Source: Lutraria lutraria (Eukaryota; Mollusca; Bivalvia; Venerida; Mactridae). Taken from it: 64,000 nucleotides of DNA. Within the stretch, counting starts at the first letter, position 1, and every line of letters starts with the position of its first letter. The position numbers and the translations under genes were made by a program. Where the stretch lies: NCBI GenBank assembly GCA_964023205.1, contig OZ026840.1:35505336-35569335 (forward strand). The letters run 5' to 3'. Shown here one piece after another: positions 1 to 64,000 of the stretch. The notes under the pieces were generated by a model, which ran no database searches, had not been told where the DNA came from, and saw only the letters and a list, made by a program, of their open reading frames with translations.

Positions 1-809
1 AAGTATGATGTTGCTTTACGGCACATCAACAATAAATGGTCATGCAGCGTGCATTTATATAAAAGGGTAAGTAACTAGACTGATTTATGTGAAATAGATA
101 ATATATTAATAAGAAATGAAGGACAACTGATAATCCTATTTCTGACCATGTTAGTTATCATGAAAGTAAACTCAAAAGCTTACAACTTAAAGCCTAAGTC
201 ATACCAGTATTATCTATTTATAGATAATTACTAAAATAGTGTAATACCAAGGGAGATGACCCACAAACAAAGTATTCATTTTTGTAACTTGTGCCATTGT
301 ACAAAAGGGCAAGAAGCTGATGATAATCTTATCTTAGTGTTCAAATGAAAATCAGTGATTTCTAAAAAACAGGAAAGGTACATAAATACCAGTAATAAGA
401 TCATGTTTTTATCACAATGGTCATAACAACAAACATATATTATAGGCAACAACAATATTTAAAAGAAACCTAAAAGTTCGCTTTTTGTTTTGTTACTTCG
501 TGTTTTTTTTCAGTTTTTGTTATCTTGCAAATATTCACTACGATACTCACATTTTACAAAATTTATTCAACAACATGTAGGTTTTTAAAGTATATGAAAA
601 CGATTTGTAACAGAATTCTTTCTTTCTTTGAAATAGACCCAGGTTATTCACAAAACAATACTTTCCTAATACAAAATCTATTCAACATCATGTAGGTCTT
701 CAAGCAAAAAAATGATTAAAAAAATATCTTCTTTTTAAATAAAACCAGGTTAAGATGTTCAATAAAAATGTGTATTAAAAATAAAATGTTCAAATAAATC
801 TTCCATTGA
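1..809. other. Region 3' of CFAP157
   Basis: AT-rich sequence downstream of the CFAP157 stop codon on the minus strand. It should contain the CFAP157 3' UTR: a minus-strand AATAAA (tttatt on the plus strand) lies near 559, about 250 bases past the stop. I see no other gene here. Confidence 0.5.
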
Positions 810-3800
810 TCACATGACTTTTCCCGCCATTTTTCTAGTTGGAGTTATTGGTCCTAATTGAAGAGGTGATGCCCTGGATCGTTCTGGAGGTTGAAGGTCA
901 TGAAGAACAGCATCCTGTGTACTTACTGGTGCCCGACTTAACAACTGATCAGCATAGAACATAGCCTGAAACAGGAACCAGGTAAATTTCTTTTAAATGA
1001 CTGTATTAAAACATTAACACAAGTTCCAATAGGACAATATTGATATTCAAATAGATATGCCACATACAATAACTAGTATTTATGAAAATAATTATTATTA
1101 TTTAAGAATGAGTAAAGCCTATGAATAGATGAACTAATTGGCATTTTACACTTCTTCTGTAAAGTATCAAATAAAGTAAGTAATGTTGTCTTGACAAAAT
1201 ATTTAGAATAGTCCAAGTAGACCTGTAGTACATGTAAAGGTTGAACAGTGTTCTTTAAATAAAATGTTCAGATCCAGTCAAATCTACACAAAAAATATGT
1301 TGCAGCATTTCCTTGATGGGTAAGTCATTTTCCTCCTTAAAGCATTTGTGCAATCACACCTCTGTAATAGGTATAACACCTTTCAATTACAGTTTTATAA
1401 ACTATGCAGAGCAAAAGATGGAATTGATAAATAATTATGAAGCAGTTTAACTGTTTTTACCTTTGGAGCACTAACAGTTTGAACACCGACAGATCTACAG
1501 AGAACTTTCCTGAGCCCTCCAAGTCTTGTTGTAGCAGATAATACTCTCATTCGATCTAGATTTGTAGGTATAGGTTGTTTTGGCCTTGGTATCAAACCTA
1601 GATCACCAAGCTGATAATGGGGTAATGTCCCTGGACCAGATACAACCGGTAACTCTCTGAAATGTATAAGTAATGAATACAGTACGGTTAAAAATGTGTA
1701 ATGTTAACATCTTACAAATTCTAACTACTAACCATCTGAAGATGGATGTATCTAAAATTGAAAAAATGAATAAATAAACACATGTATAATTATGTAAAGC
1801 TAGTACATTGTATATGACACATTGTACAACTAATACAAATTTGATTTACAGAGAGATTTAACTAAAACAGACATAATATTACATATACGCATATCAATTA
1901 TATATCTAAATTTAAAGAAATCTCACAAAAAGGGAATTATTATTCTCTTGTTTCCATTTATAATCACCAAACAGTAAATAAGAAATTGATATCTTTATGT
2001 CCATCTGGACCCATCAGTCATGTAGGGTCTGAATGACTAAATGAAATGATTCACAAATTAATAAATTTAAAATATTACTTTTTTAACTCCTTGAAATATG
2101 ACAATATAGTGGGAACTATTTGCATTGTTTAACTCTTAATTAAGATAGTGATTTATTATGCTGAGATGTTAACATTCATCTTTTTAAAAAATCCACAAAA
2201 TCTAGCAATTTCATCAAAAAACATTACATACCCTCTTTTAATTCCTTGTTTTCCTGGCATTTCTCCAGCACTTTTTTGTCGAACCTTAAACTGTTTACCA
2301 ATTTCAGCAGGTTGTGGTCCGACACCAATAGCAGCTGCACTGTTTAACAAAATGAGCAAATATTCCAGCATATTATCGCGACGTTCATCATCATTCATGT
2401 CATCATCGTCTGGATCGGTTTTCTGAAATTTTTTAATTATTTAAGTGTGTAAAGCTGACAAAAATGCTACATAAATTTTAAAAAGTATAAAATTACATTA
2501 TTTCAAAACCCCAATGATTCACACCAAATGCCTTAGCACAAGAAATGGTATATCTAATGTAACAGTAATAGAAGTGTTTGTTCTTTTGGTAATTTAAATT
2601 TGCTATTTTCAGCCAGTTATGAGACAAAATGAGACATCTTTAAATGAGTGTCACCATATATAGCTTAAAATAAGAATAAATACTTTGATGAACTCATTAG
2701 CACTGAATATATTTGTATAGTCAAACCTGTCCACAAAGGCTAACCTTGGGAAAAACATACTGGGGTCATTTCTGACAAGTGACCTTTATTTGGAGGTCAT
2801 TTTGTTCTAAATAATATATGAAAAATTATATAAGAAGAATGGCCTGTATTCACAGGATGGCCTTTATTCACAGGATGACCTTTATTCACAGGGTGGCCTT
2901 TATTCACAGGATGGCCTTTATTCACAGGATGACCTTCATTCACAGGGTGGCCTTTATTCACAAGATGACCTTTATTCACAGGGTGGCCTTTATTCACAGG
3001 ATGACCTTAATTCACAGGATGACCTTTATTCACAGGATGACCTTTATTCACAGGATGGCCTTTATTCACAGGATGACCTTTTTTCACAGGGTGGCCTTTA
3101 TTCATAGGGTGGCCTTTATTCACAGGGTGGCCTTTATTCACAGGGTGGCCTTTATTCGGAGGTGGTTGCTGACACAGGTTTGACTGTATGTTTATTTTAT
3201 CTTACCCTCAAAACTGCCTTCAGAGCGTTAGCAGAATCACCAAGAACACGTTCAAGTTTCTTTCTATTCTTGACTTCCTGTTTTACTTTATCTGTTTCAG
3301 TTCTAAGTTCAAACTCCAGGTTATCATTGTCTTTGTTTATTCTGTCAATCTCCTCTCTAAAAAACAACAACAAAAAACATTATAGAATAGACAATATTTT
3401 GACAAATTTTCTCAAAAACACCAAAAGATGTTTTCAGCAGGATAATTTTTTTTCTCTGGCGTTTAACGTTGCACCAGCAAGGCAGGATCATTAGCAGACT
3501 TTTCTTGTTTTAACAGGAGAGGACAGTTTCCTCATTTGTGAAACTTGGTCCTGGGATGGATTCAAACTCACAGTAGTAAGGGAAAAGTGATAACCAGTCA
3601 GTGACTACAACCACTTTACTTGAGACTTTTCAAGATAAAGTAATAACAGTTAAATAAGATAAATACATATCAAATACTGAAATGTTACTCTGTTGATATT
3701 ATAGTAGTGAGTTTTGTTACAACAATATGTACATAGATTTTACACAGTAAAATCAATGAATTTATGTAGTTGCACATAGCTATGTTGGTAATGACATAGA

Positions 3801-6800
3801 TGAGTTAATTGAAAAATTCCAAAAGAAATATGGAAAATTAATACTAGTAAAACAAAAAAAGGAACATGCTAATCTTCTTTTGATTAAATACACAATTTCA
3901 TTTATTTAACCATAACATTGAAGTATTCAGTGACCGTGACCTTAAAATTTGACTTTCTGACCTGAAAATGCACAGGTCGTATAGAGATTGTCATGAGGAA
4001 CCAACATATGAATTTTGATGCTTGTAGGTGTTTTGATTTTGAAGGCAAGGTAAAAGTTTGGTACAAACAAACAGACAGGCAGGCAGGCAAAAAACAATAT
4101 GCCCCCGATCTATTGATATAGGTGTATAAAAATACAGTACACATAAATTAGAAGATTTACCTCATGGATTCAGTTTGTGAACGTAACATCTCAGTTTCTG
4201 ACAGTATCTCCTGGAATTCTTGTTCTCGAAGTTCAAATTCTTCAATCATTGCTTCCTGGTTTCGACATTTTTCAGTTAACATTTTGATTATCTGTGAATA
4301 AATAAAATATGACATTTTTATATACAATACATAGTCACCTGAACAAATTTATTCATATTGCACAGGATTCTTAAAATTATTTACAAAATAGAACAAACAC
4401 ATCTGGTTGAGTTTGAACATAAGTTGATTTCTATTTAAGTATTTTGAATCATACAAGATTTACATTATTTGCATAAAAATAAATGCTAAATCATAAATTA
4501 AAACAGCAGTCTTCGAATTTAGCACCAGTCCTTGGACCGAGTCCACCAAATTAACGATCGGTCCGGTAAATTTGAAAGGGTCAATAGTTTTCAATTTTAC
4601 CATTTTTCAGGACAAAAAATGAAATATTTGAATTATTCTAAAAAAATATGACATAGCCAAATTATATAAAATTTTGTGTATTCTCGTCTTGGTCCACTGA
4701 AAGTTAATTTGGTCCAGTAAATTTTGCATTTTCACTGGCCCGAATGTCCAGTGCTTAAAAAAGTTTTTTCGTGAAGACTGAAACCGCATTGCAGCACTAG
4801 TCATGAGGTTTAAGCATCAGTATGAATGGAACATTTAAACTTCTTCAAGCAAGAAATAAATCTGGCTCACCAACATTATATACATGAATGTACAAATTTA
4901 TGTAATTGATCAAATTGCAATGACATTATCATTTTGTAATACATTGTATATCATTAAGTACTAAGACCTTAGAATAAACTTCATTTTAACAATAGATTGC
5001 CTTAAAAATAAAATGTCAGATCGACAATTTGTTATCCAGAATTCCAACTCTAAAAAGAGCCTGGTCCACGTTTCTAGTCAGTGAGATATAACACGGCTGG
5101 CTCAGATTAAGCTTTGTTTCATTGTAAGAGTTTTTATGACTTACTTTTTGGTTACTATGGTTCTTTTTCAGAATTTCTTTTTCATTATCTTCAAGCATCT
5201 CAATCTTTTGTCTTTGTTCTTTATTCTTCTTCCTTAATTCATCATTTTCAGAAATAAGTTCAGTAGTTTTATCAGACATTTTATCCAGTTGAGCTGTGAT
5301 TGAGACATTGTCTCTTATAGTACGCTTTGTAGTTTCTGCCATTTGTTTATTGGAAACTTTTCTAAATTCTGATGCAACTTGGTTGACTTTGTTAACCATT
5401 TCCTTCTTGAGACTAAAATTCAAAATTGTATGATCTTAATTAAAAAAGGTACATAATCAATTTGGAAACAATTTCATGATAAGGATGATGAAGATGTTCA
5501 AGCAAGTAATTAAACTTTCAAAGATGTATTAATTTTGCTGTTTTTTCACCGGGCCATAATGTGGTATCAGCTACCAAGGCCATCCATCTGGTGACATTTC
5601 CAGCTTTTACAGTACACTTGGGTAGAACAAACGATCTTTCGTAAGCTAACTGGACAGCTTCCTCACATGTGAAATTTGGTTCCAGGTGAAATTACAACTC
5701 ACAGCGGTAAGAGGCTAGTGATTGCTAGACATGGACCATAACCACTTGACTATGACGATCCCTTGAAACTTGTTAATCAAAGCTGGAAAATTCAGTCATT
5801 TTACACAATACTTCAAATTAAATATGCAAAATTTGGGATTTTGAGGTATTTTGTATTTGTCCCTATCTCAGACAGGTGGCCTATTTAGTTGCCAGTCGAC
5901 ATTCTGTTGAAATTTAACATGAGTACATGTATAAGGCAATAAATTAAATTTGCAATGACTAAATGTTGCTGTTGTTTGCAAAAATGGTAGTTTAAGAAAG
6001 TCCTTCAATATTATACTCACACAAACAAATTATGAAAGTGCTAATATTTGTATATGCTTATCACATGATGTGCAAATTATAAATAAATCCAACAGAAGAC
6101 AGACAGAAAATTCAAATCAGTGTCTTTTTCAGGAAAAGGGGAAAACATTGGGCGCTAGTAAAATATAGTTTATTTTCTGAAGGGGAAAAGGTTGACCATC
6201 AGTGTGACTTTCTTTGTATAACAAGAACTGTCCGAAGACAGCACGCTCGACTTTTATAAGTCTTCAGTGTAATAAAATGCTTGATAGAGGAGAAAAATCT
6301 AAGTGAAAAAGGGGCATAACTCTGAAAATAATGTTGACAGAGTTATGCTGCTTGTCCTACAGATGCACCTTGTCCCCATAAGGAAGTATTCAAGTTTGAG
6401 TTGAATATCTTTGAAATCCTTCAAGATATTGTACTATTTTACCTATAACAAAAAATCTAAGTTAAAAAGGGGCATTACTCTAAAAATACTGCTTACACAG
6501 TTATGCCCTTTGTCTTATAAGCAAGTATTCCCAATTTCACATGAATATCTTTGAAAATGTGCAAGATAATGGACTTAATGAAATACTTTAACCAAAAAGG
6601 GGGATAACTCTAAAAATACTGCTTACACAGTTATGCCACTTGTCCTACAGATGCGCCTTGTCCCCATAAGGAAGAATTCCAAGTATGAGTTGAATATCTT
6701 TGATATATAACGTTCAAGTTATTGTACTTTATCAAAAACTTTAACCAACGCAGATGCCGACGCCAGGGTCAGCAGTATAGCTCTCATTTTTCTTCGAAAA

Positions 6801-9667
6801 GTCGAGCTAAAAACCCCTGAATATTGACACTTACGCATCTTTATCAATGACTTGTTTCTTTTCAAGAGCATAAATAGCTTCTTTGTGTTCTTGTTCTTTC
6901 TGTGCAAGCTCAGCCTCCATCATAGCAAATTTATTCATTAAGTCTTCCTTTTGAACCTTGAACTCTTCCAAAGATGCAAGTTTACCATCTGAAATTACCA
7001 CGTACAAAAGGTATAGGTCAGTAGGTTACATTATGTCTTTCCAAAGAGAAAGAGATCAGTTTTATTTCAAAATAATTTCTGTTTAGAAAAGTAAATCTTT
7101 ATTTTATAAATGTTAAAGATACATACTTAAAATCATGTTTTCAGAAGTAAGCTGATCTTTAGTTTCCTGGAATTCATTTCTTAATTTTTGAAGTTCATAT
7201 TCGTATGATTCCTTTTCTGTATCCTTAGCTTCTTGTAGTCCAATCAATCTGTCATTTAGGTCAGCAATATCATCAGCTGTAATATTAGAAATTTAAGAAA
7301 TGTATTATGTATATTATATAGAAGTACATATATGTATATTTATCTGTTGTTCAACGACCCATTTGACAGCCATGGTCATTCAGAGCTGCCCTAAACAGAG
7401 GGAAAGAAGAGACAGGAGAACCGGGTATTTATATAATATATCCTTACTCTTTACTTTGATTTTTTTCCCTGGTTCTTTATTTAGCCCAGGGTAAAACATG
7501 TATATAATTTTGTACTGCATTTTCTAATCTTTAATATTTTTTAATGTTATTTTTTGCATAGGACATCGGCCGAAATATCAAAAGTAAAATAAGTAAAAAA
7601 CATTCTTCAAGTTTGTGATTTGTACAATATTTTTTCTTTCATTTAATTGACACACAAAGAGTAAATAATACACAACATGCAATTTTCAAGCTGACAGCTT
7701 ACTTCTTTGTTCCACTTGCTTCTTCCAGAAAGACACAATCTCCTTCTTGTCGGTCGCCATCTGTTCAAATTTATCCTGAAACTGGCCATTTGCAACTTCA
7801 AGTTCATCGCACTTTTTCTGATATCTGAAACACAGAAAGTAAATTTATAATTCTGGATAAAAAATCTGCAGAGCAACTCATAATGCCTAAGAAACTTGTT
7901 CATTCTTGATGTGAATGCTAAGCAATACATCCTCCTCGTCTTGTAATTAAATTTACTTACTTACTGATGAAAACATAGCATTCTACCAATGATGGTTCAC
8001 AGAGGGCAAACTTACTCAAAATTATAAAACTGAACTTGTAACCTTTTTCTATAACTTAAGGTAGACACAAATTGGTTGTGAACTGTGTGCATTAAGTTTG
8101 AAGTGATCACATATATATCAAATCTATTGTGAAACCAGTAACTTCTATAACCATCTACAGAAAGTCAATCAATTTTTTTGATGACTACTCAGTGAAAATA
8201 ACCATACTCAACATGCTGCAATTCAATGAACATTACAATACTACTTGTAACATCAGTATCCTAAAACAAACATTTTAGCGCATGCATTCTCACCTATTAG
8301 TATCACTGTAATTTCATACAGCACAGAACATTAAGTTTAGTTCTATACTAAATAAACGTAATTTATATAATGATATGTATTAGTTTTATTGATACCAACT
8401 AGTGTTGTAAAATCGGACTTGAAAAAGAATCGATTATCAGATCGAATCGGAAAGGGTGTTTCGATTCACAATCGGAAAATAATCGACAGCAAAAATTTGT
8501 ATCCTTATTTGACAAACTTATTTGGTTCATACAATATATAGTAATTAAAATCCCTAACACAAAATACTTCTAGACTGATGACCTGAACTTCTCTGGACAA
8601 GGGAAAATTTCACTCAAATTTTCTCAAATAACAGTGACCACCCTTGTTTAAATACACACAATGCCCGAAAGTAGTGGAAAGAAGACAGTTGCTCAAATAA
8701 TGACGGCGATCTCCCTACTTGTGAAGACATAGATTTAACACCACTAACATCGATAGTTGCCAACCTCAACTGTCAGCAACGATTATTCGATTATAACCGA
8801 TTATCGTTACATCACTAATACCAACACATACTTCATCAATGCAGGTTTATTTATAATATTTGTCTGTTTTGTGTATTATGGCTCATTCAACAACTATGGT
8901 CATTTCAGAACCATCCCAGAGAGAGAGGATATAAAATACAGGAGAACCAGGCATTTATATATCTACTATTTTCAAAGTGTTCTTTATCTTGCCCTTTGTG
9001 AAGCACCTATACATGCCTTGCCCTTTTTCCTGTGATTTTCTACACACAGTTCTTGGCCGTGTAGTTGGGATGGGGACACTGATAAATAAAGCATCCCTGA
9101 AAAATTTGAAAGGCAGAACCGAGACATCATAATTTATGATGGCAGTATTTTCCGGTAATAGGAGGAAATAAATGTACCTAATGCTGGGCCCGTACCTGTG
9201 ACCTCATGCTTACAAGTCAGATGCTCAACCAACTAAGTTAATCGGGCTGGTGAATATCCCAGCCAATTTATAAATACATGAATATAGCGTTACATTCCAA
9301 TACTCTATACAACAATTTATACCAGTAGCATTACTGTAAATTTATAGCAAATTTGCACCACTTGTTTGCACTACCTTTTGATCAACTGGAAGTTAGGTAA
9401 TGTTTTGCATAGCCTATTGCATGTGTTTGCTGTAAGTGCTCAAGAATCAGTGACAGAGACAATGAAACATACGACTGATACATATTGCACATAAAAAATC
9501 ACAATAGGTCAATACCTTGCCAGTCTATTTTCTAAATCTCTTATTTGAATCAAGAAGTATTCTTTCGATAATTCATTGATATCGGGTCCCATTTTAGTGG
9601 GGGACCCTCTGGCGGATTTCTTCCCACTTTTCTTCTTCTTTCCACTCTTTTTCTTTTTTGGCGGCAT
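810..9667 (-). CDS. CFAP157: Cilia- and flagella-associated protein 157 (CFAP157), complete, 10 coding exons
   Basis: Ciliary/basal-body coiled-coil protein needed for motile-cilium structures such as the sperm flagellum in vertebrates (family knowledge). Coding exons in order: 9516-9667, 7703-7824, 7127-7276, 6835-6988, 5145-5412, 4161-4291, 3206-3356, 2232-2422, 1461-1656, 810-965. All junctions are GT-AG and phases agree, giving 1671 nt and 556 aa (human about 520). The start MPPKKKK is a Lys-rich tail followed by 'LSKEYFLIQIRDLENRLARY', very close to vertebrate CFAP157. Later landmarks are 'KEIVSFWKKQVEQ', 'VNKVNQVASEFRKVSNK', 'MAETTKRTI' and the C-terminal 'LGDLGLIPRP' block. Most of the rest is heptad-like, charged coiled coil with no enzyme motif. 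It is transcribed divergently from PIGC, 259 bases apart. Introns hold several transposons and a minisatellite. Exon ends are inferred, not from cDNA. Confidence 0.95.
2718..3186. mobile_element. TA-flanked MITE with internal minisatellite expansion (CFAP157 intron 7)
   Basis: Ends read TAGTCAAACCTG...CAGGTTTGACTG, flanked by TA at 2716-2717 and 3187-3188, as expected for a Tc1/mariner/pogo-type non-autonomous element. The middle (about 2843-3155) is a run of roughly 17 units of an 18-bp repeat (TTCACAGGATGGCCTTTA and variants). A short, unexpanded relative lies at 13643-13816. Confidence 0.75.
2843..3155. repeat. 18-bp minisatellite, about 17 units
   Basis: Tandem unit TTCACAGGATGGCCTTTA with 'ggatgg', 'gggtgg' and 'ggatga' variants, lying in CFAP157 intron 7. 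Because 18 is a multiple of three, both strands give long repetitive ORFs, which are not genes. Confidence 0.92.
3455..3625 (-). repeat. tRNA-derived SINE, decayed
   Basis: Minus-strand copy of a family seen many times here. On the plus strand it reads 'ggcgtttaacgttgcacc' (tail), then 'gctttcctcayrtgtgaaa', and ends with the degenerate tRNA-like head near 'taaccagtcagtgactacaa'. It lies in CFAP157 intron 6. Confidence 0.6.
4509..4783. mobile_element. Possible old inverted-repeat element
   Basis: Begins CAGTCTTCGAATTTAGCACC and ends in GAAGACTG, with 'gtccttgg/ggtcc' words repeated inside. The terminal match is only about 8-10 bases and I could not find a clean target duplication. It lies in CFAP157 intron 5. 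Confidence 0.3.
5535..5770 (-). repeat. tRNA-derived SINE, minus strand
   Basis: Contains the family blocks 'ggtgacatttccagctttta', 'agctaactggacagcttcct' and a degenerate tRNA-like head near 'accataaccacttgac'. It lies in CFAP157 intron 4. Confidence 0.65.
6228..6815 (+). mobile_element. 'gaagacagc/gctcgac' dispersed element with three internal repeats
   Basis: Starts 'aacaagaactgtccgaagac' and ends with '...cttcgaaaagtcgagctaaa'. The ends share the inverted block GCTCGACTTTT. Inside, a module of about 150 bp beginning 'aaaaaggggcataactct' is present three times, near 6305, 6462 and 6595. I recall similar sequence as abundant in bivalve genomes. No ORF. It lies in CFAP157 intron 4. Confidence 0.65.
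8400..8817. mobile_element. hAT-like MITE with perfect 8-bp target duplication
   Basis: Terminal inverted repeats TAGTGTTGTAA... and ...TTACATCACTA bound a 418-bp non-coding element. The 8 bases 'ataccaac' flank it at 8392-8399 and 8818-8825. Subterminal sequence is rich in 'atcgatta/ccgatta' words in both orientations. The 8-bp duplication and TAGTG ends suggest the hAT superfamily. It lies in CFAP157 intron 1. Confidence 0.85.
9175..9262 (-). repeat. tRNA-derived SINE head (tRNA-Thr-like)
   Basis: The minus strand reads GCCCGATTAACTTAGTTGG, then TTGAGCATCTGACTTGTAAG, then CAGGTACGGGCCC. This resembles a tRNA with acceptor, A-box, TGT anticodon loop and a degraded B box. The D and T arms do not pair cleanly, so it is a SINE head rather than a working tRNA gene. 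Confidence 0.55.
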
Positions 9668-9926
9668 CTTGAATTATTGCTTAAGTTTATTTCCAAATAA
9701 ATGATAAAAAAACTAAACACTGGACGTCCAAACGGACGAGGTAATTGGGAAAATGCACTCGGTATTTAATTTTTCCGTATCAACTGTGTCGCCATATTGT
9801 AAACAATTTTACCGGAAGTGTTGTTAGCCATAGTAACAATTAGACTGGTTCTCATATTAATGCACTCGGGTTAAACAGCTATTCTCAAGAAAATAAACCA
9901 GTCATGCTTGGTCACATGACAGCGCG
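9668..9926. promoter_or_regulatory. Bidirectional CFAP157/PIGC promoter
   Basis: Only 259 bases separate the two divergent start codons, so both promoters and 5' UTRs must share this stretch. A YY1-like CGCCATATT is at 9790-9798, an ETS/GABP-like CCGGAAGT at 9812-9819, and an RFX X-box-like palindrome at 9824-9837. No TATA box is evident, as is usual for divergent housekeeping promoters. Confidence 0.75.
9824..9837. promoter_or_regulatory. RFX X-box-like motif
   Basis: TTAGCCATAGTAAC matches 13 of 14 positions of the X-box consensus GTHNYYATRRNAAC; only the first base differs. X-boxes bound by RFX factors mark promoters of ciliary genes in many animals, which fits the adjacent CFAP157. Confidence 0.6.
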
Positions 9927-12900
9927 ATGGCGGATAAGCCACGGAAGACATGGAAAAAGATTTTGTACGAAAATCAAGGCTTTCCTGACCATTACGTTGA
10001 TGAATCGTTCCTGGATGAGCTGAAAAAGAATTGTAATAAAATTTGTTTATTATGGCATAATTAAAATCATTTTTTAAGTTTGAATAAGAAAATATGCATT
10101 CAAAAGTGTTAAATTTGCTTTTATCTATGCAGGGATGCTATAATACCAAGGGTATCTGGTCAACTCGTACTGTTGTCAACACGTACTGTAGTCAACTCGT
10201 ACATGAATTTGGTCAACTCGTACCGTATCTGTGGTCAACTCGTACATTACCAAGTTAACTCGTACATTAGTCAATTCGTCCTTTAGTATAAATGTATTTG
10301 TTATAGGATTACTTTATATATGAAGAATGACCTCGAAATCATGGTTTGGACAGGAAAATGCATTTGAGAAGACATTTAATAAGAAATTTTACAACATGAA
10401 TATGGAATATATAATTGGAGTTCAATATAGCATTAATTGTGATTAACGTTAATTGTGCGCATGATTATACATTGGTCAAATCTTAAATAACTGTTATAAT
10501 TATAGCTGTTGTCCGAGAAACAAACTGTAATGTGTTTGTTAATGGAATCTTTTATTAAAGTGTAATGTGTTTGTTAATGGAATCTTTTATTAAAGTGTTA
10601 AATAATTTTAATTGTCAGCATATATACCGACTTATTCTATAAACTTTACAATACAGTTTATAATAAAATTAATGATACTATAACATAAAGAATGTTTGTG
10701 TTGTTCAAAGCGTTAATTGTGTTTAGTGGTCAGAATAAAGAATTTTAATCTGATTAATTAAATCAGTATTTTGTTGAACTTGATAATATAAGGATAAACT
10801 GCAACTAATTATCGAGATGCATAATGAGTCGCAATTTTAAATGATGCGGCATTTGCTAATCCCTTTGATTCTTTAATTTGGTATTTGTCACACTTCAGAT
10901 AATTGCATTATGAGCACATGTAAAGGCAAGTAATCTATCATAATTTGATTGTTAGCCAATCATAAGTAAGTCCCTCCTTTAATTTGATTTTTAAAATTTT
11001 TTAATAATGCAAAATAGAACGTTCTGAGGAACAACTTTGATGAATTATTAATGGTATTGTTTTATTTACTACATTTGTATTTTATTTTAATGATTAATAT
11101 TACAAATAATGTTCATTGCTTTAAATCACTCCTACAGTCGAATTCATAGTCAAGTTCCGCCCGCCTAGGCGAACTAATAATGTCAAAATTCAGATTTTAG
11201 AAATCAATAAAGTTATGTTAAATGATATTACTATCGCAGTGAGTTACATGTTCTTTAATATTGTTATACTTACCGGTATACACCAGTTTCGTTTATATTT
11301 ATACTACAACAGTCTAATTATTTTGACAGAGTTATTTTCCCTCATCAAAAATATATTCATCTAATTCATTTCTTTTCCTCATACTGTACGTATGTTACAT
11401 ACCTGAGAGAATAAAGTTATGTTCTGTTCTAATAAAATTTATCTAAAGATGTGCCGTGATTTACTCGATTTAATTTTTTGCAAATAATTGGTCAGCTTAA
11501 AGTGACATAAAAGATGGAATTAATCCTGTACTTAAAGATATTTTTATAAGTGAAAATAGAACTGGTGTAGCAAAATAACACGACGTTGTTGTTTTGAATC
11601 TTTCTAATTCGCTTTGCTCAGACGAAAATAAATTATCTACCGATCACTTTAAGTTATCCAACTTATGGAATTAAAAAATATCAAACTCTAAAACTTGGTT
11701 CTTAGGACAATGGTTTTGCATAGCTTGTACATGTCATACATAACAACTCAAAATTCAAATTTCCGTTCAATATCTTCATGTTTAATCAAGTCAGGGATGC
11801 AGCATCCCTGATCAAGTTCAAGACACATCAAGATCGACTGTATTTCTTGTTCGAATGTTTCGTAGTCTGAAACATCAGATATAATATGCCAAAAACAAAT
11901 TACATTTTGTAGGTACATTACATAATCATTATAATCATGTTCAGTAATATAAACTCTGTCTTACTTATTTTACTATTCAAGCAGTGAAAACCTAGAATGA
12001 ACATTACACAATCTGTCCACCCTATTATACATCTAAGAAGCACGGAACGCACGTGAAAATAAACGCTTGTATTAACTTTAACACCCAAATAATAATTATT
12101 ACATATGAAAAACACAGAATTTATCCTGAGGAAAAAGCATTTAACCTGCAACAAAGTCTTGAAAAACAACAATTCACATAGTTTTATCATAAAAGTTACA
12201 TGAATATGTATCATGATAAGGTACGAGTTGACCAAACTGCGTTACCAATAAATTATTTACAGTCAAATTACTGAATTAATTAAACCTGACATGAGTCTTT
12301 GTTCCAAAATATGTTACAAACAAGTTTTAAAAAATACGTTCATCAAAATTTATGCCGATACAAGCACATAATATATAACTACGGTACGAGTTGACTACTG
12401 TACGAGTTGACCAAATTCATGTACGAGTTGACTACGGTACGTGTTAACTACGGTACGAGTTGACTGGAAAGCATACCAAGGACGTATATAAGTCCTTGAT
12501 AATACATAGCATCCCTGATCTATGCAACTTCATACTGCCTACTGGTATTTAATTTTACTGTCATTTGTGTTAATTCACTGATGAAAGTCAATGACCTAAT
12601 TTTAGTTTTATTAAACGGAATTATAATTAAAAAAGGTATAGAAATATTTTCTTAACCCTAAGTTAGCTGAGGTTTTCAAGATTATGTGTAAACAAGATAT
12701 GTTCATTTTGAAGCATATAGATATCTGTCTAGAAATGGTAGACTTGGACAGGTTTTAGTTTATACTTCAAATATAAATTGAAAAATTTTTTTTATTCCTT
12801 TTTTTCCATGAAAGATATGCAATGAAAATACTTGCATTCCGACGTGTATATTTATTGGAATTTTAGACAAAATCCTTGAACCTGACCCAGCTTTATACAG

Positions 12901-15900
12901 ATCTACTTTCATTTCAGTGCATATAAGGAACTATGAGTATTGGAGTGTTGTCAAGGAATCTGGGGTAGTTACTCAGCAGTTATGCAGGTAAGTTTTAAAA
13001 CATCATGTCCATTCTTTTTCTTGAATTTCACAGCGACTTTTCTTCCCTTAACTTAACTTTTAAAATACGGCGAAATGAATGAACTTTCAGCGATAAACTT
13101 CTGATGCATGTCACTTAATAAGACTTTCAATTTCATATGATAACTTTTGATCTTTAATGTTTTTATTGGTTATTTTTGGTAATTATTGTTATTTATTGGG
13201 TACTTGCTGCTTGCATTTATACTTGCATAATTTAGGTACATTTTTCGGAGTATTTTAGCATCAATTGCATTAAAATCTTACATTTTCAGTGTCAGTGTAT
13301 TTGTCATGGTGTTTATATTAATGGACATGAAGATGTTGGCAGCAGAAACATTAGGGTACATATCTGTGGGTCTCACCATCCTTGGTTATTTCATCAATTG
13401 CAGTCTACCTTTGAAGTCGGATAAAACTAGGACATGTAAGTACAAATTTTATGTGCCTGTGTGCTGTCTCTTCATGTAGTCAATATTTATTTTATTCTGA
13501 GACTGATTAATCAATTTATGAAACATCTTTGTTTTCTTGTTAGTAGAATAAAACTATTTGTATAGTTTTTGTTGCTGTCATTGTCAATGATATGTAACTG
13601 TTTAAGTGATCAAACTTTTGATGGAAAGTCCATTCAAACATACAGTAAAACCTGTAAACAAAGACCACCATTGTAAAAAACATATTGTGGTCTTTATTGA
13701 CAGGTGGACTTAATGCAGAGGTTAATTCAAAGTAATCACTGACACATTTTAAGAGAATGGCCTATAACTACAGGGTGGCCTTTATTCGGTGGTGGTCACT
13801 AACACAGGTTTGACTGTATGTTATATATCAATATATTTTACCAATGACAGTTGAGGTTGGAATTACCGACATGGTTTGTTAGATCAAACCTTTATTTCAA
13901 ATAATCTTATTTTTTGCAGACTTGGACGACTTGAAGACACTTTGTATATTTACTGGATTCAGCTACTGTCTATCGCCTGTCCTTGTGTCTCTCACAGAAA
14001 CCATAGCAACAGACACCATATATGCTATGACTACAATAATGCTGATTGCTAACTTATGTTTTCATGACTATGGCGCTGATGCTGAAATGTAAGACTTTTT
14101 ATTCTTTTTATGCCCCTATCATCAAAATTAATAATGCTGGGGCATATAATAGTGATTGCCTTGTCTGTCCATTAGTTAGTAAGAGTATTTTATAAGGCAA
14201 GATGTCACAGGGCCGGCGGCATATGTGTTTATTGAACACAGCTTTTTGTAGTTTCATAATCTTCACTTCTAACTGCAAATTTGCTGATGGACTTATGAAT
14301 ATGATGAATAATCATGATGATTAATCATTAAAAGGGTGCCAAGTGTCTGTTTCTGACAGTGTTAGACCATTCATATGGCCTTTTCTTGATTACTTAAATA
14401 ATGGCTAATTATTTGTAATAAATCACCATTGTTATCTAGGCTCGCGCTAGCCGATCGCCAAATCGCTATTGGCGATTCAAAGTCCAATCTGGCGAGTTAA
14501 AATTCTATAACTTATATTTTTTTTCTATTACAGGGTTTCGGGTGTACTTTCATTGAATTCTGGTCTGTTTGCCTCTGTGTGTTTAGCATCTAGACTTAAT
14601 ACTTCTCAGCATTCATTCATTACTGTGACATTTGCAGTACAGATCTTTGCTCTGTGGCCAGCGCTAAGAAGAAATCTTCGGGTATATACCATTTCTATAC
14701 CTTTAGTATGACAGTCAGAACAAAAAATTGATGATAAGTCTTTCTGAATGATAAAAGTGTTAGGTTGAGCTTAAAAAGCTTTTGTGATGTACTAGAAGAA
14801 ACGATGTGTAAGATCTTGTGGTAGAATTTGGCTTAAACTGTTACAAAACTGATTTTGTAGATTAGTGCTTTGAGCAAACCAATGAGAGGCTTGGATTTGT
14901 CTGGAAACTTTTGTTTTTTTATTTAGGATTACAGACCGTAATACAAGCATTCATTTCTTGTTTATTTTCATTAAATATGTAGATTGAACCATTTATAAAT
15001 CATTCACCACAAGCTTTTTCTGAATTATGTAGTTTCAGAATTTGTAAAAATTAAATTAAAAAAGCTATATACTCTGACATAGAAAAGGGAGAGTACTAGT
15101 TTGTAGTATAACATCCCTCCATGATAGGAAGTAACATTACCTCCCTTCATGATGTACAATCGCATATAACTGACCCGGATCTGGCATTGCAAAATTGTGT
15201 ATGGTTTAATAAATTATTTTTGAATGTCAGACTTCATAAGGATCAGGTACCTCTTTTGTTCATTGTCATTAAAAGTTTATTAGGGTCTGTTATTCTTAAA
15301 ACCTTTTGTTTCAGTAGCTATGTCCACAGGATTTCATCACCAAAAAAAAATTCCCAAAAATTTTATATAAAATTATAGAAGTGAAAGAACTTTGACAATT
15401 TGATTTTCCAATGCATTTTATAAACCTGCATGCTATTGCAACGCAGTACAAAATATTTAACTCATATATAGTGAAACATGTGGACAACTCAACACGCTAA
15501 CAGAAAATGTATACTTTTACTACCTGAAAAGATATTCTAAACTCGCTTTTAAGATTTTTCACTCGAAAAATGGTCAAATTTTACAAAAAGACAGTCTTTG
15601 AAAAAAATTTTTCATGATGAACCCCTTTGGCTATATCTAAGCTACGTTTGTTTTCATTTCAGCAAGCTATTCCATCGTCACATGCTACCATGACAGTGAC
15701 CTTCACCTTGATGACTATTGTATCCTTGACCTTTATTTCCATGACAGCGGCCATCTTGTTACTATTGACAATAGTGTTCATAACATTTGGTTGTCCTGCA
15801 TGGTTAATTACATTACAGCCGTATAAGAAGTAAGTAAATCTGTACACATATGTAGTTAAAAATTTGGGTCATTATATTTCTTCAAATATGATCTCCATGG

Positions 15901-16661
15901 TGTATGTATTTGCATGATCATGGTGCACATTTGATAAAATTATTGACTTAACATGATTTAATTTTCATCTTTGATACAAGAATGAATACTTGAATCATGA
16001 AACATAAGAAACAATCATAAGTATCTACAGTGCAACCTCTCCAAAGCAACACCCTTTGTGAGTTACAAAATTATGTTGTTGTTGAGAGGTTGTTGCTCTA
16101 AAGAGGTTAAATTAATAGTTAAATCATGCAGTGGGAAAAAATCATACTGTTGTTGAAGGGAGGTTGTTGCTCAATAGAGGGCCACTCTGGAGAGGTTGTA
16201 CTGTAGTATGTGATTTGTATAAAGTTTTAGTTCTTTAATCAGTCCAGATGATGGTTTCTTTATTGTGGTTCATTCCTGTTGCATATCTTGTTTTTGAAAT
16301 AAATTACGGACAAATTTTATGAAGGCTGCGAGTGTGGTCCTGTGGTTAGTGCACTGGACTTGAAAGCCGGGAATCATAGTTTGAAGCACAGTCGCAGCAG
16401 GTCCTGCCCTTCAATGAAAATTTTACATAATGTTTTCCTCCATAATTATATGGAGAAATTACTGGTTTCTTGTTGAAGGGTAAATTTGTACTGGTAAATA
16501 ATACAGTCCAGGAAAACTGGTAAGATGAACAGGCTTATGTATATAACTGAAATATTGTTTAGAAAAAATTGTATTAATTCCACAAATTTTATAATCATTG
16601 CCTATGTTTCTCATACAGCAACATACATGGACCATGGGACGAGGCTGTGATCACAGATTGA
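9927..16661 (+). CDS. PIGC: PIG-C subunit of GPI N-acetylglucosaminyltransferase, complete, 7 coding exons
   Basis: Membrane subunit of the ER GPI-GnT complex, which transfers GlcNAc to phosphatidylinositol in the first step of GPI-anchor synthesis. Coding exons: 9927-10032, 12918-12987, 13290-13435, 13920-14088, 14534-14681, 15663-15829, 16619-16661. Phases agree, giving 849 nt and 282 aa (human 297). Landmarks: N-terminal '[17 protein letters not shown]', then '[19 protein letters not shown]', '[19 protein letters not shown]', '[16 protein letters not shown]', 'ASVCLASRL', '[10 protein letters not shown]' and the family-typical end '[10 protein letters not shown]'. Several hydrophobic stretches fit a polytopic protein. 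The ATG lies in a YY1/Kozak-like GATGGCGG; the nearby ATG at 9917 is in another frame. A candidate AATAAA is near 17643. Intron 1 (2.9 kb) holds a large transposon. Confidence 0.96.
10130..12517. mobile_element. 2.39-kb DNA transposon with multimeric subterminal motifs (PIGC intron 1)
   Basis: Ends are CAGGGATGCTAT... and ...ATAGCATCCCTG. The 7 bases 'atctatg' flank both sides (10123-10129, 12518-12524); because the element starts with CA, the duplication could also be read as 8-9 bp. The left end carries about seven copies of GTCAACTCGTAC (10159-10280). The right end carries about six in inverse orientation, GTACGAGTTGAC (12220-12462). The inverted repeats pair over roughly 80 bases after the tips. 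No transposase ORF is visible; a 105-aa minus-strand frame at 11918-12235 has no recognisable domain. The tips recall hAT (Ac-like CAGGGATG) or P-type elements. Superfamily unresolved. Confidence 0.8.
11792..11810. mobile_element. 19-bp palindrome of two abutted transposon tips with 7-bp target duplication
   Basis: CAGGGATGCAGCATCCCTG consists of the two terminal tips of the surrounding element family joined directly. It is flanked by perfect 'atcaagt' at 11785-11791 and 11811-11817. It sits inside the 10130-12517 element and looks like a second, internally deleted insertion of the same family. Confidence 0.75.
13643..13816. mobile_element. TA-flanked MITE (CAGTNAAACCTG family)
   Basis: CAGTAAAACCTG...CAGGTTTGACTG between TA dinucleotides at 13641-13642 and 13817-13818, 174 bp, non-coding, in PIGC intron 3. 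It has a single 'acagggtggcctttattc' block where the copy at 2718-3186 has a long tandem array. Confidence 0.8.
16028..16203. mobile_element. TA-flanked MITE (CAGTGCAACCTC family)
   Basis: CAGTGCAACCTCTCC...GGAGAGGTTGTACTG flanked by TA (16026-16027, 16204-16205), 176 bp, in PIGC intron 6. Internal 'gttgttgctc' words repeat. A relative is at 62106-62270. The ends resemble Tc1/mariner/pogo-type elements. Confidence 0.8.
16323..16525 (+). repeat. tRNA-derived SINE, plus strand
   Basis: The head 'gtcctgtggttagtgcac' followed by 'tggacttgaaagccgggaat' looks like a degraded tRNA. The body includes 'ttcctccataattatatgga' and ends near 'cagtccaggaaaactgg'. Related copies are at 17905-18115 (plus) and 63090-63345 (minus). 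Confidence 0.6.
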
Positions 16662-17447
16662 AAGATTCAAGTTAACAGAAGAACCCAATACTCATATTGT
16701 GAAGATAAAATGGCTTATTCAGAGGCATGTCTGACATTTACACACACAAGGGAGATTACTGCAGTGTGTTATTTGTTGCATGAAGCTATAGGAAGAGAGA
16801 TGTGAGAAAACTAACAAACTTAATCTACATGTGTTCAAACTCTGTGGAGTATATGGATGGATACAATATTTATAAATTTCTCAAATATACTGAGAAGTAC
16901 ACATATTCAGTTTAAACAATAACTGAAATGAGTCTTTTATTTCTTTGACTAGTACGACTAGTGGCAGATTGTTTTGTCTGAGTTGTTAAAGACTTTACTT
17001 TCTAATTGTGGAAATATTTTCTTCGGGCTTAAAAAGGTTTGTTTCTGGTTACCTGACCTACCCTAAATTCTCCCCACGACTCCAGACTTTATATTAAGTC
17101 TGAGGAACATAACATCCACTGCTTCACTACTTTTACCTTTCCACATGCTTTCAAGAATGATGAAAAATTACTTCCAAACAAATCTCTAGTAAATCGGATT
17201 TTAAAAAATCTTGTAACTGGAAACAATTATTTTTAGGCCTAAGAATGAGTGTTTGTATCTGACAGTAAAACATTTATTTTGGGTAGGAAAATGAGAGATT
17301 GTCTTGACTTAAATCTTGGTGTTGTCTAGACTTTGTTAAATGCTGTGTATATGTATGTATGTTTCAAAGGGTTAGGGTTGGTGTAATATTAAACCTAGAA
17401 AGACATAGAACTGTATGGGGTGTTTCAAATGCTATTTCTGTTGAATG

Positions 17448-17558
17448 CTGTCAAACCTGTGTTAGCGCCCACCATCAAATAAGAACAAAATGACCTCCCA
17501 AATAAGGTTACCACAATTTGTCTTTCCCAAAGGTGGCCTTTTTTCGCTGGTTTGACAG
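17448..17558. mobile_element. Short MITE of the CAGTNAAACCTG family, decayed
   Basis: CTGTCAAACCTG...GGTTTGACAG, 111 bp, followed by TA (left flank TG). It contains the family word 'aaggtggcctttttt'. Reverse-oriented relative of the elements at 2718 and 13643. Confidence 0.6.
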
Positions 17559-17904
17559 TAAAACATTTGATGTAAGGTTCTTGGAAAATGAGTTTAATTG
17601 GCATGATGAAGTTCATTTGCTAATGAACTTTGGATATCTGGTAATAAAAAAAGTATCATGAGTTCTTAAGTGTTTATCTAGAATATTGTGCATGTATCAG
17701 TTTACAGTAAAACTGCTTATATGTTCATTTTGTATAAATTTTAATGTACCACCTCTGTGATATTTCGATTACTAATGTACATAGTCATGTGGACAATCTA
17801 TTACATTTTTTTAAATATAAAAAAATGCAGTAATACAGATACTAGTATTTGTTTTTTAACACTCCAATAGATGTTTAATCCATGAATTGAGAATTGACTG
17901 TAAT

Positions 17905-18115
17905 GCTGCAGCCATGGTTCTTTGGTTAAAATATAGTGGCTAACTTGTAACCCTGCAATATGGATTCAAATCATGGTTGCTGCAGGTCATACCTTTTCAT
18001 AAATTTTACAATTTTTTTTATTTTCCTTCATATGTTGAGAATTTGCCGGCTCCTTGTGGTACAGTAACTTAGAGCTAGTTAAAATGCAGTACAGGAAAAC
18101 TGATTACGTTAACTG
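17905..18115 (+). repeat. tRNA-derived SINE, plus strand
   Basis: Head 'gcagccatggttctttggtt' with a B-box-like 'atggattcaaatca', then the family body 'ccttcatatgttgagaattt' and 'gtacaggaaaactga'. Confidence 0.6.
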
Positions 18116-18176
18116 TATCATTGAGGTATTGTTGAAAAAAACACCCATTGAAACAAAGACTTGTCATGTGGAAATA

Positions 18177-18870
18177 CAACAAGAGGGCCATGATGGCCTT
18201 GCATCACTCACCAGAAAAAAAGACAAACTGCAAAATCAGTTAATCCCAGGGTCAGTCAGTTTTGACCCTGGGGCCAGAATTGAACGAACTTGGTAGAGGT
18301 CAACTAGACAATGCTTTACACCAAATATCATAGCTCAAGGACTTGCGATTTCTGACAAGAAGATTTTTAAAAATTACCTATATCAGCCTATGTAAAATCA
18401 AGTTACCTTGGGGGTGAAACTAATTTTTACCACAGGCCAATATATTGAACAAACCTGGTAGAGGTCCACTAGACAATACTACATACCAAATATCTAAGCT
18501 CTATGCCTTGTGGTTTCGGACAAGAAGATTTTTTAAATTTTCCTACAGAAGCTTAGTATATAAAATATGGTCATATATGACACTGTGGCCATAGTTTGAA
18601 CAAACTTGGTAGAGGTCTACTAGACGATGCTACACATCAACTATCTAAGCTCTATAGGCCCTGTGGTTTCGGACAGGAAGATTAAAAAAAAAAGTTTTTC
18701 CTATTGGTTGCCATGGCAACCAGAGTTTTTAATAAAATATAATTTTTTGAACAACTTGGTAGAGCCTCGTGCAAGGAACATCCCTATAAAGTTTCGTTGA
18801 AATTGGTCCACTGCTTAAGAAGGAGACACCTGCCTTGTCCTATTTTTTAAAAGCGTGTTACCAGAAATAA
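18177..18870 (+). mobile_element. 'agagggccatgatggcc' dispersed element
   Basis: Starts 'acaagagggccatgatggcc' and contains at least three diverged copies of a module of about 130 bp with 'gaacaaacttggtagaggtc' and 'tctaagctctat'. A relative lies inverted at about 44400-45475. Non-coding. I recall this type as abundant in bivalves; class unknown. Confidence 0.65.
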
Positions 18871-19487
18871 ACTATTTTAAGAATAATTTTCTATTTATAT
18901 AAAGGTAGGATTTTGGTAAAATTGTGAGCCCTTGATCCCCTTTTTGTGTTTATCATGGGGTCATTATCATGCACTATTTGCTGATAAGATAGTGCTAGAT
19001 ATTTTATATCTATAATCTATACTACACTGGATATTTTAACTGTTTGACTATAGGTTATCTGTCCCTCTGATTAAAATGGATTTGTCCAATAATCAGTTAA
19101 TACAAGTAGTTACTAAATCCCTGATATCTGCTGTAACGGATGTGTCTTAAGATAGAAAATGTTGCTTATGAAAAATCATTACCAGATATTGTAGACAGTA
19201 CGGAAGTAGGAGTGTTTTTAATAATTAGTTTTTTATTATCTGTGAATAGAATATTGCGATAAACATTGATATTTATTGTTTCATATAAATATTCAAAAGA
19301 AGCATATTTAAATGAGTAAATATTTAAAAGGAAATGTGTGTGAATTATGACTTATAATAATTAAGTTATCAATACATATATTAGCTAAGAAGGTACATAA
19401 AGTATAGAATTCTTTCAGCACCTAATTTTATTACCTAATAGATGATCATATGGTATTGCATTGTGCATATTTTGAAATTTGTTAAAA

Positions 19488-19800
19488 TTGGACCTGCATC
19501 CGTGGTTGAGTGGTTAAGGTTGCTAACTCCAAATCACTGTAACTTCTCAACGAAAGAGTGTCATGGGTTCGAGCACTGGTACCGACCATGTCTCTTACGT
19601 GAGAAAGTAGGCAGTTGCTTACGGAGGATGGGAGTCTAGTACTGGTTCTTCCCAGGAACGATGGTTAGGTGAATTATCCGTCTCTGATTGTTGAAACGGA
19701 GCGTATAACTCGATGAAACATTGTTAAAATTGATTGAAACAGTTGTGACACATTGAAGGATTATTAAAGCTGTGTTGTTAATTTGGAAATATTCAGTAAT
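19488..19800 (+). repeat. tRNA-derived SINE (Leu/Ser-type head)
   Basis: Head with A-box-like 'tggttgagtggttaagg' and B-box-like 'gggttcgagcac', separated by a long variable region as in class II tRNAs. The body runs to 'aaattgattgaaac'. Extra non-tRNA sequence marks it as a SINE. Confidence 0.65.
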
Positions 19801-19867
19801 GCTTTTATTTTGGTAGCACTGATAACTGATAGGAAGTTAAATAGAAGCCTAAATAGTGGGAGGGACA

Positions 19868-22800
19868 ATGCAGTCGTCGGTATCTCATGAAGTGATATTT
19901 CGTGTGCATGTGAGAAGTGACCCCGGGGATATCGTGTGTGTCACGGGAGATTGTCAACAACTTGGAAGCTGGGATCCACACAAAGTTGTCCAATTAAACA
20001 AACCGACAGAAGGAACCGACTCCAAAGATAATGGGTCAGTATTAAGAGTATATGGACATTTGATTACTATTATTCCTTGATAGAACATTTCGATCAATAT
20101 GCTACATTTCTGCATGTTGCACGGTATGAAGGAGTAAATTTTAATTTAAACTGATTTCTGACTAATACTGGAAGTTGCTTACACTTAAATGGAACAATCT
20201 TATTTGTCAATTTTCTTTATTTATCTTCAGTAATATCATGGTATCAAGATCAATTGTTAACCATGTATGATTTTCCTTTTGGCCCTTTAGAGTGATTCAA
20301 ATTAACTCACAGCAGTGATAGGCTAGGTGATTACTGATCGGAGACCATAACGACTGATAAAAAATATTATCGACTCATGATTACATTTATTTGAAAATGA
20401 AAAAACTGTTGAGTATTGCGTGTTATTGATCGACTTATCCATGTTAGTTGCTTAATAACCGTTGATATGATATGAAATTTTCAGTTTGTTAGCACTAAGT
20501 GGAAGAAAGACTACATTACTTGTTTTTGGCATTTGATCACATAATGCAACTTTTATAAGATTATAACCGAAATAACTCAAATGATCAAATTGCAGGTGTG
20601 AAGATGTTTGGTCTGTAAAAATACAGTTTGATGGAGTTACTGATATCAAATACAGATATTTAACGGCTAGAATAATTCAGTCGGAATATGAAGAAGATAC
20701 AAACAGCATCATTGTGACACAATGGGAGACTCATATCCGACCTCGTGTATTCTCTATCACAGGTTAGTAAAACAAATGTTTGTTTTTAATTACATGCCCA
20801 TTAGAAATAGGGTAGATGTATAGGTCAGGGCTTTTTGGGCTAAATTAATAAATAAGGAAGTGAATGTGCCGTTCCTCAAGTCTAGGATTAAGGTCGGTCA
20901 GGTAACCAGATACAAACAATTTCTTCGCACCTTATAGTGTTGATAAGGGCATTTCTAAGAAGTCAATTGCCTTTATAAATTATAATGCATTATTTAATTA
21001 TTTTATCACATTTCCATTTGAAATCAAAGATAGCATGCGTAAATATTTTGATCTTATTATCTGTTTTAAACATCTAGCTTATATTACGTCAAACAAAAGT
21101 TGAATGAAATTTGAAAAAAACAAACAAACAAAAAACGAATCAATATTGTTGTGTAACGTAACTCTTGTTGTTGGATTAAAATAAAATAATGCAAGTACTA
21201 CGCTTTCAACGTTTTTATTCTCTGCGACCAAATTAAAAATATTAATTAACTTCAATGAGTACCGTTTTTAATTTCATACTGATCTTACTTCCGTTTGTAC
21301 TCCCGTTCGTACTAACTTTCGTACTAACTTGCAATGTGTGGTCGAACTTTCATATCGGATGTCCAAAAGTGTTTTTGACAGTTGGGTGGTCCTTGTTTTT
21401 CGACCAATGGGAACTAAGTTAGAATTTTAATTAACCAATCACTAATGGCTTACGCAACATTGTGCAATGATCTTTCTTAAATGTCATATTGCTTTCGTCT
21501 TGCCAAAAGTGAACGGTTATGTTGATAAATTTATTCTAAAATTACTTATTAATTATTAGACAACTGTATCTATATGATCAGTTCACCACAACAATCAAAT
21601 ACTATCAAGTGCAAACTATCCATCTGAACATACATACAAATGCACGTGCACATCACGTGCATAACCTAATTCGTATGCTTCTCTATCAAGTATGCACTTA
21701 TAGTCATTTAGTTATAACAATCAATTCATCAATTATATTTACATATAAAAACAAACATGTGAGGCCACTATGTTACAGTTGCTACATTATATTTTTCAGC
21801 TGCCTTAGATCAGATGAATCCTATCCAATTAACAGACAAGTTTGGTTACCATGGTAATATTGACTGTGATGTTTTACATATTTTTTGTATTATTTGTATT
21901 GCTGCCCAGTTTCCACTTTAAGATCCCACATCATCAGATGTTTTCATTGATTCAAAACTAGTTGTGACTATTGATTTTGTGTATATTTTTTTATGTCTGA
22001 ATTTAATTGAGATTCGTATCGTATTCTTTTATTTCAACTAGTACAATTCTTGTCAGGATGTTGAATTAAAATAATGTTTGTTTTTAAGTCGAGGGCTCAG
22101 CGCAACACTGTCGTAACTTGTTCTTATTTCAATATGAGTTACGACACTGTTGCGTTGAACCCTCGAAGTAGTGGCTCAAAAAGCACCCATCTACATGACT
22201 CATACTTATTACTTACCTATCATAACTTACCAATTAAGTAACTAGTGGTTATATGTTACCTATAATTAAGATTCACTGGGTTTAATACTTTTTTACATCA
22301 TTTTTTAAATTTATATACGGCAGACCATTCACCTAACCCGTTTTTCCTGGACTGTATTCTAACTTGCACTAACTAACCCTTCCTGGACGGCTTATAAATT
22401 CACAAATCACAGGTTACCTTACATCTTCATGATAAGCCAATCAAATTCTTCTTTACTTCAGGTGATGAGTATCATGTCAGTCCAGGATGGCTTATTGACC
22501 AATCACAAATCACCTTACATCTTCATGATAACCCAATCAAATTGTGGAATAAAAAGTACAGTGGAAAGAATATAAGAGTTAAATGTACTCCAATAAATCA
22601 CAGATATCGAGATGTGAGTTTATTTATTAGTACGGGACCAAAAGTATTTCTTGTAAATATATTGCTCATGCAACTTTTATAATCGGTCACCAAGAGTTTT
22701 GAATATTTCATATGACATCACTAAAATATTTAAGGAAGCCATATTATTCACATTTAGGACATTTTGTATAAAATATAATATCATATAATACTTACATTTT

Positions 22801-25800
22801 GGACATTTTGTATAAAATGTTATATCATATAATATTCACATTTAGGACATTCTGTATAAAATGTTATATCATATAATATTCACATTTAGGACATTCTGTA
22901 TAAAATGTTATATCATATTATTCAGGAACATGATGAAGAAGTTGACGGCAATTTACCGACGTGCTTGACAACTTTGGTGACAGTGTCAGTAAGTGTTGTT
23001 ATGTCACTTGTAGTGTATCAGTATGTATTTGTAGGTACATTAAGGGACAGCATGATAATGGGTTTATTTAAAGACGTTTTCGGTAGTTCGCTACATTTTT
23101 CACATAGACATATAGGAAAAATTAAAACTGAACGATGAATTTTTTTTAAACTTTGCATAATCGTAGCATATGATAACAGAAACATTTTAAGCGAAAATAA
23201 ATTGGGGGTCACTTACCTCGTTTTTGAGTTTTCTGCCCTTGAATCTTTGCTTATTTTAGGTCATTTCAAGGGCAGATAACTCATACATAAATCTCAAATA
23301 CCTTGGTTTTACTTTTGGCTAATGTTTTTCATTTTCTTCTTGGTCTAAAAACAAAATTTCATGCAGTTCCATTAAACATTTATATTTTCTTTTCTCAGTT
23401 GAAGTTAAGAGTCTGAAAATTCTTCAAAATTAGGCAATTTTTAAGGAAAATTTGCATTGGTAAAGAAAGAAAAAAATAAACAAACATTCCTTAATAATTC
23501 ATGAAATATTTCATGATGACATGAAAAGAAGTCGGCTACATAAAAATGAAAACAGATAAGGCCTTGCTTTCCATTATAGTGAATTATCTGCCCTTGAAAT
23601 GACCTAAAATAAGCAAAAAATCCGAATTCAAGGGCAGATAACTCAAAAACGAGATCAGTGACCCCCAATATTTTTTCGCTTTAAATGTTTCTGTTATCAT
23701 ATGCTACGATTATGCAAAGTTTAAAAAAAATTCATCGTTCAGTTTAAATTTTTCCTATATGTCTATGTGAAAAATGTAGCGAACTGCCGAAAACGTCTTT
23801 AATGTATGGGTTTGTTGGTTGTTCAATACTTTTTCTACTCTGTGAACTATCTCCAAACCTTTTGTTTTGGTAATGTCCTGCATGTCTTAGTATCTAGGCC
23901 ACTCATACTAGGGCGAGTTTGGCTATTGTCACTATAACTCTGGTACTGATTGGCTAAGGGATACTATACCACTGGTACTTATTGACTAAGGGACACTATA
24001 CCATAGGTACTGACTGACTAAGGGACACTATGCCATAGGTACTGACTGACTAAGGGACACTATCCCACTGGTACTGATTGGCTTAGGGACACTATACCAC
24101 TGGTACTGATTTACTAGGAGATACTATACCACTGGTACTGCTTGATTAAGGGACTCTATACCATAGGTACTGACTGACTAAGGGACACTATATCACTGGT
24201 ACTGATTGACTAAGGGACACTATACCATAGGTACTGACTGACTAAGGGACACTATGCCATAGGTACTGACTGACTAAGGGACACTATACCACTGGTACTG
24301 ACTGACTAAGGGACACTATACCATAGGTACTGACTGACTAAGGTACACTATACCATAGGTACTGATTGACTAAGGGACACTATACCATAGGTACTGATTG
24401 ACTAAGGGACACTATACCACTGGTACTGATTGGCTAAGGTACACTATACCGCTGTTACTTATTAGCTAAGGGACACTACACCACCGGAACTAATTGACTA
24501 AGGGAACTATACCACTGGAACGAATTGGCTAAGGGACACTATACGACTGGAACTAATTGGCCAAGGAACACTATACTACTTTTAATTGGCTAAGGAATAA
24601 TGAATCACTACTAAGCCCCTCCATATATTTGATGGATTAATGTCTTGACAAATACTCGAAGAATAATGTACTCGTAAGGCAATTGATAAACCTACACATT
24701 CAGATGTACATGTACTATATTCCAGGTATTAAGAAAAGGTGAATCAAAGCCATCTTCACAAGGAAAATATGGTACGATGTATTCAAAGGATTGTCATATG
24801 ATGTTTTCTATACAAACATTGTACCCTGAACATACTGTGAGTACACATAAAATACAATTTGCATGTACTTAACATTAAACCACTGTTGTGTAAAAACAGT
24901 ACATGTACCATCATAAATGCATGTCGATTTTTCCTCCATATGTGGAGACGTTGCTGGTCACTTGTGGGAGGGAACGGTAGACTTGTTTGGTAGATCGGCT
25001 GGTATATATTGTATTTTCATTTATTTTCGTTTGGCTGAATTTTCGTGGTTTTGACTAAAATTTGTTTCGTGGGGAGATACATTTGTGGATTTTGATTCAG
25101 AAAAAAATGCCTTATCTCAGCATTTAAATTGGTGGGGGTTTGATTTGGTGAATAAGCCGACCTACGAAATCCTTGAAATTAAATACCCAATGAAAATTAA
25201 TGATTCCACAGTAACTGAAGTATTGTAAACTGTTAATCCGACTGAAACTGAAAAAAATAATCTTCCAGGGTTTACAGTTAGATTTCTATCAACAACTGGA
25301 TATGAAGAACGACAATGTTGCAGATAAAATTAACAATGATGACATCACAACACCTATACACCTTGGTTACAGTATTATTTTACCACTGGATGTGAACAAA
25401 TCATATGATGTTAGAACAGTACCAATCTCCAGCATCAAGCATGTCCCACTTGGTGAAATAGCATGTAAGTGTTGAGTATTCATTTATGAAGGGGGAATTT
25501 ATGTTTACAACCTGAACGTATTGTTAACTAGAGTATGAAATCCGAATGATTGCTATTTTTCTAGACGAATTATACCTACGAGTATTTGTTTGTTATAGCT
25601 GTTTGCGAGTACTTACTATATTGTCTATTACTAGTTTGGCCAATCCTGGCCATTTGATTGGCTAATGGTGATTTAGGTCATTTTTGATTGGTCAATCATT
25701 GGACCGGCTATTCGTCGCGTTACCTGTTATGTTTGACTGAATCTGTTCGTCTGCTCTGTTGTTGAAATGCAAATAAGTAATGTAGGCATCGTTCTATGAT

Positions 25801-28800
25801 GTTAACGTGTCATCATTAGATGCAAGTTTAATGTGGCTGTATCATATTAGCCTATGGTGGATTTGGTAGTATTTAGGGTGTACTTTATTCCATGTACATG
25901 TGAACTATTTACATGAATGTCAAATACTCATGATTGTCAAAATATGTGTATTACATGTATCTATAACTTGTAAATATGTTATACTCTCCATAATGGAGGA
26001 ATGAATAAAAGCAACTTCATACAAAAAACTTAAACCAAGGCTTCTTGTAATTCGTCTAACTATAACGTTTTGTTATAGTTGTTCTTGTTAAGTGTAAAGT
26101 ACTTAAGAAGTTGCTTTGTAAGCATCTAATGGAACCCAATATGACAATTTCTTTATGTCATTCGTACCAGTAACAAACACTGGTAATCTTAATTCTGATT
26201 TGATTTAATTCTACTGTTGGGACAATTTTTTAAATGCTGTTCCTTTAGTCTGTCTGTGTTATTTTTTGGTTCAACCTCGCTAAATGATTTGCAGCTTTTC
26301 TACATGCAACATATTCTTAAACTGCTTATTGCAGAATTTACTTCAACAAATTTCTTTGACAGAACTACACCACAGTTTTTTAGGGCTTTACTTTCAACTT
26401 AGATCCATAGTTTCAATACTCATTTAACCATTCTTTTTTAGAGCTATCATATTATGTTTATGATGGTTTTAATGCTTGCAGTTTTTATACATTACGTTAC
26501 TTGATTGTCACGAAGCCAAACACTTACAACTGAGCTATGATGTTTCATTGTTTTGCACCCAAATGATAATATTTGTGTTTGTTATTTTTTCTAGTTGAAT
26601 ACTTCCTGGTCAACCCATTGATTGGTCAAAGTTTATTAATGGATGTTTCATATCAACACTTCTGGAAGCCACGAAAAACTTTAGAAATCGGTCACAGGGG
26701 AATGGGTATTAGTCATGATCCGGAATGTAAAACGTATGTATGTGTTAAAAATTATAGTGAAAGAGGTCCTCACCATTCTTATTGTATAAAATAATGAACA
26801 AACAACAATTTCATTACAAACCTCATATTTTGACCACTTTAAATTCAAATCAATATTAGGAATTGTTTTTGGTAAGAAATATACATGGTCTTAAAATTGA
26901 GGTTTAAGGGGACCCCGTGGTTTGAATGGATATGATCTCTTACTAGTAATCACTAGACTTCCACACCATGAGTTAGAATCCGACCTGCAATAAGGTATAT
27001 TTCCATATGTGAAAATTGTCCAACTGAAGGGTGACGATCTACTGTATGTTTGGGGTATTGTTCCATCTTATAAGCTGGTAAGTCATCAAATGACCCTGGC
27101 TGCTACTGCTGCTGCTGCTGAAATGTTACACCCTGGTGAAAACATAATGAGGTTTTACTGTATGTAGCAGAACAGAACGGAACAGAAATTTATTGGATTT
27201 GTACATAAGTAAATCATCTGCATATATAATACAAACATGAATTTACACATTTCAACTAAGTAAGTGGTATGCTAAAGTATGTGCAACATCATATTTTACT
27301 TATAATATTATTAGATAGTTATGGGAAAATTTCATTAAGCAATGCAAATAAATGGTGTTTGATATGTTTGTGCTCTGTGGAATGCTATATAGTCATATTT
27401 TGTTTGTCATTATTAGATACTTTTATATGATTATTTAATCTTTTTTATTGTGATTTTGAGTCAAATTTGTATTGGTCAATTTGGTATCAACTGTACTCTT
27501 CAGAGGTAGAATCACAACCAATCAATCTATCTGATATTGAACACATGTATGACTTTAATGCTAATCATTTTAGACTGGCTACTATTCGAGAAAATACAAT
27601 AAAGTCACTGATGGAAGCTACCAGTCATGTAAGTGTAAATTCAAACTTTGTCTAGAATATATGAATTCAATTATGACATAATTTCTGCAACTGAATACAA
27701 TTTTGTTTTGAGCAATTGAACTATTGAACATTGGCTCTGAGGATGACTCAATTACCACTTAACTGAGATGTATGCAAATGCTTTTGAATTATAACTGAAG
27801 TTACATTAAAAAAGAATCAACAAAGTATATTAAACCAAGATTTCTTTAAAACAAGAATCAGTTTCACATCATTTTTATTTCTACTGTTACTACTATAATA
27901 ACACATTTTATTGGGAGGGGGGGGGGGGGCAGGAGGGCTCTTTGATTGATGGACTATATTCTCTGGCTACTAATCAGCTAGCCCCTCACTGCTGCGAGTT
28001 CGAATCCAGCTAGCTTAAGGGGTCCTCCTCTACTAAAGCTTAAAATTGGCCAAACAACATTGACTTCTGTTTTGAATTTAACCCTTAGGCTAATAAAAAA
28101 AAAACTCCATAATTTCAATCATTCACTGTTATCAACCAGGGTGCAGACTATGTTGAGTTAGATGTTCAGTTATCCAAGGACAAGGCTGTGGTGGTTTTTC
28201 ACAATTTTCGAGTTCCTATAGAATATAATAAGGTATTGATTTACTTGTAATAAATAGTGATTTAATACATCTATTTCATCAAAATTCTTACAGTTAGTCA
28301 GTGAAATCTGTTTTTATCATTGTAAGACATCACTTATATTAAAAGGAAAACTGAATACTAGTATATAGCCATTCTTGCTCAAAGCTCAATGCTTTCAGTA
28401 CCAAATATAAACCTTTCATGACATGGTTTAATTATTTAGTTTTTTTCCATGAAAGTAATTAATTTCTTATTCTGTAATGGATTGAAATTTTGTAATTTTA
28501 ATTGAGAAAATGTCATCAGTAGCAATTAGAATTAATCATCTATCTATAGAAACGTCAAGGAGAAGTAGAGAGATTACGGATTCCAGTCAAAGAGTTCAAC
28601 CTACCAGAACTTCAACATATGAAGGTGAATGTCACTACTAGTATTTCATTTGGCCTTCAGAAGCAGTAGTTAGGACACCTCATGATTCTGTACCTTCTTC
28701 TAATCTCTGGTGTACTTGGTAGCTTGATATGCGTAGACCTACACCTTATATTTATGATGTGGCTGCAAAAATAGTACTGCTTAAATAATATTACAGCTTT

Positions 28801-31800
28801 TTCAATGGCATCTGTTGAAGACTGTCAAAGTTTTTAATTGCAGAATTGCCCACCAAGCAGTATATTTGTTTGCCCTTTTTACAGTACGTAGGTTACAACA
28901 AAAAAAAACAGTTTGTAAAAGAAATGCATTTCTGTCTTGGTCGCTGCCATATTTATCCATTGTATATGTGGAAAATTCCAAACAGTTCCAATGTTGGCTT
29001 ACCAGGTACAGCCGATATTAGATTTTGTGGACTGAGGTGTGTCAAATGCTTCAGAGGACGACTTGGTTCATTGATTATCTGTAGTGTTTGAAAAGTATTC
29101 AATATAACCAGAAAACACCAAACTATATCTTTAAAATGTATGAAAGAAAACTTTTCTAGAAACGCTACCAATATTAAAGTGGTTACAGAAATGCATGATG
29201 TTGGTCTTTGAATGGTTGATATTGCAGTTCTGCCTTGTCGAGGTTTAATTTAATAATAAACATTTCAACTTCATATTAATAAAAACATGATGACTCCTGG
29301 TAAGTTGCAGGGCAAAAGGTAGACAATGTTTTATACTTAATGTTATACATGTACTTCAAAAACGTATTTTGATAGTTTGTTAGCAAATTAGCAATGAAGA
29401 TCGAATAATGTTCTTATTTTTAGGTTGTGCATTCAACTGAAATACCAGGTATGGTCTGAAACTTACTTTCCAATTCTTATCATGCTATACTTTCCTTAAG
29501 ACCATTCGATACAACTTTCAAGAGTCAGATGCTTTAATTTACTAATTTCAAGAGTCAAAATGCAATGAGTGACAAGGTAAAATCCCTTTAAGTCAAAAGT
29601 CTGCATTCATTAGTTGCATTTCATTGCTGATCATTTTTGAACGCCTGTTTATACGTAATGCAACAATACTATTGGTATGTTTTCAGAAGAATCCCATGAT
29701 GATGATGTAGACTTAGATACTATTCAACCTTTTCCTACATTAGAGGAATGTTTTCAGTCTGTTGATATACATACTGGTTTCAACATTGAAATCAAATACC
29801 CACAATGGCTGTTGGTAATTGCTTTTAATAAGCTTTTAACTAGAGTTTTTTTAGATTAATATCTCCAGTGAAGAAATGTAAAGCTGCTGAAGGAGTGAAA
29901 TTAGCCATGCTTTTGAATGCATGTTCATATTTGGTTACTTGAATTATAATGGTATAAAGAGCTCAGAGCGAAGCAAAATTACTATGGCAATCAGTCTGAT
30001 GTATTAGCGTTTGTAAGTAAATGGAAAATGATGTTATTCAGCAATTGCAGCCTAAACTCAGCCAACCATCTAGAGCTAAAATGTATGGTTGTTACGCGTG
30101 ATATTTTCTACTTTTTCTACCAGGAGGTTCACGAGCTTGAAGGATACTTTGACCATAATGAAGTAGTGGATGAAATACTTACAGAAGTGTTTAAAAGTCA
30201 CGGGGGAAGACGTATTATATTTTCAAGTTTTGACTGTAATACCTGCATAGCGTATGTTGATAATTTTGTTCATTTATTGAGTATTTAGTGAGATGATTCC
30301 CATCATCATGTTGCAGGACGAAAAATGCTCCAGTCTTAAATGAATGTTATTTGTTGCATTGTGCCACATCATATAGGAAGTGCGTTTATAATTCATCAAT
30401 GTCTATATTTGCCATTATACTCGTAAAAATAGCGTATCGTTAAACTATTAAAAATGAATCTATGAACTATTAATGTCTTTGAATTTAAGTTAAAGAGACT
30501 GATAATAATTAATTTCACTTGTAACGAATTATCATTATCATTGAACCCTTAAACTGGCAACAGATTTCAACAATTTATGTATTTCTGTACGTTGTTTAGG
30601 GAGTGTAGATACCTGTAATACTAGTACTTACCAACAGCAAGGGTCATCTGGTGACTTTAAACAATGGAGGAAGACTTTGGTAGAACCACCAACCTTCCGT
30701 AAGCTAAGTGGACAGCTTCCTCACATGAAACATTTCAATCGTAACCACGAAGGAATAAAGAAATTTACTCTGTAGCTAATGAAAAGAAACTTAGGTCACA
30801 TCGATGCCTAGTGGTACTTTTTGTAAGTTAAATGGATTATTGCTCCAGTTCAGAGCAATGTATGGATATAAGAGTGGATGGTGGTTAAAGAGAAATTATT
30901 TCTGCGTCGAATAAGACCTGGCTTTTAAGAATCGGTTCAGAATTGTTACAACTGGACCTTGATGAACATAACCGGTGTGATTTCTGGGCCCAGGAGTTCT
31001 ATACCTTTACTCTATAATATATATGGTGAAAAAACATTTTTTTTCAACTTTATTTTGCTGTTATGACATGCCGGTAGCCTGTGGTATTACATTCCTATTC
31101 GACAGACAACATTCTATAATTAAACCAGAAGGTGAATTTTATCAATATAATTATTACAGGTTGCAAGTAAAACAGAACCGTTTCCCTGTTTTATTTCTCA
31201 CACAGGGGGACACAACTGCGTATGCTATGTATGGGGATACAAGAACGAGGTCTGTTGAAATTGCGACAGAATTTTGTTTGGCTCACAGCTTGCTGGTAAG
31301 AATAAACCAGATTCTGCTCTGTGTAGTCCATTTGAAGAATAAGTGTCACGTTTGAATGTATAGACCTGATGGTATTGCATTCAGAAACATTTAAAAATAT
31401 TTGACCTTTGAAGTTGTTCATTGCTTGTGAACGAAGTATTTCTGTATGTTGTGACCTCATGACTGTTCAGACCAGCAATTTAATTATGACCTCTGAATAA
31501 AGGCATTCAACAATAAAAAAGAAACTTTCTCAATGGTGGACAACCTAAACATATGTTGCGATGCTTTGTCTAAAATACAAACAATGTCATATATAGCTCT
31601 ACTTATTGAGCACATGAATAATGTCATTTACTCTTTCGGTTTCCACATCAGAAACAATGTAGTGACTTTTTGTTTTCATGCCACATAATACAGATGATAT
31701 AAAACATTCAATTGGTACTAGTAAAAGTAGAATTTGCTTTCAGGGCGTGAATGCAATGTCAGAACTACTTCTTAAGGACCTGTCAAGAATAGATTGTGTC

Positions 31801-32462
31801 AAAAACAATGGACTGGTATTGTTCACTTGGGGTGAAGACAATAATGATAAAGAAATGATCAGTAAACTGAAAAAATTAGAAGTGGATGCTATAATCTATG
31901 ATAGGTTTGTTAATGATATGTGTTCGTATTTATGAATCATTTTTATTAATTACACTGGAACTATGTTGGTTGGAACACTGGAACTATGTTGGTTGGATGT
32001 TCTTGGTAACTGATATCTGGTTTGGCAGTGTACTCGTATGTGTAGCAGTTTCCCCAATGTCCGGAACAAGTAAAAGTATTTATGTTGACCAAACACATTA
32101 ATGCCTTTATCAACAAACGTATAAGAAATATAAGATTTTGTAATTGTGTACAATCCGTTTCATAAACTTCATTTGTGTGCTATGTCACTTCATTTGATGA
32201 GTGTTTAAAATGTCCTACAAACGATTCATTGATAGTGCACTTAAACACATTTTCTACCTGTACCTTATCATTCAAATTGCTTGGAAATGCCATATGTACT
32301 GATACTCTGTGCGTATTTTGTATTGTTTGGCATTTATTATTACTTAATCATGTGCTTTAAATATTGGGCTTGGACTATGTTTTCAGAATCGACCAATTTA
32401 AAACCAGTGGCAACGAAAGCATCTTTAAGGTTGAAATGAATGAGAAAATCCATCAGTTTTAA
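19868..32462 (+). CDS. GPCPD1: Glycerophosphocholine phosphodiesterase GPCPD1/GDE5, complete, 17 coding exons
   Basis: Cytosolic enzyme that hydrolyses glycerophosphocholine to choline and glycerol-3-phosphate. Exons: 19868-20034, 20596-20762, 21800-21853, 22462-22613, 22926-22988, 24726-24836, 25269-25464, 26595-26737, 27506-27628, 28140-28232, 28550-28624, 29424-29448, 29687-29814, 30124-30251, 31160-31295, 31744-31904, 32387-32462. Total 1998 nt, 665 aa (human 672). Residues 1 to about 115 form a CBM20 starch-binding domain ('VCVTGDCQQLGSWDPHKVV'). The GDPD domain has HRG at 337-339, ENT at 380-382, ELD at 398-400, then 'KDKAVVVFHN' with H413; later 'GFNIEIKYP', 'RRIIFSSFD' and 'LVLFTWGEDN'. 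Human has HD where this has H413-N414. The exon 8/9 junction is the least certain: only donor 26737 with acceptor 27505 keeps the frame. ATG 19868 aligns with the family start. AATAAA at 32600-32605. Confidence 0.95.
20270..20365 (-). repeat. SINE fragment, minus strand
   Basis: Short piece with the family words 'caaattaactcacagcagtg', 'gataggctaggtgattact' and 'agaccataacgactg', in GPCPD1 intron 1. Confidence 0.45.
22089..22166. repeat. Hairpin: 30-bp inverted repeat with 18-bp loop
   Basis: Arms 22089-22118 and 22137-22166 pair at 27 of 30 positions (TCGAGGG...GTCGTAACT against its complement). It lies in GPCPD1 intron 3. It may be a minimal foldback/MITE or a structured RNA element; no target duplication is clear. 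Confidence 0.7.
22381..22449 (+). pseudogene. Partial relic copy of GPCPD1 exon 4 in intron 3
   Basis: Shares 'accttacatcttcatgataa' and the following 'CCAATCAAATT' with true exon 4 (22462-22613), plus the preceding 'tcc-gga-ggcttat' and 'acaaatcac' blocks, with small gaps. It sits immediately upstream of the genuine exon, has no usable frame, and looks like a small tandem duplication. The sequence just before it resembles SINE sequence near 63150, so its left edge is uncertain. Confidence 0.7.
22745..22920. repeat. 44-bp minisatellite, 4 units, abutting a splice acceptor
   Basis: The word 'ggacatt' recurs at 22757, 22801, 22845 and 22889, exactly 44 bases apart, with surrounding sequence 'tataaaatgttatatcatat' repeated. 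The last unit runs into the 3' splice site of GPCPD1 exon 5 (AG at 22924-22925). Confidence 0.9.
23072..23798. mobile_element. TTAA-flanked element with long terminal inverted repeats
   Basis: TTAA at 23068-23071 and 23799-23802 flank a 727-bp element whose ends (AGACGTTTTCGG...CCGAAAACGTCT) are inverted repeats of roughly 220 bp. They share, for example, 'gttcgctacatttttcacat' and 'gggcagataactca'. No ORF. TTAA duplications are typical of piggyBac- and Kolobok-type transposons. It lies in GPCPD1 intron 5. Confidence 0.88.
23935..24600. repeat. 32-bp minisatellite, about 20 units
   Basis: Unit GGTACTGACTGACTAAGGGA followed by CACTATACCATA, with two alternating variants ('accactggt' and 'accataggt') and degenerate edges. 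It lies in GPCPD1 intron 5, just downstream of the TTAA element. Confidence 0.93.
26895..27140 (+). repeat. tRNA-derived SINE with CTG microsatellite
   Basis: Head 'ggaccccgtggtttgaatgg', B-box-like 'gagttagaatccgacc', body 'attgttccatcttataagct', then (CTG)n at about 27100-27120 and 'tgttacaccctgg'. It lies in GPCPD1 intron 8. Confidence 0.6.
27935..28095 (+). repeat. SINE-like repeat behind a poly-G run
   Basis: A poly-G run near 27917-27930 precedes 'aggagggctctttgattgat', and a good B-box 'gagttcgaatcc' follows near 27989. It lies in GPCPD1 intron 9. Confidence 0.5.
30625..30745 (-). repeat. SINE fragment, minus strand
   Basis: Contains 'catctggtgactttaaacaa', 'aaccaccaaccttccgtaag' and 'ctaagtggacagcttcctca', words of the minus-strand SINE family. 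It lies in GPCPD1 intron 14. Confidence 0.6.
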
Positions 32463-33497
32463 AGATGAAGATCGACTTAGTTCAGATTAATTATATCAGC
32501 CATGAAATACAACTGTGTACATAGACTGGAGGTCTTTTGTACATACAAAGCCTTATAGGTCCAAATTTTTACAAATATACTGTATTTTGTACCCCTACTA
32601 ATAAAGCAACTAGGACATTTTGATTGACTCGTGTTCATTTACCCCTCTTTGTTTTGCATGTTAATGGGGTTAACCATTGTGTACCAATAGCTAGAGTCAT
32701 TCGGTAACTTTCCATCTTTAATGGTTGAGGAAGATCCCAGACGTACACTTGGATAGAATCTTCCATACATAAGCTGGAGAGCTTCCTCATTTGATTTGAA
32801 ATTTGAACAAACAGCGGCGAGGCACTCGTGATTACATGCCAGAGATCATAATTCCTGTGGTAAAGATGCATGTGGCATGGTGTTGATATACTGTAAAGAA
32901 ATATCGGACATAAAATGAAGACTTGAGAGCTGATTTATGCTGATTCAAAGCGCTTCTCATGAAGTGATGGACAAATGAAGATGTTTTACTACAAAACAAA
33001 TCAGAAACATTGGCCAAGGAATTGAGACCAACCGTGTCTATGGTAAAGTCATCACCTGATAAAACAATGAACAACGCGTTGTTCGTATTGCTTGGCTGTC
33101 TCAGCTATAGGAGAACCCAAAAATGTAATAATCTGTAATACTTGTATTTGATTAAGATTTTATTTTTGTTACAAGTGTATTGTATTGTATTAAGTTTGCA
33201 ATTAATGCTGAATGAAGAAATTTAATCTTTTGAACCAACCGAAGATTAGGCTTTCAGCGTTTTAGGTAGTTTATTTTAGATTCCCTTTGACGTAACGTAC
33301 ATTTTCAAGTCAAACTACCATGTGCATGTAGATTTAAAAATTCAGATAAATAGTCAGATTGCAAAACAAACGTTGATGTGGCTAAAATAACCTAATTTAC
33401 TTTTGTACATGTGTATGTAAATGAAACGAAAAAAAAACATTGAGCAAATTAGTTCATTGCATATTTGGTTTTTGTATATAATTCATACTATATCGGG
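32463..33497. other. GPCPD1 3' UTR and convergent spacer to EF-hand gene A
   Basis: GPCPD1 ends with AATAAA at 32600-32605. A minus-strand SINE (about 32655-32870) follows. EF-hand gene A converges from the other side, with a minus-strand AATAAA at 33270-33275. The whole spacer recurs, diverged, before gene B (39400-40117) and before gene C (48350-49408). Confidence 0.7.
32655..32870 (-). repeat. SINE shared by all three array units (copy A)
   Basis: Family words 'cattcggtaactttccatct', 'gaggaagatcccagacgtac' and 'ccatacataagctggagag'. Positional equivalents are at 39462-39680 and 48480-48640, so it was present before the tandem duplications. Confidence 0.65.
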
Positions 33498-36400
33498 CTA
33501 ACAATGTCCGTGTTCATGTGAGTTTCCGTGAGGATGTTGGGCAGCTTGGCCTTCAATTTTGGTAAAGAGCTGAAAATCAAAACAACAATATAATTATAAT
33601 AGCCAGAATCATACATGTGTAATTGTAGGTATATCTATTTATTTTGACAAGAACAATTATTGTTCAGCTTAGCATTATTATTATTTACTAATGTTCGAAT
33701 AAACCCACAGGTTTCAAAATTACAGTCGATATTAATTATATTAATAATAATTCTGCAGTTACTGTATCAAATCAGTATTGCGTGCTAGTGAGTGATCAAA
33801 ATAACATTGGAATGCTTTTCCGTCAAGTTCGCTGTTTCCGTTACTACCCATATGTTTTCCTCTCATTGGCATTGCCATACCAATAGCCATTTGCTGTTAA
33901 TTTTTCCTTCTAAAACTTTTAAGGTTTTGAGATTAAGGTTGAATATAGATAATACTACCGAATACAATAGCTACTTAGTAATTGAAAATCTGTGGTACGA
34001 AGTTTAATTAAATTTACAACATATATATATATATGATTTGTCGGACTTTACTAAATAAGTATAATATTATTTTCTGTATACTGAAACTGCATCAAATTCA
34101 CCAACGGCTAGTTTTTTAACTGTATATAGGGAAATAATAATTTGAAATTCGTATTTCATCATCATCACTTATGTAGTATTTAGTGTGAATGTATTGTACT
34201 TACAAGCACCCAATAATTAACAAATTCTTCTTGTGTAACGCCCATATCATCTAAAATATTAGAAAGACAAGCTATGGTTAATATCTTAGGCCATCTTATA
34301 ATGATTTATTGATTAGGGATATTCATAGTGGTCGACTAGACCAACATAATTATTTTACAAACAATTATCTAATATTCGTCAGGGTTTAAAGATGAAAATG
34401 TTTATTAAATTTACGTCATCATTTCTAAAATTGTAGCATTATTATAAAGCAGCAATTTTTAATAAAAAAAGGTCAGCCATGAGTTTCTATAATTACGCCT
34501 TTGCTCGTATATTGGCGAGTTTCGACAACCAATGAAAACCCCACATTTCATCATACCGAGTTTTATAATCCATAGGAATGCATGGAATCCCGTATTGCCG
34601 AGTTTTGTTTTAATTGGTCGACTTCTTGAGTGTATATGTGTCAGTTCATGGAACGGGAACCAGTTTAACACTCATGCGTTCTGAACATTTAGATGTTTGA
34701 TAGATGGTCGCTATTTGATTACGAGCGTCAGAGTGATTGAGATATCAAGTCTATAAACTATTCTGTGAACGTTTACGCAACTTTCTGCTATTATTGCTGG
34801 TGAGATAAAAAGAATCAGTAACCTTATCTGAGCAAATCTAATCAACGGCACATATCTGTTTTCAAACAAATTGTTTTAAATAGCCACTCTTGAAATCCAC
34901 TATTGATAGTAATGGATTTTAAAATGTGATATTGACTATATTATTTTCCGGCGCCCTTTAATGTTTAAAATCAATGGTTTTCTTGTATGACAATTTGAGT
35001 TCACTATTGATCCTGTGCTGTTACATACCAATTCTCAAATGCTCAACTACAAAGCAGTTGGTATCTCCAAAAGTGATGCATAAATTGCCAACGGATAGTG
35101 GGACAAAGTGAGAGTTGCAACCCCGTCTTCTATTAATCTTTAAAGTCATAGTTATGTCTATTTAAGGTCGATGGTAACTGAATAATGAGAACTTCCTGAA
35201 GATTTGATTAAGGACCGTTATTTATGAACTACTCACTATTTGCGTCCATTTTAGCGTGAAATGCTTCATAATCAGCTTTGTCCAAATGATGGTCACCATT
35301 AACATCATAATCATCGTACAAGTAGTGCGAGAGCATGTACATGCTTGGATTAGCGTCACACAACATCTGGGTGTATTCATGTCTGCTTTCACGGCCATCA
35401 TCTATCAATTACAACATTTATTTCAATTAAATAATTATAAATTAGTAAGATTTTGTACTTTGGAATTATTTTCCAGTACGGATCATCGCTCTTTTTTATG
35501 GGTAGAGTTGACATACACGTTAAAAGGTAAACTCATTACACCGACTATCAACATTTCTTACTCATTCTTCACCAAACTTGGTCTAACTGTTAATGGGCAT
35601 AATGTCTCAGTCAAGTTCGAAAACCAGCAAAGTCGCTCCTGGCACCCTTGAATAGTACCTGATTTAACGAGACGAGTACGAGACATACCTTTATTGTCCG
35701 CTCTCTTAATTAAGGAGCACCGATTATGTGATAGTCTGAAATCCTTTTTTCATAATCATCATCAATATTTTAGATAGATAATTAGGTTGTAACTTTAGAA
35801 ATAAGGACATACTATTTTTATCGTATTTGTCAAATACTGCATCAATCTCGGTCACAGTCATTACTCCATCTTGGTCAAGGTCCTCTGTGACGAACATTAT
35901 AGCAGCTGTGAGATTGTATGGCTGCACCGTTGACATATCTACAGCGAATGCGCTAAAAATAAAAACGACTTGTGTGAATTACATTGCAATAATATCATGA
36001 TTCAACGTGCTTTATGTTTTATAGTTTGTTTGTAAGCAAAACGAACGTAAATGTTTTTGTAGGTCGACTTGTGATAAAGACTAAAATATTTTTAGTGTGG
36101 TTTTTTCTCCTGCTTCGATAATACTGTGGAAGGTCATCTGCGTGCTTGATTACGCCAGTACAAATAAAGGACGAATAGACAAAAGATAACAACTCCAAGT
36201 GTTCGATGACTAATGTCACAACGAATCCAGTTTGGTGATTTTCTTAACCTTTTGTATAACAGTATGACCATGACACCATGTGCAGCATGACTGGCTACAT
36301 GATTTCCAGATTCCAAATGAGGAAAGCAACATACATGAAGGTGGATTGGGGGAGGGTTTGGGCAAAAATTGATGTTTGAACTTAATCTAAGCTATACAGT

Positions 36401-36710
36401 CAAAACACGCAAAGTTGAGCAAATAATATTTTTTGGACCAATCATATTCGTGTACAAAAATGTGATTTAATAACTAAATTAATTTATTTCTATGCTGTAT
36501 TATCAAAACACATTAATTCATATACATATATATTATTCGTGTTAACTAATGGTAGGACAAATCATTGGCGAATTAAAACATTTTGGTCAACTTTACGAGA
36601 GTTACAATGTACTTGGTTAAACGCAATGCAACATAAAAGTTTATATCTGACTGCTAAGTAACTTACCTGTTATATAGAGCACATAACGTAATTACTGTGA
36701 GGCCAATCAT
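33498..36710 (-). CDS. Secreted four-EF-hand protein with His-rich tail, paralogue A
   Basis: Coding exons in order: 36667-36710 (exon begins 36716), 35813-35952, 35237-35401, 34204-34250, 33498-33569; a non-coding first exon ends at 37811. This gives 468 nt and 155 aa. Residues 1-18 are a signal peptide (MIGLTVITLCALYNSAFA). N28-L-T is an N-glycosylation sequon. Four EF-hand loops: 39-50 DLDQDGVMTVTE, 59-70 DKNNDGRESRHE, 94-105 DVNGDHHLDKAD, 114-125 DANNDMGVTQEE. Loop 3 has His for Gly at position 6 and Asp at 12; loop 4 has Met at 6. The tail HPHGNSHEHGHC is His-rich and suggests binding of a second metal. Two Cys (76, 155) might pair. Likely a secreted calcium/metal-binding protein (extrapallial fluid, shell matrix or haemolymph are guesses). 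No named orthologue recognised. Confidence 0.9.
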
Positions 36711-36716
36711 CTTGAA

Positions 36717-37810
36717 CTGCGAATATAAATTTTGTGCATGTAGTTTTTATGTTATTCAACTCTGGAACAAACATTTTTTAATGCTGGTACTCAATAACTT
36801 TGCTTCCAACGAACAAACTTTTCAATTACAATTTGTAATTATCTTCCAATGTTCGTTTTACCTTGATATTTTTATGATCTAAATGTTTGTCCAAGGGAGA
36901 TGTCGACCATTGCAATGTTCGTATGTGGCGATGTCCCTATACAATGTAATGTTATCTGCCTAACGAAGTTTTTGACTATTTAGCTTATCACTACGACTGT
37001 TACTTTACAAGGCAATGAACTTCATTATATTATTCATTTTTTTATGAAGTGTACTCAGCGAAAACGAACGAAACGTTCTGCCTAGTCAATATTCGAAAAC
37101 GCATTGTCTTCTGACATTTTGTCTATTGCAAATCATTCAAATCCCTTATATACCCACATACCCTTATTTCATTAAATGAGAAGATGTATAAGGGTACCAC
37201 CCTTTGTTTTGGCGTAGCGTCAGCAATTATTTGAGTACTGAAAATAAATCTCATTTGGAGACCCTGTGGTTGAATGGTTATCGTTTCTGACTACATGTAG
37301 ATATCATAAGCTTTTCAACGCTGTGAATTTAAATCCCACTCGAACCCAAACAAATTTTGAATTCAATCATATATAGCTATTGCAGAACGGTAGTTCTACC
37401 AAGGTATACGCATTTTGGTCTCCCTCAACCGTTGAAATGAGAAAAATCGCAAAATGATCCTGGTTGTTGGTGCGGCGTTAAACTCAGCTAGAGAAAATTA
37501 CTCAGAAAAATAGAGACAGTTTATTATCGTAACAGTTTCTTATTTTTTCCATTCTTGGTTATTCGATTGTCTCAATATTAAGACAGTACAGTATTATACT
37601 GGATATCAATATCATTGAACAATTTTACGTCTAGATTGGAATTGTGCATACAAGTAGTCAGATCTCTCACTCTTTAATAGAAGAACGTTAATACAACTAG
37701 CGCCTTGGTCAGCGATGTTAATGGCGTTATACTTAAGTTTTAAAAATAAATAAAATTTATTTAACTCTGCTTCGTATAGTAATGATCTTAAACATTCAAA
37801 ACGAACTTAC
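36717..37810 (-). other. Intron 1 of EF-hand gene A, with SINE
   Basis: Separates the non-coding first exon from the start-codon exon. It contains a plus-strand SINE at about 37257-37495 ('accctgtggttgaatggtta' head, 'aaatcccactcg' B box, 'gtgcggcgttaaac' tail). SINE copies lie at matching places in gene B (42918-43145) and gene C (52198-52440). Confidence 0.7.
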
Positions 37811-37972
37811 CTCTAACAGTGAACTGCACTGAATAACAATCAGTTGTAAGGTTTAGTCCAATGCCTGATATTTCTTTTTATAGAAATAAATCGTGTTCGT
37901 TGATCAAAGTGGCCCGGTGTGTGTTCTTTGTGATGGAAAATTCAATTAATATGTATTATATCCCTTACGAGT
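37811..37972 (-). promoter_or_regulatory. TATA promoter and first exon of EF-hand gene A
   Basis: Minus-strand TATAAAAAG at 37874-37882 lies about 30 bases upstream of a likely start near 37845. The non-coding exon ends at the donor after 37811. A block continuing upstream to 37972 ('caaagtggcccgg', 'ttcaattaatatgtattata') is nearly identical in paralogue B and partly kept in C. Confidence 0.75.
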
Positions 37973-39154
37973 TACAAAAAGAACTAGGTTTGATGTTTTG
38001 TTTCTAAAAGTTCAATGTATCTTAGAAAATTGGTCTTGGTGGATAGATTGGATGTATTAGATGTGTATTCGATAATAGACCAATTTCGGGACCTGCATTA
38101 AATACTGAGGTGATCTCTGAAGGTCACATTTTAAACCTGTTTGAAAATAGACGTACATTACATTAGGTGATCTTAATATGGGAGAGATCGCTTAGTGAGG
38201 TAAACTGCTGAAGTTGTTGTCCGTGCATCTTTTGGAAGGACTTCCGTGGTTGAGCCTTGTATAATTTCACACGTGAAGAAGTTATCTTTACGGAAGGCCA
38301 GTGGTTATATCCAGGTCCACGCCTGATATTTACCTCCACTGTTGAAGCTGGAACAGTCGCTAAGTTAAACCCGACTGAAAAACAGCTTTTGGAGATGTTT
38401 CTAAACTCACAACTCACTGACAGTACCTCAAACGAGAAGTCACGATTGTATCATACGTTGTCTAAATAAGGTGGAAATGATTAGATAATAGGACTGTTAA
38501 TGTAAGAAATCTAACTAAAGTTCACGGATGATAAGGAAAACTGGAATACTTATAATATGATAATTTTTTATAAAGACCGTATAACATTAGATAGTCAGAT
38601 TAATTTCAGACAATGCTTTGTTCCCTGTAATGATCGTTCATCCGCTTGTTGATGAAAACATCATCAGTTCTCATTCATTTATAGTTAAGTGCTCAAAAAT
38701 GGAAATAAAGATGATACAATTTGGTAGTCATTGTTCACTTATGGTAATACTTGATCAATCACTGGGAGAGGCAAACCGACCTTCGTTTTGATAGCACCAA
38801 TTATCTTTGCAAGTCACTAAAATGCAAATGGTCAGTCAGTAATCTATTGTAGAAAAAAACACGCAATTGCTTAGGATAGAAACAAATAGAACGCACTGTT
38901 TATTACTATTATTAATGTATGCATACGGCAATAAAAAATAATAAATAGAATGTTCAAAGTTAAATATAATTGCATCAGATGTGTTTCCTTTGCCTGGGCT
39001 GGTCTGTTGCACACAATACCAAGGGCAGTAACAACAAAGTTAAGGTCACACTTGAAGGTCAAAGGTCAACTATGGGCTCGGTGACATTCACTCGTCTGTG
39101 TCAAAGCGGCGTGTGTGGTTATTCGTCACGTTTGTGACAACCTCTAGCTATTGC
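37973..39154. other. Upstream region of EF-hand gene A
   Basis: Contains more sequence conserved with gene B upstream DNA (for example 'gtattcgataatagaccaa' near 38065 and 43896) and a SINE remnant near 38215-38470 that recurs at 43990-44270 and 53850-54110. No gene seen. Confidence 0.55.
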
Positions 39155-39300
39155 TGATTGTGCATTTTGGTGATGTTTGGCATTTATTAATACTTTGTCA
39201 TTAAATAATGGACTTAAATTATATTATCAGAAATGATCAGTGGCAACAAATAAGGTTGAATCTACCAATTTCAAAGATCACGTTCGAATTAGTTCTTCTG
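39155..39300 (+). pseudogene. Relic of GPCPD1 intron 16 end and exon 17 (unit B)
   Basis: 'gtttggcatttattaatact' near 39176 matches the GPCPD1 intron at 32327, and an acceptor-like 'attatcag' ends at 39230. After it come 'atcagtggcaac' and 'aaggttgaa', as in true exon 17, but deletions remove the frame and stop. Downstream 'atacaactgtgtaca' and 'tttacaaatatactgtattt' match the GPCPD1 3' UTR; its AATAAA has become AACAAA. Confidence 0.85.
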
Positions 39301-39461
39301 ATTATTTTAATATGACATACAACTGTGTACACTTACTGGAGGTCATTTATAGGTCCAATATTTTACAAATATACTGTATTTTTGTGCCCGTACTAACAAA
39401 GTAACTAGGACATTTTGATTCACCCGTGTTCATTTACCCCTCTGTATTTACATGTTACTGG

Positions 39462-39680
39462 GGTTTACCATTGCACCAACACCTATAGTCATTTGGTGAC
39501 TTTCCTGCTTTAATGTTTAAGGAAGATCCTAGACGTACATCTGGATAGAACCATCGACCTTCCATAATTAGCTTGGTAGCTTATTCGCATGTGAAATATG
39601 GTTCAGGATGGAATCTGAACTCATAATGGCGAGGGACTAGTGATTACCTGTCAGTGACCATAACCACTATTGTAACTTTA
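39462..39680 (-). repeat. SINE shared by all three array units (copy B)
   Basis: 'gtcatttggtgactttcctg' and 'gaaccatcgaccttccataa', at the same place relative to the EF-hand gene as the copy at 32655-32870. Confidence 0.65.
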
Positions 39681-40117
39681 GATGTCAAATCAGAAGATCG
39701 GCCATGAAATTGAGTACAGCCTAATCTACTGTAAAGTTATCATTTAATAAAACAATGAAAGATGTCTTGTTCGTATCTTGAAAAGTGTTGCTTGTCGAGA
39801 TTCCACATATTTGATTTTGAAGTTTTATTATAGTTATTTCATTTAAATTGCAAATACTGATTCACAAATGCTAGTCGTTTAGGGTTTAAGTGTTTGTGGG
39901 TTTGTATAGATTCCATTTGACATACATTTTGTCAAACTATCAATTACAAAAAGTCAGATGAATACATTTGTAGACAGTTTGCAAAACAAAATATAATGTG
40001 GTGAATATAACCAAAAGCATTTTTGTACATGTGTATGTAAACGAAGCGAAAGATACCATTGTGCGAATTAGTTTATTGCTTATTTGGCTTTTTGTATGTA
40101 ATTCATACTATATCGGG

Positions 40118-42425
40118 CTAACAATGTCCGTGTTCATGTGAGTTTCCGTGAGGATGTTGTGCAGCTTGGCCTTCAATGTTGACAAAGAGCTGAAAATCAA
40201 AACAATATGCAATAGTCAGTAACTTGAAATATGTAACTTCCGGTACATGTATATCATTCTATTTAATTCGATGAACATTTATATTTAATGTTAATGTCGT
40301 CCTTAACATTCTTACTGTTTACTTCTGTTGGACTAAACTCTACACAGTTTTATCATTATGTTATAAATTTCAGTCGACATATAAGAACAACTCTGCAGTC
40401 TCTTATCAGTGCTTGGAATGCTTAAAAATGTTGGATATTGGTATTTCTACTGATCACAATATGTCACTTATTAGTGAACGTAAATCTGTGATAAAACAAC
40501 TACATGTACATCTGTACTGGTATAAGATTTTCATCATAAGTATGACATTATTTCCTGTGTGCAGAAACTGCATCAACTTCAGCTAGTTTTTTTACCTTAT
40601 TTGGGAAAGAGTAATTTCATATTTATCATCACTTATTTAGTAATTAGTACTTAAGTATTGTACTTACAGCCTCCCAATAATTAACAAATTCGTCCTGTGT
40701 TACACCTCCATCATCTAAAATGTTTGAAAAACAAGCAAATGAATTCCTTGGGATATCGTAAGATTTGATATTCCTCGGAAACGACATTTAAAGTTATTTG
40801 TGTCAGTTCACATTAAACCACTGCTCATGCACTGTTACAGACCGATACCTAAATGATCAGCTGCAAGTCCAATGCAATTGGCATCTTCAAAAACGATGTG
40901 TAGATTACCAACAGGATGAGATACAAAGCGGCAGATGTTACCCTTTCTTATACTGATCTTCATATTCATTGTTATGTTTATTTTAAGTCATCTTTACAAT
41001 AACTGAATAATGAGGAGTGCCTGAAGAGATGAGTAATCCCATTAGGACTGTAGATTATGGATATGAAAAACGTCTTGAACTACTCACTATCTGCGTCCAT
41101 TTTAGCATGAAATGCTTCATAATCAGTTTTTTCCAAATGATGGTCACCATTGACATCATAATCATCGTACAAGTAGTGCGAGAGCATGTACATGCTTGGA
41201 TTAGCAGCACACAACATCTGGGTGTATTCCTTTCTGCTTTCACGGCCATCACCTATCAGTTACGACATTAATTTTAATTGAACTACATTGTACATGTATT
41301 ACAATTGAGTTGGCTTATTCATTTCCACGTTTATTGGCATAATATAACAGCCAAGTTTAAAAACCAGCAAACTCGCTCCTGCCACCATTGAATGGTACCT
41401 GATTCAGCAAAAAGTACAAGACAGGCCTTTATTGTTCGGTCTCCAAGTTGATCAGTTCCTATCCTTTCGTCCTGAGATAAATTTGCCGACAAATTAAGTG
41501 ATAGTCTGGCATCCGTATTTCATTTTAGGAGTCTAATTAGGACGTGGCATTAGAAATAGGGACATACCGTTTGAATCGTATTTATCAAATACAGCATCAA
41601 TCTCAGCCACAGTCATTATTCCATCTTGGTCAAGGTCTTCTGAGGCAAACATGACAGCAGCTGTGAGATTGTATGGCTGCACCATGGACATATCTAAAGC
41701 AAAAGCGCTGGTAAATGAAAAGAAAACGTGTGAATATTATACATGTAATGCAATATTAGCGTAATGCAATGTGCTTTGTATTTTTTAGTTTGTTTATTAG
41801 CGATACGAATTTTATGTTTTTGTAGGTCGCCTGGGGAATGCTAGAAGCGTAATCTTTGCTGTTTAACTTTTTTATTTTATCGCACGTTGATGTACTTGTA
41901 AATGTAAATTTTGTCTGCAGTTTGACTCTGCAAAGAATGACGTTTGCTCTTTGAATCTTGGTATAAAGAGAGATGACAGTGAGAGAGCAGATGAAAATAA
42001 CCATAACTCTTTTGTATGTGATTTCTTTATATATTTTCTTTTATGAATCCTCTAAACAAACAAATATTTACACAAAGAAATGTTGGTAACACCGTTTTGA
42101 AGAATAAAACGATCATATAAACATGCAATTAAAAAATGTATGTACATACATGTACAGTATTTTGATAAAACATTGTATAATCGTTTCCTTAAGTACTACA
42201 AAAACTTATGAAATAAAGGGATATTTCGTGTCAACACATCAATTGAACACTACATATCTTTAATTGTTTTAACCCGATTTGGCTGTAAAGACAAAGAGAC
42301 AACATTGCTAAATGGCGTTTGGGTTATAGAAATGACATGCCATATAAATGAGATCTGTTGTTCAACATCTGACTGACTTACCTGCTATATAGAGCACACA
42401 ACGTTATTACTGTGAGGACAATCAT
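40118..42425 (-). CDS. Secreted four-EF-hand protein with His-rich tail, paralogue B
   Basis: Same structure as paralogue A: coding exons 42382-42425 (exon begins 42431), 41568-41707, 41088-41252, 40668-40714, 40118-40189; non-coding first exon ends at 43641. It has 468 nt and 155 aa. Signal peptide MIVLTVITLCALYSSAFA and sequon NLT at 28-30. Loops: DLDQDGIMTVAE, DSNGDGRESRKE, DVNGDHHLEKTD, DADNDGGVTQDE. Loop 4 has regained Gly at position 6 relative to A. The tail HPHGNSHEHGHC is identical to A. Both Cys are kept. All splice sites are intact and no frame damage is seen, so the gene looks functional. It belongs to a tandem array, all on the minus strand. Function as for A; expression is unknown. 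Confidence 0.9.
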
Positions 42426-42917
42426 CTTGATCTGCAAGTAGGTTTGTGCATGAATTTTTTATGTCATTCAACACAAGAAGATACGGTTTTATTTTTGTTT
42501 GAGGTATTTATAGCATTGCTTCAGTTGTAATTCGTTTTCGACTTACGTATCTAACCTTGGTCTTTTGGTCTAAATGTTTAACAAAGGGAGATCTCAACCA
42601 TTATAATGTGCCACTTGAGTGATCTCTAGTTACAATGTACGAAGGCTTGGAATATTTGGCTTATCACTACAAATGTTACTTCACATGACAAAGGTTTTCA
42701 TTATACAATATATCAACTTTTTAAAAAATATACTGAACGAAAATGAACGAAAAGTTTGAGCTAATTAATATTCAAGAAGGCATTGACTTCTGACACTCTG
42801 CATGCTTTATATCAGTCGCTGGGAGACACTTTCATTAAATGGGAAGCTCTATAAAAGCACTACCTTTTGTTTTAGCGTCAGCATTTTTTGAATACTGAAA
42901 AATCTGATTTGAACACT

Positions 42918-43145
42918 ATGAAGTCGAGAGTTTATTATATCTGACTACTTATCATTAGCGCTTTGAACACCGCTTTTAATTCGTATCCCACTCGGAACCG
43001 GGCAAAATTAAAACTGATAAATAAATCGTATTGCTATAGAAGATCGGAAGTTCTACCCCAGTGCTCGAATTTGGTTTACCTCCTCTGTTCAAGCAAGAAA
43101 ATCGCCAAATAATCCAAGTTGTTGGTGCGGCGTTAAACCTCGGAG
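42918..43145 (+). repeat. SINE in intron 1 of gene B
   Basis: Ends 'aagttgttggtgcggcgtta'. Positional equivalent of the copies at 37257-37495 and 52198-52440. Confidence 0.6.
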
Positions 43146-43235
43146 AAAGAAAGCAAAACAGAAAAAAAACAAAGGCCGATCATTTCCAGAATTGATTCAT
43201 ATTTCTTTCTATTGATTCTGCGAATAATGTCTTAA

Positions 43236-43570
43236 AGCCCCATTAGCTTTTTAAATTTAGCTATACAGAACAATATAATAGATGTAATGATAGTAAAATA
43301 TAAGAAACATATTTTTTTTGCTTTAAAAATATATTTACACAATGACTTTTTTTAGACACATCTAGTAGAAATGTCGTCAGATGCTTTTTCTTATTTGTTT
43401 GCAATATCATTGAAAAAAATACTGTGCTATGTTTCTATATGTACTTTGTGATTAAAAAGAAAATTTCGGAATGTTTTTATTGCAAGTAAAAGTCAATTTC
43501 AACGATAAGATATCTTAATAGGTAAAATAAGACCTACTTTAATTTTAACATCCAAAATGCTAATGGGGCT
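43236..43570. mobile_element. TTAA-flanked MITE (AGCCCCATTAGC family), copy 1
   Basis: TTAA at 43232-43235 and 43571-43574; ends AGCCCCATTAGC...GCTAATGGGGCT; 335 bp, non-coding, in intron 1 of gene B. Its inner sequence runs opposite to that of the copy at 52450-52858. Confidence 0.88.
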
Positions 43571-43640
43571 TTAAAAATAAATAAGATTAATTCAACTCTA
43601 CTTCATATAGTAATGATCTTAAAAACCAATTCGAACTTAC

Positions 43641-43789
43641 CTCTTAGAGTGAGCTGCACCGAATGACAATCAGATTTCGTTCAATTCCTGAAATTTCTTT
43701 TTATAGAAATAAATCGTGTTCGCTGACCAAAGTGGCCCGGTATGTGTTGTTTCATTTTGATGGACAATTCAATTAATATGTATTATATC
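43641..43789 (-). promoter_or_regulatory. TATA promoter and first exon of EF-hand gene B
   Basis: TATAAAAAG on the minus strand at 43697-43705. The non-coding exon ends at the donor after 43641. Upstream 'aaagtggcccggtatgtgtt' and 'aattaatatgtattatatc' match gene A. Confidence 0.75.
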
Positions 43790-44399
43790 GGTTAAGTGTT
43801 ACGGGAATAAATAGTTTTTATGTTATGCATTTAAAATTCCATTGTATCGTAGAAAATTGGGTTGGTGGGTAGAATTGGACGTATTAGATGTGTATTCGAT
43901 AATAGACCAAATTTGGGACCTGTCCGACAATAGGCGTACATATCAATTTCGGAGAGGTAGCTAAGTGAGGTAAACTGCTGCAGTTTTTTGTCCTTATATC
44001 TTTTGGGAAGGGCTTACTGGGCGAGTGGTTATGGTAGTATCACTAGTTCTTTACCATTGTGTGTTCAAATCCAAAACTGGAATAATCTCACACGACGTGA
44101 AGAAGTTATCCATCTAGCCAATTGAAGGTTATCAGTTAAGGGCTTTACCGCCACTGTTGAAACTGGAAAAGTCGCCAAGTCAAACCCGATTTAAGTAAGC
44201 TTTCGGAGATGTTTAAACTCACGACACCCATACAGTACCTCAAACGAGAGGTCACGACATAAATCATGAGGTGATTAGATAAGGAGACTGCTTATGTAAG
44301 AAATCTTATTAAAGTTCACGGACGATAACGAAAGGTGGAATACTTATTCTATGATATATAAGACCGTTTTAAGTTATATAGTACGATTAACACTAGGTA

Positions 44400-45475
44400 T
44401 TATATGATCTTAGTTCACCAGAGAATACAAGGTGCTCATGGTGAGCTTTAGTGATATCCTTTCGTCCGTCGTGAAGTGGCGTCTGTGTGTTCTTTAAACA
44501 ACATCTTCTACTACATCACTATGCTAATTGCAACCAAACTTTGCTGAAATGATCCTTGGGTAACCCCTAGGACTGAGTATCGATAAAAATTATCGATACG
44601 ATATTTGTATCGATACAGAATTATCGATATCCGATATATCATTTGATGATCTATATTGAAATAAAATCAGAAATACTGAAAAACATTGACTGTACTGGCA
44701 CAGGTACTTGACACAAACTCAAATCTTGGCTGCATTGGCTGCTTATATACCTTATAATAATGGAAGGTACCTAAATGTTAATTCAACAGGTATGCCAAAC
44801 ACTCATGCTGAACTGCAATTAAAACTATTTTCTTCTTGTGGTTGACAGCAGGTAGGTTTATTTATGTGTCACAACTTTTTATTTGGCGAAACGGTCCAAA
44901 ACATGTTTTTAAAATCCTTTTTTGTTTTGATTGATATTTGTTCGATACATTAACGTTCGATACGATATATCAACCGAACCCTATATACCGGTATTCGATA
45001 CGATACGTGAACCGATACTCAGCCCTAGTAACCCCCTTTCAAAGGTTTTTTAAAAGAAGTTAAATTTCATTAAAACCACTAGGAAAAACCTCTTGTCCGA
45101 AGCCACAGGGCATAGAGCTTAGATCTTTTGTTTTGCAGCATTGTCTAATGGAACTCTTCCAAGTTTGTTCAAACTATGCCCCTGGGGTCAGAATTGCAAC
45201 CGCCAAGGGGTAAACTTATTTTATACATAGGAAAATTGAACTTTCTTCTTGTGAGACACTTCAATGCCTAGAGCTTAGATATTTGGTGTGTAGCATTCTC
45301 CAGTGTACCTCTACCGAGTCTGGTCAAATTGTGGCCATGGGGTCAGACTTGGTCCCGCCGCGGGCGTCATTTGATTTTAATAGGCTCATGTAGGAAAAAA
45401 GAAAAATGTTCATTTCGATGGGTCTTTTTTCCGGTGAACAATTTTAGGGTCAGGTCACCATGGCCCTCTTATTTA
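44400..45475 (-). mobile_element. 'agagggccatgatggcc' dispersed element, inverted copy
   Basis: Its right end reads 'gtcaccatggccctcttatt', the complement of the start of the element at 18177. It carries the 'aagctctatgcc/ggcatagagctt' modules. A hAT-like MITE is inserted at 44568-45027. The left edge is approximate. Confidence 0.6.
44568..45027. mobile_element. hAT-like MITE with perfect 8-bp target duplication, nested
   Basis: TAGGACTGAGTATCG...CGATACTCAGCCCTA bound a 460-bp AT-rich element. 'gtaacccc' flanks it at 44560-44567 and 45028-45035. Inner ends are rich in 'atcgatacgatat' words. It splits the 44400-45475 repeat. Confidence 0.88.
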
Positions 45476-47503
45476 GATGATTTATCCTCTAGTTGACACA
45501 CTACCCGTGCAAAGCCTTCATCGTTGACCCTTTATCACTGCGATCTATTTCTATTATCCTGTCATCTGGCACTGGTCGACATATTGCGTCACATTCTTAA
45601 CGATTGTTGCTATTTAAAACTTGTATCTACATATATTTGAATTGTCTTGCATTAACATACGTACATCCTCGTCCATGTACCAATAAAGCCTTTTGTTATA
45701 CTAATTTTGCTTTCCCGTTGGCCGGTTTCATAAATGAATTCCGAAGGGTCATCCTCTCAGCTTTACGAAGAACTGCATGGCATTACTACATGCATGCGCA
45801 GTAAATTATTGCAGTTCATTGTTTTACCTGCAGTTCAAATGTTAAAAGTAGTCCCTTTCTCAGCGTTCAAAGATTGGTGTTACCCAAGTTGATGTGGCAA
45901 GCACGTGACCTTGGTGTACACATTGGTCAAATCGTAACTGCTCGGGTATTTCCGTTACTGAGAAATACGCCTCGTACATAAGTGTAAGGTCACGAAGTTT
46001 GGTTATGCGGTTTCCGGTCACTACTTTGTCAACACTAGGTACTCGTTTCCAAGAACCATTCTCAGAATTACTGTCTACCAAACTTGTTTATCATTCGCGA
46101 TTGATTAAATGGGCATCAAGTTCCCATTGAGAGAGAAATTAACAGGGTGTATCCAGCGTAGGATTCCCAGGGTCAGCCAAGTTGGAAAACAGCCGGTGAA
46201 CAACATCAACAAAATGGCGGTATGTCTATTATGTCCGAGGCACTTTTCTTCAGACAAACGCCGATGAGTTTCGATTGACATTGGTCCTCAAAGTACAATA
46301 TGTAGAGCATTAAGTCAACGGACCTTCTGTTAGTGAGAGCCCTAGTTATTACGAAGGTTCATTTGGACAATTTGATTGAAGACAGTACGTCTATAAACTA
46401 TTTATTCTCTCCCTCCTAATCATTCATTTTAAGACATTAGCATGTGCTCTATTCGGAGATCAATGTAAAAATAACCAGGAATACTTGTTTTGCTTTAAAG
46501 ATTATGTTGAAGACATTATGTTCAGCTTCCACTTATTATTCCAGTGATTTGAGTGTACAGAAGTTTTCAATGACTTGTGGAGCACTACTTAAGAACTGGT
46601 ACAGAATTCTGGAACACTGGTTGAGTTTACACACATTAGTAAACATTGGAAAATAAAAACTGAAACCGTTCAAGCGTAAGTAGCTGGATAATATTCAAGA
46701 GGGACGATTTTAAGTGACTCTGGGATGCTCACCTGAGAAACGAGTTAAGCAGTATCACTTTCGACTTTGATCTAAATTTGTGCTACAGTAAGTAAAAAAT
46801 ACTCGTATTGGAAAATAGACGTCAGGGATATTATGTTTGCAATTTTGTTAGCGGTTTTCTACATCTAGTAGCTAAACATTGTGCTGTCAGTCAAGAATAA
46901 TTGTTTTCAATTATTCCTTTAGGTTGCCATAGAACCCAGATTTCTGCATTGAATGACATTGTTTTAGCGACTTTTGTAAAGGAACACCCAAAGGTCATTC
47001 ATGTGGAGTTTCTTCAAATTTGACACGGCCGTTTCTAATTTGTTTGCTTGATTTCTTTAGTTTTACACACCTTGTTAACAATCAGGGTAATATGAGACGA
47101 ACAGTTCACCTAAACATCGTTCATGGCGGCCGTTTCAGAGGAAAAAGTTGTTTGAAAGTGTGGACGGATGGACGACGAACAAAGTAGCATCTTGACCTTT
47201 GCTGGCAGTAATATCTTTTCGAAATTTGTTGTTCTAGTTTGGAATCAATGATTGTTTTCAAGATAAGACATAAGTTTGTACACGTACCGTCTAACAAATA
47301 CGGTTTATTAAGTGTTTATTTACGTAGATAATCCAACGCAACTTCAAATCGAAACATGTCTGCCCTCAATGCACTATCAATGTTGAAACTTATTTCACAC
47401 CATGAATGTAGTAAATCGTATTCTTTCTTTGATTATTTAACTTATCTACTAATATTTATACGGAAAATTGAATATTCATAACAATACCACACCCTTACTA
47501 ACG

Positions 47504-47697
47504 CACACACGCACGCAGGCACCCCGCATGCACGTACGCACCCCGCACACACGCACCCCGCACGCACGTACGCACCCCGCACACACACCCCGCACACACA
47601 CGCACCCCGCATGCACGTACGCACCCCGCACACACACGCACCCCGCACGCACGTACGCACCTCGCACACACACTCACCCCGCACGCACGTACGCACA
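47504..47697. repeat. GC-rich minisatellite (CACCCCGCAC.../GCACGTACG)
   Basis: Strongly strand-biased C/A-rich array of 'cgcaccccgcacacac' and 'cgcacgcacgtacgcacc' units. Every frame is open on both strands, which creates spurious Cys/Val/Arg- or His/Thr/Pro-rich ORFs. Confidence 0.92.
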
Positions 47698-48236
47698 ATG
47701 ATAACATTATGAAGTTGTTTTTCAATGGGCATTGGAATACCGTCATTCAACTCGTTCATAAAATGATAAAAGAACAAAAAGAAATGGCATATTAGTGTAA
47801 GATTACACATTTTCACAAACATGAAAGCTTTACATACATGTAGATGCTAAGTACAGAGGTTTCATTCATCATTATCTAAATTATTCAGTGAATTGTTTAT
47901 ACAAAGAACACCGGACAAGTGTACGTATTGGTTCTAAGTATCAGGTAAGGTGAATAGTAACACGTGTACACTCGAGGGCCCAAATATTTGATATTTACAT
48001 AATCATGCATTAATGTTCATGCTTTATTAACAGTTATTATAATATGTGCACGTTTAATAGTGTTAATTTATCTTTACTTGAAACATTAATGTTTATAATA
48101 ATCTGTAGAAAATTGGAATTGAATGAAAAAAAATATGGGTCGCTTACAAAGAATGTTGTAAACGTTTCAAAACCCCACAAACACTTTATCATTGTTTTCA
48201 TGTATCCATGGTAGAATATTTGGAAATGTCATTTTT

Positions 48237-48327
48237 ATTGATGCTGTGTGCATTTAGTGGTATATTTGGCATTTGATAACACTTTATCATATATTTGTTC
48301 AAACTGTTATTTTTTCAGAATCTGGAT
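48237..48327 (+). pseudogene. Relic of GPCPD1 intron 16 end and start of exon 17 (unit C)
   Basis: 'gctgtgtgcatttagtggta' and 'tttggcattt' match the other units, followed by 'ttttttcagaatctgga', which is the GPCPD1 exon 17 acceptor. Most of the exon body is then lost; similarity resumes at 'ttcattta' near 48353. Confidence 0.7.
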
Positions 48328-48479
48328 ACCGTTATAATTATATTGTCACATTCATTTACCCTACTCAAAGGGATTCGGCATATGCATTTTGACAAAAATA
48401 GCCTTACACTATATATATTCACCCTACTGTACTTCTTTAAAACCTTTTTAATTTGCCTGTTTACTGTTGTTTAACATTA

Positions 48480-48640
48480 CACACGTGTCACTTGGCTTTA
48501 AGGGTTTAGGAAGGCCCAAGGCGGGCGTAAAATAATTATACGACCTCCTGGAAGTTAGCTCGAATGCAACATTATATGTGAATTTTGTCCAGTCCTGTGT
48601 AGCGACCATAATCACTCGACCACAGTGGACCCTTTGTAAA
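48480..48640 (-). repeat. SINE shared by all three array units (copy C)
   Basis: 'gtcacttggctttaagggtt', 'taggaaggccca' and 'agcgaccataatcactcgac' match the family. Most diverged of the three positional equivalents. Confidence 0.5.
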
Positions 48641-48789
48641 CATGCATGAGATAAGGAAGTTTACTCTTGTAAAGAAATATCGGCCATAAAATGAAACATC
48701 AAGAGCTTATTTTGTTTAAACATAATTATTTTATATCGAATGTACAGCAAGTTCTTACAACTTATATTCACTACTCTCGATGACTGCTT

Positions 48790-48930
48790 CCTGGATTCTG
48801 ACCAGTAATCGCGCCGAAAGGAGGGTTTTGAATGTCCCGGTCAAATTCCGCCACTGACAGGATTCACACCCTCAACCTTCGGGTTAGGAATCCGATGCTC
48901 TACACATACACCACTGCTCCTCCTAAGGGA
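48790..48930 (-). repeat. tRNA-like SINE head, minus strand
   Basis: The minus strand reads GGAGGAGCAGTGGTGTATG, then GTAGAGCATCGGATTCC, then GGTGTGAATCC (B-box-like). It is present only in unit C, so it inserted after the duplications. Confidence 0.5.
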
Positions 48931-49408
48931 GCTTATTTTTGACCATTCAACGATTCAATGGGTCGTCGTGAAGTTGTGATGAACTTGCTTCTGAACGAAT
49001 CAGAAACATTGGCAATATAACGGAATACAGCTGAATCTACTGTAATGTTTTCGCCAGGTTCAAAAACGAAGTGTGTGTTTCTTAACTGGATAATTATTGA
49101 TTGGTGAGACAGATTCCAAGAAATTGTAGAATATTCACATACTTTATTAAGATTGAGTACATGTTTTATTTTCATTTTTATTCACTTTACATATAAATGT
49201 TAACAAACGTTAGACTTTTGAACCAATCGAGGTTAACGCTTTTAGGCGTTTTGAATGGTGTATTCAGTTGGTCTAAATGTCGTTTATTAGAAGTCAGATA
49301 GCAAAACAAAAGGTACTGTGATGAAAGTAACTCAATATAAACAAACAAATGCCTTTGTATTAGTAAATGTATTGCATATTTCCTGTTCATATATACTTCA
49401 CACTTAGT

Positions 49409-51684
49409 CTAATTAGTCGGACAATGTCCATGTTCATGGGAATTTCCGTGAGGATGCTGGGCAGCTTGGCCTTCAATTTTGGTGAAGAGCTGAAAACAAA
49501 CATACAATAGTCGGTAACTTACATTTGTATATATAGATATATCATTCTAATATGAAGACGCATAAGATTTTATGTAAATTTAATGCTAAACGTCATAGCT
49601 ATTTTCTAATGTTAGAATAGACCCCCCCCCCAAACAATGTATTATGAAGTACAGTTACCATCCCGTAACAATGTCTATTCTGTATTGTGCGCCTGGGTCA
49701 AAATAACATTTCTTTTTCAGTTTTCATCAAGGCATCAGAAAATCCAAAATTAGAAGCTTACACTTATCGCATGAAAGAAGCAGCATATATAAGTAATTCT
49801 ACTGGTCACACTAGATCGCTACTAAATCAAACTCACTAACAGCTAGTTTTATCCATTAGGGAATTCCATATTTTATTTTATTAAAACTTAATTATGTTGT
49901 TTTCAGTCTTTGTGTATTGTACTTACAGCTATCCAGTAATTAACAAATTCGTCTTGTGTAACGTCGCCATCATCTGAAACATTTTAAAGATATGGCTATA
50001 GTTAATATTATTGCAAATGCATATATTTTTAATACCGTGTATTGGCGTGTAAAGAATGTTTAGTTTATTGGTGTCAGTTCAGATTGCAGATTTGATTTCA
50101 AGTAACCATTGTTCCTGTACTGTTATACACAATATGTGTCTTGAAAAGTGACTTTTACATTACCATCGGGATGAGAGACTTAATTACTCTTTTATCATTA
50201 TCTTATACTAATCAAATCAGATCTTCGTGGTCATCGTTTATTAAAATAGTTGAATAATTATAAGTTACAATATATTTATTTTTTTATAAGATATGAACAA
50301 TGTCATTTGCATACCAATAACGTCACGAAATACTCACTATTTTCGTCCATTAGAGCATGGAATGCGTCATAATCAGATTTATCCAAATGATGGTCACCAT
50401 TAACATCATATTCATCGTACAAGTAGTGCGAGAGCATGTACATGTTTGGATCAGCTTCACACAAATACTGGGTGTATTCATGTCTGCTTTCACGGCCATC
50501 ACCTATCAATTACAACATGTACTTTAACTAATCAATCGTAAATGAGTAAACTTATTTTTTCCATGTATTTGACTCTCAACAATATTCTTTGCCCTTTGGA
50601 TTACATTTTTATCTTGTTTTTTTTTCTTGTGCACCAAAGTATCTGTGTAGAGTTGCCATACACAATGAAGGACAATCTCATAACACAGTCTAGCATCGTT
50701 CTCTTTAGTTGTTTATTCACTAAATCGAACTGTTCCTTCTTCTCTAAACTTTGCGGGCAACCAAATTCGATAACTGGCAAACTCATTCCAGGCACTTATG
50801 AGCTCAGCAGTTTCTATCCAACCTTCTCCAGATAAATTTGACGGCCATTGTTTGCAACAGTTTGGCACCCTCATTTCATAAATATAATCACCTTTTCATG
50901 CGTCATAGTCAATTCAATTCGGAAGGTTACACTAGAAATAGGAACGTACCATCTTTATCATATTTATCAAATGCAGCATCAAACTCAGCCAGAGACATTA
51001 CACCATTGAAGTCAGTGTCTACAGGGCCGAACATTAAAACAGCTGTGACATTGTATGGTTGCACTAGTGTCATATCTACAGCGGATGCGCTGAAAAATGA
51101 TCAGAAAAGTGTACGTGCGAGTACTAATACAAATATAATATCATGCAACATGTTTAATTTTTTTTGAGTTTGTTTATTAGTAACAGAATTAATTGTAAAT
51201 GTCTTTGCAGGTCGCCGTGTATTAAGAAACAAATAAATATTTGGAGCCGATGTTTTTCCTGTAAGAATGATCACAAATTTTGAAAATCATCTACGTGCCA
51301 ATAACGCCTTTAAAAATAAATGGATGACAGGCAAAGTTTAAACAAGTAAACTGGGGTTTGGTTTTACTGTGAATTGGGTTTTTAATTCTGGTATATAGCA
51401 TCAAGACCACGGTAACGTCATTTCAGTCAGACTGAACTCCAGATTCCGGAAATGAATCGGAAGAGAAGGTAATACCCAAGCAGGCGGACATGGGAAAGTT
51501 TGGGCAAAATACGATGTTCGAATATTAAACATGGGAATTCAGTTTAAGACAAAGAGGTAAAGATTGCTTAGTGATGTTTGAAATATAGAAATGGCAGGTT
51601 ATATAAATGTGACCTACTTTACAATAACTGATTAACTTACCTGCTATATAGGGCACATAACGTAATTACTGTGAGAGCAATCAT
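49409..51684 (-). CDS. Secreted four-EF-hand protein with His-rich tail, paralogue C
   Basis: Coding exons 51641-51684 (exon begins 51690), 50950-51089, 50338-50502, 49927-49973, 49409-49489; non-coding first exon ends at 53048. It has 477 nt and 158 aa. Signal peptide MIALTVITLCALYSSASA and sequon NVT at 28-30. Loops: DTDFNGVMSLAE, DKDGDGRESRHE, DVNGDHHLDKSD, DENNDGDVTQDE. This is the most diverged paralogue, with a changed loop 1. A three-residue extension (PTN) follows HPHGNSHEHGHC, because the stop codon used by A and B is replaced by a Pro codon. Both Cys and all splice sites are kept. Probably functional. Confidence 0.9.
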
Positions 51685-52197
51685 CTTGATCTGCGAATAT
51701 AAATTTTGTTCATGTACTTTTTATGTCATTTAGCTCAGGAAGAAAACGGTTTTATCGTCTGAGTACTCGATAGCATTGCTTCCATCGATCATATCTTTCA
51801 ATTGTAATTTGTAATTATTTTCGCTTAACCAAAATAACCTTGTTCTTTGGTCTAAATATTCAACCAAGAGAGATATTAATCATCACAATGCACAGCTAAC
51901 TGCTTAACGAGGTTTTAACATATTTGGCTTATCACTACAACTGTTACTTCACAGAACAAATATTTTGCATTTTGTTTTTTTATGCAAGTCGTTTTGAAAT
52001 GCACTCAAACAAAAAGTTCTACCTAGTCATCCAACATTTTATTTATTGAAAAAAAACGTTTGAAAAAAGTTCCTTATGTTCCTGCAGGTTAAATGGGCTG
52101 TTTTTTATATGGCCATTATCCTTTGTCACCAATTATTTGAATACTGTAATTTTTCGTTTGGATACCAATTCAATATTAGGATCGCCTCGTACAAAGA

Positions 52198-52440
52198 CGG
52201 CAAGGTACACCATGGTTGAGTGGTTATGTTCTCATACTGGTGGTCATTAGCGAATCCCTGCTGTGAATTCAAATCCCACTCGGGACCTGACACATTTTAA
52301 ATGTTAGAAAACTATCCAGCTAGTTGATGACAGATCGGTGATTCTACTCAGTTTTACGCTCTGGGTTTTCTTCCACCTTGAAAGCTAGAATAGTCGCCAT
52401 AAACCCAGGCTATTAGTGCAACATTAAACCCAGTGAAAGG
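52198..52440 (+). repeat. SINE in intron 1 of gene C
   Basis: A-box-like 'tggttgagtggttatg', B-box-like 'attcaaatcccac', tail 'gtgcaacattaaacccag'. Positional equivalent of the copies in genes A and B. Confidence 0.65.
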
Positions 52441-52449
52441 AAATGTTAA

Positions 52450-52858
52450 AGCCCCATTAGCTTTTTGGATGTTAATATTAAAGTAGGTCTTATTTTACAC
52501 AGAAAGATGTCTTATCAGTGAAATTGACTTTAACTTTCAATAAAAACATTCCGAAATGTTCTTATTTAATCACAAATATAGCACAGTATTTTTTTCAATA
52601 ATATTGCAAACAAATAAGAAAATTAAAGTAGGTCTTATTTTACACAGAAAGATGTCTTATCAGTGAAATTGACTTTAACTTTCAATAAAAACATAAATGT
52701 AGCGCAGTATTTTTTTCAATGATATTGCAAAAAATAAGAAAAAACATTTAACAGCATTTGTATGTGATGTGGCTAGAGCGAATGAAATACATTTCTTATA
52801 TTTTACAATCATTTTATCTATTGTTCTGTATTACTAAATTCAAAACGCTAATGGGACT
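52450..52858. mobile_element. TTAA-flanked MITE (AGCCCCATTAGC family), copy 2
   Basis: TTAA at 52446-52449 and 52859-52862; ends AGCCCCATTAGC...GCTAATGGGACT; 409 bp. An internal segment of roughly 140 bp starting 'attaaagtaggtcttatttt' is tandemly duplicated, which explains the extra length over copy 1. It lies in intron 1 of gene C. Confidence 0.88.
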
Positions 52859-53047
52859 TTAAGAAAACATTGCATTTAATTTCGATTTAGACAAGAGTAA
52901 AATGGCTCGCCGTTAGATCTCTCATGTCATAATAAAAGAACGTTAACTACAAATAGCGTTTGGACCAGTGATGACAACACAGAAATAATTGAAATGATTC
53001 TGCTATATTTCATGAAGTGGCGATCTTAAAAGACAAAACGAACTTAC

Positions 53048-53191
53048 CTCTTAGAGCGAGCTGCACTGAATAACAATCAGTTGTAAGATTTAGTACAATC
53101 TCTGATATTTCTTTATATAGAAACAGATCGTGTTCGTTGATTAAAGTGGCCCGTTGTGTGTGCTTTCAGATGGAAAATTCAAATATTAATT
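53048..53191 (-). promoter_or_regulatory. TATA promoter and first exon of EF-hand gene C
   Basis: Minus-strand TATATAAAG at 53111-53119. Non-coding exon with donor after 53048. Upstream 'aaagtggcccg' and 'gatggaaaattcaa' are kept from the A/B promoter block, but the rest has diverged. Confidence 0.7.
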
Positions 53192-54502
53192 AGCCGTATG
53201 CCAATGAGATCAAGTTTTGATGTCAGTTTGTTATATTAATTTTCACCGTATTATGGAGAAAACGTTCTTAAATATTGATGTATACTTGATATGTAAAAAA
53301 TACAAATTCAGTAAATAGAGCTTAGCTTTTAATACAGTATTTAGTTGAAGAATGCATATATCAGGCCTTATTGTGTTTGTTAAGTTGGTTTGTTTGTGGC
53401 TAGCCCCGTTCGGCAACAGAGTACGTATCAGCAATGTATTGCTGTCGTTATCTGTGCCCCTTTTGTAGGCGTAAACATATGTTTGTTTCTGGTTTTCCCG
53501 ACCTACCCTTATTATTGCCCACACTAATCTAGACGTTTAATTCAATTCGAGGTACGAAACAGCCACTACATTGTATTTCAATAGTTCAACTATTGCGCAT
53601 GCTTTCATGAACCAACAATGACCATGTAACAAGAAACGAACATGTAAATATGCAGTGTAAACCTACCGTTAAAAGTTATATGAATGACCAACTCGGTGAC
53701 TGAAGTGGTCTCAATATGAGTTTGAAAGTTAATAATACATTTGTATATGAGACAAATGCCATAGAAAAGATACCCATTAAGGTTATTATAATATTATTAG
53801 TTTATCTTGATACTGAAGTGATCGCTAAATGAGGTTTAATTGCCAATGTTGTGTCCTTACGTCTTTCGGAAAGGGCATCATGGTAGAGTGGTTATGGTAT
53901 CTGACTAGTCAATACCAGTTCCTTACAACTGAGTGTGAATCACATCTAGGATCGATTCTCACAAGTGATGAAGCTGTTCAGCTAGCTTATAGAGGATCAG
54001 TGGATCCACTGCTAAGGCTGGAAAAATTGCGTATGGACCCTTGTTATATGTGCGATGATAAATATTGGATAAGTCTCTAAACTCATCACACAGTCACACA
54101 CAGTCAGTACCTCAAACAAGAAGTCATGGTTTTATCATATTATGTCTCTCGACAGAAAGTAAATGATGATAAGACCGTAATGTAAGAAATCATGATAAAA
54201 TTCACGGACGTAATAGTAAGCAGGAATGTTTATATACTATGATGTAAGACCGTTATTTAAGTTAGTCAGATTAAAATCAGTCAATGATTTGTATGATGAC
54301 TAACTCCCCTGTTCTTTCATCTGTTCGTTGATGAAGCATCGTTACATCGGTACATGTAACATTCGTCTATGTAAATATTGTGCCACTTCGATCTAGTCTC
54401 ATTCCAAACGCTCGTTACTATTTGACATGAATTGCGTCAACGTAGATTTGAATCATCTTGCATTAACGATTCACCATTACATGTACTAGCATATCACACT
54501 TG
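53192..54502. other. Upstream region of EF-hand gene C
   Basis: No gene seen. Includes a repeat piece near 53470-53530 ('tgtttgtttctggttttccc', 'gacctaccc') also found near 17040 and, inverted, near 20890. A SINE (about 53850-54110) and sequence matching unit B intergenic DNA follow. Confidence 0.5.
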
Positions 54503-54914
54503 ATAACAAAAGAACAAAACAAACTTTATTGGCAAATCAGCAAAATATTTTGCCTTTGGCCATTTACAATAAAGATGAAATATGGCAAAGACACAATGAG
54601 TAATAAACAGTCAACAAAACAATGGAATTACTACATGAATACAATACAATATACAATACAATACAGAATAATGAAAGTACGATATGTACAAAACAAAAGC
54701 ATGTATGTTAAGAAACAGTTATAATTGCTAGGTACGTATTCTTACGTTTGATCATAGCTTCTTTAATAAATCTACATAAATTGTAAAGAAATTTTCTTTT
54801 ATTATTTGACATAATTGAAATGAATTTATTAATAGAGGGCCAAGATATATTTCCGAGATACTTGCGTCGTAAATCTCTATACATATCACAACATAAAAGG
54901 AAATGGTATTCAGA

Positions 54915-56499
54915 TTATATTACATTTTGTAGGCATAATTTACATTTTCTGTTAATTCTTTCAATACCGGTAAATCTTCTTAATTCAATCTCTAATTTGT
55001 AGCTTGATAATCTTATTGATGTTAAATATCTTCTCAATTCATTATTTGATACTATTTGTAAGTATTCTTCAAAACAGAATGTATTTTTGTATTGGCAGTA
55101 GTATTCTAGTTTGGGCGAGCTAGTAATCGAGGCAGACCAATCTTGAATATATTGTTCTTTAATTCTATTAATCAACAACGGTTCATGATTAATAGTTTCA
55201 TCAAAATTATCTTTTATATATGTAAAGCCTAAATGGTCTTTAATAGAGTTAATACGACTAGCCCAACATGGAGTGTTTACGTTATAACAAAGATCGTGGT
55301 ATACATTATAAAGTGGTGAATCAACGTTCTTCATTATTTTCAACCAGAATTTTAATGACTTTATTCTACATAGAACTGATAACGGAAATCTCCCTAATTC
55401 ACCATATACGGCGGAGTTCGGAGTTTGTGATTTAACACCAAGTAATTTAAAAAAAAATTTAATATGTAATTTATCAATATCTTTTGGATTGTAGATACCC
55501 CAAATCTCAGAACCGTATAAAAGAGTAGGTACTATCATTGTATCAAATAAGTGTAATTTCGTTTTTATGTCCAATGGTACCTTATCAAACAACGTCAAAA
55601 GATTATGATATGCTCGTAAAGCTTGGTCCTGGAGAGATTTCACAGCTGAATTAAAGTTACCTGTATATGAAAATTTAACACCTAGGTATGTAAAACTATC
55701 TACAATTTCCAACGGTTCACCATTTATATAAAATATAATATTATGAAGTTGTTTGCGTTTTTCGAATATACATATTTTGGTTTTATCCAGATTTATAGTG
55801 AGACCCCATTTCAAAGAATATTGATAAATACAGTCGATTTGCGATTGGAGACTTACAGGATCAGTTGTAAAGAGAACAATATCGTCGGCAAAAAGAATCA
55901 TATACATGGAAAGTAGATCTAAATCTTTATCTGTTAAGAGGTTAAAATCTATACTATTTTTCAATGTCATTTATGAATAGGATGAACAAGAGTGGCGATA
56001 GTGGTTCCCCTTGTTTCAAACCAATTGTTACGTCAAAAAAGTCCGAAAGAGGCATACTGTTTGATATCTTAATACAAGATTGTACTCGGTCGTAAATACA
56101 TTTCATCATGTTAATCATTTTACAGTTTATTCCAGATGCAATCAATTTTTCCCATAATGCTTCACGATTTACGGTATCAAATGCTCTTTTGTAGTCGATA
56201 AATATACAATATAACTTAGAGTGTTTAGCTAAAATCTTTTGAATGACAGCATGAAGTAAGAAAATAGCATCCGTTGTTGAACGGTTATCTCGGAAACCAA
56301 ATTGAAAAACATTAAAAACCTGTTCAGACTCACACCATTTGTTTATGCGATTTCTTAAAAGGAGAGAGAAAATTTTCTCCATAGTATTTACAAGTGTGAT
56401 GCCCCGATAATTAGATGGGTTATTTTTATCACCCTTTTTATACCCCCGAGTAACCAGTTTCCGTGAGGTTAAGGAAACATCGAGCGCGCTCAAGAACAA
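54915..56499 (-). pseudogene. LINE reverse transcriptase, frameshifted
   Basis: Frame 56499-55954 has 'YKKGDKNNPSNYRGITLVN' (truncated at its 5' end by an insertion), 'FGFRDNRSTTDAIF', 'FIDYKRAFDTVNREALW' and 'GLKQGEPLSPLLFILFINDI'. A run of A residues near 55965 shifts the frame, and the protein continues in 55970-54915 with the catalytic 'MILFADDIVLF', 'WGLTINLDKTKICIF' and 'YLGVKFSYTG'. These are motifs A, B, C and following of a non-LTR reverse transcriptase. The end 'RINRKCKLCLQNVI' is zinc-knuckle-like. Residues before motif 1 lie across the insertion, upstream of 57480. Confidence 0.92.
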
Positions 56500-57480
56500 T
56501 ATTGTTTCTCACAAACTTTAAAAACTACGTATCAATAACACAACTTAACACGTATAACCTCGCATATGTTTTAAACATATCCTTCATTGCTAACTCATGG
56601 ACGCATCCATTTTCATACATGTACAAAATGAGACTTCCATTAAGTATGGTAGAACAGTTTTCGTGAGGTTTAGCGAAATGGCTGAATTAAACAAAATTGG
56701 CCATATATAGAACAAGAGATATCATTTAACGTGTAGTTTTATGTATTTAAAGGTTTATTTTAGATCCGTTTTTAAATTTTATGGTTTATTTTATCTTTTA
56801 TTTCGGTATCAACAGTTATAGCCTATATCATTGACATTCGTTAGAATTGTTGGTGAATATTGCCTGTCTGCATTTTGCTGGATGCGGGCTAGATCTAGAT
56901 CTAGTACCATATATTTCTAAATTTATATGCCAGATTTAGGTTTAATGTGGCTCGCACATTCTTATGATGTGTATCGGGGAATATATATATTTTTTTATTG
57001 ACAATTTATTGTATTTCGGTCAATAAACTACATGGTGACTGTTTTTAACAAGTGACAAAACATTACATTTAGGTGTCTCCAACCATATAAGTAGGTAACC
57101 TTTCCTTCCATTTCGTAATTTAAATATCAGCCACGGAACCAGTCATCCAAGGTCATGACGTAACTGTAAATGGTGTAAACAATCGGCTGCTAAACAGATT
57201 TTAAGAGAAAGATCGTTATATTTTGAAAAATTAATGTAAGATGTAGGTTTACTAATTGAATTATATTTTTTACATGCTTTTATCATAGTATATGAAGGGA
57301 AACTATTTTCTTATGTTTCCAAGAGCTATTCGAAGCATTTTTTATTGCCGACTGCGGTTTGTCGTCTCTGCAGTTGGCTTCCAGGGTATGACGTCATTCA
57401 ACAAATTATAGCGCGAGCTTTTTGTAAATATTTCCGGTATAACGAAAACGAAGGTATCACGATTTAGGGTTACTCGACGG
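56443..57480. mobile_element. 1.04-kb TA-flanked insertion in the LINE
   Basis: TA at 56441-56442 and 57481-57482 flank it. Removing the segment with one TA joins the LINE frames from '...GVIVQIY' straight into 'KKGDKNN', which defines both edges. Its ends share an imperfect inverted CGAGTAACC (left CCCCCGAGTAACC, right GGTTACTCGACGG). No ORF. Probably a non-autonomous Tc1/mariner-like element. Confidence 0.75.
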
Positions 57481-57839
57481 TATATTTGTACTATAACACC
57501 TTTGGTCCACGCCTCTGGATATATACACGTATTAAAAATATGGTTAAAAATCGAACATAGATAAGGAGAAATAAATGTGTTTGAGTCAATATAAAAGTCG
57601 GCTACATTATTGTCAAAATCACAACTCTTGTTTCGTTTTAATTGAGAAATAGTTCGTTGAACCTCTTCAACAGTTATACATGTATCTAATTGTTCAATAT
57701 CAACGGAGTTGTTACATTCTGTATTATAATAATCAGCCGTTGACTCATCTGTATTATTATAAACGTTCGAAAAATGCGTGACGAAATTTTGCAAATCAAC
57801 ATCGTTGCTTTTATTCCCTGTATTTCTAAATTTATTCAA
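57342..57839 (-). pseudogene. LINE linker between endonuclease and reverse transcriptase
   Basis: LINE-derived from 57839 to about 57481, with 'VEEVQRTISQLKRNKSCDFD' and 'IFNHIFNTCIYPEAWTKGVI'; the last 'RRVTLNRD...' part is the inserted element read through. It is in a different frame from the endonuclease segment, which ends at a stop near 57920. Confidence 0.85.
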
Positions 57840-57919
57840 GTATTTCCAGAATTTCCGTGAAGATGAATTATGTAGCTTTGATATATTTATTTTCTCTTTA
57901 GTGTAAAATTTCTGCTTTG

Positions 57920-59150
57920 CTAGTCTTTAGCATATTTCCTATGTTTATTTAAAAAATCGATTTTGTTTGTATCAGATTTGCATGACAAGTATTTTCGTTT
58001 TGAATCAAGGAAGGACTTTTTATTTCGCCGACATTCATCATTGAACCATATTGATTTTCTCACTTTACTTTTTGGCTTATTGGTAAAAGTCTTACCGAAA
58101 CATTTATAAGATAAATCATATACAGCATCAGAAAACGTATCAATACATTGATTAATATCTATTAATCCAGACGACAGATTATTTGCTATGTCATCCAACA
58201 AACTTTTCTTAGAATGTAGCATGTCTATAAAATTGTCAGTATCAGATGTATTCCAAACTATCTTATCAAAAGATTGGAAGTTATCCATTGAAGCACTAAG
58301 TGTACAATTTAAAGTAAATGCAACTGGGCAATGATCTGAAAACTCGGTTAAATCTAGGACACTCATGCTTAATACTGTATCGAAGTTGTTAACATCAGTT
58401 ATTAAATAATCAACAGCACTTTTTACAGGCCTATGTCTATACATAGAATGATAAGTACAGTTACCGTTTTCTAAACGGCCATTCACAATAACAAGATTAT
58501 TTTCTTTACAAAGGTTAAGTAAATTAGAGCCGAAGTTGTTTAAACCAGTATCATAGTTTTTACGTGTAGCTAAAGACGAAGCATTAATATTATTCAATGG
58601 TAAATCAACATAACGACCCGGATTAATGTCAGGCACGTAGTCAAGATGATCACTAGTACGTGAGTTCAAATCACCATATAAATACACAAAACCCTTTTCA
58701 CTGTATTTACGTATCTCATTGTTTAAACACTCGAAAAATTCAAACTGAAAAAAGTGACGAGTTGGGATTACGGTACGCAGCTGAATCTTCCGGGGGGATA
58801 TAACATAAACATATATAACTTTCTCTCTCAACGTTACAGACAATTTCATTAAATTTCAACCATAATATGCCTTTATCATTTACACTAACTAGTTCAATAT
58901 GATCTGAATAACAACGTTTATAGTATACAATAACACCGCCACTATTTCTCTTTGATTTTTTGTTATATTTTGGTCTTGGGCAGTTAAAACAGTCATTACC
59001 ATCAGTACGAATATCCGTTACATTTGAGTTCCAAGTTTCTGTTAGCAAAATAAGGTCATAATCCGAGATAAAGTTTATAAAGTCACAATCATTCAATTTG
59101 GCTTTGATACCCTGAACATTCCAGAGTAAAAAATAGACCATGATGAGCAA
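57920..59150 (-). pseudogene. LINE EEP-type endonuclease, frameshifted
   Basis: Frame 59150-58740 has 'LLWNVQGIKAKLND', 'LILLTETW' and 'GGVIVYYK', as in AP-endonuclease-like LINE nucleases. A T-run near 58750 shifts the frame, and the domain continues in 58849-57920 with 'YLYGDLNSRTSDHLDYV', 'YLITDVNNFD' and the catalytic SDHCPVAF. Putative catalytic residues (N, E, D, N, SDH) are present, so loss of function comes from the frame damage. Confidence 0.9.
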
Positions 59151-59218
59151 TGTGCCAAGCAGAATTATAGAGAGAGCGACTTATGTACGGACCTTGAGTT
59201 GGTGATAACCGTAGATGT

Positions 59219-59256
59219 TACACACACACACACACACATATATGTATATATATATG
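59219..59256. repeat. (CA)n/(TA)n microsatellite
   Basis: Compound dinucleotide run of 'acacac' followed by 'atatat', just beyond the 5' end of the LINE. Confidence 0.9.
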
Positions 59257-59399
59257 GTCACCGAGACAATTGGGTGAAGAAATTGCGTACAGACACATTT
59301 TTTTCTCTACCCTTGTTCATCATACATTTCGAGAATTTGATATTTGACATCTGGAGATCAAGGTCCAAACTTGTTAAGAATACTGGTTCTGTTTGACGA

Positions 59400-61294
59400 T
59401 TAGATTGAAGACATTACTCGTATGTCTAAATTAAGTCAATCTCCCTTCATCGATGATTACTAACATGCAGCGAACTAGTTTAACTAGTATTGGTACAGAG
59501 TTTTAGATCATGGGTTAGGATTAATGCCCATCAGTACCGTATCGAAATATAATTTATTTATTCATTTATTATTATTTATATTTTAACTATTTCTAAAACA
59601 TGGTACATAGGAAATATATTACACAAAATGGGCATATAAAGTTACAGTGTTCAAACAAACAAACAATATTACTGAATATACAAATTGAGACTGTAAAATT
59701 ATTAAAGGTAAATAATATCAGTAAAAAATTGAAACCATGTCAAAAACGTTAAAATACAAGGATAACACAAAAAAGGAAGTAAATCCTTATTTCCATTGTG
59801 GTCCTTTATAAAATTATATGTAAATAACCAAGAAAACAACAACAAATTACATTAATACGAAAATAAAATACAAATTTATCTTAGAGATAATTATTATCAC
59901 AGAATAAAATTACTATCACAGAATTTACATCATTATCTAAGAAATTATTGATATTTAAAATGTGTATAAAAAACAACTTCAAACACTAGCAAGCAGATGG
60001 GCTTGGACGGTGGACTTAAACTGAGGGAGGTTCTTAACTTCTCTTATATGCTGTGGCATTTCATTCCAGAGGGAGCAACCTTGACTAAATTAAAGCACGA
60101 CTGAACCCGTAGATAATAAAAAAAAGATATTAGAAGGTTAGGGTCTGAAAGATATCGCTCTCGACGGACGACAGCAAGCAAATAAAACCGTATGAAAATA
60201 CTGGGTATATTTAAAACGCAACGAGTCGCTTTTCTTAGTTGAAATTATTCATTACGTTGTGTTAATTCAAACCTAACGTTCTGTTCTGTCTGTGTATTTG
60301 TATGTACATTTATAACAATGTTTGTTAATTTCACCTAATATGCCTATTTTGTGAATAAACTGAACTGAACTGTTATTATGTAATTCGGTTTGTGTTCAAT
60401 AATCAATTGAGGAACTAGTGGGGACTGGCATACATGTATTAGAATAACATTTTCACAAACACTAAAGCTTGATAAATTTATTCAATTATCTATGCTAAGT
60501 AAAAGGGCTTAATTCATTTTGAGTTGAAGTCATACTATGAGTGAACGTTACTTATGCATACAAAGAGCACTGGACAAGTTCATAGGTCTAGATGAAATGG
60601 GGAACTTAAGATAAGTTGGTCAATCTAGGTCACATAGTTTTACAACTCTTTAGGTGAATATTATACATGCTGTTAAGTTTATGGACATACATGGACATAC
60701 AGTTTTAACCAGTAACATGTATACAATCCTTACCACCACCTAAAGGTAATTAAGACTCGCGGATCAAAATATTCAATGTTTACGCATTTATTAATTAATG
60801 TTACTGATTTATAAACGTATTCGTTTGATATTATGTTTATCTTTTTATAGGAAAATCAGCGTTTATATCTATAGAAGTTTGGAACTGAATGAAAATTGTT
60901 TTATGAGTCGAATGCAAAAGGTTTTTATTAAGTTTCATTTTCCAGCATCAAGGGGTTTCCATTTTTAGGACTCGTGTACGATTCGAGTTTAATCACCGTT
61001 GTGATGTACGAATTGTTATTTTAATTATATTATAAACTCAGTAGAACCCTCAACATTAAGTACAAAGTTTGAACCAAATAAATCGTTCTTAACGTTACTA
61101 TGGACACGATAAAGATGGTAAAAGGAGTTACTTATGATTCATTATGTAGGCTAGGGTCAGTTGAAAAAAAGCAAGCTAAATCACAAGATTGAACCAGAAC
61201 TATTTTGATAAAACTGAGAAAAGATTCCGGTGACAATATATGTAATGAACAATTTGCTCTTTTTCGCGACAAGAAAGTTCGAGGTAGGAACAAA
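59400..61294. other. Intergenic region before the SLC16-like gene
   Basis: Contains a second LINE tail (59979-60110), a plus-strand LINE-like 3' end near 60270-60375 ('gaataaactgaactgaactg'), and at about 60450-60950 sequence matching 47815-48200, the end of array unit B. No other gene seen. Confidence 0.55.
59979..60068 (-). pseudogene. C-terminal end of a second non-LTR retrotransposon
   Basis: The minus strand encodes WNEMPQHIREVKNLPQFK followed by STVQAHLLASV and a stop. This is the typical 'WNxLPxxIRxxxxxxxFK' C-terminus of CR1/Jockey-like reverse transcriptases. Upstream sequence to about 60110 is degraded; the 3' tail probably extends towards 59550. It is a different lineage from the LINE at 54503-59160. 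Confidence 0.7.
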
Positions 61295-63668
61295 ATGACG
61301 GAACTGTCAGATCAGAAGTCCGTGACTAATGGAAACGGAGTTGTCAATGATGCTAAAGAAGTCCTTCCTTTTTTGACCGCCGAAAAACCTGTAAGAGCAG
61401 CAGAAGAAGCGGAAATTGATTCTGAAGGCCAACTTTTGGAACAGACTGTAACTTTGGAGAGTGATGTAAATGTGAAAGCACCAGATGGTGGATGGGGCTG
61501 GTTCATTGTACTTGGAACATTCATTGTCCATGCAGTTATGGGTAGGTTCTAATTAATTTCCATCTTATTTCCAAACTTGTTTCTTATAATCTTTCATCTG
61601 TCCATTTCTATAAGAACCTTATTTTCGGCAGGCAACAGTCATGTGAATGTTACTCGGTTTATAAGAGATTGTTTATATGCTATCTGCTTACCGAAGTGAT
61701 ATTTCCGCTGACAGGCGACATGACCATGTACAGTCTCGGCAAATATGGTTACTTGCTATATCACTCCTATTAGATGCCATTCGGTTGATTAAAATGTCGG
61801 TCCTTCATTGTTTTTACCTGTAGAAATGATAGACTCCCTAGAATGTAAAAAAATATTGGTCCAATTTTTTTTCTTTATTTTGAGAATTTACTGTGTCTTT
61901 GACTTCAGGTGGATTTGAGCGAGCTAATGGTGTCATGTACCTCCAGTTATTATCGAAGTATAAATACAGCGCAACCGCCACAGCCTGGGTTCTTTCAATA
62001 TTTTCAACACTAAGATTAGCCATGGGTATTTAGAAATTTATACGTTTATAATTATGTTTTACGATCACAGTCATGAGGACTAAAGCAAAATGTATACATT
62101 GTATACAGTAAAACCTCTCCAGAGCGGCCCTCTGTAGAGCAACAACCTCTCTATAACAACACCATGAAAGTTTCCCTAAGTTGATATTTACTATAAATTT
62201 AACCTCTGTAGAGCAACAACAGCCAATATTTGTAGCTCCCACAGGGTGTTGCTCTGCAGAGGTCGTACTGTATAATCAATATAATTATTAATAAACAATT
62301 GTGATGTACGAGAAAGCTTGAGAGAAAATCTGAATCTGTCAATTGTAATACTTTTCAAAATAATAATTTTAATAAGCAGTTCTATACATTTAATAAAAGG
62401 TGAGCAAGCAATTCACATCGCATTTGATCTCGGAGATGGCAGTCTCTTTTTATAGTGTTGTTCAAGGGAACAATGCCCGATAAAACAGCTTCGTCGTATA
62501 ATTACAATTTTCAGGTCCACTGGCGAGCGCACTTTGCAACAAATACTCGTGTCGTACCGTGGTAATTTTAGGAGCTGTCATATCAACAATAGGAATAATG
62601 GTATCAGCTTATGTACCAGCGCTTCCTTACTTGTATTTGACATATGGTGTATTGGGTGGTAAGTAGCCAAACCTTTTTACTTGATATTTAATGTCGCACC
62701 AACAGTAAAGATCATTTTGTGACTCTTCAGCTTTTACTGGAGGAGGAAGACCATGTGTTCAACTGAGCAGAACCATCGACCTTCCATAAGCTTATAGATC
62801 ACCTTCCTCACACTCGTTTTTGGTCTGCGGCGTGCGAATTAACAACGCTAAGAGGCTGAGTGATGACAAGTCAGAGACCGTAGCCATTCGACCACGGAGG
62901 CATCCTTGCCAAGACATCATATGCTGAATTCGTACAACACTCGATTTATTGAGAACTGAGATAAACAATTTGCTGCCTTTCTATTCCGAATTCTTGTATA
63001 TTTAGAAAAGCACGTAAAACTCCATGAACGTTACTCTTTTCAAGCTAAAACAAAGAATGCAGCTCTGTATAGTTAAGCTACCATAACTGTTATTACTAAG
63101 GTCCTTGTTTCAGATTTTAAGCGATATTTCAGTTATAAACGGCGGCCGGTTCACCTCGTTACTTTCCCTGAACTATATTCTATCCAGTACTAACTAACCC
63201 ATCACGAGGAGCCGGCAAAATCACCACATATTCGTCAAATTTTCACAGAAGGGTATGACCAGTCGCGACAGGGAATAGAACCCGATTCGTTGGGTACGAC
63301 GTCCAGTGCACACTAACCACTGGATGACGGTCATAGTCTCACTTTAAAGTTATGATATTAATATTATCTTTACTTACTAGTTTACATATGTACATATTTT
63401 TAGGGGTTGGACGTGCATTCGTATACACACCCAGCTTGATAATTGTTGGCTACTACTTCAACAAGAAACGTGGTTTGGCAGTCGGTTTGTCTACATCCGG
63501 CGTCGGTATTGGTTGCTTTATTTTTCCACCCGTCTTTGAGCTTCTTTTCAACGATTATGGATTTAGCGGATCGTTTTTGATATTGTCTGCTTTGTCGAGC
63601 CACTTCTTCATATGCGGATGTCTTTTCCGCTCAATCGAACATCAAACGAAACTGATGGATTATGATAA
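61295..63668 (+). CDS. SLC16/monocarboxylate-transporter-like protein, 5' part only
   Basis: Major-facilitator transporter of the MCT (SLC16) family, a plasma-membrane carrier of monocarboxylates or related small molecules; the substrate cannot be assigned. Coding exons: 61295-61541, 61909-62025, 62515-62658, 63404-63668, with agreeing phases; the gene continues beyond the window after an open donor. The first 257 residues are visible. A hydrophilic N-terminus of about 60 residues (several Glu-rich stretches) precedes the MCT signature PDGGWGWF at 63-70, at the start of TM1. Then 'TAWVLSIFSTLRLAMGPLA', 'CNKYSCRTVVILGAVIST', 'GVGRAFVYTPSLIIVGYYF' and 'KKRGLAVGLSTSGVGIG', which match MCT TM2-TM5. 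The end, near TM6, is followed by the expected central cytoplasmic loop. The ATG at 61295 is the only in-frame one upstream of the signature. Confidence 0.9.
62106..62270. mobile_element. TA-flanked MITE (CAGTAAAACCTC family)
   Basis: CAGTAAAACCTCTCC...GCAGAGGTCGTACTG, 165 bp, between TA at 62104-62105 and 62271-62272. Relative of 16028-16203 in the opposite orientation. It lies in intron 2 of the SLC16-like gene. Confidence 0.8.
62687..62905 (-). repeat. tRNA-derived SINE, minus strand
   Basis: 'aatgtcgcaccaacagtaaa', 'ggaggaggaagacca' and 'gaaccatcgaccttccataa', ending with the head near 'gaccgtagccattcgaccac'. It lies in intron 3 of the SLC16-like gene. Confidence 0.65.
63090..63345 (-). 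repeat. tRNA-derived SINE, minus strand (second family)
   Basis: The minus strand reads 'ccagtggttagtgtgcactg' (A-box region), then 'gggttctattcc' (B-box-like), and the body contains 'gccggctcctcgtga'. Relative of the copy at 16323-16525. It lies in intron 3 of the SLC16-like gene. Confidence 0.6.
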
Positions 63669-64000
63669 GTAAGTATGCAAGCTGTCAACAATATTGCAAC
63701 TCTGATTTATTATGTAACTAATTACAACGATACCTTCATTCTATGTAGTTTTTACTCGCTTCGTAAAATCAGACGTTGATATATATTTGATATTAACTTT
63801 ATTGTCCCCGTCAATGATAGCATAAGGGTCGGGGTTCCATCCCACATATACCTTACAAATTGAATGGAAATAAGGATAAATTGAAACAATGAAAACAAAA
63901 GAAATGATTTTTTTGCATAATCAGTTAATATGAAATACTTCTCTGATTCGTTTCACGTAAACGACGTTAAACAAAAAGAGCTGAAAATCATTCCATGTTT
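63669..64000. other. Start of intron 4 of the SLC16-like gene
   Basis: Follows an intact GTAAGT donor. AT-rich. I see no exon or recognisable repeat before the window ends. Confidence 0.6.

What the first reader, a model, noticed from the sequence alone, without database searches (positions are those of the whole stretch)
32297..60950. Tandem EF-hand array whose units begin inside the neighbouring GPCPD1 gene
Each of the three EF-hand units is preceded by the same sequence: the end of GPCPD1 intron 16 plus exon 17. The real one is at 32297-32462; relics lie at 39155-39300 and 48237-48327, at different stages of decay. The original duplication therefore started within the last GPCPD1 intron and carried that exon along. 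It gives a clear polarity (A next to the parent gene) and a way to date the copies.
Basis: seen in the sequence. Interest (0 to 1): 0.85.

Follow-up and report, generated by a model that had tools for sequence, protein, structure and literature searches.

The report
Tripled clam calcium-protein gene, hitchhiking exon
In this clam-like genome a gene for a probably secreted calcium-binding protein was copied twice in tandem, and each copied stretch began inside the neighbouring lipid-enzyme gene, so two decaying copies of that neighbour's last exon were left behind; a neat but ordinary record of gene duplication.

Summary
Three tandem units (A 32281-38656, B 39149-44390 plus 45588-45656, C 48220-54467) each carry one intact EF-hand gene on the minus strand. 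Each begins with the tail of the last GPCPD1 intron. B keeps part of the last GPCPD1 exon (32 of 75 coding bases lost, frame broken) and its 3'UTR. C keeps the intron tail and splice acceptor, followed by a dispersed repeat. Both relics rank first among 618 stretches tested.

The interpretation (duplication starting in that intron, A parental) is supported. A new test agrees: exon+UTR diverges between A and B at 0.51 of the rate of other noncoding DNA (95% 0.34-0.70), as expected if only B decays. Amendments: two duplications are needed, C probably first; unit C ends near 54.5 kb, and 54.9-59.2 kb is retrotransposon; exon numbers 16/17 are not confirmed; no absolute date.

The proteins resemble SMP5-type mollusc shell proteins in loop spacing. 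Within their subfamily, copies of Mactra, Mercenaria, Mya and this species group by species. This is a new instance of a known process. A predicted nested EF-hand pairing is the more unusual by-product.

The parts
19868..32462 (+). GPCPD1 (glycerophosphocholine phosphodiesterase), about 15 coding exons found; CBM20 + GDPD domains
   Evidence: tblastn with Mercenaria P0122 and Dreissena P0121, ORF pieces; Pfam GDPD 7.2e-44 and CBM_20 2.2e-10 on a rough exon-joined model
31906..32387 (+). last GPCPD1 intron; the detectable left edges of B and C fall at about 32293 and 32281 in it
32388..32462 (+). last GPCPD1 coding exon, 24 aa and stop
   Evidence: sequence; same-frame match to the P0122 and P0121 C-termini, weak alone (E 0.20 and 0.06) but in order and in frame after the preceding exon
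32281..38656 (.). unit A (adjacent to intact GPCPD1)
39149..45656 (.). unit B: 39149-44390 homology to A, then unrelated sequence, then 45588-45656 homologous to C
48220..54467 (.). unit C
39149..39300 (+). B relic: GPCPD1 intron tail, acceptor AG ending at 39230, broken last exon
   Evidence: deletions of 11, 8 and 13 bases in the 75-base coding part
48220..48327 (+). C relic: GPCPD1 intron tail and acceptor AG at 48317-48318 with a few exon bases
48353..48422 (.). dispersed repeat arm (several genomic copies lie as close inverted pairs) inside the C relic
   Evidence: 48 matches listed in the own genome, itself included; a lower bound
33498..36710 (-). EF-hand gene A coding exons 36667-36710, 35813-35952, 35237-35401, 34204-34250, 33498-33569; 155 aa
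   Evidence: exons called by eye from splice sites, phase and alignment
40118..42425 (-). EF-hand gene B coding exons 42382-42425, 41568-41707, 41088-41252, 40668-40714, 40118-40189; 155 aa
   Evidence: exons called by eye from splice sites, phase and alignment
49409..51684 (-). EF-hand gene C coding exons 51641-51684, 50950-51089, 50338-50502, 49927-49973, 49409-49489; 158 aa
   Evidence: exons called by eye from splice sites, phase and alignment
37812..37960 (-). probable promoter (TATA-like box seen by eye) and 5'UTR exon of gene A (equivalents within 43600-43790 in B and 53020-53200 in C)
   Evidence: 0.81-0.89 identity between copies
54915..59150 (-). broken non-LTR-type retrotransposon to the right of unit C, not part of it
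   Evidence: ORFs; RVT_1 in two of the three ORFs scanned

Best explanation
Two successive tandem DNA duplications copied an EF-hand gene that lies tail-to-tail with GPCPD1. Each event broke inside the last GPCPD1 intron on the left and upstream of the EF-hand promoter on the right, so a promoterless last GPCPD1 exon was carried along as a passenger. The first event gave C; the second gave A and B. The copy next to GPCPD1 (A) keeps the working exon. In B and C the passenger exon is free of selection and decays by deletions (B) or by loss with a repeat insertion (C). All three EF-hand reading frames stay intact, so the likely gain was more, or more varied, secreted calcium-binding protein. Shown: the units, relics, intact frames and one-sided decay. 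Favoured by the counts: C older than A/B. Inferred: the DNA-level mechanism, the benefit, secretion and any shell role.
For: Collinear diagonals with introns, promoter and exon 1 included, so not retrocopies. Relics beat chance, and 32297-32700 matches only A and B genome-wide at E <= 0.001. One-sided decay: A-B divergence of last exon+UTR 0.193 against 0.382 in other noncoding DNA, ratio 0.51 (0.34-0.70); 0 of 142 overlapping equal-sized noncoding windows are as low, the lowest being 0.194. Order: three-way columns outside EF-hand coding exons favour A+B 1001, A+C 474, B+C 402; in the 8 of 12 parts where A and C align at 0.55 identity or more, 551, 368, 316; in coding exons 45, 25, 15 (sums). 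Right edges: B's right flank matches C at 45567-45680 with 54381-54486 (0 of 500 shuffles as high), where A shows no signal (289 of 500), as expected if A is the proximal copy cut off at a new junction. Frames intact; dN/dS point estimates 0.31, 0.48, 0.35 (not tested against 1). The window trio is one branch (94/92), sister to the Mactra pair (89/91).
Against: Junctions are not preserved: the A-B spacer (38657-39148) shows no significant match to the B-C spacer (450 of 500 shuffles as high) or to the intron left of B's edge (139 of 500), so breakpoints are not seen at base level. A wider stretch of C's right flank (to 54900) gives A a borderline score (21 of 500), so A's right edge is not sharp. 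The low A-B divergence runs past the poly(A) site (0.82 identity to 32782), so a conversion tract or longer UTR is not excluded. Intron 2, left out of the neutral set, gives mixed signals (AB 72, AC 100, BC 72). Part of the A-C noncoding alignment is at 0.36-0.46 identity, near what unrelated DNA gives, which inflates the A+B count. Support for A+B in the protein tree is weak (89/73). No outgroup locus was read.
Confidence: 0.87

Rival explanations
1. One duplication, then unequal crossing-over or gene conversion between copies produced or homogenised B; the left edges of B and C nearly coincide because they are the same original junction.
For: Detectable left edges of B and C lie only about 12 bases apart in intron coordinates (32293 and 32281). 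Synonymous divergence (0.26-0.41) is below noncoding divergence (0.41-0.70). Copies group within species in the subfamily.
Against: B is A-like from near its left end (0.82 with A against 0.41-0.44 between B and C in 32426-32782), so a crossover would have to fall at the extreme edge. A and B differ in their right flank relative to C. The spacers share no detectable junction sequence.
Confidence: 0.2
2. The relic exons are not decaying passengers but are spliced to GPCPD1 as alternative last exons.
For: An AG acceptor is retained in B (39229-39230) and C (48317-48318).
Against: Frame-breaking deletions in B; in C little but the acceptor region is recognisable. B diverges as if unconstrained. 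No RNA data here.
Confidence: 0.04
3. Chance resemblance or a dispersed repeat shared by the three places.
For: The region contains repeats.
Against: Top-ranked of 618 stretches, collinear with about 6 kb of further homology; 32297-32700 has only two places in the genome at E <= 0.001.
Confidence: 0.01

Closest known systems
DNA-mediated tandem duplication with a partial copy of a gene (complete/partial/chimeric duplicates; PMC3449122, passages seen)
   Same: A breakpoint inside an intron yields a truncated, structurally incomplete gene copy
   Different: Here the partial copy is only a neighbour's last exon, present twice at two stages of decay next to its intact parent, with a measurable one-sided decay rate
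SMP5 / secreted EF-hand shell matrix protein (Haliotis discus hannai Hdh-SMP5, PMC10741955, abstract and passages seen)
   Same: Short protein with EF-hand loops reported at 36-48, 56-68 and 112-124 in Hdh-SMP5 against starts at 39, 59, 94 and 114 here: the same 20-residue spacing of the first two
   Different: 155-158 aa with four loops and a His-rich tail (Hdh-SMP5: 134 aa, three loops); three tandem copies; no expression or shell data here; direct sequence comparison with Hdh-SMP5 was not made
Uncharacterised bivalve homologues (Mactra antiquata P0001/P0003, Mercenaria P0002/P0006, Ruditapes P0005, Mya P0007/P0008, Dreissena P0009)
   Same: 59-74% identical over 94-100% of the length
   Different: Two proteins on contigs of equal length were found in Mactra, Mercenaria and Mya, grouping within species; their gene neighbourhoods were not seen

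Membership tests
Tandem duplication carrying a partial neighbour gene | Head-to-tail repeats with introns and flanks, not intronless | tested here: met
Tandem duplication carrying a partial neighbour gene | The partial neighbour copy is truncated within the gene, while the intact gene lies at one end of the array | tested here: met
Tandem duplication carrying a partial neighbour gene | Breakpoint junctions visible at base level | tested here: inconclusive
   spacers replaced or diverged; genome search on the repeat content of the A-B spacer did not complete
EF-hand superfamily | EF-hand profile match above the curated cut-off | tested here: met
   PF00036 31.3, 35.3 and 32.4 bits against a cut-off of 25.4 in 3 of 3 copies
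SMP5-type secreted EF-hand shell protein | Signal peptide | not tested
   hydrophobic N-terminus seen by eye; no signal-peptide predictor was run
SMP5-type secreted EF-hand shell protein | Loop spacing of 20 residues | tested here: met
   conserved ligand columns D39/E50, D59/E70, D94/D105, D114/E125 against 36, 56, 112 in Hdh-SMP5
SMP5-type secreted EF-hand shell protein | Mantle expression or presence in shell | not testable with these tools
   no expression or proteome data for this species
GPCPD1 | CBM20 plus GDPD domains | tested here: met
   tree with bivalve GPCPD1

The most novel reading that the evidence does not exclude
The last GPCPD1 intron may be a recurrent duplication breakpoint: two separate events of different age have detectable left edges about 12 bases apart, while the same EF-hand gene seems to have multiplied independently in at least four bivalve lineages. 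The gene's product may also pair its calcium loops in a nested way (loop 1 with 4 outside, loop 2 with 3 inside, sharing helices), which would make it an unusual EF-hand architecture.
Probability: 0.15. Interest if true: 0.5.

Novelty: new member of a known kind. Interest (0 to 1): 0.27.

Why it matters
A passenger exon that is constrained in one place and free in the others is a built-in control: it gives the polarity of an array and a relative neutral clock without an outgroup. The half-rate result (0.51) fits that idea. For bivalve biology it places an SMP5-like EF-hand gene among genes that seem to multiply repeatedly by lineage. As a mechanism it is ordinary.

Tried and rejected
Same left edge as proof of one shared junction: extension of the C edge further left (to 32209) was not significant (164 of 1000 shuffles reach it) and the spacers show no common junction, so it was kept only as a rival. 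Fourth copy nearby: tblastn with P0001 and P0014 at E <= 0.05 over 70 kb left and 110 kb right of the window gave none. A GPCPD1-like piece 5.9 kb right of the window (E 0.006 in 20 kb) did not pass E 0.05 in the larger set and is taken as chance. Rfam: 0 matches at gathering score; ARAGORN: 0 genes. No Mactra GPCPD1 is among the 120 of 157 listed. In Mya and Dreissena the GPCPD1 of the window's own clade is on another contig and in Sinanodonta the locus tags are 416 apart, so adjacency is not shown to be old. Mactra1 as orthologue of C alone or of A+B: rejected by AU test (p 0.0027 and 0.0021); Mactra1 with all three is not rejected (0.0706). Whole-fold relatives: Foldseek gave none at E <= 0.001. 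Papers: GPCPD1 + EF-hand + mollusc gave 0; six locus numbers gave 0; wording for neighbour fragments gave 0; listings were scanned only. PMC8902148 (passages) lists an EF-hand gene among Mercenaria extrapallial-fluid genes, which I could not link to these proteins.
Full report
What is there. The window lies in a 728.5-Mb genome of 71 contigs (C9:35505336-35569335). The closest protein is from the clam Mactra antiquata. From left to right: GPCPD1 on the plus strand, three EF-hand units, a broken retrotransposon, and on the plus strand an ORF with an MFS transporter match.

The repeats. Self-BLAST gives one collinear chain for each pair of units: A 32281-38656, B 39149-44390 with a detached piece at 45588-45656, and C 48220-54467. 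The match includes introns, promoter, 5'UTR exon and intergenic DNA, so these are DNA-level tandem copies. EF-hand exon 4 has three places in the genome at E <= 0.001, all in this array. No further copy was found in 70 kb to the left and 110 kb to the right; a whole-genome protein search did not complete.

The EF-hand genes. They are on the minus strand, tail-to-tail with GPCPD1. Each has five coding exons with matching phases and an open frame: A 155, B 155, C 158 aa (exons placed by eye). All three match PF00036 above its cut-off. dN/dS point estimates are about 0.31 (AB), 0.48 (AC) and 0.35 (BC), from dN 0.080/0.135/0.144 and dS 0.260/0.280/0.405 (NG86); no test against 1 was run. A hydrophobic N-terminus and a His-rich C-terminus are seen in the sequence.

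The passenger exon. The left end of every unit is the tail of the last GPCPD1 intron. In A the last exon (32388-32462) encodes an end that resembles Mercenaria and Dreissena GPCPD1 (E 0.20 and 0.06 for this short exon alone, in frame and order after the preceding exon). In B the exon aligns with deletions of 11, 8 and 13 bases (32 of 75 coding bases), while the 3'UTR is 0.84 identical. In C about 71 bases of intron tail and the acceptor remain recognisable; a repeat arm with 48 listed matches in the genome, itself included, follows. Chance is excluded by shuffles and by a scan of 618 stretches.

A test of the relic idea. If A's exon and UTR are held by selection and B's copy is free, their divergence should be half that of DNA free in both. 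It is 0.193 (0.131-0.269, 183 columns) against 0.382 (0.355-0.414, 3018 columns), ratio 0.51 (0.34-0.70); 0 of 142 overlapping equal-sized windows of the other noncoding DNA are as low, the lowest being 0.194. The comparison set leaves out intron 2, the EF-hand 3'UTR and the promoter. The low-divergence stretch runs on to about 32782, so a longer UTR or a later conversion tract is possible.

Order of events. Noncoding K2P distances on a forced three-way alignment are AB 0.41, AC 0.67, BC 0.70. Three-way columns in the 12 parts outside EF-hand coding exons favour A+B 1001, A+C 474, B+C 402. In the 8 of these where A and C align at 0.55 identity or more they are 551, 368, 316. In coding exons they are 45, 25, 15 (my sums). 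Intron 2 departs from this (72, 100, 72); B is only 0.51 identical to A there. B's right flank matches C's at 45567-45680 with 54381-54486 (0 of 500 shuffles as high); A's right flank does not (289 of 500), though a wider stretch is borderline (21 of 500). That fits a tandem duplication with A the proximal copy cut off at the new junction and B the distal copy keeping the older flank. So C is probably the older product and A/B the younger pair. Left edges: B at about 32293; C at about 32281, with further extension not significant. The near-coincidence is unexplained; an alternative is a shared junction kept through unequal exchange.

Relatives. The first search gave 11 proteins: 8 named, all from bivalves, and 3 unnamed. 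The profile search gave 587 at E <= 0.001, of which 120 were listed, running from molluscs into proteins of bacterial or unnamed origin. In a 24-row tree, for which I picked 21 of the listed proteins, the window copies form one branch (94/92), sister (89/91) to the two Mactra copies (97/91); within the same subfamily the pairs of Mercenaria (97/90) and Mya (100/97) also group within species. Mercenaria and Dreissena in addition carry members of a second, older subfamily on other contigs, so not every copy in a species groups together. Either each lineage duplicated on its own or copies are homogenised; the data here do not decide. In an 8-row GPCPD1 tree the relatives form two clades; the window gene belongs to one with Mercenaria P0122, Mya P0126 and Dreissena P0121 (100/100). 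Of 8 named species with both relatives listed, 6 show equal contig lengths for them, but partly with the other GPCPD1 clade, so adjacency is not shown to be old.

Known kinds. Partial copies of genes made by duplication breakpoints are well described (PMC3449122, passages seen). The protein resembles abalone SMP5 in size and loop spacing (PMC10741955, abstract and passages); I did not have its sequence. A search for GPCPD1, EF-hand and mollusc together gave no paper.

Checking. The claim on species grouping was narrowed to the subfamily, the site counts were also given for the better-aligned parts, the right-edge test was rerun, and the confidence was lowered from 0.88 to 0.87 for the borderline signal there.

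Verdict. Observation confirmed, interpretation supported with amendments; an ordinary process with unusually clean fossils.

Noticed in passing
EF-hand proteins A, B, C (33498-51684); model of P0001: Loop spacing 20-35-20 and an inferred nested pairing (loop 1 with 4, loop 2 with 3, shared helices); no PDB match by Foldseek at E <= 0.001.
   Followed up: partly
43230-43574 and 52446-52864: The same repeat sits in opposite orientation at roughly matching places in the first introns of B and C.
   Followed up: no
   Followed up: partly
23930-24580: 32-bp minisatellite, about 20 copies, inside a GPCPD1 intron; also a 44-bp array at 22741-22918 and an 18-bp array at 2839-3157.
   Followed up: no
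P0001, P0003 (Mactra antiquata): Both EF-hand proteins carry the database name 'ATP-dependent DNA helicase Q4', which looks like a misannotation.
   Followed up: no
GPCPD1, 19868-32462: Belongs to one of two GPCPD1 clades of bivalves, with the longest end branch of the 8 rows (0.62; rough model); no further GPCPD1 was found within 70 kb left or 110 kb right of the window.
   Followed up: partly
48353-48422: Arm of a repeat that occurs elsewhere in the genome as close inverted pairs (such as C4:43818648-43818800), MITE-like.
   Followed up: no
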